Of a stretch of 64,000 nucleotides of DNA, positions 1-64,000 are shown one piece after another (within the stretch, counting starts at the first letter, position 1; each line of letters begins with the position of its first letter). Below the pieces are notes generated by a model that had not been told where the DNA came from, ran no database searches, and was given only the letters and a program-made list of their open reading frames with translations. The position numbers were made by a program, and so were the translations under genes. Origin of the DNA: Siphonodentalium dalli (lineage: Eukaryota > Mollusca > Scaphopoda > Gadilida > Siphonodentaliidae). The stretch covers positions 132,637,282 through 132,701,281 of the forward strand of contig CP136062.1 of NCBI GenBank assembly GCA_032622095.1. Direction: 5' to 3'.

Positions 1-100
1 AAAACTTCAAGTTCAGGTCCACTATCACCCCAATCATAACAACCTCAAGACATGACATCGTTGAAGATCTTGAAACTACAGGGAATTAGGTAAATGAAGG
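1..100 (+). repeat. Direct repeat DR1, copy 1
   Basis: This 100 bp block is repeated with only a few mismatches at 2331-2430, in the same orientation. Both begin AAAACTTCA and end near TAAATGAAGGCA. The two copies bracket the tandem array at 441-1960. They could be the edges of a 2.3 kb segmental duplication or very long flanks of an inserted block. The first copy starts at the window edge, so its true left limit is unknown. Confidence 0.85.
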
Positions 101-440
101 CAGTGTACTCAGCACATTTCCTTCCAGAAGCTGTGGCAAGTGTAACCCATTAGTTTATCAGTGCTTCCAATACCTGAGCCCCTAACTTTATAACAGGACA
201 TTTATTTTAAAGAAGTCACATCAGATATTTTTAGGCTTGTTTCAAGGAAAGACAAGTGCAGTTAATAGATAAATTGTCTCAGTTAAAGATCTTCAGGCTT
301 CTAGACCTCCAGTTACAACAACAACATACAAATTCTAATGTCATACAGTTGCACTAATAAAATGTAAACAAGTGCACGCTGTCGGGGCGTGGCATAATAC
401 GCCCGTTTCTGGAGTAGAGTGGGGCATGTAGATGGATCCC
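101..440. other. Unassigned stretch with a small hairpin
   Basis: No gene is visible. A short stem, GGGCGT paired with ACGCCC around 'ggcata', lies near 385-405. The phrase 'cataatacg...cccgtt' here recurs near 1950, at the other side of the tandem array, so this may be the array's left terminal module. Confidence 0.5.
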
Positions 441-1960
441 ATATTTGAACTTGATCTGTATACCTAATTTGGTTCAGTTCACTCGATTCAATCTAAAGTT
501 ATGCATCTGGAAACCGCATATCAGGTAAAATCTAAGTCGAAAAAGGGGCATAACTCAGTCAAAATCATGCAGACGAAACCTATATTCGAACTTGATCTGT
601 ACTTTGGGGTGGTAAACTAATATACCAAATTTGGTTCAGTTCACTTGATTCAATCTAAAGTTATCATCCGGAAACCGCAAATCAGGTAAAATCTAAGTCG
701 AAAAAGGGACATAACTCAGTCAAAATCATGCGGACAAAACCCATATTCGAAATTGATATGTATTTTGGGGTGGTAAACTAATATACCAAATTTGGTTCAG
801 TTCACTTGATTCAATCTAAAGTTATCATCCGGAAACCGCAAATCAGGTAAAATCTAAGTCGAATAAAAGGTCGGTAGACCTCATGTCCGCCTCTAAGCGT
901 CGGCTTGATACGACCGTTGTTTGCGCATAAAAACCTGTCTTTAGTGCTAGTAAACCTACATACCAAATTTAATTTCATTCAGTACACATTTACTAAAGTT
1001 ATCATCCGGAAACCTCAAATTGGCAAAAATTCTAAGTAAAAAAGGGACATAACTCTGGTGAAAATTGGCAGGCGGAACACCCGAATTCGAACTTGACCTG
1101 TGTTTTGCTGGGAGAAAGACACATACCAAATTTGGTTTAAATCTGATTAACTCTACTAAAGTTATCATCCGGACACCAACTTTTGGGGTTTTATATGTCG
1201 GGTCAGCGGACAAAAAAGGGCCATAACTCTCGCAAAAATTATCAGATTAAACCGAATTCGAACTTGAGCTGTATTTTGATATCAGTAATCCACAAAAAAA
1301 CGGGTTTTGCATATAAACAATCCAAAATCAAGTTTTATCATCCGGAAACCAAAAAACAGAAGAAAAACTGAATTTTATATGTCGAAAAAGGGGCATAACT
1401 CTGCCAAAAATGGTCGGGCAGAACCCAAGTTCGAACTTGACCTGTGTTTTGCTGGGAGAAAGTAATCTACCAAATTTGGTTTGAATACGATTAACTCTAA
1501 TAAAGTTATCATCCGGAAACCAACTTTCAGGGGTTTTCTAAGTAAAAAAAGGGGCATAACTCTGGTGAAAATTGGCGGACGGAACCAGAATTCGAACTTG
1601 ACCTGTCTTTTCTGCTAGTAAACCCACATACCAAATTTAATTTAATTTGGTTCACTCTAACTAAAGTTATCATCCGGAAAACTCGGATGCACAGACGGAC
1701 GGACCCACGCACGCACGCACAGCCGTGCTGATTATAATAGTCCTCCAAACCCGTTGCGTCGGCGGACAAAAAGGGGCAAAACTCAATCAAAATCATGCGG
1801 ACAAAACCCATATTCGAACTTGATCTGTATTTTGGTGTGGTAAACTAACATACCAAATTTGGTTCAGTTCACTTGATTTAATCTAAAGTTATCATCCGGA
1901 AACCAAAAGCAGATGGATGGACGACGGACAGATGACGGACAACCCATTTGCATAATACGA
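441..1960 (+). repeat. Degenerate tandem array, 160-175 bp unit
   Basis: Units carry, in order, 'ggggcataactc', 'attcgaacttgatctgt', 'taccaaatttggttca' and 'aaagttatcatccggaaacc'. The 'ataactc' phrase recurs at about 548, 708, 1048, 1220, 1394, 1554 and 1779, so spacing is 160-175 bp except where short inserts sit (about 865-940 and 1685-1765, the latter with an ACGC microsatellite). Similarity is high between the first units and lower later. Open frames here follow the repeat and do not look like genes. Such 'cataactc' repeats are, to my knowledge, common in bivalve genomes. Confidence 0.85.
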
Positions 1961-2330
1961 CCGTTTTTTCAAACAGGCATATAAAAATGAAACATGGCAA
2001 ATAAACTAGAACTATATATACACAACAAAGAATGTGTTTTCGTTATTGAGAAATTAACAAAATAATTATTTGTTTCCCACTAAAATATCGAAACTAGATG
2101 AAATAAATTGACAGAAAATTCAATATCAAACATGATAGTGTCTATCTGCAGCTCTTCTTGTTACAAACGTGTTATTTTATACGCTAGAATCTTAAGAAGA
2201 ATAAACAGGTTTCATTAAGATTGACCTCGAGTCGTGAATACATCTTTAACTCTTCTTTGTACCAATCGATAGGAATATCTTAACCCAGTAACGTGTTAAA
2301 TACGTGGTGCAAAGGTTGCTGCAGTGCAAT
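1961..2330. other. Unassigned AT-rich stretch
   Basis: I see no gene, hairpin or second copy in this window. It separates the tandem array from copy 2 of DR1. Confidence 0.5.
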
Positions 2331-2430
2331 AAAACTTCATGTACAGGTCCACTATCACCGCAATCATGACAACCTCAAGACATGACATCGTTGAAGATCT
2401 TGAAACTACAGGGAATTAGGTAAATGAAGG
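2331..2430 (+). repeat. Direct repeat DR1, copy 2
   Basis: Near-identical to positions 1-100 (offset 2330). The match stops where copy 1 reads 'cagtgtactcagc' and this copy reads 'cactcagctcg'. Confidence 0.85.
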
Positions 2431-2930
2431 CACTCAGCTCGTTCCCTGAAGCTTTCACTCGGCCCAAATTAAACAATAAATCATTAGTCCACATTAAAAC
2501 AGCACAGGCTCCGAAATAACATTAATTTCATTTTTCGCTCTCTCTCTTGAAGCTCGGCTCTGTGATTTAAAAAGAAATTAGCCTCGGTAATGAACAGAAA
2601 TCCATCAAGGTCTGACAGTCATCGGCGCTAATCACGTTCGATGTGAGATGGAATGCTCGTCACGATCACATCATTTCTTAATTTATTTTGAATATTAATT
2701 ACACATCCTTTGACGTAAATATGGATTTTGAAGATAATGGTTCAGTTTTAGAACGAACTCTGAGGAATGTGTCTTCCGGGACACGATGATTAATGCTTGC
2801 AAGTCGGCTAATCAGGCTAATTAAATTGGATTGATGATGCAACAGTTGCTAATAGCAACAAGCTTAATTTCCTTTCTGACCAATTTGGATGATGCAAATC
2901 GATTTCCAACGAGATTGGTCGTTTCAAAAT
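2431..2930. other. Repeat-poor island rich in TAAT motifs
   Basis: No part of this stretch recurs in the window and no open frame stands out. It contains many TAAT/ATTA cores, for example 'gaaattagcc', 'cgctaatcac', 'atattaattacac' and 'gctaattaaattgg'. These match the core bound by homeodomain proteins, but AT-rich DNA yields such cores by chance. A conserved non-coding element is only a suggestion. Confidence 0.3.
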
Positions 2931-3540
2931 TGAAGAAATGAAACTACGACCCTTCTGAAGTGTCCACAGGGGAGGGACACTTGGAATTGTACATGTACCT
3001 TATTCTAAGTTATCTATATTTCAGGGGCCTTCTTAGGGACATGTGTACTGGTGCCAGAGAGAGAGAGAGGACATAAAGACTGAAGTTCAATTAGCCTCAA
3101 TATCAACCTTCCATGATTTGATTCCGTAATGCAAAATCTTCCTACAATCATTAAAGATGCTTTAATTCTTTCAGTTATGTGGAATTTTGTCCTGAATGAC
3201 ACCATGCAACTGGCTTGATTGAAAACAAGAGTGTTAAATTCTTAAAATAAATTATTTTAATTGCCCTAATATGCATGGCTTCTTTCTATTTGAGCATCAG
3301 CATAATTAAATAACAGAGAAGTGACGAAATAACATGGCTTTAATAAAAGTGCTATATGCAGCCATCATAAATGGCTAGGGCAATCAACAATGCCAAAGCC
3401 ATTTGCTGAAGCAAACTGGGCCATGGCAAAGGATTCCCATAGCGGATTGCCGAAGCCAAACAATCTGAATTAAGAGGGCTGTATATGCTTTCATATATTA
3501 TTTATGCAGAGATTTCTATTTACAGAGAACCAAAGTTGGC
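2931..3540. other. Unassigned stretch with GA microsatellite
   Basis: A (GA)n run lies at 3056-3069. The rest shows no gene or repeat that I could pair within the window. Confidence 0.5.
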
Positions 3541-3800
3541 ACTTCAACATTTTTTTTCATCCTAAGCAGTCCTAAGGGCCATAACTCTTAATGGATAAAA
3601 ACACATTCCCTTTGGATATCTGCCCCCCCCCCATGGTGATCCATAAGCATAAATAAGATCATTCAAATCCAACTTATGATGACACTGATATATAGAATTC
3701 CAAAGTTGTTACGGTCGGACACATGGATGGATGGATGGACATAATCACAGACACATCGAAAAATCAACAGAACAGAACTGTTATATTGTCCTGATTGAGA
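3541..3800 (+). repeat. Degenerate 'gccataactct' repeat with GGAT microsatellite
   Basis: The phrase 'gggccataactct', a C10 run at 3623-3632 and an ATGG microsatellite near 3724-3740 give the same style of sequence as the stretches near 19,040, 26,990 and 37,100. It is probably a fossil tandem-repeat unit. Confidence 0.45.
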
Positions 3801-3830
3801 GCAAATATATTCATTGCATTCAATGCTTAT

Positions 3831-4069
3831 CCCTTTCTTTACTAAATGGATTCTCCCAATGAGTTATAAATGTATACATTGGAATGGTCTATTCTATTAT
3901 TCGTCTGGAGGTATGTTCATCAAATTGAAGCAGAAGACAGATAATACAAGTGCAACAGATTTTTATTTATTGGGGAGAAACGTTCAGATATATGGTCGTT
4001 AGTTGAATTTATTATCTGATAATTTCCGAAGAGAACTAGTTAATGAGTATTTAGTATAGCAAGGGTTAA
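3831..4069 (+). mobile_element. TTAA element family E, copy 1
   Basis: Shares its length and phrases ('attctcccaatgag', 'ggaatggtctatt', 'aatgagtatttagtat') with copies at 9757-10009 and 26083-26741. The right end reads AAGGG then TTAA. The left end CCCTTTCTTTACTAAAT is an imperfect inverted match to it. No coding capacity. A TTAA target and CCCTTT-like ends suggest piggyBac-type mobilisation. The left TTAA is not intact here. Confidence 0.65.
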
Positions 4070-4121
4070 TCGATATTTCTTTTCGATATTTATGATGTAA
4101 TTCCTGAGTAAAACTATGTCC

Positions 4122-4575
4122 CCAAGCCTCAAAATATTGTGCTGGTCATTTGCAGAATGAGGTCTCCAGAGGGTAAATTTTACGACACTATCCTGCACAG
4201 CGGGCTAGCATCACTAAATACATCCTCAGGAAGCCTCATTCGGCATGGCCGCATCTGCTATGGGAGAACTAAACACAGATTTAAGTTCCCAGATGGTGAT
4301 GTGCACCCATTGGGCACCTGAATTGGGTCATCTGGCAATTTGGGGATATCATATAGAGAAACTAAATCAAAAAAGAAAAAGAAACTTTCTAAAGAAGTTT
4401 CTAAAGAAACCAAAACAAACTTATTAATTTGATAATAAAGATACTTTTCAAAGATGAGGCCTAAGCAGAATGAGGTCCCCAGAGGGTGAATTTAGTGTTG
4501 TGCGGGATAGCGTTACTAAATGCACCCTCTGGGGACCTCATTCTGCAAATGTCCAGCACTATATTTTGAGGCCTG
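4122..4575. mobile_element. Foldback element family J, copy 1 (variant ends)
   Basis: Both ends carry a hairpin built on 'gcagaatgaggtcyccagag' and its complement. The terminal inverted repeats outside the hairpins, around 'gcctcaaaatatwgtgctgg', differ from the AGTGTGTCTGTC ends of the other copies. The middle holds the family's 'ctatgggaga' and 'agatgaggcctaagc' segments. Open frames at 4139-4697 simply read through it. Confidence 0.8.
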
Positions 4576-5138
4576 TGTGCCCTATTCATAAAGTTCTGCC
4601 TCCCTTTACCTTTCGTTGTTTCTGGAGGCCCCCACCCCCAATCCTAGTTAAATGTCCTCGGGCAAATGAGTCACTTTTTGCACAAGAAAAAAGTTAATGA
4701 ATGTTGACTACAACTTTAATGGAGATGAATGATGTGGTATGTTGCAGCTGTGTCCATTATAGAAACTGTACAAAGGAGTAATAATGCACGCAAAAATTAA
4801 TTAATTGTCTACCAAACATCACATTTTACTTTTTCCTATATATCTGTAGGGAAAATGTGCAACCATCATAAATTGTACACAAATAAAAAAAAAAAAAGAA
4901 CCTTCCTAACCATTAACATAATTAAAACAGAAGATAATGATCTTTGTCAAGGATGTTGATGACACGGTAATTTATTATGAAAATGATGTGATGCATAAAA
5001 CAAATGGGGTCCTTGTAAAACATGAGCAATCCCCTCCCACCCCTGGTTAAGTTGTCCTCTTAACTTTCTATGGTGTTGGAAGTTCCTGCTGATTTAGCTT
5101 TGATGTTGGTGGGGCAAAATGATGCTGTAAAAGTACTA
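4576..5138. other. Unassigned stretch
   Basis: AT-rich with an A13 run near 4886. No gene, tRNA or repeat copy recognised. Confidence 0.4.
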
Positions 5139-5286
5139 CAGTAATGTCCTAAATAATTGACTCCTTAACCACAGCAGAATTATGGGTAATTATTCAGGAT
5201 TTAGTCAGAAATATTTTCGACTAAATCCTGAAAAATTACCCAAAATTCTGCTGTGGTTAAGGAGTCGATTATTTAGGGCAATACTG
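5139..5286. mobile_element. Tc1/mariner-like palindromic MITE family I, copy 1 (short form)
   Basis: A near-complete palindrome starting CAGTAATGTCCTAAATAATT and ending with its complement, flanked by TA on both sides (5137-5138 and 5287-5288). A TA target and a CAGT start match Tc1/mariner conventions. It lacks the inner 'ggcttgttgccattcat' segment of the 208-267 bp copies, so it is either deleted or a shorter subfamily. Confidence 0.85.
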
Positions 5287-5739
5287 TATATATATTGTTT
5301 AATTATCATGTTTATAGTCATACTTGGCAGTATCATTTTCTGAAGGGAGTATTTAAGTAAACAGATCTGATATCTGAGAACATTTTAACAATAGCTTCCA
5401 AATTATTGCAAAGCGACCCAAATATTGATTGCTCTTCCATTTTTGGCAAAAACGAACAAAACCATTATTGAAATATATTCAGATTTAGATGTTCTATTAT
5501 GTTTACTATAGGCGATGGCTTTTCTCGGATCATTCAGATTTGCCAAAGAAAGCGAAAAATAATTTGGTCACCCGACGCCCGCATTTGTTCGGTTTGGTCT
5601 GGTGGAGTTTATTATCATTTCAGTTGCTACTGGTGGTGGAATGACTGAGCATAGGGTTAATTTTACAGGGCAAAAATGCTTTCTTCCAGATCATGTAAAT
5701 TTTCAAAACAATTCTCCAATAAATGTGGGCTGCAGGGCG
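5287..5739. other. Unassigned stretch with a relic shared near 20,390 and 34,970
   Basis: The piece around 5590-5670 ('ggagtttattatcatttcag', 'gggttaattttacagg') resembles sequence near 20,395 and 34,975-35,050 and may be an old family P copy. No gene is visible. Confidence 0.35.
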
Positions 5740-5962
5740 TGCCGATGGGTTCAAATTTGAAATCCAAGATGGCTACTGGTGGCCATGTTTTTTAATAAAT
5801 TTCGATCAAAATAGAAGGCTCCCATCTAGATGTCACCCAGAAGATCCATATGTTTGGTAATGATTGGATGAGAGATGTGAAGTGTTGGGTGTGCTAAATG
5901 ATTTAGTCATACAGAGTAACTTCCAAGATGGTAGACTCGTCCCTGGCTCATATGTGAAACAC

Positions 5963-6400
5963 TACGGCGCTATTGCTCTGTGACGTGCCCCCCCCCCATA
6001 AGAGACCAGTACGGACTATCGCCATTTTTAAGTAGATGAAGTCATTTGCGTCATCGTTCCATATATAACGACGGAGAGACAACAGCAACACTGGGATACC
6101 CATCAAAACACAATACGTTGCCTCGTGTGTTCTGCGAAAATAGTTTACATATTTAAAATATCTATTCATAAATACTAAGTAGGATATCAAAATAATTTGT
6201 TTTGATAACTTTTTCCCGCCAGAGATCGGCAGAATATAGTCAAATGTGGGTCTTTGAACACAACACACAAATCACTTTAGCCAATCAGATTGCACTGTTC
6301 TATTTTAGTCCCAGTCAGAATTCTGACCGGAGATCCACAAAATGGCGATAGTCCGTACCGGTCTATAATAACGACGTCCAAAGCAGAGCGATGGCAAGGT
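5963..6400. mobile_element. Foldback element T
   Basis: Inverted arms: 'cagtacggactatcgccatt' near 6008-6027 pairs with 'aatggcgatagtccgtaccg' near 6342-6361. Weaker pairing continues outward through 'gctctgtgacg' and a C10 run at 5988-5997. It lies inside the K array. The 106-codon minus-strand frame at 5948-6268 lies mostly inside this element and shows no known domain. Confidence 0.6.
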
Positions 6401-6453
6401 TTATAGTCCGGGGACCAGTCAACCAAGATGGCTGCTGGCGGATATGTTTTTAA

Positions 6454-6844
6454 CCCTTTACCCAACAGAAGGGCCCTGTGCCAATGCATTCTCTTATATA
6501 TGCGAGTCGACCATAGGTCGCCTCGCATATATAAGAGAATGCATTGGCTTAACACATTAAAAATTATAAAATTGTTAAAGAATGTAAGAAAAAATGGTAA
6601 AAAGTGTTAAAAAAAGATTTTTTTAGGCCAATGCATTCTCTTATATATGCGAGGCGACCTATGGTCGACTCTCATATATAAGAGAATGCATTGGCACAGG
6701 GCATAACTGTAACTATCACAATGTGGTCAAGGAGCCGATTCCAATGATATCCATATTTGTATGGTTCTATTGAGACAGACCGAAAATATTTTAGGCTGTT
6801 GAAGCTTTATTTGGCCGGTTTTGGCCGGTTTGTTGGGTAAAGGG
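6454..6844 (+). mobile_element. TTAA element family A, copy 1
   Basis: Flanked by TTAA at 6450-6453 and 6845-6848. The ends are CCCTTTACCCAACA and its complement TGTTGGGTAAAGGG. Inside are two near-perfect hairpins (module H, about 6476-6548 and 6628-6702), inverted relative to each other around an A/T-rich spacer, then 'gaagctttatttggccgg'. TTAA duplication plus CCC ends is the piggyBac pattern. There is no transposase, so it is a MITE. Copies: 26262-26650 (opposite orientation) and 49515-49911. Confidence 0.9.
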
Positions 6845-7110
6845 TTAAACGATATTGTTCAAATTTGATAGCTCCCATCTATAGGTAATTCTAAAAATCC
6901 ATATGAAGATTGGTGGTGAACGGAAGAGGGATTGGTCTGTAGGGTGTGCCAAAGGTTTTAGTCTTGCAAAGAGTTAAATCCATGTTTTTCATCGAAAATC
7001 GTTCAAATTCAATAGCTCACATTTATGGGCGATTCTAAACATACCTAAACATATCTAAATTGTTGATGGACGGATTGACCTGTAGACGGATGGATGACGG
7101 ATGCCAACAC

Positions 7111-7604
7111 ATGGCAATAATTTTGTATATAACAAAATTTTAAGGTATACATTTACATCTATTTTTACTACCTTTTCTCTGCATCGCTTAAAACTATATT
7201 GACAATTCTCTTTGGTGTGACTTCTGTACATCAACAGGATATCATACAAACTCATATCATGGTGACAATTGATCACAAAGCAGATAAAGTAGCCGTTCGA
7301 TAACGTATTGTCCTTTCAAACAACAGACAAACCAGTTATGACATTCCGCAATCAGGCTTTGACGAGATTGCATCGACTGGGGGGACTAATTATTAAAACA
7401 TGTGTTATGGGAGTCGACCAATAATATAGGTTTCTCTGTTTGCCATGAATAGGGGGTTTAGAGGGAAGCTTTTATCTTAGAATACTCTTAATTAGCGTTT
7501 TGGCTTTGTGTGGGGTAAAACACATGTCGTCGATCAATAGAAGAATTAGCGCAATCTGCGTTTGACATCAATAGAACCTCCAGGCTTGACATGGCTATGT
7601 GTGA
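7111..7604. other. Unassigned stretch
   Basis: No gene seen. The phrases 'aaaacacatgt' and 'gcgcaatctgcg' just before 7570 recur near 8365-8440, so this is probably an outer part of the tandem unit listed next. Confidence 0.35.
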
Positions 7605-8520
7605 TGCAGCTTTGTTGAATATCAAGTTAAAGTGACATGGTGCAAATGATAGCCATCTTCCCTAGAGCTTCAAATAGTGTGTCTGTCATTTGCAGAATGA
7701 GGTCCCCAGAGGGTGAATTTAGTGACACTATCTCACACAGAGGGCTAAATCACCAAATGGACTATCTGGGGACCTCATTCTGCTTAGGCCTTAACTGCTA
7801 TGGGAGACCTATGATCAGATTGGTGTTCCCCAGTTGAAGTTGGTGATGGTCACTTCGATTTTTATCTTCTGCAAATTAGGGGATATAGAAACTTCACAGA
7901 AGGTAAAAAGTAATTCAAAACAATGTTAATTTGAGAATATAGATACTTCCCAGAAGATGAGACCTAAGCATAATGAGGTCCCCGAGTGTGAATTTGGTGA
8001 TGCTAGCCCACTGTGCAGGATAGCGTCACTAAATTCACCCTCTGGGGACCTCATTCTGCAAATGACAGACACACTAATTGCAGGCTTTGTTGAATATCAT
8101 GTTAAAGTGACATGGTATAACTGATAGCCATCTCCGCTCGAGCTGAGTTAGTTAGTGAATTTTTCCTAAAGACAGGATGTTTTTGTTTTATCTCGTAATA
8201 TTTGAGTATGAATAAGGATGGAGTCTCTCTTTAATACTTGCAATTCTAATCTAGATTCCAAGCTCTAAAATATATGTTCTGAGTTGATGGCGTCAGCCAA
8301 CAAAAGCTTGTGTGACTAGAAATTAATTTTTTCTTTCCTCTGTTTCTACACACTACCACAGTGGGACAACACATGTTACTATTTTTAACACTACACTGTT
8401 TGGCAGAGATTCAATGCTATCGATAATAACAAAATCAGCACAATCTGTTATGGATATCAGGCTTACATGGCTATGTGTGATGCCGCTTTGTTGAATATCA
8501 AATTAAAGCCACATAGGGGT
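7605..8520 (+). repeat. Local tandem repeat around 'gctttgttgaatatca'
   Basis: A phrase of about 60 bp ('gctttgttgaatatcaagtt', 'aaagtgacatgg', 'gatagccatct') occurs at 7610-7665 and 8085-8145, and its first half again at 8488-8515. The first two copies flank element J2. The unit looks tandemly duplicated, with J inserted at one junction. Confidence 0.6.
7671..8087. mobile_element. Foldback element family J, copy 2
   Basis: Ends AGTGTGTCTGTCATTTGCAG and complement. Each end folds into a hairpin of about 45 bp arms ('gaggtccccagagggtgaat' with complement). The middle keeps 'cttctgcaaattaggggata'. About 400 bp, no coding potential. Full-length relatives are at 35239-35662, 37367-37812 and 43777-44183. 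Confidence 0.85.
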
Positions 8521-8608
8521 TTGAGCTTCAAAATACACATAATATTTGTTTATCCCAGTATCGAAATAGGTCGATAAATATCTGAACTACCATTCTATGA
8601 GCATTATA

Positions 8609-8816
8609 CAGTAATGCCCTAAGTAATCGACTCCTTAAACACAGCAGAATTATGGGTAACTTTTCAGGATTTAGTCGGAAATATGGCTTGTTGCGATTCA
8701 TCGGAAAGCCCGAGAGCTTTCCGATGAATGGCAACAAGCCATATTTCCGACTAAATCCTGAAAAGTTACCCATAATTTGGCTGTGTTTAAGGAGTCGATT
8801 ACTTAGGGCATTACTG
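8609..8816. mobile_element. Tc1/mariner-like palindromic MITE family I, copy 2
   Basis: A palindrome with CAGTAATGCCCTAAGTAATC ends and TA on each side (8607-8608, 8817-8818). The arms meet at 'cccgagagctttccgatgaa' near 8709-8728. The overlapping frames at 8528-8899 (minus) and 8652-8852 (plus) encode almost the same peptide because the DNA is palindromic. They are not genes. Confidence 0.9.
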
Positions 8817-8819
8817 TAC

Positions 8820-9120
8820 GTTCCAGAAAGACACATTGAAGTCATAAAATAATAAAACTTTGTACACAATGTAGGGGCCCCATAAAAAAACAACGCCATT
8901 TGTATTCATCGGAATTCTGGAATTGGAAATGGGATGTCCGGAAAAGGTATATTGTGTTATCTTAACCCTTTACCTAATAATAATATGACTAATGTCATTA
9001 CCTCCACCCAATACTGATTGGAAAGAATATGGCTTATTGGTTTACATTTTGTATGGACCATATATTGACGATTTAACTACCAAATGATGGTACATAAATG
9101 GTGATTATTTATCAAATGCT
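8820..9120. other. Unassigned stretch with a solitary TTAA-type end
   Basis: TTAA at 8962-8965 followed by CCCTTTACC resembles a family A left end, but I found no matching right end nearby. It may be a truncated copy. No gene seen. Confidence 0.4.
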
Positions 9121-9123
9121 TAA

Positions 9124-9434
9124 CTCTTTCAGTGCCAGGCTTATTTTGTAGGTTTAGTGCCAGGGAATCTTACGTTTTTCATGGGCATCAAAATTAATTA
9201 CTATGAATACTTGGCAATAGTTTTGAGTTATAACAAGCCCTAAGGACTTATCCAGTTTGTTTTTAAATTCGCTATAGCATGCTTAAGCATACCCAAAAAA
9301 AATTCAACCCCAAAACAACAAAAAAAAATATAAAAACAAAAAACAAAAAACAAATTAGGGCCGAACTTATCGGCCCTGGCACTCTACAGACCGTAAATTA
9401 GAGCCGATGAGATCGCCCCCTGGCACTGAAAGAG
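9124..9434. mobile_element. TTAA element family M, copy 1
   Basis: Flanked by TTAA (9120-9123 and 9435-9438). The ends are CTCTTTCAGTGCCAGG and complement, matching those of copy 2 (19719-19927). The interior includes an A-rich stretch and the phrase 'gggccgaacttatcggccct'. Non-coding. Confidence 0.8.
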
Positions 9435-9597
9435 TTAACGGCTTAACTATCTTTAATGGAACATAAATCCTATAGAAAAGATACTGAAAATATACATAAT
9501 TGGGAAAGAAAGTTCTCGTGGGATGCAATGTGTGAATGGTAAGGATTTATTAATCGGACAACAAAACAGTTGTTGCCCTTCTTCTCAAGAGACATCG

Positions 9598-9653
9598 AGA
9601 TTTGTCACCCGCTCGGGATTGGAATGTCCGTTCTCGAGCGGGTGACAAATCTC
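9598..9653. repeat. Hairpin with 19 bp arms
   Basis: GAGATTTGTCACCCGCTCG at 9598-9616 is followed, after a 19-base loop, by its exact complement at 9635-9653. I saw no second copy in the window, though 'cgggtgacaa' repeats at about 9671-9680. Confidence 0.8.
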
Positions 9654-9717
9654 AATGTGTCCCTCAACATCGGGTGACAACTGTATATTGGATCATTATA
9701 AAACTTCTGTTTTGGAT

Positions 9718-10064
9718 GACCGACTGAATTCATTGGTCCACAAGAGTTAAATTTCACCCTATAAAAATGGATTCCTCCATTCAGTTATAAAAGATTAGAT
9801 TGCAATGGTCTATTATTCATTTGGAGGGGTCTTCATGTAATAAAAGCAGACAGACAGAAAAACATATGATATAATTTCAGAATGACTCATATTCATTGGT
9901 GGGAAATGCTCAGATAGTAAGTTCTTCAACAATGGTCATTTTGTTGAACTAATTATCTGAACATTTCATAAGGGAAGAACTCATCAATGAGTATTTAGTA
10001 TAGAAAGGGTTAAATCTTCGATGACTGACTGGAATTCATTGGTCCACAAGAGTTAAATTTCATT
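9718..10064 (+). mobile_element. TTAA element family E, copy 2, between 40 bp direct repeats
   Basis: The E core lies at 9757-10009, followed by TTAA (10010-10013). On both sides lies 'gaattcattggtccacaaga' with adjoining bases (from about 9726 and 10030). The left TTAA next to the core is not intact. The outer repeats are too long to be a normal target duplication, so a local duplication is likelier. Confidence 0.65.
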
Positions 10065-10440
10065 ATAACCCTGATCAAAAATGATTAAGATCACGTTGAT
10101 ATATATCATATTTCAGGTCACACACTAAGCGTTGTACACAATCATTATATCATGCTTTCTCATTCGCAAATGTGTCTGCCGGCGACATTAAGAAATGTCT
10201 ACATTCTATTATAGAGGGTAGGAATCCATATCACTCATGGTACCAATTGTCAATTCTCTGAATGGTAGTAGTTAGATTGGTTCAGGCCGAGAGCAAAAAC
10301 TAAACAAATTACTTCACATTATAGCTCGCGAGATAATTAAACGGGAGCTGGTTATTAATATAGCCCAAACTAAAGGTGATCTCAAAACATCAGACAATAC
10401 TTAATCAAAATATGACAATGTTTCCGAAGTCATTAGTCTT
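10065..10440. other. Unassigned stretch
   Basis: No gene, hairpin or repeat copy recognised. Confidence 0.4.
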
Positions 10441-11245
10441 CTCTGGACTCTATTGGGATTAAGACAACTGGACATTTGTCATGTGACCTCTCAGGCCTTA
10501 AGATCACGTCTTTTATATCTCGCTGTCCAGTTTTTGTTATTGGGATGGTTTCGGGGGCGATATACAACAAAGACTTGTGAGATTATATTTACTCGACTGG
10601 TTGGGCTATTTGATCAGACTGTTTGCATCGTTAATCCGGGAGGGTGATTCCCCACTTCCATCGAAGATGTTATTTAGACTGATTCGACTAATTCAACACT
10701 TGATTCCTCCATATTGTAACACAGATTAGAAATGCTTGTTAAAACTGCTTCCATATTAGTCAGGGCAGAACAATGTGAAAAACGACAAGGGTTGTAAATC
10801 AAAGAGTTTTTGTGCATAAAAAAATTTATCTGTCAGAACAGAATTTCAAATTGGTTGACATTTGTTAAGTTATCATTCTAACGATCTAAAAAATCCAGAT
10901 TTCGAACTTAATCGAGATATTGTTGTTAAAGAACCATATACCAAAAATTAATGGAATTGGTTGACGTATGTTCAAGTTATTGTGCTAATGGCCATAAAAT
11001 TGCTAAAACATTTACAAATTAAAGGCCATATTAAGTCAGAAAAAAAATCGTACACGCCTTATATTTTGGTTGAAATTATATATAGAGTGTTTGGGTTCTT
11101 TGCATCAATAATCCAGGATAGTAATTCCCTCCCAATTCCATCAAAGATGTTATTTAGATTGAATAGACTAATTCAACACTAGAGTGCTCCTCATTTTAAC
11201 ATAGATTAGAAATACTTGCTAAAACTGCTTCCATATTTAACCCTT
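10441..11245 (+). repeat. Tandem repeat family U, about 480 bp unit
   Basis: The segment near 10600-10765 ('gaagatgttatttagactga', 'actaattcaacact', 'aaaactgcttccatatta') recurs near 11080-11245 with about 480 bp offset and clear divergence. Two copies only. Confidence 0.7.
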
Positions 11246-11880
11246 TGAACCCTGGAATGTAAATGTAAAATATACATTACCCTGGGTTGCGGGACAAAAT
11301 TAAGATGTTTCAAATTCAATACCCCTTTACAATGGAATCAAACACATATAATTCATTGTTTATATCAATCAGGATGCACTGAATTAGAAAACACTAATAT
11401 TATCTTATAAATGATCCTACATCCAGTGATTGAGTTTGCTATGGCATGCCCACCAACAGTTATCCCCAGGTTTCCTATGCAAAGGAACAGTATCTTATGC
11501 AGTCATACATGCATGTATGTTTGTGTCAATTACATCAGACATTTTAGGATATACCTAGGATATATCCAGTGCTAAGATATGCCCGATAACAGTTATCCTC
11601 AGATTTCCATATGTAAAGGAACAGTATCTTTATTGATGTCATACATGCATGTATGTTTGCATCAATAACGTCAGATATTTCAGGCAGCATCCGCTGGTCA
11701 GTTTTCCAGTTTTTAATTTAAAATAGGAATATGTATTGTATATAAACGACGATATATGCAGTAGTTATATCCTTGCTATGACATGCCCGATAACAGTTAT
11801 CACAATATTTCCCTATACAAAGTAAGAGTATATTTATTGACGTTATTTGTTTGTGGCAATTACATCAGATGGGTTTAATA
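11246..11880 (+). repeat. Diverged tandem repeat, three units
   Basis: The phrases 'catgccc', 'aacagttatc', 'aaaggaacagtatctt' and 'catacatgcatgtatgttt' recur at about 11450, 11580 and 11780. A TTAA at 11237-11240 followed by CCCTTTGAACCCTGG looks like another TTAA-type end, but no partner was found. Confidence 0.6.
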
Positions 11881-13510
11881 ACACTACTTGAGGAAAGATT
11901 TAAATAGATAAGAAAAGACAGACTATTGCAAGGTCCTCCATAATTGATAGTGTGTCGCAAGCAGCAGAAGGAGTTTTATGGGAGACATATTTCTGTAAGA
12001 ACCCCCAACGCCCACCCTTTCCTAATAATTGTGGTCAGAATGTGCCAGGTGAACCACAGCCTATTACACCATCAAAGTTATCCGAGAGGCACCAATAAGA
12101 TTAATATAATTTGACTTATAGTAAAGGTCCAATGAATTGCCCAAAATGTGACAACCTTGGAATTCTAACAATGATATTTAATTCAACCTATTGTGGGTGC
12201 TATAGTACCAAAAGAGTTGACACTACTTCGAGAAAAATCAATTTCAAAAGATAAGAAAGGAAGACAGACTAATGCAATATCCTCCACTATTGATAGTGTA
12301 TCGCAAGAAGCAGAACCTATAATAGAGGGGTTAATCTATCTGGAACAAGTTTCGCACATTTATACGAGACACATTTCGGTAAGTACCCACCCTTTCATAA
12401 TGTGCCAAGTAAACCACAGGCTAACATCATGAAAGTCATCTCAGAGGAAGTGCATACTAGCAGGGACTAATAAGATTAACATAATTGGACTTGTAGTAAA
12501 GGTCCAATGTATTGCCCAAACTGTGACAACCTTGGAATTCTAACAATGATATTTAAATGATCACACACCATCTGCATTCACACAATTGGCTTCTTAACAT
12601 TTTCCGACTTTCTCCAGGCAATAACTGAAGTTGACCACTTTATAAAAGTGCACATGCTCAGTGTGTGTTGTCCACTTCACAAAAAGCGATGAACCACCTA
12701 CCTCACTTTAAGATGCGTGTTATTGGGAGACTGTGTTGGAATTTGAATAATATATGTTACTTGCAATCGTTATGGTACTTTTGAAAAGTTGTTCAAATTA
12801 TTAATGTTCTATTAAAATGTACTGGTATAAGATTATAAGGAATGACTTGCAGATCGATTGGGGTCATTGATTTTGACCGGAAGAGTAATTAAACAAAGTT
12901 CGTGTGAATCCAATCAGGATTCACACATTTGTTTAATTACTCTGCAAGTCAAAATCCTAAGACCCCGATTGATCTGCAAGTCATTTCTTATTTGAACCTA
13001 TGGTGGGTGCTATAGTACTAAAAGGGTTAATCCTACTTGAGGAATTCAAAAGATAAGAAAAGAAGTAGGACTATGGCAATGTACTTTATAACTGATAGCC
13101 TGTCGCTAAAATTTATAAGAGACACATTTCGGTAACCTTTCCTAATGATTGCGGCCAGAATGTTCCAAGTAAACAACAGGCTTACATCATGAAAGTCATC
13201 CCAGAGGAAGTGTTTACAAGCAGGGACTAATAAGGTTAACACAATTTGACTTGTGGGAAAGGTTCAATGAATTGGCCAAAATGTGCCAACCTTGGAATTC
13301 TAACAATGATATTTAATTGAACCTATTGTGGGTGCTATAGTACTAAAAGAGTTAACACCACTAGAGGAAAGATCGATTTCAAAAGATAAGAAAATAAGAT
13401 GGACTATTACAAAGTTCTCCATAATTGATGGTGTATCGCAAGAAGTGGAACCTATAATAGAGGGGTTAATCTATCTGGAACAAGTTACGCAGATAAGAAA
13501 TGAAGAGTGA
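11870..13510 (+). repeat. Tandem array family G, 325-375 bp unit
   Basis: Four units (the last partial) start near 11870, 12187, 12998 and 13319. Each has 'ttgtgggtgctatagta', 'aaaagataagaaa', 'gatagtgtatcgcaag', 'cctataatagaggggtta' and 'ccttggaattctaacaatga'. An F element (12556-12990) sits exactly between the second and third units. Short frames at 12193-12432 and 13328-13510 follow the unit and share the same start, so they are repeat-derived. Confidence 0.85.
12556..12990 (-). mobile_element. F element, copy 1, with hairpin C
   Basis: The body (12556-12835) matches 36765-37072 and 33008-33298 in inverse orientation ('gatcacacaccatctgcatt', 'aaaagcgatgaacca', 'acttttgaaaagttgttcaa'). It is joined to hairpin C at 12836-12990, whose arms are built on 'aatgacttgcagatcgattg' and 'gcagagtaattaaacaaa'-like sequence. 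Inserted at a unit junction of array G. No target duplication is certain. Non-coding. Confidence 0.8.
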
Positions 13511-14298
13511 CTGTTCCCATTGGACAGTAAATTTATTTCGATGACAAGGATCAAGATAACCCGAGAAAGTATGAATTGGTCGAAACAATCACATAATAAG
13601 ATCGGGACACTGAGATCTCTCAACGGGAGACATTGAGGTCTTAGAATCCAATTCTATATAGAGATTACGCTCAGACATTAAGATGACTTCCTTAAAGACA
13701 TACAGTGTGCTCATTTCAGTCTATCACACTGATAACTGAGTACATCGGCATTTTGTCCACCAAAGGCACATATCATTCAACCAATTTTAAATCATAACAA
13801 AATGTAAACCTAGATTATCATTGGACTTTCTTGGAAAATAATTATCCATCATAAATGATTTTCGTTTTTTAATGGTCTGTGTTACATTGTCTCTCAGACA
13901 GCCTTAAATGGTACTATTATGATCATGATTAAGAACACATAGTTGGCATACACAGAACATTTGTGACACAGAATTTAAGTATCTTATACGTGACAGAAAA
14001 GAGCTACATATTTCCCCCCTTTTTCTCCCAGAATGCATTGCAAGTCGCTGAATTCTAAATACAAGACAATGTTACTATGATCCACCTCAAAACAAGTACA
14101 GAATCCAAACAATCCACGATACTTTAACAATAAAGCATCATATTAAAATGTTCCATCAAATAACTGAAATTATGAATTGTTGAAACAATCACACAATAAG
14201 ATCGGCACACACAGAGGTAGCTCAATGGGAGATGTAGAGTTCTTAGAATCCAATACTTAAATAGAGATTACGATCAGACATTAGGATGACTTCCTTAA
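13511..14298 (+). repeat. Pair of about 140 bp direct repeats with unassigned spacer
   Basis: 13562-13700 and 14166-14296 match imperfectly ('aaacaatcacataataagat', 'gatgacttcctta'). The second copy runs directly into a family B end. The spacer shows no gene. Confidence 0.65.
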
Positions 14299-14400
14299 CC
14301 ATTTCAGGACAGGAGCTGCGCTGGTGCAGAATTAAAGATCATATTCCAGTGCATTCTCTTATATATGGGGGTCTCCCATTGGGAGCCTCACATATATCCA
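14299..14400 (-). mobile_element. TTAA element family B, truncated copy
   Basis: TTAA (14295-14298) followed by CCATTTCAGGACAGGAGCTG, then a degraded hairpin H half ('ccagtgcattctcttatata'). The other end is missing. Confidence 0.65.
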
Positions 14401-14734
14401 GCTGTAAGTTTGATTTTTCAGACAACATGACAGCCTTTAATACCTAGGATACTAAACACTGATCCACTGCCAAGGAAAATGATATGGATTCAAGATGGCA
14501 TCCGAGTCTGCCTTTCAAAAGTAAAGAAATTGTCACATTTTCAGGATGTAAAACAAAGGATGAAGACATGTGAAGTGAAAGAAATTATTTAGCAGTTTTC
14601 AACTTTCCCCATAAATGCTCTTTATTATCACCATATAAGGATAAATTTATTATTATGTACAAGCTTCAGAAAATGAAAGTTTCACTGTAGCTCTGCATGG
14701 AGAGGGGGTAATGTCATACATCATAGTCAAATTG
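14401..14734 (+). repeat. Family Q unit 1 and unassigned sequence
   Basis: 'attcaagatggcatccgagt' near 14500 is the most degenerate of the family Q copies (others near 15540, 16170 and 16650). The rest is unassigned. Confidence 0.5.
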
Positions 14735-15390
14735 AGTCAATGACCAGAGGTCAACCTGAAGAGCCATATCAAGATCAATTGGATAAAAAAATGTTGGCTG
14801 TTTGCCAAAGTATATCGTATTGCAAAGAGTAAAATCCAAGATGGCGGCCGGCAGCCACACTTTTGATCGAATACATGTATAGTTAAAATTTGATAGCTCT
14901 CATCTAATTTGATCGCTACCATCTAAAAGTGATCCAGAATATGCCTGTAAATTTTCAAACCATTTCTCTAATAAATATTGGCTGCAGGGTGTGCCGAGCG
15001 ATTCAAATGTGAAATACATCATGTTTTTTAAAGAAATTTGAAACATTTGATGGTTCCCATCTAGTGGTCACCATCACCCATAAGTTTGGTGAAGATTGGA
15101 TGAGGCATGTGGCATGTGGGGTGCACCAAAAGATTTAGTCATGCAAAGAGTAAAATCAAAGATGGCTGCCGGCGGCTATGTTTTCCATCGAAAATCGTTC
15201 AAATTTGATAGCTCCCAACTAGAGGTGATCCTAAACATGCATGTAAATTTTCAAAACAATTCTCCAATAAATGCAAATTTGAAATCCAGGATGGCTGCTG
15301 GTGGCCATGTTTTTTAACGAATTTCAGAAAAAAATCGCTGGCTCGCATCTTGGGGTCACCCAGAAGATCCATATGATGTATAGTGAGATC
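14735..15390 (+). repeat. 'ccaagatggc' tandem array family K, second block
   Basis: At least four units with 'aaaatccaagatggcggccg'-like starts, 'gatagctcccatcta' and 'gtgatcc'. Units vary between 120 and 250 bp. Frames at 15096-15317 and 15199-15429 read through the repeats and are not genes. Confidence 0.75.
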
Positions 15391-16930
15391 TATTTTTTTT
15401 TTCAAAAAAGTTTTTCTGAAGCATACCATTATTTTTACATAATTTATGCACCTTTATGAGGTTTAATTTGAAGGCTTGAACAATAGTGGACCTTCAAGAT
15501 GAGGGATGCTAATGATTGATTCAGCACATGATAAGGATTCAACATGACATCTGAGCCTGCCTATTTCAAGGTAAAGATATTGCAACATGAACTTCTTTGT
15601 AAATGTTCAGTGTTAAAGTGTCCAGCAAGTGTCCTTTTATAAAGAGGTACTGTGTAATAAATCCGGCAATTTATGGCACAATCTCCTATTATACTCAACA
15701 GAATATATGCAGCAAATGAATGAATTTGAGCCATAATGTAGAGTCCCCCTTTAATAAATGGCAGTATTACAACATTATACAAGGCTTTACAAAGATGCAA
15801 AGTAAACCTTGATATTGTCACATGCTAGGGATGAAAATAAGCCAAAAACTATATGAAATACTTATATATGGATTATCAGTTCTAAGACGTTTGGAAGTGT
15901 AAGAAATTATTTAGCAGTTTTCAATATTCCCCAAAATGCTTACTCAATTTAACAACAAAATGTTCTGTAGTAGATTTAGAAAAAAACTCTTTTATAAATT
16001 AACTGATAATCTCTATATTTTCATTAAATTTTCAAAGTCATATAACAGTCTGTATATGCACTTCTTGCAAATAAAAACAAACAATTATTAGATTTTATCG
16101 GATGCCTGGACGTTATGAGCACCTTTAACATCTAGGAAGCTAATGATTGATTCAGCACAGGATAGGGATTCAACATGGTATCCGAGACTGCCTATTTTGA
16201 GGTAAAGATATGACAATATGAACATCTTTGTTTCAATGTCCAGCAGGTATCCTTTAATAAATGGCAGTATTACAACATTATGCCAGGCTTTACCAAGACC
16301 CAAAGTTTATCGATATTGTCACAATCAGAGGCTGAAAATAGGTCAATAAATATATGAAATACTTATATATGGACTTTCATTTCTAAGTTATTTAGCAGTT
16401 TTCAATTTTCTGCAAAACACTTAATAAATTTAACAACAAAATGTTCTGTAAAAGATTTAGAAAAAAACTTAAGTGATAATCTCTATTTTTTTTCAATAAG
16501 TTTTTCAAAGTCATACAATGGTCTGTATATACTCCCCTTGTAAACAAAAGCGAACAATTACTAGATTTTATCGGATGCCTGGATGTTGTGAGCACCTTTA
16601 ACATTTAGGACGCTAATGATTGATTCAGCACAGGATAGGGATTCAAGATGGCATCCGAGACTGCCTATTTCGAAGGTAAAGAAATCGCAACATAAACAAG
16701 AGCACATCTTTCTTAATGCTCCGTGTTACATTGTCCCACAGGCGTCCTTAAATGGTCGTATTGATCACGATTCAGAACATATGCAGTTGGCCAAACCAAA
16801 CGGATGTTACTCTCAACATTTTAATCTCTGAAGACGTTCTTATGAATGTGTTAAAATGTTACTGTTTGTTTTCACAGTCAGCTATAAAAAATAGTGTCTT
16901 TCTAGGACGCTCAGAAACAAAGGCCCCTGA
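15391..16930 (+). repeat. Family Q tandem repeats, units 2-4
   Basis: Each unit has 'gctaatgattgattcagcac', 'gggattcaacatgg', 'gcctatttc' and 'taaatggcagtattacaaca' or a close variant. Starts lie near 15507, 16138 and 16612. Units 2 and 3 also share 'gaaatacttatatatgga' and 'aacaacaaaatgttctgta'. Divergence is moderate. No coding signal. Confidence 0.7.
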
Positions 16931-17659
16931 TTAAAGTGATTAGTGAGAGCTTGTCAAAGTGAAATCTTGTCGCTGTGTCAACAAGTTCTTGGAGAGTTTT
17001 TGGTTAATCTCGAAAATCTAACATCGCAGTGTTATTTGGTTGGAAGAGATTACTGGCACAGCTCTCTGTCGGTTGGATTATGAATTCATGGCCCGGATTA
17101 ACCCATTCAGAATCTGTAGACAGTGGAAGGGGCAGGGTGACATGCAACTTATTCTCTACTGATGGTCTTCAAGTTCATGATTAGGCCACAATATTAAATA
17201 ATTTGCTAGATTTTCCTCCAACTTTTTTTAAAATGATGCAGGCAGGTGAATTTAATTTTTTAATTTTGCAATACAAAATAATCATGGAAATTTCTGGAAA
17301 TAGAAGCAGTATTCTACTTTATTACATTATCCTACCCTTATTCCATTCAATAAACCCATTCTATAAATTGTGATATGAAACGTTCGTTGCATAACAGGAA
17401 ATAATGCCAGGTGACCTTTGACTTCTGGTTTGTCGTCAGTTTATATTCCACACGCTACGTCTCAAAATACTATGGCATCCAATATTTTTACAACAAACTC
17501 TAATGAATGAAGAGTTTGAAAAGTTATTTCATTAAATTTACGCCATTAAATACGTCAAAGAGTCTTTATTTATCTGGGACTATTTCATAGAAGCCGATGT
17601 TTATAGTTTCTCGTCCCATTTGTTGATTTAAGTATGTTTTATTGAGATTTTGGATCATG
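16931..17659. other. Unassigned stretch with one shared segment and a DR1-like site
   Basis: 16993-17065 ('tggttggaagagattactgg' and neighbours) recurs at 18193-18263 as a direct repeat. The sequence TGACCTTTGACTT at 17412-17424 reads, on the minus strand, as AAGTCA-A-AGGTCA. This is a nuclear-receptor DR1-like pair of half-sites. Chance occurrence is not excluded. Confidence 0.35.
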
Positions 17660-17806
17660 TAATAAATAGAATCTATAACTCATCCCCAGTTTATAGCAGA
17701 ATTTACAAAACTCGCCAATGGCTCGGACCAGACTTAATTTACTGGACTTGTTTTGTAAATTCCGCTATAAACTGGGGACTAGTAGATCCTCTATTTATAT
17801 CATACA
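17660..17806. repeat. Foldback hairpin
   Basis: 'ccccagtttatagcagaatt' followed by 'tacaaaac' (17683-17710) pairs with the complement at 17750-17777, with one or two mismatches. Weaker pairing extends outward to about 17660 and 17806. The loop is about 40 bases. Single copy in the window. Confidence 0.75.
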
Positions 17807-18360
17807 ATATGTTTTGATGCTGCTCAAATGTGTGTGAATAATAAATGATTGCATTCCAATTCAACAATTTAAGGAATGAGAATTTTTTTTTACACCAAAT
17901 GATCAGAATTAACAAACAGAGGGGACCAAACTGTGTTTGGGAGAGGATGAGAATCTAAAATTTATGTATAATATCATGAACTTTGACCTAGTATTTGTTA
18001 CTTTTGTCAACTTCATGAAGTGAATTAAGGTTAATAAACATAAACAGAATTTATCTGTCCTGGGAAAACTTACCCAAGAAACAAAAACAAAAATTTTGAA
18101 TCTCAAATTGAGTCTACAGGTTTGAGGATTACCCTGAACATAAAAGAGCATATTCCTGATATAGTAAAGAGCGTACATATCACTTGAAACCTGGAAGAGT
18201 TTTAGGTTAATCTCTAAAATCTTATAACGCAATGTGATTTGGTTGGAAGAGATTACTTGCACAGAAACTGGCACAGAATACTAAAATAAAAAATCAGAAT
18301 AAAAAATAATAAAATAACAAAAAGCAAAGCTAGAGAATAAAACACACCTAAAACACCAAA
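17807..18360. other. Unassigned AT-rich stretch
   Basis: Holds the second copy of the 70 bp direct repeat (18193-18263) and an A/T-rich tail at 18285-18330. The 121-codon minus-strand frame at 17909-18274 has no recognisable domain and overlaps that repeat, so I do not call it. Confidence 0.35.
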
Positions 18361-19250
18361 AGCTTAATTAAATATCAAGAAGAGAAAATTGGCTAGACAG
18401 ACGGACGATGGACAGATGGAGGTCTCCACTATATACTCTGAATTCCTTAGGAGGGTTGGGGGGGAATAATTAATATCAGGAAGAGAAAATTGGCTGGTCT
18501 CTGCAATTATGAATTTGGGGGCGTGACCCAGGAGGATTTGAAAGGGCTGGCGGTCCTCTTCTACAACATACTTTGTATGGTTGTAATGCTGCTGAAGAGC
18601 GTTTGTGTTAAGTTTGTACAGTATGTATATTTGTGTATGGTCGAGACCAGTTTATGCCTATTGTGTATGGGGTGTGCCCCGCCTCAACAGGAAGCAAATC
18701 CCCCCCACAGTATGGATATCAGCTAGCTGTTTATGACTTAATTTATTTTTCTTTGTGTGTAATGTGTTTATATATATCAATTTGAATAAATGTTTGACCT
18801 AGTGGCCAAGTTAATGATGTCTGTCTGTCTGTCGAATTCTAGGCTTATACAATGGTCTCAATGTCAAGGATAGGGTTGCCATGCCATCCGGTTGACTTAA
18901 GGTCGGTCTGTCTCTTGTTATATATCCCAGAGAGTTTGTTGGTCTCCACTCTCCCACCTCCACCAAAACAAGGCTATCACTACCACTATGCCAACGGTCA
19001 ATCAAATTCAATAGTCTACAACTGAATTACAAGCTAATAAAGTTTGGATGAACAGATGGAGCCCGAATGTATGCCCCAAACCACAGTGCCAAATTGAAAC
19101 AATGGCAGTACGGGCCCAAAGTTGAATATATATGAGATATATGCCCAGTCGGACAAATGGACAAACAGACAAGTGAATCCATTATAACTCCCATTTCTTT
19201 GAATAGTAGGGGTATAATGAGGAATCACCTTGAAATGTTTAATCTAGGGT
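18361..19250. repeat. Degenerate repeat region with short direct repeats
   Basis: 'atatcaagaagagaaaattg' near 18372 recurs as 'atatcaggaagagaaaattg' near 18474. GACA/GTCT-type microsatellites lie near 18395 and 18818. 19030-19210 is in the style of the 'gataactcc...ggggtataat' repeats seen near 27,000-27,370. No gene recognised, and 18500-19010 remains unclassified. Confidence 0.4.
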
Positions 19251-19714
19251 TATCTCGCAATAAAACTCAAACATATTCATTATTCAGATAAACTCATCAA
19301 AGCAAACAACAAAAGGAATTTGCTATGTGGCTTTAAATCCCTTTGAAGTTCAATCACCTATAAGGTAGCACAATGTCAAAATGGAAAGAGTGAGAAATAT
19401 AAACAAACCCATATCACAAGCTAGTAGGAATGTTTTCAAATATAGAGGTAATCTATTACAAACATAAATCCTCCGCCCTTCACACAAAAGACTCAAATGT
19501 TACCTGCCAACATTGCTTTTCACTGTGCGAAGATCATGCATTTTTCCCAAGATTTTATGACTATTCTGGGCCATGATTACAATAAATGCTTGAAAATGTC
19601 ACAAAGATTACGTTTCATTTTAAGTGAATAGACACTTTCTTGGTTTTATATGGTTATGGAGCTTTTCCTATGATACCACTCAAAGCGCTGTATGCAGATC
19701 ACTGGAAGGAATTA
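19251..19714. other. Unassigned stretch
   Basis: No gene, repeat pair or hairpin recognised. Confidence 0.4.
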
Positions 19715-19718
19715 TTAA

Positions 19719-19927
19719 CCCTTTCAGTGCCAAGTCCGATTTTTTTATCAACCCATATTTCCTTGATCATTTTACAAATTTATTGATTATAAAATAATGT
19801 GATACACTAATGGAAAGAGCTCTAAGAACTCTTTCCATCAATGTATCACATTATTATAATCAATACATTTGAAAAATGATCAAGGAAATATGGGTTGATA
19901 CAAAAATCGGACTTGGCACTGAAAGGG
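19719..19927. mobile_element. TTAA element family M, copy 2 (full palindrome)
   Basis: Flanked by TTAA (19715-19718 and 19928-19931). The two arms are near-complete complements from CCCTTTCAGTGCCAAGTCCG inward to 'gaaagagctctaagaactct' at the centre. One arm carries small indels. It would fold into an about 95 bp hairpin. Copy 1 (9124-9434) shares the ends but not the full palindrome. Confidence 0.9.
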
Positions 19928-19964
19928 TTAAGAACGAGTTAAAGCCAGTAGCAGGAATACTTAA

Positions 19965-20293
19965 CCCTTCCATGACTGGAGCTTCCTGAAATTTTGCGAA
20001 AAAACCCCTGTGCCAATGCATTCACTTATATACGACAGTCTCCCATAGGGAGCCTACATATATATATATAAAGAGAATACATTGGACTAACAATATATAT
20101 AATACCTTGACTTTGTAATCCAGTGTATATATAAGAGAACGCACTAACTATTTCTTAATAACTCCTTATTGTGGTCCAAACACAGCACTTTGAGTGATGT
20201 CACAGGAAAAGTTACATAACCAAACCATATAAAGGCACAGGGAATTTAATGCTGCACATGCGCAGCTCCCGTCATGAACCTCATGAAAGGGTA
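19965..20293 (+). mobile_element. TTAA element family B, full copy
   Basis: TTAA (19961-19964) then CCCTTCCATGACTGGAGCTT. The right end has 'cagctcccgtcatgaa' and 'tgaaaggg' but a degraded TTAA. The inside holds a mutated H hairpin ('ccaatgcattcacttatata') with an expanded TA run near 20062-20080, and a half of a second one. Non-coding. Confidence 0.75.
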
Positions 20294-20434
20294 AAAGTGG
20301 CAAATAATCTTCAAGCCACAAATTGTGGATTAAATAAAACCTCCGATAGATTTTTTGTATGGAATAAAAATTATCGTCACAGAAAGAGATGGTCTGATTT
20401 ATTGGGGTTTATCAATGTTTCAGCAGCTAAACTA

Positions 20435-20647
20435 CAGTAATGCCCTAAATAATCGACTCCTTAACCACAGCAGAATTATGGGTAACTTTTCAGGATTTAG
20501 TTGGAAATATGGCTTGTTGCCATTCATTGGAAAGCTCTCCCCGAGAGCTTTCCGATGAATGGCAACAAGCCATATTTCCGACTAAATCCTGAAAAATGAC
20601 CCATAATTCTGTTGTGGTTAAGGAGTCGATTATTTAGGGCATTACTG
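20435..20647. mobile_element. Tc1/mariner-like palindromic MITE family I, copy 3
   Basis: Palindrome with CAGTAATGCCCTAAATAATC ends and TA on both sides (20433-20434 and 20648-20649). Centre 'gaaagctctccccgagagct' near 20530. Open frames on both strands here are palindrome shadows. Confidence 0.9.
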
Positions 20648-20689
20648 TATATCATGATGTCAATTATAAGGTGCAGGAAAGACTGAATA

Positions 20690-20880
20690 GATCGAGGGCT
20701 ATATTTAACCAGGAAATCACTCCACTGCATGTAAAAACCACCGACCACAAAAAGCAACTGACAAACTTGCCCAGATAAACTTGCCCAGATAAACTTGACG
20801 TGGATAACAAATCTACAATTATTGGGATTAGAACCAGATTTGAATGGCTGGGCAAACCACTAAGTCCTACCATCCAAGGT
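20690..20880 (+). repeat. Repeat family P, copy 1
   Basis: Shares 'aatcactccactgcatgta', 'accaccgacc', 'caactgacaaa' and 'ggatcacaaatct'-like phrases with 35060-35215 and 42755-42905. Here a 17-19 bp phrase, 'acttgcccagataa', is duplicated in tandem. In copies 1 and 2 a TTTATTRGGGTTTAT phrase lies upstream. Nature unknown. Confidence 0.6.
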
Positions 20881-22373
20881 AGTTGAATACAAACTTTAAG
20901 CACTTAAGTACACCAGTACCCTAAACCATGAAATAACAACCAAATCAGCGCAATTAATCTAGAGCTACTGATATTCTGCTATTGAAGAGTTAACAATGCC
21001 TATTTCTAATCAACAGTCATAAGCAAACAGGTTCACCTGATAGAGATTTCTATCCACTAATTAGCCGTTGTTTTTTTCTCAAGGAATACCAACATGACAC
21101 TACCTCAACTGGTGGTAATTAACTACAGTGACGTGTGCATACCCCTCAATCAGAAATAGTGGAAAAATAAATAATTAAAATACCTTATTGTTCGCAGTAA
21201 TGAGCAGCACACTGTCATCTAGCTATTATTTGTGTCGGTGTAATTTCTTATCGGCAATGAAGATCCAAACCATAGGCAAATAATCTGCATACAATCTAAA
21301 AACATTTAATCAAATGGGTCAGATCCGGTAGAACTTCATACAATGATCTGGTGCATAAATTAACTAATCTATTTCTCACAGCTGTTAATACCTGTCTTTC
21401 TCCCTTACCACCATGAACGTGAAAAACTTGCTAATATATTTAACTACCCAGTCGGAATTTATTATTTGACAAGAGTTTGCTTTGACAGGGTGCAGAAAAA
21501 CTCTTTGAAGTTTAAACCAGGAAATTATCAGACCCAGATAGCTAGAGATTTTAGTTAATGGTTTTTTCTTGGCAGTGACAAGATTAGCTGATTATCAGTC
21601 TTCTTGGCCCACTCAGCAGTTGGACTTAGTCTTTCAATTAAGTGTTTGGTTAATTTGGAGAAGCAGGCAATTTAAAATAGAAGTTTCTTCTCAATTAACA
21701 CTGCCCCTTATCAGATGACACTGACTCTAACTTTGACTTGTTCTCAGCAGGGAGTGGTCACAGGAGTGAGTGTCATTCCCGACTCATCAGTCAACTCTCC
21801 GACACTTGATCAGACAGCAAAGGGGGGGGGGGGTCATTTATCACAACTCATACTGGAAAATTTGCTAGAAATTGAGTTGAGTATGTGGTTTTTAGACTTC
21901 GCTCATATTTTAGACCCTTAATCCCCTTGCCCATACAGAAGGAGTTTGCTTGAAATTTACTGGAATTTAACATGAATATAACATGAACTTCTTATGCACA
22001 GTCTATAAATTAACATTAAATCCACAATGAAAAATAGTGGCTATTTTTCAATGAGATTGTCACCTTGAAACGTCATTACAGATCTATCGTCATCCAAACA
22101 GCACAATGCACTTCCTCCAAAGTCCAAAATTGATGTTACCATTACATTATAGGCAGTTGCATATACATATTTGAATGTAGAAGGCACATGTATAGTACGA
22201 GGTGTTCACTGCTCCATTGTGAACAACTTTTGAATTCTTATTAAAAAAAAGGCCACGTTTTTATTGGATTGATACATTGAGGACTAAGTTTACAGATGAT
22301 GTACTAACATTATTTGAGAATAACAATCTACACTAAAAGTGGAAATGCTCAATGGACTTGGAAGCTTGGAAGT
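20881..22373. other. Repeat-poor stretch, no gene recognised
   Basis: Little of this recurs in the window. It has several TAAT cores (for example near 20960, 21115, 21555 and 21640), a G12 run at 21822-21833, and a small perfect stem TGAAAAATAG/CTATTTTTCA near 22029-22051. Regulatory DNA is possible but unproven. Confidence 0.35.
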
Positions 22374-22381
22374 CTTGGAAG

Positions 22382-22916
22382 CAGCGTTCGAGCTGCCACT
22401 TGCCAAATTTGTCAATGGCAAAAATAATTCACATATGGCAAAAAATATTTTCATTTGGCAAAAGTTTTGGCAAGTCACTTTTAATTCCTCAATAAAGTTG
22501 AAAAATGTCGGTCAATCAATACCGTTCATTTTAAGAAACTATTACAATAGAATTATATTAGTGGTGTTTTATAAAAGTTAACACCTTCATTAAGACGTAG
22601 TTAATATCGTATTTAGTGTGATAGTGCTGTTTCATAGCTGCATGCAATCCTTTTGTGATGTTCCTTTATGATGAAGCAACCCTTCTACCATTTTATTTTT
22701 CGGTGATTGGTTTATTGTTGTATGATAAACCACAATAGAAATGCGAGTATAATTATTTACTAACTGCTTTCCTATCGATATCAAACGTCGTTCAAACCGC
22801 GAGGGTCAAAATATAAGACTCAATCATGGTTGCAGCAAAATGATACTATCAGAGACAGCATTTGGCAAAATCAAATTCATTTGGCAAAACTAAATATCGG
22901 TCCAGCGCGGACCCTG
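22382..22916. mobile_element. hAT-like non-autonomous element 1
   Basis: Exact 8 bp direct repeats CTTGGAAG flank it (22374-22381 and 22917-22924). The ends are CAGCGTTCGAGCTG and, as complement of the right end, CAGGGTCCGCGCTG, 11 of 14 identical. An 8 bp duplication with CAG ends is the hAT signature. 'tttggcaaaa' recurs near both ends. The pre-insertion site already carried CTTGGAAG repeats, so part of the duplication could be older. No transposase. Confidence 0.7.
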
Positions 22917-22924
22917 CTTGGAAG

Positions 22925-24125
22925 CCTAATAACAAGTTGATTGAAGAGAGTCCTATCCCAATGAAGGTGTTAATTTATGCTTCACATTTTGAGGGTGTAT
23001 GTTTTGTGTATTCCTTTATGGATATATCTGGATACATTTGTCCATCATAACAGGAAATTCTTGTTTTTCCTATTTATGTGAACTGTGCATCATTCAGTAA
23101 ACACTTGGACAGAAGTGCTAAGTAGGGATGGGATAAGATATCATTGGAAAGGTGGGTGTCATGTTGGTTAAGATCAAGACAATGATCATGTGTAAAATAA
23201 TATTCTATGAAGGCATTCAGGCTCGACTAATTTTTTGTTAAATTCACTGAGTAGAAGGTGCCCTTTTATAATTATTAGAATGGCATTAAAAAGACAAATA
23301 AATATGCAGTAACCCCAAATAGACATATTATTTTTTTTAAACTTGCTTTATTTCGGAGTAGAATAGTCTTTACTGTGGCAGATATGAGCAGTTGACCAAC
23401 CTGCCATCTACTCAGGGGAGATACGTAGTAGGGGTGCACAAACTGCGCTTCTACAGGGGCAGTGAAGCTAAATAAAAGTGGGGGGGGGTCACAACTTTTT
23501 AGGGAGGATGGGGGAGATAACCTAGTTTTTCTTCCCAGTGTGTGGAAAGAACGAATCATGTGGGAGATCATGGGACACTATATTTAACAGAAAAGTCTGT
23601 GGTGTCAGTGGATGGTGTCCACATATACTAATGTAATCCAGATGCATAGCCATGATCTAAAGATCAAACATGACATATGATGACTGAGATACAGAGATCA
23701 AAAGTTGGCATTAGGGCTGTAACGATAAACTTGGGTCACCATACGATACGACTCATGGTGCATGATCAACAATACACTAAATTAGTGTTCTCAAATGAAT
23801 ATGACTTGAATTATCAGAATCAACATGTTCGCAATTGGAGATGGAGTTCATGTTAAACTAAAATGCAGTTGAATCTGGTTAAATAGTTTGCTAGATGAGT
23901 CAAATACACATAATAAACATGTACACTTGAGAGAACATTGCAGGTGTTGCTCTTATGCAATTAAGAAATTTATCTAATTGGCAATTAGCGGTGACTAAAA
24001 AAATGTCCTTGCCTCGACTGCTTACAGTTATAAAGTGATATAAAGTTCCATATCACACTGACAAGACATAACTAGCTAATTTATTACACACTTGTTCCTA
24101 GAAGTACAGTGTTATTGCTGTTCCA
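22925..24125. other. Unassigned stretch with poly(G) tract
   Basis: G9 at 23480-23488. A 'gatgactgagatacagagat' phrase near 23680 is of the kind seen near 37,300. No gene or transposon end recognised. Confidence 0.4.
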
Positions 24126-24375
24126 TATTTACAAATCCGTATGCAACGTACGTTCCATACGCATCTCGTTGACGTAAAATGACGTACATGACGTTCGCCT
24201 CAACCATGAAACTGGAACTATTTAAATAAAAGAATCATCACAGATGACAAACACGCCCTGAATGAGCCTAAATAAACCTTCTAATCCTGTATTTTAATGT
24301 ACGGATTCTAGGACGCGAAGCATGTAATAAACATTCACCCATTCACACATCGTGTCGTTCTGTGTATATATCAAC
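24126..24375. repeat. Relic related to the palindromic block at 38388-39645
   Basis: 'gttgacgtaaaatgacgtac' near 24170 resembles 38498-38532. 'cacacatcgtgtcgttctg' near 24344 resembles 39604-39622. CpG-containing compared with its neighbours. Probably an old copy of the same family (S). Confidence 0.4.
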
Positions 24376-25092
24376 TGCAATTTCTTTCAGCCGAATAATT
24401 CTATACTAATTTTAGGGGGTTAAAATATTCAATTTTGAGATTCATCAAAGCACTTATGTGCCAGTCCTCTATATTGCAAACAAATATTGAATTTACTTGG
24501 TTTGTGAACCTTGCTTGACATACTTATATGGTGTGCTGATGAAATGTAATCAACTGTTACAATGAATGTATGAAGTAGCAATTAGAAAGGAAAGCTCGCT
24601 ATTTACATAAGCATTGCAATTAGGCATTTTTCCACAGTGTGAATTCGTGTTTTTGCATTAAAGCCTATGATTAGCTGGATGACGGCCAGACATTACACAA
24701 CCTTACTAACAATAAAACAGACTGAACAAGACTTACTGTCCACAATGTTAAAGTAACACATTTAGTTTGAAAAATATTTTAGTTTATGACTATCACTATT
24801 TTCACCGTGATGCCACCATAGTTTGTGATAGTTTTTCCAGATAGATCTGATTTCATTATGTACCAAAACAAGGCTGCAGAACTCTTCCAAGGTTTTGGGA
24901 AGGGGGGGGGGAGATTTATTTGTGGCTTAGGAATGTAATTTAATAAAAAATACAGTCCAAGTAGTTTTCTTGGGTTAATTTTTTTCATCAAAACACGATA
25001 AAATAGAAAAACGTTATTTGTTAATGTCAGATTGATGACAAATTTTACATAAAAGTATTTTAAAATTTTTAATTTCAACCGAAAAACATACT
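24376..25092. other. Unassigned AT-rich stretch
   Basis: G10 at 24902-24911. No repeat pair or gene recognised. Confidence 0.4.
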
Positions 25093-25095
25093 ATG

Positions 25096-25353
25096 CCCTT
25101 CCATGACTGGAGCTTCCTGAAATCTTGCGAAAACCCTGTACCAAAGCATTCTCTTATATATGTGAGTCTCCCATAGGGACTGCCTCACATATATAAGAGA
25201 ATACATTGGCCTAACAATATTTACATTGACCTTGTAACCCAGTGCATTTTCTCATATATGTGAGGCTCCCTATGGCCTAATTACACATATAAGAGAATTC
25301 ACTGGCACAGGTTCTTTAATACTGCACCAGCGCAGCTCCCATCATAAAAAGGT
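25096..25353 (+). mobile_element. TTAA element family B, copy
   Basis: Begins CCCTTCCATGACTGGAGCTT and ends with 'gcaccagcgcagctcccatc' then 'ataaaaaggtaa'. Two H-type hairpins lie inside (about 25140-25209 and 25231-25306), with 'gtgagtctcccatagg' loops rather than the 'gtcgaccataggtc' loops of family A. The flanking TTAA sites are mutated. Confidence 0.75.
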
Positions 25354-25531
25354 AAAAAACAGTTGCAATTTCTGTCCCAGTTGATTGGTTTCTTTGACTG
25401 AAAATTAATAATTTATCCCACTGAATCTGTTCCAAAAGTTCAGCGAATAGATACACCATCTTTTTAACGCAATGATAATCAACATGTTCAGAAAAAAGGA
25501 CCCCCCCCCCCCCTTTTATACAAGTGGATAT

Positions 25532-25813
25532 GGTAAGTCTGTCATTTTCAGAATGAGGTCCCCAGAGGGTGAATTTAGTGATGCTAGCCTGTGGGCTAGC
25601 ATCACTAAATTCACACTCTGGGGACCTCAATCTGCTTAGGCCTGATCTTCTCAGATCCTCTGCGAATTATCTATAGTCTCAAATTAACATTGTTTTTAGT
25701 TACTTTTTCTCTTCTGTTCAGTTTCTATATCAACTAATTTGCAGAAGATAAAATACATAATCGAGGTGACTAATGGTGAACATCACAAGCTTTAACTGGG
25801 AAACTGGGAAATG
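25532..25813 (+). mobile_element. Foldback element family J, left half only
   Basis: Keeps one terminal hairpin ('gatgctagcctgtgggctag' at its centre) and the 'tttctatatcaactaatttg' interior to 'aactgggaaactgg'. The right hairpin is missing. A C13 run (25501-25513) lies just upstream. Confidence 0.7.
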
Positions 25814-26078
25814 AATGTTTAATATAATCTTCACAATACATGGATGTCTTGTATAACAGGATGATGTGTAGCAAGATACACTCTGAAACAAGAATGACAT
25901 CTGGAATTACATATATTTAAATTTTCTTTGTTAACTTGGAAATGTCATCAACATTTCTAAATAAACAAAGAGAAAGAAGGATCACTCTAGAACATAAAAT
26001 GCAAATAATAATGAAAGGAATACTTTTGAAAACAATCCTGCTGGAAAAAGCTCCACACGAAATTCCATTGAGATCCAC
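25814..26078. other. Unassigned stretch
   Basis: Part near 25960-26080 is in the style of the 'gaaaatgcaaa...' degenerate repeat at 26990-27370. No gene. Confidence 0.35.
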
Positions 26079-26082
26079 TTAA

Positions 26083-26741
26083 TCCATTCTACACTAAATA
26101 TATTCTCCCATTCAGTTATAAAGTACACATTAGAATGGTCTATTGTTCAATTTTATAGGTATTCAGGTTATAAGAGCAGATGATAGACAAATGAAAAGAT
26201 AATACAAGTACAGAAGAATTCATTTTCATTGGTGGGAAATGTTCAGATAATATTTACTTAACCCTTTACCCAACAAACCGGCCAAAACCGGCCAAATAAA
26301 GCTTCAACAGCCTAAAATATCTTCGGTCTGTCTCAATAGAACCATACAAATATGGATATCATTGGAACCGGCTCCTTGACCACATTGTGATAGTTACAGT
26401 TAGCCTGTGCCAATGCATTCTCTTATATATGCGAGTCGACCATAGGTCGCCTCGCATATATAAGAGAATGCATTGGCCTAAAAAAATCTTTTTTTAACAC
26501 TTTTTACCATTTTTTCTTACATTCTTTAACAATTTTATAATTTTTAATGTGTTAAGCCAATGCATTCTCTTATATATGCGAGGCGACCTATGGTCGACTC
26601 GCATATATAAGAGAATGCATTGGCACAGGGCCCTTCTGTTGGGTAAAGGGTTAAACAAATCAACATGTTTGTTGAACATACTATTTGAACATTTCCTAAG
26701 GGACCTAACTACTCATCAATGAGTATTTAGTATAGGAAGGG
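26083..26741 (+). mobile_element. TTAA element family E, copy 3, containing element A2
   Basis: Flanked by intact TTAA on both sides (26079-26082 and 26742-26745). This is the clearest evidence that family E targets TTAA. Ends: TCCATTCTACACTAAATA and, reversed, CCTTCCTATACTAAATACTC. Element A2 (26262-26650) is inserted at an internal TTAA, so E predates A here. Confidence 0.85.
26262..26650 (-). mobile_element. TTAA element family A, copy 2, nested in E
   Basis: TTAA at 26258-26261 and 26651-26654, ends CCCTTTACCCAACA and complement. Opposite orientation to copies 1 and 3. Both H hairpins are intact (about 26407-26477 and 26555-26628), each with roughly 32 bp arms and a 3-base loop. Very close in sequence to copy 1, so probably a young subfamily. 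The frame 26494-26679 is the reverse reading of the same peptide seen in the other copies and is not a gene. Confidence 0.9.
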
Positions 26742-26906
26742 TTAACCATGGTCGACTCGCATATATAAGAGAATGCATTGGCACAGGGCCCTTCTGTTGG
26801 GTAAAGGGTTAAACAAATCAACATGTTTGTTGAACATACTATTTGAACATTTCCTAAGGGACCTAACTACTCATCAATGAGTATTTAGTATAGGAAGGGT
26901 TAACCA
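26591..26906 (+). repeat. Exact 158 bp tandem duplication
   Basis: 26591-26748 and 26749-26906 appear identical base for base. The unit runs from inside the A2 hairpin, across the A end, through the E end and its TTAA. It is either a very recent duplication or an assembly artefact. Confidence 0.9.
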
Positions 26907-27460
26907 TGGCTGAGAGCAGACAGAAATCACTATTTCCAGATGAAATATGGGCAGGACAGAAACCAAATTTAAAATGATATATGAGTGGACGGATAAAAAT
27001 TCAACATATCCAAATGAACCAAGGGATAACTCTTGAACAGAAAATGCAAAGAACATAACTGAACCCTCTTTTGAAAGCCCTCCTGATGCCAAACATCCAT
27101 ACCAAATCATTGAGTTCTGATAACCCATGGTTGAGATCTACGAGCAGACGACAGAAATTCAACATTTTCAGATAAACAAAGAGGGATAACTCTTGGAATG
27201 GAAAATGTCCACAATATCAATGAATCCATCTTTTGAAAGCCCTCCTGATGCCAAACCTGCATACCAAGTACATTGAATCTTATAACCCATGGTTGACATA
27301 TGTGAGCAGATGGACACACAGACGGATCCAGTATACCCCACATCTGTTGGATGGGGGTTATAATTATCTTTGTTTATCACCCCTGTTGGTTTTATTTAGT
27401 GACAGATACACAGGTGATGTAGGCATTAATCTGTAGATTGGATAGAGGAACATGTCATAG
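26907..27460 (+). repeat. Tandem repeat family R, about 210 bp unit
   Basis: Two units share 'caaagagggataactcttg'-type, 'gaaagccctcctgatgccaa' and 'ataacccatggttgaga' phrases (from about 26985 and 27150). It ends with 'agacggatccagtatacccc' and 'ggatgggggttataat', a tail common in mollusc repeats to my knowledge. Related pieces: 30590-30740 and 55150-55640. Confidence 0.7.
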
Positions 27461-27464
27461 GAGA

Positions 27465-27518
27465 AATTTGGTTGATGGGGGAAAAGGACCCTAAAAGGGT
27501 GCTATAGCGGAAACCCTG
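27465..27518 (-). mobile_element. hAT-like terminal relic beside the satellite
   Basis: Read on the minus strand it starts CAGGGTTTCCGCTATAGCAC and continues 'ccttttagggtcc'. It resembles the left end of the hAT-like element at 27860. The satellite resumes directly after it ('acttagataactac'), so an older relative was inserted at the edge of the same array. Confidence 0.55.
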
Positions 27519-29890
27519 ACTTAGATAACTACCACAATGAAGTATAGAAATATTAACAACACTATTAATTACCTGTCCGCTAATAAATCACCACCTTCTG
27601 TGTTGCCAGTTTTGATGAATTTTCTTCATTTTGATGCCTGGCAATCAAGATTGCACTAATGTATATTGGATATCACAGGAGTGGTAGGGTTATACATAGG
27701 TAACTACTCCAATGCTACATGCTACATGTTACAAGTATGGAAATATCAACAACACTATTAATTACCTGTCCGCTGCTAAATCACTACCCTTTTGCTGCCT
27801 GCTTTGATGATTTTACTTCATTTTGATGCCTGGCAATCGAGATTGCACTAATGTATAATCAGGCGTTCCGCTAGTAGGGCAGGGGGTCCCTTTAAGGGTC
27901 CCATCCCCCCAGCCAATTTCCCCCCTTCTGTCATACCACAGGACATATTCCATATGTATAAAGGTATAAAGATGTTTACTTCTCAATTTTGTTGGGACAG
28001 TACTAAGAAATTTAAAGACATATTATGTACTTGTTCGGGTGCGTGAAACTGATAAGTTATTATTCAGGTGCTATGCCAACTGGAGGAATGTAACATTCTA
28101 CTAACATCATCAAAAATCTCAAGCAGATCGACCGTACCACTCCATAGAAAACATTGTCTGAACTACGCTAAATTGTAAATATTTACTACTGGAATCGGGA
28201 CGCTTCTATCGGCGATAAACTAACAAAAACTATTTCGCCATCGGCAGTTACTGCGTTTAATTAATATATTAGAATGACGGTGTGTGTTGTCAATTTAGAT
28301 ATAATATGTGTAAAAATAACTACTTTGAACAAGATTATTCTCCATTTCTATTTGATCACCCTACCGGAGTGTTTCACATCACTTTAAATAGTTGACAACT
28401 TTATTTGATTTCTACTTTCTAGCGAGAATATACACTCGGACCGATCTAACCCTAAAAGTTGGATGTCAGTATGTCTGTTGGCCGGAGCTACCATTCAACG
28501 TGCAGTGTCGATGTGTTCCATTAAGAATATAGAGTACACTTTATTTAGTTTTTACTGAAATGCTCCGGATTCTGAACGAGCACACCAGCCTCTGCATGTC
28601 GCTCTCTAGCTCCAACCTGCAGACACAGTTAGATGAACTGAGGAAGTGATCAAACCCGACATCGCTAGAACACATGATTTGGAGTCCGCTGGTTATGTTG
28701 CTTCGGTTAGGTTACGAAAAATGACCGCCGATAATTTAATCATACCCACTGCTTCTATCTTCATGTCGTAACATATATACATCACTCCATTTTTTTCAAA
28801 GCATCTTATCTATGTTTATTATAATTTAGCTTGATATTTAGAACTAAAACATTACGCCTTCATTGCTTCCAACCTGCTAATCGTCTATCTGCTCAGTGTT
28901 ATATTCCAGCACGTTATGCATCCGAACTATCTGCCGAGTCTTGAATAGTGAGTCGTTTAACTTCAACGGGCGTGTTTCCATATACTGGGAACAACACAAG
29001 GCCTTCACCACCGGTGATCTATAACCTGGCAATTTTTTTTATCTAATAAATTTTCTAGGTTTTATAGTTATTGCGTTGATAGCATAGTAACTTGGGTAGA
29101 AAATGGATGCAAAACGATCAGCAAATCTACTCTCTGATTCTTCTATTGGCCGATACAACAAAAGTAGGTCCACTAGTGTTTCCATGACATTGAAAACATT
29201 GACGGCATTTTCCCCTCAGCGGATACAGGACCCGTTCCCAAAAACCTGGCGGAAAGCCTGGTATAATGGATATCACAGGAGTGGTAGGGTTATACATAGG
29301 TAACTACTCCAATGCTACATGTTACAAGTATAAAAATATCAACAACACTATTAGTTACCTGTCCGCTGATAAATCACTACACTTTTGCTGCCTGCTTTGA
29401 TGAATTTTCTTCATTTTGATATCTGGCAATCGAGATTGCACTAATGTATAATGGATATCGCAGGAGTGGTAGGGTTATACTCAGATTCTCAGATAACTAC
29501 TCCAATGTTACATGCTACATGTTACAAGTATAGAAAAATCAACAACACTATTAACTACCTGTCCACTGATAAATCACTACCCTTGTGCTGCCTGCTTTGA
29601 AGAATTTTCTTCATTTTGATGCCTGGCAATCGAGATTGTACTAATGTATAATGGATATCACAGGAATGGTAGGGTTATACTCAGGTAACTGCTCCAATGC
29701 TACATGCTACAGGTTACAAGGTAGAAATATCAACAACATTATTAATTACCTGTCCGCTGATAAATAACCACCCTTGTGCTGCCTGCTTTGATGAATTTTC
29801 TTCATTTTGATGCCTGGCAATCGAGATTGCACTAATGTATAATGGATATCACAGGAGTGGTAGGGTTATACTTAGATAACTACTCCAATG
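27519..29890 (+). repeat. Satellite of about 195 bp, split by a hAT-like element
   Basis: Units carry 'ggatatcacaggagtggtag', 'aacaacactattaattacct', 'ttttcttcattttgatgcct' and 'gagattgcactaatgtata'. Units lie at about 27519-27665 (partial), 27666-27859, then 29261-29455, 29456-29650, 29651-29845 and a partial unit to 29890. Identity between units is high. The interruption is the insertion at 27860-29260. Confidence 0.9.
27860..29260 (+). mobile_element. hAT-like non-autonomous element 2, 1.4 kb
   Basis: Inserted in the satellite: the left flank ends GTATAAT (27853-27859) and the right flank starts GTATAAT (29261-29267). Removing it restores a normal satellite unit. Ends CAGGCGTTCCGCTAG and CAGGCTTTCCGCCAG (complement) differ at two positions. 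A 7 bp match (8 bp with one mismatch) and CAG ends suggest hAT. The only frames are very short: 29 codons from about 28560, and about 50 codons from 29103 that run out through the right end. No transposase domain recognised. Confidence 0.8.
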
Positions 29891-30748
29891 GCCAGGGAGC
29901 TCTAATCTGCAATTAATATGATAACATGTCAGAAATTCTTCATGGATCAAGTCAAAGAAATTCTTCAGACACAGATGCTGTGTGCCAATGATGAAAATTA
30001 ACTGATACCGCCAAATGTTTTAAAATAGCTGTTCATTAGACATAATGATAATAGATTACACATAATGATCACTCTAAATATCATTTCAAATATCAGGTTT
30101 GCCAAGCGGAGATATTCTATTGGTACAGCTTCAGAATATTATGTTACTGCAATTATATCTAAAAGCAATTAGTGTGGTACATGTAATGCCATAAAGCATC
30201 CAACGTTCACTCTGATGATGACATTAACCATCACTTTTTATCATAAAGTTCTGTAGGTGAAGCATTTTGTAGGGAGTAAATCTCTTTCTCATGGGTAGTA
30301 TGTGACTGTTATTATACATAATATCCACTTTCTCAAATGAAAATGTCAATAACACTGCAGCTCAAATAGAAATTGACAAGGCTCTAAAGGGTTCAGAAGT
30401 TAAAAGTATAAAAGTTCAGAATACATATGGTTGTAGAATTAATACAAGAGCTGGGCTGTTGCCTGGTGTATACCCCCTCCACCCCCCCCCCCCCCCCATG
30501 TGGCTAACCACCTAGTGTAGCCATACCCTGAGTAGAAAAATCACTGGACTGTGACCATTCTCTATCACATGTTTTGTTTTAATGCTATCCTTGTATTGAA
30601 TATCTGAACCAAATATTATTGAGTACTTATGACCCATTGTTGAGATATCAGCTTGGGCAGACGATTTTAACATTTCTAGATGAACAAAGAGGAATAACTC
30701 TAGAACGGAAAATGTGTGCAACGTCATTGAACACTTCTCTTAACTTTC
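29891..30748. other. Unassigned stretch with C16 tract
   Basis: C16 at 30482-30497 follows 'ggtgtataccccctcc', a phrase of the family R tail type. 30590-30740 is a degenerate R-type unit. 29910-30440 shows nothing recognisable. Confidence 0.4.
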
Positions 30749-30752
30749 TTAA

Positions 30753-30905
30753 CCATTTCATGAAGGTGGCTGCGCTGGTGCAGCAGTAAATATCATGTGC
30801 CAGTGCATTCTCTTATATATATATGAGTCTCCCATAGGAGCCTCGCATATATAAGAGAACGCACTGGTTTATAAGGTCAAGCAAATATTGTTAGGCCAAT
30901 GTATT
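30753..30905 (-). mobile_element. TTAA element family B, truncated copy
   Basis: TTAA (30749-30752) then CCATTTCATGAAGG and 'ctgcgctggtgcag', then one H hairpin ('ccagtgcattctcttatata' to 'gagaacgcactgg'). A second hairpin arm stops at 'ggccaatgtattt', where the F/C element begins, so B was broken at this junction. Confidence 0.7.
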
Positions 30906-31078
30906 TAAGAAATGGCTTGCAGATCGATTGGTCTCATTGGATTTTGACAGGCAGAGTAATTAAACAAATTATGTTTAATTACTCCGCCGGTCAAAACCAA
31001 TGACCCCAATCGATCTGCAAGTCATTTCTTATAATCATATACCAGTACATTTTAATAGAACATTCTATTGAACTTTCT
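30906..31078 (+). mobile_element. F element, copy 2, truncated, with hairpin C
   Basis: Hairpin C (30906-31031) has arms 'gcttgcagatcgattgg' and 'gcagagtaattaaacaaa' with complement, loop of only a few bases. It is followed by the first 45 bases of the F body ('ataccagtacattttaatag'). The body is cut off where the LINE 3' end starts. Confidence 0.75.
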
Positions 31079-31084
31079 GACAAT

Positions 31085-31254
31085 ATACCCCTTCTTCTTC
31101 TTCTTCCGATTATATTCCACCATCAACAGGCTGATGATTATGACTAATTTTATTTTGGCAACGACTGCTGATAATTTCTCTACATGATTAGGGTTTTTAA
31201 TAATATAATTTAATTGATTTGAATTTGGAAGACATGATTAGTTGATTGGATTCT
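31085..31254 (-). mobile_element. LINE 3' untranslated tail
   Basis: On the minus strand the sequence after the LINE stop codon runs through 'gcctgttgatggtggaatat' and ends in a (GAA)n tract at about 31088-31106. A short 3' simple-repeat tail is usual for CR1/L2/jockey-type LINEs. Confidence 0.65.
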
Positions 31255-32238
31255 TTACTGGATCGAATGGGTTTTCTGGGACGTCCAGTATGGATTTAGT
31301 TGGTTCATCATCCTGGTCCTGAACTCATCAACTTGAATGATGGTGACTATTTCAGTTGTTATAGCATTCCATTCTCTTATGGTCCGGGGGAAGAAAGAAA
31401 ATTTGTGTAATCGTAGTTGGAGTGTGGAATTAGGTAGCCAGCCGCATTAGTGTGCCTGGATTCCCGTGTTCTTTTGGCATATTCATCTATTTTGACTGCA
31501 GCATGTTGATGGTGGATTTTGTGCATCATGAATAATCGAGCCTGGTGCCTCCTGGACTGTAAAGAGTGCCATCTTAGTTGGTCTATCATGTCTGATGTTC
31601 TTCTGTATCTGTTCAGAGCTTATCTAGCAGCGCGTCGCTTAACTTTCTCCAATGCATCTACATTCTTGTCCCATACTGTCCGTACATATTCCATTAATGG
31701 CCTTACCAAAGACTTATATGCATTCGCCTTCAGATGGTGAGAGCTTATCTGTAGATTTCTCTTCAGGAAATTCAGCGTCCTGTTAGCCTTGGCAACTGTA
31801 TTCTCTATATGCTGATTCCCTGAGAGATTTCATGTAATAGTCACTCCAAGATATTTTGTCTTCTGCACCTTCTTCAATTGTATCCCATGGAGTGAGTATT
31901 CTGAATCGATGATATTCTGCGAATGGGTTATATGCATGGCTTCACATTTAGCTGGATTGAAGCTCATATTCCATTTCTTCTCCCATTCTTCTAGTGATCT
32001 GATGTCCTTTTGCAGTTCCTCTGCATCTTCCGCTGTATGTATAGCCTTGTATAATAGAGTGTCATGGGCAAATAGTCTTACATTTGATTTTATTCCTTTG
32101 AGGTCATTTATGTAGTAGAGGAACAGACTAGGTCCCAACACAGATCCTTGTGGAACTCCTGAAGTATTAACTCTTCCTTCATATGACTTCTCTCCATCTA
32201 CTACAACATTCTGTTTTCTATCAAAGAAGTGGGGGGGG
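31255..32238 (-). pseudogene. LINE reverse transcriptase, 5'-truncated and disabled
   Basis: This is the C-terminal part of a non-LTR retrotransposon polymerase, about 325 codons. In minus-strand order: 'FFDRKQ' and 'SGVPQGSVLGP' (32240-32130), 'FLYYINDL', 'LFAHDTLLY' around 32070, 'FNPAKCEAM', 'KYLGVTIT', then a C-terminal part with 'HLKANAYKSLVRPLMEYV' and finally 'FFPRTIREWNAI' near 31390. The active-site box, normally FADD in this group, reads FAHD, so one catalytic aspartate is lost. Two in-frame stops (near 31830 and 31625) and a frameshift near 31400 break the frame. The 5' end stops at a G13 run (32231-32243). Motifs fit the jockey/CR1/L2-type RT group. I cannot place it more finely. 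Confidence 0.88.
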
Positions 32239-32243
32239 GGGGG

Positions 32244-32875
32244 ATAATCAAACTGTCACAAAATGTAGTCTGTTCACCGCTCCAGTGTTAGATATTCCTA
32301 TGTGCCAATATTGACACTGTAGTCTCGTTAATGGCCCATCCAGCTCCGCTCGCTGTTCTGTTCCTCTCTACGGCGTCACACTTATGTAGCTGACTTCCGT
32401 TACCTAGGTGGTTGCTATATAAACAAAACAGCGGAGTAGCTTTTGTTAAAAAATTTCAGTAATTTCGCTCTATACATATACTTTAAGAAATCACATAACA
32501 CACCATACAATTTCTTGACATGAAACTTCGACAGAAACAGTGTGAAATACACATCTCAATGAGTAGGCCTAAACAGTTTCCATTGTTCAACTTCAAGTTC
32601 GTGGTCAAATCAGTGATAAACATCTGAAAAAGACATCAGGTACATGTAAAAACTAATTGTTGTGCATATTTTTTTCTACTCTAGTTGGCAATTTTTCATC
32701 TTTATTAGCATTGCTAACGACAAGAGCGATGTTAATTGAGGGACTATATTTCATCAAGCACATTGAATTTAAAACAAAAAGTCGTGAATTGGTTGAGTGT
32801 TTTCTATGGCTGCACATTTGGTTGATAATCACAATACATATGTGTGTCAAAATTAAGTTCGAAGAGAATTAGAAT
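32244..32875. other. Unassigned stretch with a TATA-like box
   Basis: 32300-32420 is somewhat more GC-rich. TATATAAA lies at 32417-32424, after 'ctacggcgtcacac'. No downstream frame has a recognisable domain (the 71-codon frame at 32657 does not). A promoter is possible, but nothing supports it beyond the box. Confidence 0.25.
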
Positions 32876-33298
32876 GGACATAACAGTGTGGTCTTTTGTG
32901 AGAAAGGTACAGGGCGAATATTCTGTGGCAAATACCTGTTAACTGAATTTGCCACACTATATTCGCCCTGTACCTTTCTGAAATCACAAAACACTACACC
33001 GTTATCCCCTAATTAATAGTTTGAACAACTTTTCAAAACCACCACAATAATTGTTAGTGACATACTATTGTTCAAATTTAAACAATCTCCCACACGTACA
33101 CATGATTAGCTTGAAGTGGCATATGTGGTTCATCGCTTTTTGTGAAGTGGACACCACGCAGCGAGCGCATGCACCGCACGCTTGGCTTCGATTGACGTAG
33201 GTGTTTTTATGAAGTGGCGACTTCAGCTATTGCCTGATGAACGTTATTGTAACCCTATCACGATTCTTACAGAAGCTAATTGAGTGAATGCAGAGGGT
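32876..33298 (+). mobile_element. F element, copy 3, with hairpin D
   Basis: Hairpin D (32876-33008) has arms 'gagaaaggtacagggcgaat' and 'acagtgtggtcttttgtg' with complement, unrelated to hairpin C. It is joined directly to the F body (33008-33298: 'gaacaacttttcaaaaccac', 'ggttcatcgctttttgtgaa'), which in copies 1 and 4 follows hairpin C. Ends near 'gagggtatgtgatt' as the other copies do. Non-coding. Confidence 0.8.
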
Positions 33299-33870
33299 AT
33301 GTGATTATTCTCTTATATATGTGAGGCCTCCTATGAGAGACTTGCATATTCACATGAAACCCTTATTATATCTTTAAAAAGCCATTACATATTTCCTTAT
33401 CACTCACTAATTAAGAATAGGTGCGTGCTGCATATCACTTGGCATCGTGCCAAAAAAAATGACTGCAGTGAGTCTTTACATTGATTCAGGCAGATTAATA
33501 CTATTTTGAAAAGACACCAACACCAGGCAATGCAAAATTATTGCTTTGTTCATTAAAGTTAAATTCTTGTCCAACTTTGTTACACTAACGAAAATAGACA
33601 CAAAAACAAAGAGGTAAATTGGGGGACTATATTTTCTGTCGCAGCCCCAGAGCACAATACTGACTGTCGTATACGGTTGTGAAGCGTCTCAGCCAACGCT
33701 GTAAATATATGCATTGTGCAACTTCTTTTAAGGATTTTGATTTGTTAAAAGGCATAAAGCTATAGTTTTTTGTATAGTGACATACAACATCAGTTGGAGA
33801 TCCTCTATATATATAAGAGATTGCATTGGCAGAGGGTTTTCGCAAAATTTCAGCAAGCTCCAGTCATGGG
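33299..33870 (-). mobile_element. Family B relic, heavily degraded
   Basis: 'attctcttatatatgtgagg' at about 33303 and 'atataagagattgcattggc' at about 33812 are H hairpin arms. The right end 'cagcaagctccagtcatggg' and TTAA (33871-33874) match a B left end in reverse. The roughly 450 bases between do not match other copies and may be an insertion or unrelated. No gene seen. Confidence 0.5.
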
Positions 33871-33874
33871 TTAA

Positions 33875-35040
33875 ATGTCAAAATAATCATATCTCAATGT
33901 TGCCGCCCCTTCCTCATATAGCTAAATATAGTTATGCCACGCAAAGAAAATTTTACCAAAATCCTGTGCATGCAAAGTTTTTTTTTACTTTGATATGTAG
34001 GAAAAAATGATAATCGGTGCTCCGAACTGAGACCGAACATACCCGGTTAAATTAAATGGAATCTGTCAACTAACTTTTTATGGATATCTGTTCAGGTAAT
34101 AATGGCCATGGGCAACTGAAATTAAACCCAGACCTAGCCGTTCCAGGGGTGGAGTGCTTCATTGGCTTGTACCACAGAAATTTTTTTTAATTTAATTGAC
34201 CTGAACTACCGAAAATTATAAGGAATATATGTTGGTTTTGTTATGGCATCAATACTACATGTAATGCAAGCAAATCAACATCCATTTCTTAAGGAGACAA
34301 CAGAGAACTGACCGATAGTTGAATCTCTATCATCTTCTAAAAAGCGTGCTGTCAAAAGCCATCTGTTCATCATTCTTGAAATATGATGAAATTGAAACCT
34401 TTTCAGCTGCTGTTTCTGGAAAAAAAAAGGATATAAAAGTGACAATGACAAAAATAGTATGGGTTTGATGATACCAGATGTAGCATTTTAAATGCAAAGT
34501 ATGCAAGGTAAAATTCAAAGCCGAAAAACAGGAATTGTTCTGGTAGCTATGTTTTAAAGCTCACATCTAGATGACATTTGAACTATAAAATACTTCTGAA
34601 CAATCCAACCATAAAATTGTTCTGTAACGTATGGATTCAAAGATTCAAACAGGTAATGCTGTTTTGGCTTGTTTTGGGGGGGGGGGAAATGTCCAAACAA
34701 ATTGGTTCTTCATGTTAATCATATGATAGCTACCGGTATATTAAAAGTGAAATTTGAGACAATTAGGCCTTTATAGCATGTACATGTATAGAAAATTATA
34801 GATTAGGTTTATAGTGACTTGCATATGTTCCTAAAGTGTATACCAGTCACAACATTTATGAAGATTTTAAAATGCACAAGGTGTCGACTTTTGCTCATGG
34901 TACATTGGATATGAGTCACATTGCTGGAAACCTTTTAATTTTAATGCCCAATATCAAATCTAGGTTGGTTTATTAGGGTTTATTGGCATTTCAGCCATTA
35001 GATCATATCATGATGTTGTCAGTTTCACAGATGGAGGAGT
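33875..35040. other. Unassigned stretch
   Basis: G11 at 34676-34686. No gene, tRNA or paired repeat found. 'ggtttattggcatttcag' near 34978 belongs to the family P upstream phrase. Confidence 0.4.
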
Positions 35041-35215
35041 GACTGCAGAGAGTTAATTTCACCAATAAATCACTCCACTGCATGTAGAAATTACCGACCC
35101 CCCCCCCAGAAAGCAACTGATAAATTTGCCCAGGTACACAAATCGGAATACCTCCCCTTTCCGTGGATCACAAATCTGAGTTTATCAGGAACCAAACCAT
35201 CCTCGCCATCGCAGG
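35041..35215 (+). repeat. Repeat family P, copy 2
   Basis: 'aatcactccactgcatgtag', a C10 run (35098-35107), 'caactgataaatttgcccag' and 'gtggatcacaaatct' match copy 1 (20690) and copy 3 (42755). Confidence 0.6.
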
Positions 35216-35238
35216 ATGGCTTGTATTGGCCTAATCAA

Positions 35239-35662
35239 GTCTGAATTTAGTATGTCTGACATTTGCAGAATGAGGTCCCCAGAGGGTGAATTAAGTGACG
35301 CTATCCTGCATAGTGTGCTAACATCACCAAATTCACAACATGGGGACCTCATTCTGCTTAGGCCTCAACTGTTAGGATCAGATTGAAGTTCCCCAGTTGA
35401 AGTTGGTGATGTTCATCCATTAGTCACCTCAATTATGCTTTTTATCTTCTGCAAATAAGGGGATATACAGTAGAAACTGAACAGAAGGGAAAAAGTAACT
35501 TAAAACAATGTTAATTTGTATACTTTAGATACTTCCCCAGAAGATGAAGCCCGAGCAGAATGAGGTCCTCAGAGGGTGAATTTAGTTATGCTAGCCCATT
35601 GTGCAGCGTAGCACCAACTGGGAGCCTCATCCTGCAAATGTCAGACACACTAAATTCAGGCT
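35239..35662. mobile_element. Foldback element family J, copy
   Basis: Ends 'aagtctgaatttagtatgtc' and complement 'aagcctgaatttagtgtgtc', showing that the inverted repeats extend beyond AGTGTGTC. The left hairpin is intact. In the right hairpin part of one arm is deleted ('gcaccaactgggagcctcat'). Confidence 0.85.
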
Positions 35663-36279
35663 TGGGCCTAATGCACCATGAACCTTACCAACTGAGACAG
35701 TGGAGAGCCCCTGTCAAAGCAAGGAACAAACTTTGATAAGGTATATGACACAAAACAACTGACAGGTTAGTGATTCTGTTGGTGTAACTAGCAGCATGCT
35801 GATTAACCACCTTGTGCTTCTAGTCAAGTTAGTCTCTTGTGCAACTCGACATCCAATTAACTGATATAATCAAGTCTTAACCGAAAACTCAAATTTTGGT
35901 TTGCTATCAGTTGATCTTGTCTGGGGTGTGAAGGCTTTAATACCAACGTTCACACAAATTCCAAATCTAATGTCAATACTTCACATTGGAAGATAGTGTC
36001 CTGAACTCACTTCTAATGAACTATCTGCGAAAATACTTTTTTTTTGCCATTATATAGATGCCGAAATGTTCTTTCGAATAAATCTACTTGCGAATGCCAT
36101 CTGTATAACAGAAGCACCAAGTGTGCAGCAGAGTATCTCCCGCAAAGGTGCCTTTTCAATTATATCTATTAAAATTCTGAGGTGGTTTAATTCGAAAGAT
36201 GTCTTAATCCGGCCTACTAGTATGATGACTGAACAAAACCTTCACCCCATTGTGGATCATGAATATAGCAAATATCATT
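35663..36279. other. Unassigned stretch
   Basis: No gene or repeat copy recognised. Confidence 0.4.
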
Positions 36280-36281
36280 TA

Positions 36282-36548
36282 CAGTAATGCCCTAAATAAT
36301 CGACTCCTTAACCACAGCAGAATTATGGGTAACTTTTCAGGATTTAGTCGGAAATATGGCTTGATGCCATTCATCGGAAAGCTCTTACTGTCAGGATTTA
36401 GTCGGAAATATGGCTTGTTACCATTCATCGGAAAGTTCTCAGAGAAAGCTTTCCAATGAATGGCAACAAGCCATATTTCTGACTAAATCCTGAAAAGTTA
36501 CCCATAATTCTGCTGTGGTTAAGGAGTCGATTGTTTAGGGCATTACTA
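36282..36548. mobile_element. Tc1/mariner-like palindromic MITE family I, copy 4
   Basis: CAGTAATGCCCTAAATAATC ends, with TA at 36280-36281 on the left and 36549-36550 on the right. The left arm carries a tandem duplication of about 55 bases ('caggatttagtcggaaatat' occurs twice), so the palindrome is asymmetric. The last base of the right end is changed (CTA for CTG). Confidence 0.85.
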
Positions 36549-36637
36549 TATATCAAATCTAAGATGACATGAGATACATGGATGGACATATTATACACTC
36601 TTAAGGCCCACAAATTCAGATGATATGAATGGACAAA
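36549..36637. other. Unassigned spacer
   Basis: No feature between the I and F elements. Confidence 0.4.
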
Positions 36638-37075
36638 TAAGAAAAGACTTGCAGATCGATTGGGGTCAATAGATTTTGACTGGCAGAGTAATTAAACACA
36701 AACTTTGTTACATACTCTGTCGGTCAAAACCAATGATCCCAATCGATCTTCAAGTTATTCCATATAACCATATACCAGTATATCTTATTAGAACACTAAT
36801 AACATGAACAATTTTCAAAACTACCACAACAATTGTAAGTAGCATATTGTTCACATTCCAGCAGTCTCCCAATAACAACACGCAGCGAGCACGTGCACAG
36901 CTAGGAAAGGCTTTAGGTGTCGTGGGCGTTTACGATGATCATCAACAAATTACTCAAGTGTCGACTTCAGTTATTGGTTTTTGAACATCTGAAACGTTCA
37001 TGTAAACAGGATGGCGAAATGTACTGATTCTCACAGCTGCTAATTGTGTGAATGTAGAGGGTGTGTGATTTATAA
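36638..37075 (+). mobile_element. F element, copy 4, full, with hairpin C
   Basis: Hairpin C (36638-36764) is more decayed than in copies 1 and 2. The body (36765-37072) is collinear with copies 1 and 3, through 'acaattttcaaaactaccac', 'cacgcagcgagcacgtgcac' and 'gtgaatgtagagggtgtgtg'. Confidence 0.75.
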
Positions 37076-37366
37076 TACAGTGTTACATGCGGATATCATT
37101 CGCTTCTTGCTGCCTCATGAGAATGGCCTACAATAACAGACACAGAGGTCCAATTTTGGCACAGATACATTTTGACTCCAAGGGCTATAACTCTGCAACA
37201 AATAGATGGACGAAAGCTATTCTATATGGACGTCCCTTACCCCATGCATGTTCATGAGTGTACCAAAGATCATTTAAGTTCAACCAATGATGACTGAGAT
37301 ATAGAAACCCAAAATTGTCACAGGCAGAAGGACGCATGGGTGGATGGAACCAACTTCTAAATCAAC
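37076..37366 (+). repeat. Degenerate 'ggctataactctg' repeat
   Basis: Contains 'gggctataactctgcaac', 'gatgactgagatatagaaac' and 'gcatgggtggatgg', the same style as 3541-3800. No gene. Confidence 0.5.
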
Positions 37367-37812
37367 GCCTGCAAATAGTGTGTCTGTCATTTGCAGAATG
37401 AGGTCCCAGAGGGTAATCTAGTGATGCTATCCCGCACAGTGGGCTAGCATCACCAAATTCACCCTCTGGAGACCTCATTCTGCTTAGGCCTATTCTTTTG
37501 CGAAGTATCTATAGTCTCAAATTAGCATTGTTTTTAGTTACTTTTTCCCTTCTGGGAAGTTTCTATATCCCCTAACTTGCAGAAGATAAATGCATAATCC
37601 AGATGAATAATGGGTCCACATCGCCAACTTCAACTGGGGAACTTCAAGCTGATCTTTGGTCTCCCATAGCAGTTGAGGCCAAAGCAGAATAAGGTTCCCA
37701 GAGTGTGAATTCGCCAATTCGGTGATGTTAGCCTACCGGGTGGGATAGTGTAACTAAATTCACCCTCTGGGGACCTCATTCTGTAAATGACAGACACACT
37801 ATGTACAGGCTT
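37367..37812. mobile_element. Foldback element family J, full copy
   Basis: Ends 'gcctgcaaatagtgtgtctg' and complement (through 'cacactatgtacaggc'). Two terminal hairpins, interior 'tttctatatcccctaacttg' and 'ctcccatagcagttgaggcc'. About 445 bp. Confidence 0.85.
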
Positions 37813-38387
37813 GCTTCTATATCAATGCCAAATTTGTGGAGGATAATAATGTGGCTTCATATCAGTTTGCTTACTCACAGCTTACTTGAAACTACCTGTA
37901 AGTTTTAGGCAACAGACTTGACCACTGTAAAGTGTTATGTCGCAGCGAGAGACTACCCGCCAAGTAAGAATCTCACCATCTTCTATTAGCATGTATATGT
38001 GTGAGTGAGAAAAAATTTAGCGTCTTTATTAAGTTCTCTGAAATGTTATACCAGTAGTCGATGTGGTTGGAACTTTCGACAATCTTAGTTCATTGCTACA
38101 TTCTTCCAATGGGGATAATGTTTGGATACAAACTGATTGGTTTTATTCAATGATATAAGTACAATTTATGTCTTTAAATGGCCATATTATGGTCACAATG
38201 GCTTCTTTTTCCAAATTGTTGAAGCCAATTATCAGGTATTTGAAAACATGGATTGTTCTACCCATCTTTGGGAAAGAGTCTCGGGAAAATTTGCACCATA
38301 TATGCTTATAATTGGGAATATATAGAGAATATAGAAACAAGCATTTTCAATGCGAAGCTCAATTAAATAAAACAGTTTATAACGTAT
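37813..38387. other. Unassigned stretch
   Basis: No gene or repeat pair recognised. The frames here (about 60 codons each) lack any domain. Confidence 0.4.
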
Positions 38388-38774
38388 TATTGTTTATTCC
38401 ACACCCATTGACGTGAGGCACATGTATTCAATGGAATCCCAGCCATTGAATACATATTAGTGTATACTTCTAGTGGAATACAAGCCGGAACTATTCCTGT
38501 TGACGTTGTAGCCAAGAAAGATGACGTACATTACGTCGATCATCCGCTTCCGGTGATTCCCCCCATAATTACTGGTTATTTGTCAGACTATAGTCACAAT
38601 AAAGGTAGCTATAGTAACAATGAAGGTGACATTCATGGATTGAACTTATCTGACTGAACGGTGTAGAATAAATACAGAACACAACTTGCATCATAATCTC
38701 GAATCTTTTATCGAACTCGTTGCGGACGGCGCAAATTTATATTTCGCTCGAGCTATGCTCTCGCGAAATATATC

Positions 38775-39154
38775 CAGGGGCGCCGGAAGCATCCAAGGGC
38801 AGGGGGGGGGGGGCAGAGCCTACAAAAAGGGCACTTTTCCGCAAAAAAGGGCATTTTCTCTGCAAACTCGGGAAAATAACAATAAATTCATTGTGGCAAA
38901 AATCCCTATTTTAATGGTATTTGTCGGTTTTTATGGCCGTTTTCTGATAAAATTGACAACAAATTAATATTCCTTGTGAAATTGGTGGTATTTGGACCAA
39001 AAAAGTCACATTTTGCTATAAAAACACGAGATTAAACACACAAAAAGCATTTTCTGTCTCCAGAAAAATGGCAAGTCCTGCCCCCGCTCGCCCCCCTTGG
39101 TCAAGGGCAGGGGGGTCAGCTGCCCCCTCTGCCCCCCCTCTTCCGGCGCCCCTG
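38775..39154. mobile_element. hAT MITE, element 3
   Basis: Perfect 8 bp duplication AATATATC (38767-38774 and 39155-39162) and perfect 15 bp inverted ends CAGGGGCGCCGGAAG. 380 bp. Contains a G12 run near the left end and G/C-rich sub-terminal 'ggggggtcagctgccccc'. No transposase. The insertion splits an older palindrome, which is restored when the element is removed. Confidence 0.95.
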
Positions 39155-39475
39155 AATATATCCTTGCGCCATTCGCAACTAATTCGATAAAAGATTCTCG
39201 ATTAAGATGCGCGTTGTGTTCTGTCTATTTATTGCCCACCACGATGGCTTATTTTTGCGAAATACAGCAAAATACAGAAGATTTCAAAAATTCAATAAAA
39301 CAATGTGTATTGTTCTTGAACAATACAAACCTATTACGTCAACAATGTCATTGACAACGTCAACTTTAACAGAACTTTTCTCAATATTTTATGAGGTATA
39401 GTCTACATTAAACACATGTTTGTTCAATTAATTAAACATTATCGACCTAAAAAAAATTATAATAAAACTTCAGAG

Positions 39476-39645
39476 TGTGCAATAAACATGGAACAACACA
39501 GTTTTGTGAACATGTTAACATTATTGCACTCGTTTGTTGTGCCACCGGTTCTCGTTTTACCATTGTGCCACAACAAACTCGTGCAATAACGTTAACCAGT
39601 TCACACACTTGTGTCGTTCTATTTATTCCTATTTTATCACTTTAT
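39476..39645. repeat. Foldback hairpin within family S
   Basis: 'gtgaacatgttaacattatt' plus 'gcactcgtttgttgtgcc' pairs with the complement at about 39570-39625 with some mismatches, around a loop 'accggttctcgttttac'. Confidence 0.75.
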
Positions 39646-39679
39646 GTCAATGAAGCATGAGGACTTGAAATTATTCATA

Positions 39680-39830
39680 AAAAAAGCAAAGTCCTGTCTT
39701 TTGTTCACAAGACAAGAGACATTCTGTGAATTTGGAATTTCGATGTCAGAAATTTGGAAAAACTTTATTATTTCACATTTTCGGCCGTTGTCATTGCCTA
39801 CTAAAAAATCCCTGGAATATCTTCCGAATC
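39680..39830. repeat. Inverted repeat arm, mate at 40855-40995
   Basis: 'gtcctgtcttttgttcacaa', 'ctgtgaatttggaatttcg' and 'cattgcctactaaaaaatc' match the complement of 40855-40995. A weaker third piece is near 47740-47795. The 132-codon frame at 39611-40009, the longest in the window, runs across this arm and has no known domain, so I do not call it a gene. Confidence 0.6.
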
Positions 39831-40009
39831 AAACAACACCTTCATTATTAAGTTATACAGGGCGTGAGGGTTTGAAATGGCAACCTAAGATTTCAGTCAA
39901 GATAGGAATGTCAATTTGTCCACACTATCCAGGAGTTATTCCGCAGTTTCTCAATCAATTTTCGAGCAAGTTCGTCAAATTGAAGACTGATAAAGCACAG
40001 ACGAGCTGA

Positions 40010-40620
40010 AATATGAATCTGTCATTTGTATTGAGGCAAGATCTAATTACTTGCTCTGTAACGACATTAAGTTCCAAGGTCAAGGTCATCGAGCGGCTTC
40101 CTAATCATTTAGATTACAGGGAGGTCCGCAATTGTCCAACAGTTACAAGTAATCAGTTTCTACAGGGGACACTGCAATATTCAAATTGATCCGAGCATCA
40201 TACATGGCCCATCCCTGGATATTAATTCAACAGAAAGATTTCTGCGTTAATTCAATGAATTAAAAAGCTCAGGTCATCTCTCAGTCTCTCTGTACAGGGG
40301 ATAAAATTAGATTCTACAAATGGCAAATAAAAGGCAGGATGACGTTAGCCAATTATATCACGAATAATTAGATCACCACGAGAACAGAAATATTGCGGCT
40401 GGGAAAGCATTGGTCCTTAATTGAAGGGAAGACAGAAAATTTGCATATACAAGTCTAATTAGAACCTCTTCAGAGAACCGAGGAATAATTGATATTAGGT
40501 CTGCAGGCTTTTCTTTTGAACAACTAAACTAATTAGAAGGGAAGTCATAACCCAGAAAGTCCAAGCTTTCACGTCGTCTTCACCAGGACATAGAAAATGG
40601 AAGCGGAGCGCTCCAGATAG
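40010..40620. other. Repeat-poor island rich in TAAT motifs
   Basis: No copy elsewhere in the window and no frame of note. At least ten TAATTA/TAATT-type cores ('gatctaattac', 'cgaataattagatc', 'gtctaattagaacc', 'ctaaactaattagaag'). This resembles enhancer-like conserved non-coding DNA near developmental genes, but conservation cannot be seen here. Confidence 0.3.
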
Positions 40621-40743
40621 TGTTAATTTCAATTACGAAGCCAGTCTTTCTGAGATCAATGCTTTTTTTATTGGGGGAAGATACTTCTTTTATATACAAG
40701 CAATTGAAGTAGCTTGATGGGTCTGACAATGCTCTTACTCATT

Positions 40744-41110
40744 CTAATGTATTCACCCGACGACTGACTGATTTTCCATTAAAGCCTTGTGTTTTCAACA
40801 GAATATACATAAATGCTTCAAGATTAATAGTATTACATGTATTCCACAAAGCAGAGATTTTTTTAGACAACGACAAGGACCAAAAATAGGCCCCATTCCC
40901 AATGAGAAATAGTCTGGTTTTATCCCAATTTCTGACCCCGAAATTCCCAATTCACAGAAAGTGTCCTGCCATGCAAACAAAAGAGAGGACTTCCCCTTTG
41001 TTTGTAAATATTTTTAAGCTAGTCTTTCTTCTCCCTGCCAATGAATTCACCTGAAGACTGACTGATTTTACCATTAAATCCTTGTGTTTTCAACAGAATA
41101 TAAAAAAAAG
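40744..41110. repeat. Direct repeat pair flanking an inverted arm
   Basis: 'ctgactgattttccattaaa' with 'ccttgtgttttcaacagaat' near 40765-40804 recurs near 41062-41100. Between them, 40855-40995 is the inverted mate of 39680-39830. Confidence 0.6.
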
Positions 41111-42458
41111 CAAGAGATGCTTTCTGAGAGGGTATGGCATTCGTGGGTGAATGCCTTTCCCAAATGTTTACCCTGGAACATATACTATGCTACTCAAGTT
41201 CGCCACCTGTGGGAGATATTATGAAGCACATATCTAAATAGGTGTTGTCACAATGATATCATAATAGATGCAGGCTTAACCCTTTGGCAGATGAGTACAT
41301 CTTATATGACATCTTGGGCCCTGCAAAGATTTGATTCGAAGTCGACATCAGCAGTCAGATTCAGGACCGATAGCGAATCGGTTCTCCGATTCGTATATTT
41401 TTGAATTGGTTCACCCTTTCCATTTTATGGGGACAAACGTTACTAAATGTTTAATTTATGGAGCTCAATTGACGAGGCAATTGCAGCATTTGTGCTGTTT
41501 GCCCGTCAAGTGGTCTTGCGATTTACAAGATTACGTCGCAGTCCATCACAGATGCCAATACGTGTAACACTTGTTGGTGGTTGTTGGACAATGTTGGGCT
41601 AACATATGTTATATAAGTGAATATATACAGGTGAAAAGTTCAAGACATCTATGGTCTATACATATTATATACATGTAGTTAGCTTTAGTTTCTTCGAATC
41701 GATGAATGTGCAATGACATACACATGAACTATGTTACATGTAGTTTGCCATGTGTGTTTTATGTCATAATTATCATAGTTATATTCCACATAATATTAAC
41801 ATCTTATTGTCAACGATTCACCTGTATATTCAACAGGTTAAGTTGACCCCTCGCATTAATGAATTCCGATTGTCAACAAAGCTGGGCCCTGTGTATAATG
41901 CCATCTTTTATTCAATTAAGCTAGGGATAAAATGAACATTATGATCATATAGAGTTCCTCTCATAGAACGGAATATATTATTACAAGTCAACCATCAGGT
42001 ACTGACACGGCAGGTCATGCACATCAATATGAATGCCATGTTTATCAGTCTTGAAATCCTTACAATAGTCATTGGCGATTACAAAATTAATAAAAGCTAT
42101 TACATAGACACCACTAAAGTAGTCAAGTAGTGTATTTTCAGTAGAATTTATTCATTATATATTCAAGGTCTGTGCTGAGATGACGTATGTGTCACATAGT
42201 ATACCTAAGTCAGATATTTTCTCTATTTTTCATTCGAAAATAAAGCTGAGAACGATGTCAGTCGCAAAACATTTGTCTGGCAACTGTTTCTGGTTGCTTT
42301 TGTGCCAAATTTATGGATAAATATTTGAAGGATATCCGATCATATCCGATGATCAGCTATAATTTTTCTCCGTCTAGCACTAGTCCCGATTTGAATCGGA
42401 TTCCATGTCGACATCGGACACCCCCATTCCATGATTCGATTCAGTTGCAGAATCTGCG
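41111..42458. other. Unassigned stretch
   Basis: TTAA near 41279 followed by CCCTTTGGCAGATGAG is a possible solitary TTAA-type end. 'gacatcagcagtcagattca' and 'cgaatcggttctccgattcg' near 41370-41395 form a small imperfect stem. No gene recognised. Confidence 0.4.
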
Positions 42459-42727
42459 ATATAAAGTGTATCAATTAATATTTAAGTATAATACTATCTG
42501 ATTGGTGCCAACCTGTTCATCAAAATTTGTGCCCACTGATTAGTTATTGTAGTCATATTGAAACTGATAGCCATATCTCTGGATGATGTCATGACAACAA
42601 GTCTACAAACAGTGTGTCTGTCATTTGCAGAATGAGGTCCTCAGATGGGGAATTTAGCAAATTCATCCTCATTCTGCTTAGGCCTCATCTTCTAGGAAGT
42701 ATCTATAGTCTCAAATTAACATTGTTT
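42459..42727 (+). repeat. Segmental duplication copy 1 (mate 43638-43908)
   Basis: Nearly identical to 43638-43908 over about 270 bases (offset about 1180), including a J element start (42599-42727) whose hairpin carries the same internal deletion in both copies. Here J is cut off at 42727, where sequence leading to family P begins. Confidence 0.9.
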
Positions 42728-42754
42728 ACAGGTAGAAAAAAGATCACTCAGAGG

Positions 42755-42905
42755 GTTAATTTTAGGGAAATGACTCCACTGCGCATAGAAACCACCGACC
42801 CCCTCATAAACCAACTAACAAACTTTCCCAGATACAAAAAACAGGTTACCTTCCCGGTGTGTGGATCACAAATCTGCACTTATTGGGATCAGAACCAGCT
42901 CTGAC
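42755..42905 (+). repeat. Repeat family P, copy 3
   Basis: 'aatgactccactgcgcatag', 'accaccgacccc' and 'tgtggatcacaaatctgcac' match copies 1 and 2. Confidence 0.6.
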
Positions 42906-43637
42906 ATCATTGGGCGCCGACTTATGTTGGAATAATGCACCATACATATTACCAAATCAAATGAGCCACCAACTCCCCCCCCCCCTCTGAATCTGAAATC
43001 ATCTCTTTGGCCAAAGAATTAACCCCCCCCCCCCCCAAAACACAAATTCAAAATACACCGAGCTATAATTCACAAGTTCTACTATGCAGGGATGAGGAAG
43101 TAACTTAGGGAAGGGGTAAAACTTCCAGATAAGATCACGAAATTTAGTCAGAGGTAACGTACTAAATGCAGAAAAGACAATATTGTGCTACTCAAACAAC
43201 TTATTCAATCACTTTGAAGGATTAATCTCATAATTCACAATTAGAGCACAGTGCACTGTTCAGAATCAATAGATTTAGCTCTCTGGAGAATATTCTGGTT
43301 ATTCTTGCCATTGTTGGAAGCATAAAAATACATTTATGCCCCCTTTGATGGAGGAAAAGCTTGGAGCAGGCCACCCTGCCAAATGCAGCACAGGCACAGA
43401 TTCAGACTGCTGCACATCCCGCTCAATAATTAAAGATATATTGACCTTGCCGATTATTGGACCAATTTAGGCCAATCAATAAATTGAAAACTAAATTATA
43501 ACTGAATGACAATCTACAACTAACACACATGAATACTGCTTAGGATATAACAATTCCCTCACATATACAATAGGGTATATGTTCATATTGGTTCATATTT
43601 ATATATCACCACGATAAGGCGGCCATCAGAAACCAGC
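42906..43637. other. Unassigned stretch with two poly(C) runs
   Basis: C11 at 42975-42985 and C14 at 43023-43036. No gene found. TAAT cores near 43430-43500. Confidence 0.4.
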
Positions 43638-43908
43638 ATATAAAGTGTATCAATTAATATTTAAGTATAATACTATCTGATTGGTGCCAACCTGTTCATC
43701 AAAATTTGTGCCCACTGATTAGTTATTGTAGTCATATGAAACTGATAGCCATATCTCTGGATGATGTCATGACAACAAGTCTACAAACAGTGTGTCTGTC
43801 ATTTGCAGAATGAGGTCCTCAGAGGGGGAATTTAGCAAATTCATCCTCATTCTGCTTAGGCCTCATCTTCTAGGAAGTATCTATAGTCTCAAATTAACAT
43901 TGTTTTTA
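43638..43908 (+). repeat. Segmental duplication copy 2
   Basis: Mate of 42459-42727. It continues into the rest of the J element, so this copy probably holds the ancestral arrangement. Confidence 0.9.
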
Positions 43909-44183
43909 GCTACTTTTTCCCTTATGGGAAGTTTCTATATCCCCTAATTTGCAGAAGATAAAATGCATACCTGTATTTGAGGTGGCTAATGTGTGAGCAT
44001 CACCAACTTCAACTAGGGAACTCCAAATTGATCCTAGGTTTCCCATAGCAGTTGAGGCCTAAGCAGAATGAGGTTCCCAGAGGGTGAATTTGGTGATGCT
44101 AGCCCACTGTGCAGAATAGCATCACTAAATTCACCCTCTGAGGACCTCATTATGCAAATGACTGACACACAATTTGCAGGTTT
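43777..44183. mobile_element. Foldback element family J, copy with shortened left hairpin
   Basis: Left hairpin collapsed to 'ggaatttagcaaattcatcc'. The right hairpin is full ('gcagaatgaggttcccagag' to 'gaggacctcattatgcaaat'). Ends 'aagtctacaaacagtgtgtc' and complement. Confidence 0.8.
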
Positions 44184-44800
44184 GCATGACAAACATTGTC
44201 CTAATTTGGCACCAGCTTGCTCAAATGCCACCAGAGGCAAACATTTTACGTCCAAATCATGTCCATGGACCTCCCTACTTCGGCTGTGACCCACACATCT
44301 CGCCAGTATTCACAATGCTATATTCAGGGGTCATGCCTGACGCTCTGGCGCCCCTGACTATGCCTGTATACAGCCAAATAATGTTCCCACAATCCTTAGC
44401 AACAACGACTATGACCTGATAAATCAGACTGCCTCACTCACTGATGAGCATGTTTGGTACTTAGACACAATCTATTGTGCCTTCTGAGAGGAAATCTATG
44501 TTAATGAGGTTTCTTTAATTAAGATCTAAATTTTGATTAATTAAATCTGAGCTTACTGCGATGGAGAAATCAATATGCGAGGCGCGGAGTTGGTCGAGAC
44601 CTGTGAGGGTTCAGCAAAGACAAAGAATCCTTGATTGATTTTGTGCAGCCATAATTAGAAAGCGTGGGCTTAATCTATCCGATATTAATTAAGAATTCCC
44701 AATTAAATAATTAAAGCTTGATTGCTACACACATAATTCATATTCTGCAATCTGCAAATTCAATAAAAGTTAACACTCTCCCACAATAGCTCAGTTGGAT
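44184..44800. other. Repeat-poor island rich in TAATTAA motifs
   Basis: 44500-44760 has about ten ATTA/TAATTAA cores ('tttaattaag', 'gattaattaaatc', 'cataattagaaagc', 'attaattaagaattcc', 'aattaaataattaaagc') and also 'gcgaggcgcggagttggtcg'. No copy elsewhere in the window. Candidate regulatory element by composition only. Confidence 0.3.
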
Positions 44801-45599
44801 GGTTCATGTTTTTAATAGCAACTGAATATGATATGTGGTATTCTGTTCTGCTGGTGGGGGTTGATGTTTAAACGTTTATGCATAAATGTACATCATGTGT
44901 TTTCTAAAATTTTGTGTCACCATGACATTTTTACTGATGAAATGTTGTCAGGGGAACAACAACAACAATAAACTTTCTCTGAAACTCGTTTTTAAGGTAA
45001 GTTTTCATTGTAGCCCCCAAATAAACACACAAGAATAACATCTTGTGTTACAAATGTCACCTAAAACTTATTTAACAGATAAGATTTCACTAAAAAAAAG
45101 GTAGTACTGTTCTAAAAATAGCCACTTATTCTGTTCCTGTTTGTGGAAAATAATTAATAACAAAAAGTATGGGTCTTTAAGTGAAACAACTTAGAAAGAC
45201 TTATATTTTAAATCAAGTATTTTGTAGAACACTCCCCGAGAACCCCTCAACCACCAAATTTGTGATCATATCATGGACACAGATCAATCAGAAATTCATC
45301 ACAATATCAGGTCCTTCCAAATGGTAAATATATAAGGGTCAATACCATTATCATGAAATACACATTTAACAGAATGTTGAATCAATTTTTAAAACAATAG
45401 ATTCGATATCTATTGTGCATTCCGAAGACCAAAGCTCAAGAGAATTCATAGAGGATATTTTCTATAAAGCTAGATCACAACAGCCCAGTTTCAAAGTGTG
45501 GAGAAGCCATTCAGATAGAAGTCAGGAACAATGAGACAATGCTTGAATTTTTAATGCTGAAAACCCAACTTGTATCTATGCCATAAAATCAACAATAAA
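44801..45599. other. Unassigned stretch
   Basis: No gene, hairpin or repeat copy recognised. Confidence 0.4.
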
Positions 45600-45990
45600 T
45601 TATTAAGCGAAGCTTGTTTTTCTAAATACTACTCAGTACTTCATCAATACAGCGGCTATTGTCTCCGAGCGAATCTCGAAACTCCGCTCCTATTATGAGG
45701 CATTGTTTAGAATGGTAAAAAGGACCCGTGTCTCAATTGTCGTCACTATAATATAAACCACAACAAAGCCGTCCCTCTTATCACAAACAATGGTGGCATC
45801 GATTTTGTTCACCATCTTTTGAACATTTTGATAGAAATAGATAGAACCACTTAGAAGCTAAGTATGGATTAAAAACAAACAAAAATGTTTTGCATATAAT
45901 TATTGACCAGACTGATGATACCCTGAATGGAGAACCAGTCTACTAGGTTTATGTATTTAATGTTCTGTTTGTGAAAACTTTGTCACAGTT
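45600..45990 (+). repeat. Segmental duplication copy 1 (mate 47400-47660)
   Basis: 'atactactcagtacttcatc', 'ctattgtctccgagcgaatc', 'aaaaatgttttgcatataat' and 'gatgataccctgaatggaga' occur in the same order in both. The second copy lacks an internal segment of roughly 130 bases. Confidence 0.85.
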
Positions 45991-46540
45991 TTAGTGCAAA
46001 TATATATATGGTTTGATTTATTGTGGTTTGATATTAACACATCTGCTTCGTTGAGGGCCCATGTTTATAGTTTTATTAAAACTTATTAACGTTATCCGAA
46101 TTACTTGAAGATTTTGCCATCTAATCTATTGATATACCTCCTGAAGCTCAGAACAGCAAATCATAAACTGCCTATAGAATGAGCAAGATGGAAGAAATCT
46201 CCAAATGATAAAGACAATAAGATATGCACCATATGTGGAGAATAATTAGAGATGAATACCATTTAGTTATTATATGCAGTCATTTGGATGAAATCAGAAA
46301 TCTGATTTAAATAAATAAAATACAATGATATAATGCTGAAGCTGTCTGTAATTTGTATTGACCAATCATTTAAATTATTTCAACATACAAGAAAAAAACC
46401 CACAAAACAATCATTCCAATCGAGCCTCGAGTACAAGTGCATGTCAGTTGCAGATTGATTGTTTGATGTCTTTGAACTTTGATTGAAGTATAGAAATATA
46501 CATGGTATATCCCCCTCAAGGCCTCAACATTGATTTAGCT
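45991..46540. other. Unassigned stretch
   Basis: No gene or repeat copy recognised. Confidence 0.4.
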
Positions 46541-46720
46541 GCAGTTACTGCACGTGACGTCAGTCGGGGCGATGTGCATCATGACTTGTTGCTCAGTCAG
46601 CGATTGGTCAATTTGGTCAGTATGTGTATGTTTCCATACTCATAGAAGCGTCGCTAATTGGTCACTTTGGGTGGAGGTTACCATGGGGCCGATGATCGCA
46701 GATGATGTGTGTAATCTAAA
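46541..46720 (+). promoter_or_regulatory. Promoter-like motif cluster
   Basis: CACGTGACGTCA at 46551-46562 joins an E-box (CACGTG) to a full CRE (TGACGTCA). Inverted CCAAT boxes (ATTGG) follow at about 46603 and 46656. GC content is above the surroundings. The frame from 46554 (97 codons) starts within the CRE and has no recognised domain. These motifs are known in animal promoters, but no transcript evidence is available. Confidence 0.3.
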
Positions 46721-46974
46721 TTATCCAACTTCGCGACTAAATAAGTACTCTTTGCGACTATGGATAGATCGTATTGCCTTCCATTTTGGTCTGGGCAAGT
46801 TGCAAATCAGGTTTGCTGCTATGCGAGTATTGTCACCATATGTATAAAAGCACCATTTATTTAGCAATAACAAACAGTGGTTCAAATTTGGTTTTGTTAA
46901 AGCTGCAAATAACATCTAAATCAAGTTATGCATCGCTTATGAAAACGTATATAGACTATTAATTCAAGTACTGC

Positions 46975-47065
46975 CTAGTACCGTGTACTCAACACTCAGT
47001 ACCGGTACCATGAAAATTGTGCAGGTACCGACGGTTCCGGTACTGGTACCATTGAGAAGCCTGAA
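46975..47065. repeat. 'ggtacc'-rich short repeat
   Basis: GGTACC or close variants occur five times ('agtaccggtacc', 'caggtaccgacggttccggt', 'actggtacc'), with partial palindromy. Purpose unknown. Confidence 0.5.
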
Positions 47066-47169
47066 ATCACCTTTGCCATTGCTGGATTGCTGCATGTTGG
47101 GCTAATGTAATGTGCCTTACCAACAATGCCATCAGGGTCCCCATGTATTAACATGGGTACATGTATTAA

Positions 47170-47387
47170 TCCTTCCATGACAGGAGCTTCCTAAAATTTT
47201 GCGATAACCCTGTGCCAATGCATTCTCTTATATGTGCGAGTCTCCCATAGGTAGCCTCACATATATAAGAGAATACATTGGCTTAACAATATTTACCTTC
47301 ACCTTGTAAGCCAGTGCATTCTCTAATATATGCGAGGGAGTCTTTAATCTTTAACGTTGCACCAGCGCAGCTCCCACCATGAAAGGG
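47170..47387 (+). mobile_element. TTAA element family B, copy with intact TTAA sites
   Basis: TTAA at 47166-47169 and 47388-47391. Ends TCCTTCCATGACAGGAGCT and, reversed, CCCTTTCATGGTGGGAGCT. Contains one H hairpin (about 47215-47281) and half of a second. This is the best proof that B targets TTAA. Confidence 0.85.
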
Positions 47388-47399
47388 TTAACTGCTTGT

Positions 47400-47660
47400 T
47401 ATTTTTTAAATACTACTCAGTACTTCATCAATACAGCTGCTATTGTCTCCGAGCGAATCACAAAACCTCCACTCCTATTATGTGGAAAGAGAAATAGAAC
47501 CATTTAGAAACTAAGTATAGTATGGATTAAAAACAAACAAAAATGTTTTGCATATAATTATTGACCAGTCTGATGATACCCTGAATGGAGAACCTGAGTC
47601 TACTGGGTTAACGTATTTAATGTTCTGTTTGTAAACACTTTGTCACTTATATACACATAT
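47400..47660 (+). repeat. Segmental duplication copy 2
   Basis: Mate of 45600-45990, starting just after element B, with an internal deletion. Confidence 0.85.
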
Positions 47661-48143
47661 AATATATTTGATGTTTTTATATAAATTATGCTGATATTAC
47701 TTACATTTAGTTTTTAGATTTCAGGTAATGTTTTTTTCTTTCAAAGAAATGGGAAATACGTTTTTCCTCATTTCTGACCCAAAAATTCCCAAAATGCATA
47801 ATCAACATGACTAATGGGTGATCATCACCAACTTCAACTGGAGAACTTCAAACTGATCCTAGGTCTCCCACAGCAGTTGACACCTAAGCAGAATGAGGTT
47901 CCCAGAAGGAGACCAGGGTCAGATTGAAGTTCCCCAGCTGATGTTGGTGATGTTCACCTATTAGTCACCTCAATTATGCATTTTATCTTCTGAAAATTAG
48001 GGGATATAGAATCTGAACAAAAGGGAAAAGGTAACTAAAACAATGTTAATTTGAGACTATAGATACTTCTCAGAGCATGAATGGCATCACTAAATTCACC
48101 CTCTGGGGACCTCATTCTGCAAATGACAGACACACTATTTCAA
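47661..48143. mobile_element. Family J, rearranged copy
   Basis: The interior ('caccaacttcaactggagaa', 'ctcccacagcagttgac') is followed by an inverted copy of itself ('agattgaagttccccagctg') and by a right end 'gcaaatgacagacacactat'. The left hairpin is absent, so this is a head-to-head fusion or gene-conversion product. 47740-47795 also shows 'catttctgacccaaaaattc', as at 40930. Confidence 0.65.
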
Positions 48144-48595
48144 GTCTTATGTACGTACATACATGCGTATGTCTTTGTGCAGCTATTGAGATGCAATTAA
48201 AAATTATCTATCTATCTATCTAAAGTTATGTGAACAAAATAATTTGTTTTCCTCGGCCTTAAATGCAATCCATTTAGCATATCATGCAAACTGGAGCTCG
48301 CAAGCAATGGATACATTAGAAAGGTGACAGTTATGCAATTTATATATATATAAATACAAAATCATCGCAGTATGAAACCTTTTTATATCGACACAATTGC
48401 TAAAGGATGTATATTACTAAAGATTGTTCCAGGGCAGTGCGTGTGCATACTTATTGACGAGTTCAGTGAATCACAATCACATGTTCTCAGATTATGGAGA
48501 TAATTACGAATTAACAAATTTATACGCTTATTTAATTATTCATTATTCATGAGGACATTGATTTTGCATGGTGGACATATAATTTGTTCGTCTGT
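48144..48595. other. Unassigned stretch with ATCT microsatellite
   Basis: (ATCT)n lies at about 48207-48222 and a TA run near 48347. No gene recognised. Confidence 0.45.
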
Positions 48596-48762
48596 AGGAT
48601 TAGGAGCTCGACCAGATATACAATTAAATGATCACATTGATTGAGCATTGTGGCTAGGATCAGTATCCAATGAGTTTGATACTCCACAATCACCAGCAAC
48701 ATGTCCATCAATGATTTAATATGGCAGGGAATTCATATAAATTATTGTTACATGTACCGGTA
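48596..48762 (+). repeat. Segmental duplication copy 1 (mate 50355-50565)
   Basis: About 130 bases are nearly identical ('gcattgtggctaggatcagt', 'gatactccacaatcaccagc', 'catgtccatcaatgatttaa'), then both read 'tacatgtaccggtatat'. Copy 2 has about 20 extra bases before that phrase. Confidence 0.9.
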
Positions 48763-49224
48763 TATGTGACCCACCATATCAAATCCAGTCGTAAGTCGGG
48801 ATTTTTTTACCCTGTGCCAATGCATTCTCTTATATATGCGAGTCGACCATAGGTCGCCTCGCATATATAAGAGAATGCATTGGCCTAACAATTTTTTATC
48901 ATTTTTTTTAAATAAATGTTTCTTAAAATTTTTAGGACATAAAATAAAAAACATCCATTACCCTGCAGGGAGCCCCACACATATATAGAAGAATATAGAA
49001 GAGTGTGGTCTGCTCATGTTTGTCTGGGGCTCTGTATGGGTGAAATTATAAAATTGTTAAAGAATACAAGAAAAAATTATTAAAATTGTAAAAAATTGTT
49101 AGGCCAATGCATTCTCTTATATATGCGAGGCGACCTATGGTCGACTCGCATATATAAAAGAATGCATTGGCACAGGGTAAAAAAATCCCGACTTACGACT
49201 GGATTTGATATGGCGGGTCACATA
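48763..49224. mobile_element. Foldback element V, carrying the H module
   Basis: Terminal inverted repeats of about 60 bases start TATGTGACCCACCATATCAA and continue through 'gtcgtaagtcgggatttttt'. Next come 'accctgtgcc' and hairpin H (about 48817-48884), a unique middle of about 200 bases, and a second inverted hairpin H (about 49101-49170). The right-hand spacer 'aattataaaattgttaaaga' is also found in family A, but the termini are unrelated to A or B. The flank is TA-rich, so the target site is uncertain. Confidence 0.85.
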
Positions 49225-49510
49225 TACAAACAATAGTTTGTTAGCAATTGTAAACAATTTCAGGTGCATTCCAAATAAGGGATACCTCTTTGTTCAATAA
49301 TGGGAGTATATGAGGAAACAATTCTATAATATTTGAATATCTTTGTGGAGCTACGTGTTTAGCGTGTCGGACTTGTCTTCGCTGTCAACACAGCGAGATG
49401 AGTTCGCAGCCTGCCGGTGGTCTATTGTGAGTTTTCACACAACAATGGCTTGGCTGCTTTGAACGACGTGCAATTGTCCGCTGCTCAAATCTCCGGTCAA
49501 GTTGTGACCC
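49225..49510. other. Spacer with a tRNA-like segment
   Basis: Apart from the segment at about 49345-49427, nothing is recognised. Confidence 0.35.
49345..49427 (+). ncRNA. tRNA-derived (SINE head-like) segment
   Basis: 'gagctacgtgtttagcgtgt' resembles a pol III A box and 'gagttcgcagcctgc' a weak B box at tRNA-like spacing. The stem 'cgctgt...acagcg' between them could be a variable arm, as in serine tRNAs. The acceptor stem does not pair well, so a functional tRNA is unlikely. A SINE remnant is possible. Confidence 0.3.
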
Positions 49511-49514
49511 TTAA

Positions 49515-49911
49515 CCCTTTACCCAACAGAACGGCCCTGTGCCAATGCATTCTCTTATATATGCGAGTCGACCATAGGTCGCCTCGCATATATAAGAGAA
49601 TGCATTGGCTTAACACATTAAAAATTATAAAATTGTTAAAGAATGTAAGAAAAAATGGTAAAAAGTGTTAAAAAAAGATTTTTTTTAGGCCAATGCATTC
49701 TCTTATATATGCGAGGCGACCCGACCTATGGTCGACTCGCATATATAAGAGAATGCATTGGCACAGGGCATAACTGTAACTATCACAATGTGGTCAAGGA
49801 GCCGGTTCCAATGATATCCATATTTGTATGGTTCTATTGAGACAGACCGAAGATATTTTAGGCCGTTGAAGCTTTATTTGGCCGGTTTTGGCCGTTTTGT
49901 TGGGTAAAGGG
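49515..49911 (+). mobile_element. TTAA element family A, copy 3
   Basis: TTAA at 49511-49514 and 49912-49915. CCCTTTACCCAACA ends, two intact H hairpins (about 49541-49608 and 49689-49766), the second with a small extra 'cccga' insertion. Interior 'aggagccggttccaatgata' as in copies 1 and 2. The frames 49417-49671 and 49655-49840 are the same repeat-borne peptides seen in the other copies. Confidence 0.9.
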
Positions 49912-49915
49912 TTAA

Positions 49916-50354
49916 GAAAGGTCGCTGATACTGTGTATGCTTCACACCACTCATGCGTTGAACAAGTACCAGCCAGCTTGTCATACTGGTGAGTATCAGA
50001 GCATGTTCTGATCAAATTAGTGCAGCCAGCGCCTGTAGTGGCTGCAGCCAGTTCATTGGTTGGCTTGTACAATGACTGGGGTAATATTGTAATGTTTAAA
50101 GAGTCTTTTCTTAGCTTCATGGATGGCAACTAGTTTATTAGCATAACAATATGATATAATGGTGCAGAAGCCAGAAGTACTCTTGAAACTGTTCTTAGAG
50201 TTACTCTTCCGTCTGATGTTGCTACATGATGGTCTAAGTGACCTACTAGTATGACGTTCAAAACTAAACAATATCATACACCACTTACAAGTATACAAGT
50301 ATATACAAACAAACGTTTTCATTGAAGTAGCAAACTATCAATTTACAGATATCG
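49916..50354. other. Unassigned stretch
   Basis: No gene or repeat copy recognised. Confidence 0.4.
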
Positions 50355-50565
50355 AGGACATATTTTGTTCGTCTGTGGGATTAGGAGCTCCACCAGATAT
50401 ACAGTTAAATGATCACATTGATTGAGCATTGTGGCTAGGATCAGTATCCAATGAGTTTGATACTCCACAATCACCAGCAACATGTCCATCAATGATTTAA
50501 TATGATATTACATCCCTGTGAGTGGGGAACTCATATAAATTATAGGTACATGTACCGGTATATAT
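50355..50565 (+). repeat. Segmental duplication copy 2
   Basis: Mate of 48596-48762. Elements V and A3 lie between the two copies. Confidence 0.9.
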
Positions 50566-52090
50566 AAAGAACATTTTCCATTGAGATAGTAAACTACGAA
50601 CAGTGTCAGTTGGGTTGAATTGGTCATTGGCGCAGCATGGCTATGTGTACAAAGTTACCCAGGATCTTCTGAACATGCATAAAGTCTGCCTGGATCTCGA
50701 CGTTTGATCAAAATTTCTATGTTTCCAATTTCACATCATAACCTAAAATCACGTACTAATTAGATAATGCTATGAATCTCTACTCTTTATGGCTACTCCC
50801 GTAGAGATCATGCTCCACCGGTTCAAAACCTGGGATCATTTTGATGTTGTGACAGCGAAGTTTATATCATTGAACATATCTGTTCCTTAATAATGTATTT
50901 CACTGTAGGTAAAGGACCAAACTCAAAATTGCATGATTTAAGTGACTTTGTGGGCGATTTTGCTTATATTTCAAATGTCAGTCACACACATGCTGGGGTG
51001 GCGGAGGCACTAAAGGGCAAGTGGATTCAATCGTCAGAACACCACTTCTCCAAGTGGGAATAAATGCTTCTCTACAGGCGGCGTCAAGTGCTAGGGGAGC
51101 TGGAGAACTTGTGTGCCCCCATCTGTGCAAACCCTGTACAACTGCCAAATATGAATACGCTGAGGCGATAACTGAATAAATTATAATTCAATATTACTTT
51201 ACGATCATAAGACATTAAGACCAGAGATAAATATATCAAAGCTATTCTCATGAGACTTAAAATACGATTAAAAAAAATAGTTGACTTTCAGGCAGCCAAC
51301 TATTTCATGAAACTTTCTTCGCAGCAAGGCAGAAGAGCCATCGCAGTATTCTATTTTGCATATATAACACCTCTAGGAAGCCAGCGATGTCCCATTAGAC
51401 CAGATTTTCTGAGCGAATTAAGGACCAGTGTTCCGTCTAAATTAAAATTTGTCAGAATTAACATCATTTGAGAACTCTCAATCAATGCTTTTATGTCAGA
51501 ACGAAAACAAAAATGGTGCGGTTTATGTCAGAATAAACGGCTTCCATCAATGGTAGCGTGTGACGTGAATAATGAAGATGATCCAACAATGAGATGGTCT
51601 GACCTTATTAGGGGCACTTGTAGCAGGCTGCCAATAAACTCGCTCTGGTGGAGACCCAATATGATTAAAAGATAATTGAATTAGGGTAAACAAATGCATT
51701 CATTACAAAGTAACCCTTCCAGTGTGAATGAATGTGATAACCAATCCTGTGTTAACATTGAGTATCAGCCAGAGGCTACGCATAGCCTATTTAAAGGCAT
51801 AGTGTGTGCTTATTTCAACAAATCTACATGTAATTGACAGGCCTTTGGATTCCTTAATTTGGGCACTCCATGAAAGGGCAGCAGAACCACCAGATTCGGC
51901 ACACTATGAGAATTTTTTTTAATTTGACATCAAAAGAAAAAATTTCTTCGCTACTGGGGGCCTCATATACTTAAAAAAAAAATTCTCCTACTTAAATACG
52001 AAATATCTGAAGTTTCACATTCCCGTTTACATTCATAAACACGAAGAAGGAAAGTCTTCGCCTGCACTATATTAGGCACAATATCATATT
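50566..52090. other. Unassigned, repeat-poor stretch
   Basis: No gene recognised in 1.5 kb. Scattered TAAT cores near 50755, 51190 and 51415. The frames here are about 60-70 codons with no known domain. Confidence 0.35.
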
Positions 52091-52220
52091 TTGGGCACAC
52101 CCTTTTCAAGCTTGAATTTGGTGGAATATACACATGTTGGTATTAAAGTGAGTGGGTACACCCTTTTCCAGCTTGAATTTGGGGGAATATATACACATTG
52201 GTATTAAAGTGAGTACCCAT
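52091..52220 (+). repeat. Two-copy tandem repeat, about 62 bp
   Basis: 'acacccttttcaagcttgaa' with 'ttggtattaaagtgagt' occurs at about 52095 and again at about 52157. Confidence 0.8.
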
Positions 52221-52691
52221 GTATCTGCTCACTGAAATGAAAGTGTCCATGACACTGTAGCTCAACATGGAGAGGGTATAATTTGATATGTTAGTCAATG
52301 GAGCACTTAGGAATGCGGAAAGTTGAAATGTCTAAGTATAATACTAGATGTATCAACATGAACAGATATATTTAAAGTAAAATCCAAGATGGCCACTGGC
52401 AGCCATGCTTTCCAATGAAATTCAAAAACAATTGATAGCTCCCATCTAGTAGATCAATATGAAGATCAATATGAAGTTTGGTGATGATCGGATGAGGGAA
52501 GGACTGTAGGGTTTTAGTCATGCAAAGAGTAAAATCCAAGATGGCTGCCAGTGTCATGTTTTTTAACGAAATTCGGAAAAATTAGATTACTCCCATCTCC
52601 CATCTTATGGTCATCCTGAAGATCCATGTGAAGTTTAGTGCCTATCGGCCAAGTAGGGTGTCGTCTGTAGGGTGTACCAAAGGATTTAGTA

Positions 52692-54034
52692 TTAGGCCAA
52701 CAAAAAAAGATGCTACGTTTCCGCACATCGACCGACCCTAAAAATAAAACGCCGACCCTAAACTTTTTATTGATATTTTGAGAAAAAGTCAACATTTTCT
52801 TTAAACAAAAAAACAAAACATTTGTTACCACTAATGTTCATAAATATTGATGATCATTAGTGTGCAAAACACATGGTTTCTAACATATCCCTGTGAAAAG
52901 TGACCATGAAGTGACAGTTGTCTCAAAAGCACCAGGTGTGTGATGGGTTGTGGATTGATGGGCATGAATTTTGATATTTTAATTTCATGAGAGTGGATCT
53001 CATGCCTGCTTTACCTGTATGCCTTGTTTGGGACTTATGGAACATACTCTTTGGTTCCAAATAAACATGCATGCACATTTATTATTCTCTTGGGAAATCC
53101 CCCCCCCCCCCCCCCCCCCCTGCACAGTGCTTATTTGGGTCTGCAAGTTTATTAATTTTGAGGCTATGAAAATTGAAATCAGCACAAACTCAAGATTTCT
53201 ATATGATTCTGTTACCAAATTGATGAGCTTATAACTTTATGCATGTACACATTCAAGTATATGACATACATATGAACATTTAAATATTGAATAAAACACC
53301 ACATGACACATACTATGTTCATTCCTATGCTTGACCTACATGTACTATAAAAATAATTTTTTAACTATAGTTGATGTTTTGCTCAGAGTTTCCCCTGTGC
53401 TATTATTTGGGTCTGCACTGTTATTAACTTTCAATGGAATTTCCCCCCTGCACTATTATTTGGGCCTGCACTTTTATTTGGAGCCTGAGAGTACAGGTAG
53501 GAACACTATCAACAGACATGGTTGGGTGTGTATCTGTATATATATACATGTATAGAGGTTATCACCACATATGTTAGGGGTACAGCTACTGTTTCCAAAT
53601 ACCAGGCATGCTAGGTTGGGTATACTGGCTACCTCCAGACAATGGGATGTAGTCATCACAATACAAGTACGGTAAAATGGCGGTATTATGGGTAAAATTC
53701 TTATAAAAAGTTAGTGACATCAATTTCGTACCAAGTTTATAGCCAAATTTATCAAAATGTTGTACTAGTATGTGAATAATAAAAAACATACTTAAGCATG
53801 GAGTAAGTTTGATCTCTCATCAATCTTAATGTATATTTCCACTTTGTTTATCAATTAATACTTTCCCCACAACACAAGTTGGTATTTTATGTCACTTCGG
53901 TCAAGGTAATTCAATATTTCTGCAGCTGGATAAAAAATATCAAAATAAAATAAAAAACAAAAATTTCCCTACCTAACTACCCTAATTTTTTCACTCCGTT
54001 AGCGGAAACATACAATCTTTTTTTTTTGGCCTAA
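52692..54034. mobile_element. Element W, copy 1, 1.34 kb
   Basis: Inserted in array K with TA on both sides (52690-52691 and 54035-54036). Ends TTAGGCCAACAAAAAAAGAT and complement CTTTTTTTTTTGGCCTAA, with 'cgtttccgc'/'gcggaaac' just inside. Sub-terminal 'cgccgaccctaaactttt' is shared with W2. The interior includes a C22 run (53099-53120) and a three-unit minisatellite with 'ctattatttgggtctgcac'. No transposase seen. Confidence 0.85.
53090..53490 (+). repeat. Minisatellite inside W1 with C22 tract
   Basis: Three units of 'tcccc...ctgcac...tatttgggtctgcac...tta' near 53099, 53390 and 53440. The first has an expanded run of 22 Cs (53099-53120). Confidence 0.7.
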
Positions 54035-54580
54035 TACAAAGAGTAAAATCCAAGATGGCAGCCATGTTTTCAATGAAATTCTGACAAATTTGTTGGGGCC
54101 TAAACAAAAAAGACATTTGTTTCCGCTAACCCGATCGACCCTATTTTAAACCCCCGACCCTAAACTTTTTATTGCCATTGCAACAAAAAAAAAAAATTGG
54201 ACCAAAAAAAAAAATAAAATATATATATATTTTTTTTTTTCAATTTACGTCCCAATTCATATAAAAACAAGATGCATAACATTAATATATTTATATATAT
54301 TGCCATAAGAAATTTAAGTTTACAAAAAGATTTAAGTTCAACAGTTGGAATCATACCGTACTGTAAAGTATGTTTGGCTTTATCTAGCTTTCGTCTGTGA
54401 AAACTTCAAATAGTTCAGGTTTGTTATCATTCAGCCTTCAGACTTCAGTATTTCAATCAAATACAGTACAGGAACATTAACAATTTGATCAAATCAACCT
54501 GGTTATCAGGTAGGATATCATAATACCAAATGAAAAATTAACATAGAGATTAGTACTTTAAATAGTAATTACTAACTTAT

Positions 54581-54966
54581 AGGTACTCAATCCGATCAGA
54601 GGGTCCCCATCTCAACAGATTCCAACAACAACAAAATTTGATCAAAGGTCACTTGAGTTATCAGAATCGATTAATTATCCAAAAATAATGCTAACGACTG
54701 TGAACTATCGTATATAATTGCCCAAAATGTGTTGTATAGCAACATTTTGTTCAATGTAATTTAGTATCGAGAGTATGTCGGTCGGCTTTTTCGGTAAACT
54801 TCTGGGACAGAAAGTATTCCCGATAATGAAAAATAATAGATTTCTAAAATCAATATCTAATAAATCTGAGCTTTGATGGGTGGCTTCCTCGACTCAAATC
54901 AAATATTTTTGACCCCCGAAGCCATTGAAATAGTAATTGAGAGGAGTTTGATCGGATTGAGTACCT
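54581..54966. mobile_element. Element N, copy 1
   Basis: Terminal inverted repeats: AGGTACTCAATCCGATCA on the left and TGATCGGATTGAGTACCT on the right. The interior holds 'aaatcaatatctaataaatc', 'tgagctttgatgggtggctt' and 'gagggtccccatctcaacag'. 386 bp, non-coding. The second copy surrounds element O. Confidence 0.8.
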
Positions 54967-55149
54967 TTAATAGACATTGTTTCTGTACTACATGTAGTAT
55001 ATTATGTATGTGTCTCACTTGAATTTTATAAAATAGCCTATTATATGAATTAGAGTGATAATGGTAAGTCTCATTTCAAGCAGGATAATCATAGTCCATT
55101 GAACCAAAAGATATCTGACAATATCTTATAAGCATTTCCAATCCATACA

Positions 55150-55640
55150 TATAAAACAAGAGATCGACTGTCGTCCGGTGCATACCCTCTTAGCGCATAC
55201 CGCCTGATTTGGGCATATCTATAACTTATGATTGCTATACTCAGACAGATGGACCCAAAAAATCAGCATTTTCATGTAAACAAAGATGAATAACTATAAA
55301 ACAAAAAACCAAAACAAAACAGTTGAACGTGCCATTAAATGTCCTCATAGTGGTGAACATTCATTGAGATCCGAGCATTACTGTTCAAGTTATGACCTCA
55401 GAACAGACGTCGGATGGACCAAACAGCCAACATTTCCAGATAAACAAAGATGAAACACTCTAGAATGGAAAATCCGAACAAAACGATGAAACCCTCTATT
55501 TAATGTCCTCATAGTAGTGAACATCCATACCTAATTTCATTGAGATCCGAGTACTACTGTTCAAGTTATGACATGAACAGACATCGGATGGATGTACGGA
55601 CGGACGGACAGGTGCAAAACAGTATACCCCAAAAAAAATT
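55150..55640 (+). repeat. Tandem repeat family R, second block
   Basis: Two units with 'taaatgtcctcatagtrgtg', 'cattgagatccgag' and 'actgttcaagttatgac', ending in 'gtacggacggacggacaggt' and 'cagtatacccc'. Confidence 0.7.
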
Positions 55641-56090
55641 CCAGAGTTATGCTTGAGAAACTTAATCAAATTGACCTCTCAGTAAAATTCAAAATACTGA
55701 CTCTGCCCTAGATTAGCTCTAAATGAAATGGATTTTCAAAAAAATTCCAGGGTGAGAACCGGTGGCCCCCACCATCAACAGGGGGGGGTCACCCCTCCCA
55801 AACCTTCCTCCGCTCAGGCCTTCAGGTTATGCCTTTGGCATATCATTGCCCAAAAACAGGTGTCCTAAAAAAATACCTAGATCCTTCACTGAATGCGGAG
55901 GAGAAGGTGGTGTTCTGAAGCCATCATTAACAGATCGGTACAAGACGGTCACTCCAATATGTGAACAGTGCAGTGGTGCTGGACTGACTCCAGTTGTCGC
56001 CAGACCATATGAGAAATATTAGGATTATAGAAGACTATATTAGTATATATAGACTAGTATATATGTAAATATTAAAGCATATGTAAGATT
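55641..56090. other. Unassigned interior of W2
   Basis: The 86-codon frame at 55762-56022 (proline-rich start, no domain known to me) has no support as a gene. Sequence around 55750-55830 is GC-richer. Confidence 0.3.
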
Positions 56091-56660
56091 GAATTGGAGT
56101 TTATAGTTTCTCTGTCATCTGGGTTAACATGATTGGGGCTTAGAAGTTATTGGGGGTTATTGACAAGTATTATACAGTTATTTTTTAAAGATACTGAAAG
56201 AAAAAAAAGTTAACCAAAAAAAAAAAGTTAAGCCTACCTACCTACCCTAATTTTTTTCAGCTCGTTAGCGGAAACAAACGTATTTTTTTGTTAAGCCTTA
56301 AATCTAAAGGTGACCCCGATGATCCATATGAAGTTTGGTGATGATCGCATGAGGAATGTGGTCTGTAGGTTGTGCCCAAGGATTTAGTCATGCAAAGATG
56401 GCTGTCGACAGCCATGTTTTATGGCCAATTAATGATCCCAAAATCCCATCTACATGTCAATGTCAACAGCCATGACACATTTCATAATTTTCAGACAAAA
56501 GGTACGACTTTTAGCCCGTGCCAAAGGATTTAGTCATGCGAAGAATCAAATCCAAGATGGCTGACAGCGGCCATGTTTTATGGCCGAAAGACCCCAAAAT
56601 GACTCGATACCATCTACATGTCAATATTAACATCCACAACAAATTTCATGATGATCAGAC

Positions 56661-57231
56661 GAACGCTTCGGCCAGTAACCTGTGCTAATGGAATCAGGGA
56701 GCTAAATGTGTTCTAGAGTCGGGGAGCGAGTACACCGTGGAATGCTAAAGGTGAAGGTAACTGAAGAATGATCTTCACCTGATACATGCGACACGTTATT
56801 AAAGGATGACATCGCGTTTATTTGATTTGCACATAATATCTAAATAATTTAAACTGGTGAATGAATGGGGGAATGGATTTTTGTGAGCGGGAAATTTATT
56901 TAACTAGCTGCTGTAGTCCTGGGTTTTTCCAGATCAAATTTGGCTGTGAGATAGCCCTGTCGTAAACTTGGGGATTTATTTTAAAAAGTAAACACATGAC
57001 CTATGATTTTTCTTGCATTTTCGTGATCAACTGGTGTCAATCTAGCTGGGTAAACATCACTGGTATGGCTTGAGCCTTCAATTCAGTGAATTTGGCCGAA
57101 ACGTTAACACTGTCGCCTATGGGATACCATTTAGTTCAGTGATTCCTAATGGATTGAACTTTGAAATCCAAGATGGCTGCTGGCGGCCATGTTTTTTTGC
57201 CGAATGATCCCAAATTGGCCAAAATGACTCG
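56661..57231. other. Unassigned stretch with a stray K unit
   Basis: 'tgaaatccaagatggctgct' near 57160 is a lone K phrase. No gene recognised. Confidence 0.4.
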
Positions 57232-57235
57232 TTAA

Positions 57236-57307
57236 CACGTTGACTGCCACCTATGAGTTAACTTGTGCTTTTTGCATGTAATTAAATGGGAGTCGGGAGT
57301 CGACGTG
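57236..57307. mobile_element. Very short TTAA element
   Basis: TTAA at 57232-57235 and 57308-57311 enclose 72 bases with inverted ends CACGTTGACTGCC and CACGTCGACTCCC. It may be the remains of a larger TTAA MITE of a fifth type. Confidence 0.5.
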
Positions 57308-57311
57308 TTAA

Positions 57312-57894
57312 TGGGTAATCTGGGAATGATAACATCAGGGAAAGATAACAAATGAATGCTAAGTTATACTATAGGTCATTGTTTGACTTATTTAGAATAG
57401 AGATAAACTGGATAATTTTCAACAAAACAAATTCTGAACTGTTTTTGTCTGAAAAAGATTGTACTAATTTGTATACATGTCAGAATTAGGCCTATATATT
57501 AGTATTAAATAAAACACGTTGTCCTATATTATGAGAACGGTGGATTGACAATAAAAGACATAATTTCTTCAAAATATAACAAACAATAATATGGAAAATA
57601 CCATTTTGTCAATTTTCGTGCGCGGTTAAAAAAAACTTCCAGAATTGAATGACGTCACTAATGGGAAATTCCACATCGATTGAAAACGCGGAATAGGAGA
57701 TGGATCATTGTGGAATTACGCTATCACGACTTTCTCAAATAAAAACGGGCGTCAAAGGACTTTGATCTGCGCTTTCGAGAGCGACAGTACAACTGTAACT
57801 GCATGTCAAAACTAAGCAAACACAATCAATTAATGCAAAGATGCCATAGGCCTGGCCCTATCGGTACATCTAAGAACGTATATGTACAGTCACC

Positions 57895-57899
<5 letters not shown>
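57312..57899. other. Unassigned stretch
   Basis: No gene or repeat pair recognised. 57600-57780 is slightly CpG-richer. Confidence 0.4.

Positions 57900-57926
<27 letters not shown>
57900..57926 (+). repeat. G27 homopolymer
   Basis: 27 uninterrupted Gs, the longest of about 18 poly(G)/poly(C) tracts (8-27 bases) in the window. Followed by 'gccggggtgggtgggtggcc', which could form a G-quadruplex. Confidence 0.95.
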
Positions 57927-57929
57927 TGT

Positions 57930-58740
57930 AATAAACAATTTGCAGGAAGGTATGCCGGGGTGGGTGGGTGGCCCAAGTGGCAAAAAAACACGTTTTTACA
58001 ACCTCGTGCAAATTTTTTACTAAAGACCTTTTGTGCCCTTATTTGACATTTGTAACAGTCTAAAATATATTATAAGAATATATTACATCAAAAACATCAT
58101 ATTTATGTTGCTGGAACCTCATATGGGTCTTAGTGGAGATGACATTTAGCTATGGCATGTTGCATATGGGACGGTGAGTTGAGAAAAAAACCTTCCCGAC
58201 CAGGGGGGGGGGGGGGTCGGAAAAAAAATTCAGGCACGTATGGCATTTTTTCCCTTTCGATAATTTTTTGTACACACCCACCCCCACCGCCAATTTTTGT
58301 TCCGTTTTCGGCAGTTTTTTCCAACATTTTTTGACACCCACCCCCCCTTTTAACACTAAAACAGAGATTTGCGGGGGGAAATTCACTGTAAACAGCTGTA
58401 TATGAATTTCTGTGCATACTATTTATCATGGATGTTAACATGGACATGTAAATAGGAATGAGTCATTTTGAGGTCATTCGGCCAAAAAAACATGGCTGCC
58501 AGCGACCATCTTGGATTTCAAAATTTGCAACAAAATACAACACGATAACTGCCTGCAGTCAGTTTACAGTTATAATTACATTATTTCTCTCATTCAAAGT
58601 GGTTTTGAAGCCCAACTCATTGCCAAAACACTAAAAAACAAGCAGGAATTTTTTTTTTTAGTTGCGGAAAAAATTGCTTGTTGGTGGCTTTGACCACCCT
58701 CCCACCCCGGCATACGTGCCGGAAATTTGACGGCAATTAT
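57930..58740. mobile_element. Possible element with GC-rich inverted ends
   Basis: 'tatgccggggtgggtgggtg' near 57950 pairs with 'ccaccctcccaccccggcata' (less one base) near 58695, and weaker match extends outward ('aatttgc'/'gaaattt'). Inside are G14 (58203-58216) and C-rich 'cacccacccccaccgcc'. No target duplication established. Confidence 0.45.
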
Positions 58741-61231
58741 TAGTACTCATCTCGAGAACATAACAAATTTCAAAAATCAATATCTAATAACTCTGAGCTT
58801 TGTTTGATGGGTTCCTTGACTAGAATCAAATATTTTTTACCCCCAAAGAAATAGTAATATAGGACCCTCTGATCGGATTGCTGTTGTTGGAATCTGTTGA
58901 GATGGGGACCCTCTTTTAGTCCAGTGCATTTATGAGAAAAAAATGCCACACCCGGAACTAATTGCAACAGAATTTTTTTTTGCTGGAATAAGTACATAAA
59001 CCCTCCACAAACAACATACTAAAAATCGGCAAAAATCGGAAAAAGGGAAATTGGTGAATTTCGTGAAATAAATTTGGGGAAATTTGGTCAAATCATCAAT
59101 TTATGGATTTTCATGGATGCATATAAAAACAATCAAATTGACAAATCCTACAAATGGTATGTGTATTGTGTCGAGCTCAATTTCATGAACCCAGTACTGA
59201 AAACCAGTCCCAGATTCATTACGTATTTTTCGAGTTGTGTGCCTTCAAAAACGCGAGTTTACCTGATTTCGGCCCATTTTCGGGGCCTCAATTTCGAAGA
59301 ATGAGCCAAAATGCCTTATTTATGATTAATTATTAACAAAAACTAGAGCAAACTGAAGGGATTTTTAAGAGTTATAGTAATTTCCTCACTAGATTAAACA
59401 CAAAATATGATTAATATGTGTATCTATAATTAAGAAGAAGATTAAATTCTCAAACAAAATGTTTGTTCCATTGTATGGACTTGGCCAATTTTGCCTCTGA
59501 CACTGAACGTGTGTAATGAAATGCAATATTTGAGGTCATGTAACTCAATAATTTAATACCCATATGCCATGCTTTTCTTATAACCTTTTAAGTATGTTGG
59601 ATTGAACAAAATGTAAAGGTATTAACTGGACATTATTTAAGAAAATCAACTTATGGCCCTTTGAATACTTAGTTTTAGCTTGTTTCCAAAGATGCCAGTT
59701 TGGGGCATTTTTGTCCAATCTAAAAGGTTTTGGGCCATAAAAACAAAAAACAATGGGTGTTTTAATGTGTAAAATTATTTGAACTTTCCTCCCACAACAA
59801 TTTAGTGATAAAAAATTAGCCTTACATTGGTTATGCCATAGTATTTCACTTGATTTCTTTGATTTTTCAGGAAACTGACTCCAAATTTTAACGTTGGTAT
59901 AGGGGTAGGGGAAATAATAAAATGCAATCTTATCATCAAATTACAGCCATTTCAGACACAATGTTGTTTTCTTCCAGTTTGTGTACATTCCTGTTGCATT
60001 ATAAAACTGCTTAATACATTATCGGACGTTGATTTAGAATTTTATGGTTATGTTGTATAAAACAATCTCAAAATAGCCAATTTGACATTTCACTGCCAAA
60101 TTATGACAAAAAATATTATAGCTCTGTCAATAAACATAAACAAAGGAAATATGAAATTATGTATGAAAGAACAATGTAAGCAGAAACTGTTAATATAAAG
60201 TTTTCTGCTTCAAGATGCATAATTTTGAAGATTTTGTTGATATGCTTTCCCCTACCCCATTTTTCTGCCGTTCAAATTTGGAGTATGTTTCCACAATGAT
60301 GAGTGAAATCCAGTGACATTCATTGGTATAACCATTGAAATGCTATTTTCTCAACAAAAAAATGATTTAAGAGGACAGATCACATAATTTTACACAATAA
60401 ACTTTCGTTAATTTTTCTGAATATGCCTAAAATCCTTTTAAAATTGACAAAAACGTCCCACAATAGCATTTTCGGAAAAGAGGCTAGACTAAGAGTTCAT
60501 AGGACCATAATTTTATTTTCTTCACCAATGTATTTGGAAATTCCTTCACAATTTGTTCAATCTAGTATTCTCAAAATGTTATGAGAAAAGCAGAGCATAT
60601 GGATATTAATTTATTGAGTTACATGACCTCAAATATGGCATTTCATCACACGAGTTCTGTGTCAAGGCAAATTTGGCTAAGTCCATACAATGGAACACAC
60701 ATTTTGTTTGAGAAATATTTTATTCTCCTTATTCATAGATGCACATATTAATCATATTTTGTGTTTAATCTAGTGAGGAAATTACTAAAACAGTGTAAAA
60801 GTAATTAATTTTGCTCTAGTTTTTTTTAATAATTAACCATATAATACGGCATTTGGCGAAATTAAGGCTCCGAAATCAGGTAAACTCGCGTTTTGAAGGC
60901 ACACAACTCGAAAAATACTTAAGGAATCTGGGAATGGTTTCCTGTTCTGGATTCAGGAAAATGTGGTCGACAAAATAGGCATGATATTTGTAGGACTTGT
61001 AAATTTGAATTTTTTATATACATTCATGAAAACCCATAAATTGATGATTTGACCCAATTTTCTCAATTTTTTTTCACGAAATTCACTAATTTCCCTTTTT
61101 CCGATTTTTGCCGATTTTTAGTATGTTGTCTATGGAGGGTATATGTACCAATTCCAGCAAAAAAAAATTCTGTTGCAATTAGTTCTGGGTAAAACCATAA
61201 ATGCGCTGGACTATTTACGGATTGAGTACCT
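58735..61231. mobile_element. Element N, copy 2, split by element O
   Basis: 58735-58916 and 61214-61231 together make an N right end: 'aaatcaatatctaataactc', 'accctctgatcggattg', then 'cggattgagtacctt' after O. It also contains a second 'tgttgttggaatctgttgag' segment not in that place in N1, so end structure varies between copies. The left end of this copy is missing. Confidence 0.65.
58917..61213. mobile_element. Element O: 2.3 kb inverted repeat
   Basis: Two arms of roughly 1.1 kb face each other. Outer ends are TAGTCCAGTGCATTTATG and complement of TAGTCCAGCGCATTTATG. By eye the outer 400-500 bases are almost 90% alike ('ggaactaattgcaacagaat', 'actaaaaatcggcaaaaatc', 'cctcactagattaaacacaa'). 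Matching becomes patchier towards the centre near 60,100. Small indels differ between arms, so it is not an exact assembly mirror. No domain is recognised in its frames. It is inserted in N2. Flanking 'ctcttt' and 'atttac' leave the target duplication uncertain. Confidence 0.85.
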
Positions 61232-61629
61232 TTAAGCTCAATTATTTATTAAATGTCAATTTGGCTTCCCATAATAATGGTGTTATTCAAAATGCTTAAT
61301 TAAAAAAAAATATTGGTTTTGTTAAATTGAGCAAGGAATTCAATCTAAAAAAAATTAAAACAATATATACAAATAAAAATGTTTTAATGATCAAAATGTG
61401 CTTGAAGCGCACAAAGTGGTCGCCAAATAAAGGCTCTGTCTAAGATCAAAATATGGACGAAGTCCCACAAACATAGGTTTCTTCGACGCTGAATATATTC
61501 GGGAGCCTGTTTCAGCTAGTTTAGTATAATATAAGTAAGTTGCTCAAGTAGACTAACATAAGTGGTACCGGTATGGAATATGTTAGATAATGGGCTGGTT
61601 TATGGAGGGTTATTATGGTCACAATCCTA
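61232..61629. other. Unassigned AT-rich stretch
   Basis: No gene or repeat recognised. Confidence 0.4.
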
Positions 61630-61920
61630 ACTTCACATTTTAATTCTTATTTTTTAATTCTAACTTAACATTTTAATTCTAACTTAACATTTTAATTCTT
61701 ATATTTTAATTCTAACTTAACATTTTAATTCTTATATTTTAATTCTAACTTAACATTTTAACTCTAACTTAATCTTTTAATTCTTACTTAATATTTTAAT
61801 TCTAACTTGATATTTTAATTATAACTTAATATTTTAATTCTTATATTTTAATACTAACTCTAACTTTATATTTCAATTCTTACTTAATAGTTTTATTTTA
61901 ATATTTTAAATCTACTACAA
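61630..61920 (+). repeat. AT-rich minisatellite, 16-20 bp unit
   Basis: About fifteen units of 'ttttaattctaacttaaca' and variants ('ttttaattcttatat') in a head-to-tail run. Confidence 0.9.
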
Positions 61921-63234
61921 AAAGCTCTAATATTGGAATTAAAATATTATATTTAAAAAGTTGAAATTGAAATGAGCATAAAACGGATCTCAGAATTGAA
62001 AGGCAAAAATTAAAACAAACATAAAATTGATTCTGGAAGTTGTAATTGTGACCCTAATAACGCGCCTGCACTTCTATAACAATTATAACGAAAGGCGTCG
62101 CTGCCATCGGACGGAGGGACATGACAATCTGCGGGATGGGATGGAATATTGAATAGAACGACAATCTGCGGAACACAATTTCAAATCGCGTGGAACGGCC
62201 GATATCTCGAGGAATACAGCACGTGGATGGCTCTTTATAACGAAAGGCCCACATTCGCACTATCCACACATATTAACCCCGCCACTGACCGGAAGGCAAA
62301 AGTTGCATTATTCGATCGACAACTGACCTAACATAAAATTGTCGAAATCAAGGTCGTGGAACAGCTGTATAAATGTATTTTTACAGCGATAACGCTATGC
62401 CCACAAGCAAACTTGGTATTAAAATGAAGTTTATCATCTATTGCACAACAAAAATATTTTACTTCGAGCGAAGCTGAGATTTATGCACACCTAGAGACCG
62501 ATTAACCCACCCATTCGAAGGTGCCACGAAACACGAAAAACTGCGTTCGACATCAATGTTTAGAATTTAGATTTCTCGATGAATACGCTAGCAAACAACA
62601 AGTATTAGGCACCAAATGACGACGTGGAATATTGCGCATTCGTTTTTAGCTACACTATGGCTGTTTTAATACGAATACCGTAATGGCGAACACGCAAACA
62701 CGCGCCGATGAAAACAGCTAAAAATAGACTCGATGTTTACAATAACAGGATCGATTTCAGCTGATATATTCCATATAATGCGTATAGTATATCAAAATGT
62801 AGGATTATACGCAGGGAATGTAATTTTGTCCAAATAGGTCCACTACGCAGTGAAATTGTTGCAGAAATTCGCTCCAAGAAAGAGCGCTACTTTTTCTCGT
62901 AAAAATATAATGGCCGACTGAAGCCGTTTTATCGTTCCAACTAAGTCTGTTCTTAGCAGCACTTCATCCACAAAATACGAATATACACCATGCATGTATT
63001 AGAAGACGTATCAAATGTTATTTTTTAAGGGATTTGCGCTCTTCATTTGTTATAATTCGCACTTATTTTTTATTTCAGTTGTGACTAAAAGCCCAGATGC
63101 CGGAAGCCGGTGTCCGGCGATTACAAGCCAAGTTACAAAATAGATTAACTGGGTTGAACGCATGAATATGTCAATGGTGAAACTGTTCGAAAGAATATTC
63201 AAATCAAATAGTGTTTATAGACTTAAAAAATCTT
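61921..63234. other. CpG-richer stretch, no gene recognised
   Basis: From about 62,040 CpG is clearly more frequent than elsewhere ('acgcgcctgc', 'atcgcgtggaacggccgata', 'acacgcgccgatg'). 'tataacgaaaggc' and 'acaatctgcgg' each occur twice within 62,080-62,250. Unmethylated promoters keep CpG in invertebrates with mosaic methylation, so a nearby promoter is possible. No frame has a known domain. Confidence 0.35.
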
Positions 63235-63525
63235 ATGTGTCCGCCGGTTATGCGCGGTGGGGGTTCTCATATTATCTGCCGGTCATACGCTGGGGAGGTT
63301 CTCATATGAACATATTATTTGCCGGTCATACGCAGGGGAGGTTCTCATGTGAACATATTATCCGCCGTTCATACGCGGTGGATGTTCTCATATTATCCGC
63401 GGTCATCTGCGGGGGAGGTTCTCATATTATCCTCCGGTCATACGGGGGAGGTTCTCATATAAACATATTATCCGCTGGTCATACGCGGTTGAGGTTCATA
63501 TTATTCGCCGGTCATACGGAAAGCA
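63235..63525 (+). repeat. Minisatellite, 30-45 bp unit
   Basis: About eight units of 'ttatccgccggtcatacgcg' plus 'ggggaggttctcata', with some units extended by 'tgaacata'. The 129-codon frame at 63162-63551 encodes this repeat (recurrent 'GGSH' and 'AGHT') and is not supported as a gene, although the frame stays open through unit-length changes. Confidence 0.9.
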
Positions 63526-64000
63526 CCTCCAGAACTCTGACATGTACATAGACTTTAACCGCAGAAACGAGTCAGTGATCTCGCTTATTCAAAAATACTA
63601 TTCGTTGTTTCAAAGTCGAATCGAATTCGAATCGAATATTGATGTCAAATAGAATAACAAAACGAATATCGAATACTCGCAGCCCTATAAATTAAAACGA
63701 TCGTATACATATAGGGACGTGACAGCAATCGTCGCCTCCACAGTAGAACGGCGAGCTGCCGAGTGTGCACAGTGCTACATCACTAAATTTATTTGTTCAA
63801 TGTGTCGCCTGGGCCTATATATATACCCTATTGCCATGTTTAGAAATAGTGTCGAAAATAGTCTAAACTACATGCATTTTCCGCTCTGAATTGGTTATTG
63901 AATATCGTTCAGAAGTTGAAATTAAATACGGGGGGGGGGGGGGTGGTGTAGATAATATATAGGTTATCATTTTAATGTTTTATTAGTCTACTATATTTTT
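63526..64000. other. Unassigned stretch with G14 tract
   Basis: 'tcgaatcgaattcgaatcga' near 63618 is a short self-complementary run. G14 at 63930-63943. No gene recognised up to the window end. Confidence 0.4.

Follow-up and report, generated by a model that had tools for sequence, protein, structure and literature searches.

The short elements of the window, by which we mean the whole 64,000-nucleotide stretch of the Siphonodentalium dalli genome analysed here, are in our estimate (probability roughly 0.7) modular fold-back MITEs, in which one hairpin-pair core, termed M, is housed in several shells and in which recombinant elements arise by template switching and are then amplified by means of their tips. 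At least four kinds of short element with different ends are found around one almost unchanging hairpin pair. The sharing of this core, the near-invariance of its hairpin H, the occurrence of one shell with and without M, and the presence of multicopy recombinants at different sites are all directly observed. The following copies are present in the window:

6450..6848, forward strand: first A element, from TTAA to TTAA; M at 6474-6701, hairpins at 6481-6547 and 6628-6694
14295..14399, forward strand: B fragment with a single degraded hairpin
19715..19931, no strand assigned: D' element, with D-type TTAA arms around a different, hairpin-free core; adjoins the B copy at 19961
19961..20293, forward strand: B element, degraded, with related hairpins
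25096..25352, forward strand: B element; hairpins at 25141-25209 and 25239-25305
26258..26654, reverse strand: second A element; M at 26404-26630, hairpins at 26410-26476 and 26557-26623
30749..30910, forward strand: B fragment; hairpin at 30800-30867
33809..33868, reverse strand: B fragment, consisting of half a hairpin and the left arm
47166..47391, forward strand: B element; hairpin at 47215-47281, half hairpin at 47311
48763..49224, forward strand: V element with TA on either side; arms at 48765-48809 and 49178-49222, M at 48810-49177, hairpins at 48817-48883 and 49104-49170
49511..49915, forward strand: third A element; M at 49535-49768, hairpins at 49542-49608 and 49690-49761

The initial annotation had placed the ends of A at 6454-6844, 26262-26650 and 49515-49911, the left ends of B at 19965, 25096 and 47170, and the ends of V at 48763 and 49224, and all of these positions hold. 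The B copies of the window are degraded, the end of the second A element is repeated in tandem together with its flank (26590-26909), and the second hairpin of the third A element is 5 bp longer.

H is a 67-bp palindrome, and M reads in the order CCCTGTG, H, AT-rich spacer, H' and CACAGGG, the CCCTGTG on the 5' side and the CACAGGG on the 3' side of the hairpin pair being part of the shared unit. The 20-base hairpin arm CCAATGCATTCTCTTATATA has 29 matches in the window at up to 3 mismatches, compared to 0.02 expected from shuffles, and exact copies of it occur 157,092 times in forward and 157,108 times in reverse orientation across the 2.23-Gb genome (314,200 in all; the reversed-pattern control gave 0). 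M is carried by the TTAA-flanked MITE families A, B and D, the last of which is additional to the A, B and V named earlier, and by V, which is flanked by a 2-bp, mostly TA, duplication. The carriers are short and show inverted termini, a target duplication and high copy number; A elements, defined by their TTAA tips, measure 377-444 bp (n=27) and V elements 421-476 bp (n=29), within the preset length limits. Going by length and AT-rich sequence, we judge the MITEs that carry M to be non-coding. Among the matches listed in the openly licensed literature, no prior description of M was found, and a search of window positions 6400-6900 against Rfam returned 26 matches, every one of them to a microRNA model and below the gathering score.

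The 74-bp consensus of CCCTGTG plus H does not differ at a single position (0/74) among A, V and D. Full-length sequences contributing to it numbered 30 of 33 for the left end of A and 41 of 42 for its right end, 61 of 76 for V and 25 of 26 for D. The claimed identity of the A and V hairpins is hence confirmed at the level of the consensus. Also confirmed are the partial sharing of the spacer, where a 53-bp stretch from A matches the spacer of V with an alignment score of 71 (shuffled maximum 34), and the mismatch of the outer sequences (A left against V scored 8, with 9.5 as the mean of shuffles; A right against V scored 15, with a shuffled maximum of 19). That a single hairpin would be present in A, B and V was true of A and V; the B version is related, not identical, as judged from only 4 full-length B hairpins, and is set apart from those of A, V and D by two base pairs in which both partners have changed (13:12 and 12:12 sequences). 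Across the hairpin alignment, pairs altered on both sides numbered 4, compared to 4.4 in shuffles, i.e. there was no excess. Likewise, the description of the termini as unrelated applies to V, whose ends are unrelated to TTAACCCTT, and only partly to A, B and D, all of which start with TTAACCCTT.

From these common tips and the common CCCTGTG edge of A, B and D, and from B hairpins that differ as an older version would, one could imagine that A, B, D and V all descend from one hairpin-bearing ancestor in which H was constrained while the termini diverged. We regard this as quite improbable, since the outer sequences of V and A are no more alike than shuffles, the target duplications of the two differ, D arms are also joined to a different, hairpin-free core, and the recombinants described below are sharp joins of known A and V parts. 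For A and B alone, common descent is possible.

Family D is where the same shell is seen in both states. A 33-mer of the D arm has 5,384 copies in the genome and leads into M at all 20 loci sampled within the first 36 Mb of contig C1, 18 of which carry TTAACCC, and at 9,009 edges genome-wide the D arm is joined to another core; the nine of these that were fetched are TTAA-type palindromes without H. The D' element of the window is such a shell without M. The two states of D show gain or loss, and do not by themselves give the direction of change. One locus considered as a D/B chimera was rejected, being a D element nested in a B element.

Two recombinants connect A and V. R1, which joins an A tip to a V arm, is present in 103 genome copies; the outer flanks differ in all 13 copies fetched, and TTAA is present on the right by the search pattern and on the left in 11 of 12. 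R2 combines A tips with a complete V core and was recovered in 6 of 13 fetched sequences, out of 44 pattern matches; the six copies lie at six different sites, each with TTAA (6/6). The junctions show putative microhomologies of 2-3 bp, which may be due to chance, and a recombination intermediate was not seen. With these two multicopy combinations of shell and core, and with D arms that occur both with and without M, the proposal that the hairpin pair is captured by different shells is supported.

For the companion proposal, that of a hairpin pair moving independently, support is weak. No bare complete M was encountered among 51 sampled M edges. Among 26 loci chosen because of a special edge, M is bare at both ends in three (L093, L097 and L099), while L192 and L193 retain a stub of the V arm only. 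Bare M is rare. It might nevertheless be argued that M itself is a small transposon which targets TA and inserts into other elements, its sharing then being ordinary nesting: the boundaries of M in V and in the bare copies, TTTTA and TAAAA, are compatible with a TA duplication, and both flanks of L093 and of L097 look unique, whereas L099 is enclosed by direct repeats of 50 bp (49/50 identical). To us this appears improbable, given the sampled edges above and the edges of M in A and B, which are not TA. Moreover, the sampled arms of V and D all carry M, unlike what chance nesting would give (for V, 28 of 28 arms at 20 loci, which all lie within the initial 14.5 Mb of C1 and include some duplicates), and an exact A junction without M hardly occurs, with three matches in the genome, two of which retain CACAGGG remnants of M and one a possible remnant. 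The notion of M as a TTAA element was rejected, as TTAA directly precedes CCCTGTG-H at 289 places only, compared to 314,200 arm copies. Reassortment of core and shell together with the rarity of bare M makes M look like a captured, conserved core and not a freely moving hairpin. A Tc1/mariner affiliation of V would call for a strict TA duplication; the target duplications of V, tabulated in 31 rows with three loci entered twice, are TA/TA in 20, AA/AA or TT/TT in 7 and unequal in 4. The two arms of V are concordant in 26 of 28 cases (permutation p 0.00035), which we do not take as proof of conversion, as it may merely reflect two subfamilies.

Within the same copies, H varies about 3-fold (V) to nearly 60-fold less than the neighbouring DNA. 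In A (n=27), the inner H differs at 7/2538 positions, the spacer at 63/2097 and the right arm at 79/3877; in R1 (n=12 of 13, chosen regardless of H) the values are 1/1608 for H and 42/1190 for the right arm, and in D (n=19 of 20) 15/1244 for H and 88/1050 for the next 60 bp. For V (n=27, counted without L038 and L065, the latter a duplicate of L063), they are 30/2452 for the inner H and 227/5847 for the spacer, and 13/1041 for H against 59/1725 in eight copies chosen by the arm alone. Variants common to at least two A copies occupy 0 cells in H and 38 in the right arm. Private differences in V are about as frequent in H (33/3505) as in the arms (21/2052), some loci having been picked for exact arms. 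Divergence within copies mixes changes of the source lineage with those after insertion. The initial annotation had named divergence of H and termini at the same rate as the counter-evidence to look for; this was not seen, H being slower in every family measured.

As to the reason for this constancy, H might be uniform through a mutational cold spot or through frequent conversion among copies, without any function, a reading that is compatible with core and shell exchange and that we consider tentative and on the unlikely side. More than 300,000 exact arms would offer many conversion partners, and H lacks the shared variants that occur beside it. On the other hand, 74 copies contain 96 private H changes (a number inflated by small gaps, the comparison of both hairpins being ungapped), none of which is compensated, and B hairpins are set apart by compensated pairs. 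None of the 96 distinct differences is common to both hairpins of one copy, so that ongoing conversion between the two is not seen and was rejected.

In the modular reading, one core lineage M lies in several shells, namely A, B and D, with TTAA target, CCCTT tips and piggyBac-like character, and V. We envisage that, during repair or replication of one element, the template would be switched to another, either at a short microhomology or within the extended homology of the hairpins, and that a product keeping two working tips could then be amplified by whichever transposase recognises them. H may stay constant in source lineages because copies with altered H propagate worse, owing to a function of the DNA or RNA hairpin, or because H is the site of exchange. 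Template switching or recombination inside M, followed by tip-driven amplification, is from our point of view the likeliest course of events. For animals, PMC8277862 proposes that multicopy chimeras of TIR elements form by template switching and spread by subsequent transposition. One could further speculate, with considerable doubt, that selection really acts on the hairpin cassette itself, as a parasite below the level of the transposon which persists longer than its carriers, is swapped into whichever shell is active and confers an amplification advantage via its DNA or RNA hairpin.

The system makes core-shell reassortment among MITEs, including combinations which multiplied, accessible to study. 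As one core can be compared across several shells, and one shell in the presence and absence of that core, the reasons for which some MITEs outcompete others can be tested on it. It is also a warning that, in such genomes, transposable element families may be assigned wrongly when set by internal sequence alone or only by their ends.

Termini beginning with CCC are typical of the piggyBac superfamily. Those of A, B and D (CCCTTTACCC, CCCTTCCATG and CCCTTTGAGTGCC/CCCTTTCAGTGCC) begin in this way, and A, D, R1 and R2 resemble piggyBac-type MITEs in sitting at TTAA and starting with CCC, but differ from them in that the core is also found in a family with a TA-type duplication. The genome has 128 matches to the piggyBac-type transposase (PF13843), many of them without stops. 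For 20 of these 128, some 0.95 kb of 3' flank was searched for exact TTAACCC/GGGTTAA strings alone; no autonomous element with A, B or D tips was found there, the three GGGTTAA ends present being none of these tips. A module of one kind of element within a DNA MITE is also known from the conserved domains of SINEs, as described for the V domain in the MER6 MITE in PMC6887750, whereas the present module is a palindromic hairpin pair common to DNA MITEs, and no SINE was seen in the sequences examined here. Foldback elements such as FB4 (PMC8277862) and Galileo share long inverted repeats and frequent rearrangement with the elements described here; the target duplications of FB4 are given in PMC8277862 as at least 9 bp, compared to TTAA or 2 bp in the present case. 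Finally, the Pack-TIR/FoSTeST chimeras of animals, as presented in PMC8277862, likewise are TIR elements that gain sequence by microhomology-based template switching and then multiply as chimeras, but their filler is non-TE or gene sequence, whereas in S. dalli a conserved core is exchanged between element families.

The hairpin shared by the transposon families of the window is part of a larger unit, termed M. As read from the window copies, it consists of a 67-bp palindrome (H) and an inverted H on either side of an AT-rich spacer, with CCCTGTG in front and CACAGGG behind. The initial annotation had described a hairpin, usually paired, inside three families of unrelated termini (A, B and V) and had suggested that the pair moves between, or is captured by, different shells. 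While the ends of all three lie where it had placed them and the pair is indeed shared, the unit proved larger than described, as it includes the CCCTGTG/CACAGGG edges. A 20-base hairpin string matches the window 29 times at up to 3 mismatches (0.02 expected), and its exact form has 314,200 copies in the genome, compared with 0 for the reversed control. Folded as single-stranded DNA, the module at 6474-6701 of the window reaches -97 kcal/mol (z -25), with the two hairpins pairing mutually and not each separately.

The survey of shells carrying M covered 20 arbitrarily placed 5-kb pieces and two sets of M edges, 40 selected through a 6-base word lying 240 bp upstream and 11 of 12 selected through another word. 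Of these 51 edges, 31 belong to A, 8 to V, 5 to D and 3 to B, and 4 are of other type, the duplicated loci L024/L025 and L037/L038 each being counted separately.

M edges of other type
L041: probably a truncated A
L043: unknown flank, single hairpin
L157: V lacking the left arm
L161: A lacking the left tip

D is an additional M-carrying family that the initial annotation lacked. It has TTAACCCTTTGAGTGCC or TTAACCCTTTCAGTGCC as tips, each copy examined closely has one hairpin of its own, and a 45-bp part of the D spacer agrees with the V spacer at 44 positions. The tips of A, B and D have TTAACCCTT in common; V ends in TGTGACCC with a 2-bp target duplication, which among 31 rows was TA/TA in 20, AA/AA or TT/TT in 7 and unequal in 4.

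The V arm (15,101 genome copies) led into M in 28 of 28 cases, read in 20 fetched loci that all lie within the first 14.5 Mb of contig C1 and include the duplicates L063/L065 and L076/L077. The exact M-free A junction has 3 genome matches, in a search that diverged M-free copies escape; two of them retain CACAGGG-type traces of M, and in the third there is a CCTATGGTC stretch that is present in H too. For D, a 33-base arm (5,384 copies) ran into M in 20/20 fetched loci, all lying within 36 Mb of the start of C1, and the edge joining the D arm to a different core has 9,009 copies, of which 9/9 fetched are TTAA-type palindromes without the hairpin, as is the D-arm element at 19715-19931 of the window. 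D is therefore a shell that exists both with and without M, with which gain and loss are both compatible. At 9120-9438 of the window lies another hairpin-free element of D type, which has TTAA ends and the D right-hand sequence.

As a test of autonomy, 26 loci with [AC]TTTTA before M were sampled (19 + 7, of 649 in the genome), 16 of which have the V left arm. The 10 others are as follows.

[AC]TTTTA loci lacking the V left arm
L093, L097, L099: M edges bare on either side
L192, L193: short stub of the V arm kept on the right
L085, L190: full V arm on the right
L083, L084, L095: end within the core

Bare copies of M thus occur and are rare. One of them, L099, has 50-bp direct repeats on both sides (49/50 identical), and no constant target duplication could be established for the bare copies.

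Recombinants joining parts of A and V are of two kinds. R1, first met in locus L033, is an A element in which the short tip is followed by the V arm and then M. Its junction string has 57 + 46 genome copies, and among 13 fetched, the outer flanks differ in all and the other A tip is present in 12. The junction takes two forms, with a longer (2/13) or shorter (11/13) stretch of V arm, and CAG (or AG) is common to A and V at this point. Genome matches to the R2 pattern, in which the end of the V spacer is followed by a hairpin and an A tip, number 21 + 23; three of them are evenly spaced on contig C9 and look like a tandem repeat. Six of 13 fetched loci (L174, L178, L179, L181, L182, L186) form a single R2 family. 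Each of the six occupies a different TTAA site and has 62 bp from the right end of A, tip included, then the complete V core and the other A tip.

Remaining R2 pattern matches fetched
L185: truncated R2
L176: A tips with a V-derived spacer piece
L177, L183, L184: A spacer at the start; may be A variants
L175: no left M edge given by the search used
L180: D arm with an A tip

From R1, R2 and the related loci it follows that A and V have reassorted, with two multicopy A/V products, and that D and A have perhaps done so too. In the complex locus L015:1815-2502, a core of V type is fused to an A tip; repeated host sequence lies on both sides and a further M end downstream.

The CCCTGTG plus H consensus does not differ between A left, A right, V and D.

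Differences counted in H and its surroundings
A, from the consensus (n=27; 24 selected through an exact 27-base match at one M edge and 3 from the window; the inner 47 bases counted lay outside the selecting sequence): inner H 7/2538, spacer 63/2097, right arm 79/3877
R1 (12 of 13; picked by tip string only): H 1/1608, right arm 42/1190, spacer 111/967 (inflated by A/T-run gaps)
D (19 of 20): H 15/1244, next 60 bp 88/1050, farther out 799/2965 (copies too mixed for comparison)
V without duplicates (n=27): inner H 30/2452, spacer 227/5847, arms 52/2052
V, 8 copies picked by arm alone: whole H 13/1041, spacer 59/1725

Variants common to at least two A copies occupy 0 cells in H versus 38 in the right arm, and the corresponding counts for V are 4/2452 in H versus 31/2734 in the middle spacer. 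Private changes in V are about as frequent in H (33/3505) as in the arms (21/2052), and fewer in H than in the middle spacer (69/2734). In 74 copies, 96 distinct differences were counted in H; none was common to both hairpins of one copy and none was compensated. We read this as H decaying after insertion much like other DNA, and as staying nearly constant in the copy-producing lineages, via selection or exchange.

Distinct hairpins of B type (13 of 15) and of A/V/D type (12 of 60) were aligned, six of the B rows coming from one tandem array (L100). The alignment has 94.8% of cells paired, compared with 53.2% in the best shifted register, and 0/500 shuffles reach this value. Cells altered on both sides number 27 versus 15.4 in shuffles; pairs altered on both sides show no excess (4 versus 4.4). 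Two adjacent loop-side pairs are altered on both sides (U-A/G-C 13:12, A-U/C-G 12:12), and the structural support rests on these and on the pairing percentage.

In the L100 array (C1:541950-544850 of genome G000), the tandemly repeated stretch of ~1.5 kb has a D element together with parts of B, and within it lies a B-type hairpin minisatellite of 97-bp unit. Further tandem repeats were seen.

Other tandem repeats
Window 26590-26909: perfect 158-bp duplication covering the terminal portion of an A element plus adjacent flank
Window 459-863 and 1385-1680: 161-bp repeats, unit with CATAACTC
Window 61623-61913, 63240-63518, 29261-29890: arrays with units of AT-rich 19/33 bp, 43 bp and ~200 bp
G000:C1 ~820000-926000: hairpin arm at alternating ~5.0 and 6.2 kb steps

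The alternating steps suggest an extended tandem array in which the unit would be 11 kb long, and the 161-bp unit resembles repeats common in molluscs.

With the sharing of M, the conservation of H and the recombinants directly observed, the most likely course is that repair or replication of one element would jump to another element as template, using a few bases of homology, as in R1 and R2, or the long hairpin tract that the elements share. The recombinant would then be copied by a transposase recognising its tips; this template switching, the transposases responsible and the role of H are what we infer. The genome has 128 piggyBac-type matches, and in the 20 3' flanks examined, none of the A, B or D tips was found beside such genes.

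Already known are MITEs, chimeric TIR elements and cores that are conserved across several families, examples being SINE domains and a V domain located within a MITE (PMC6887750). Among the openly licensed papers listed by our literature search, none described a near-invariant hairpin pair common to TTAA- and TA-type MITEs with multicopy recombinants. Template switching followed by transposition has been proposed for multicopy animal Pack-TIRs (PMC8277862), and the scheme suggested here is the same but applied to exchange between element families.
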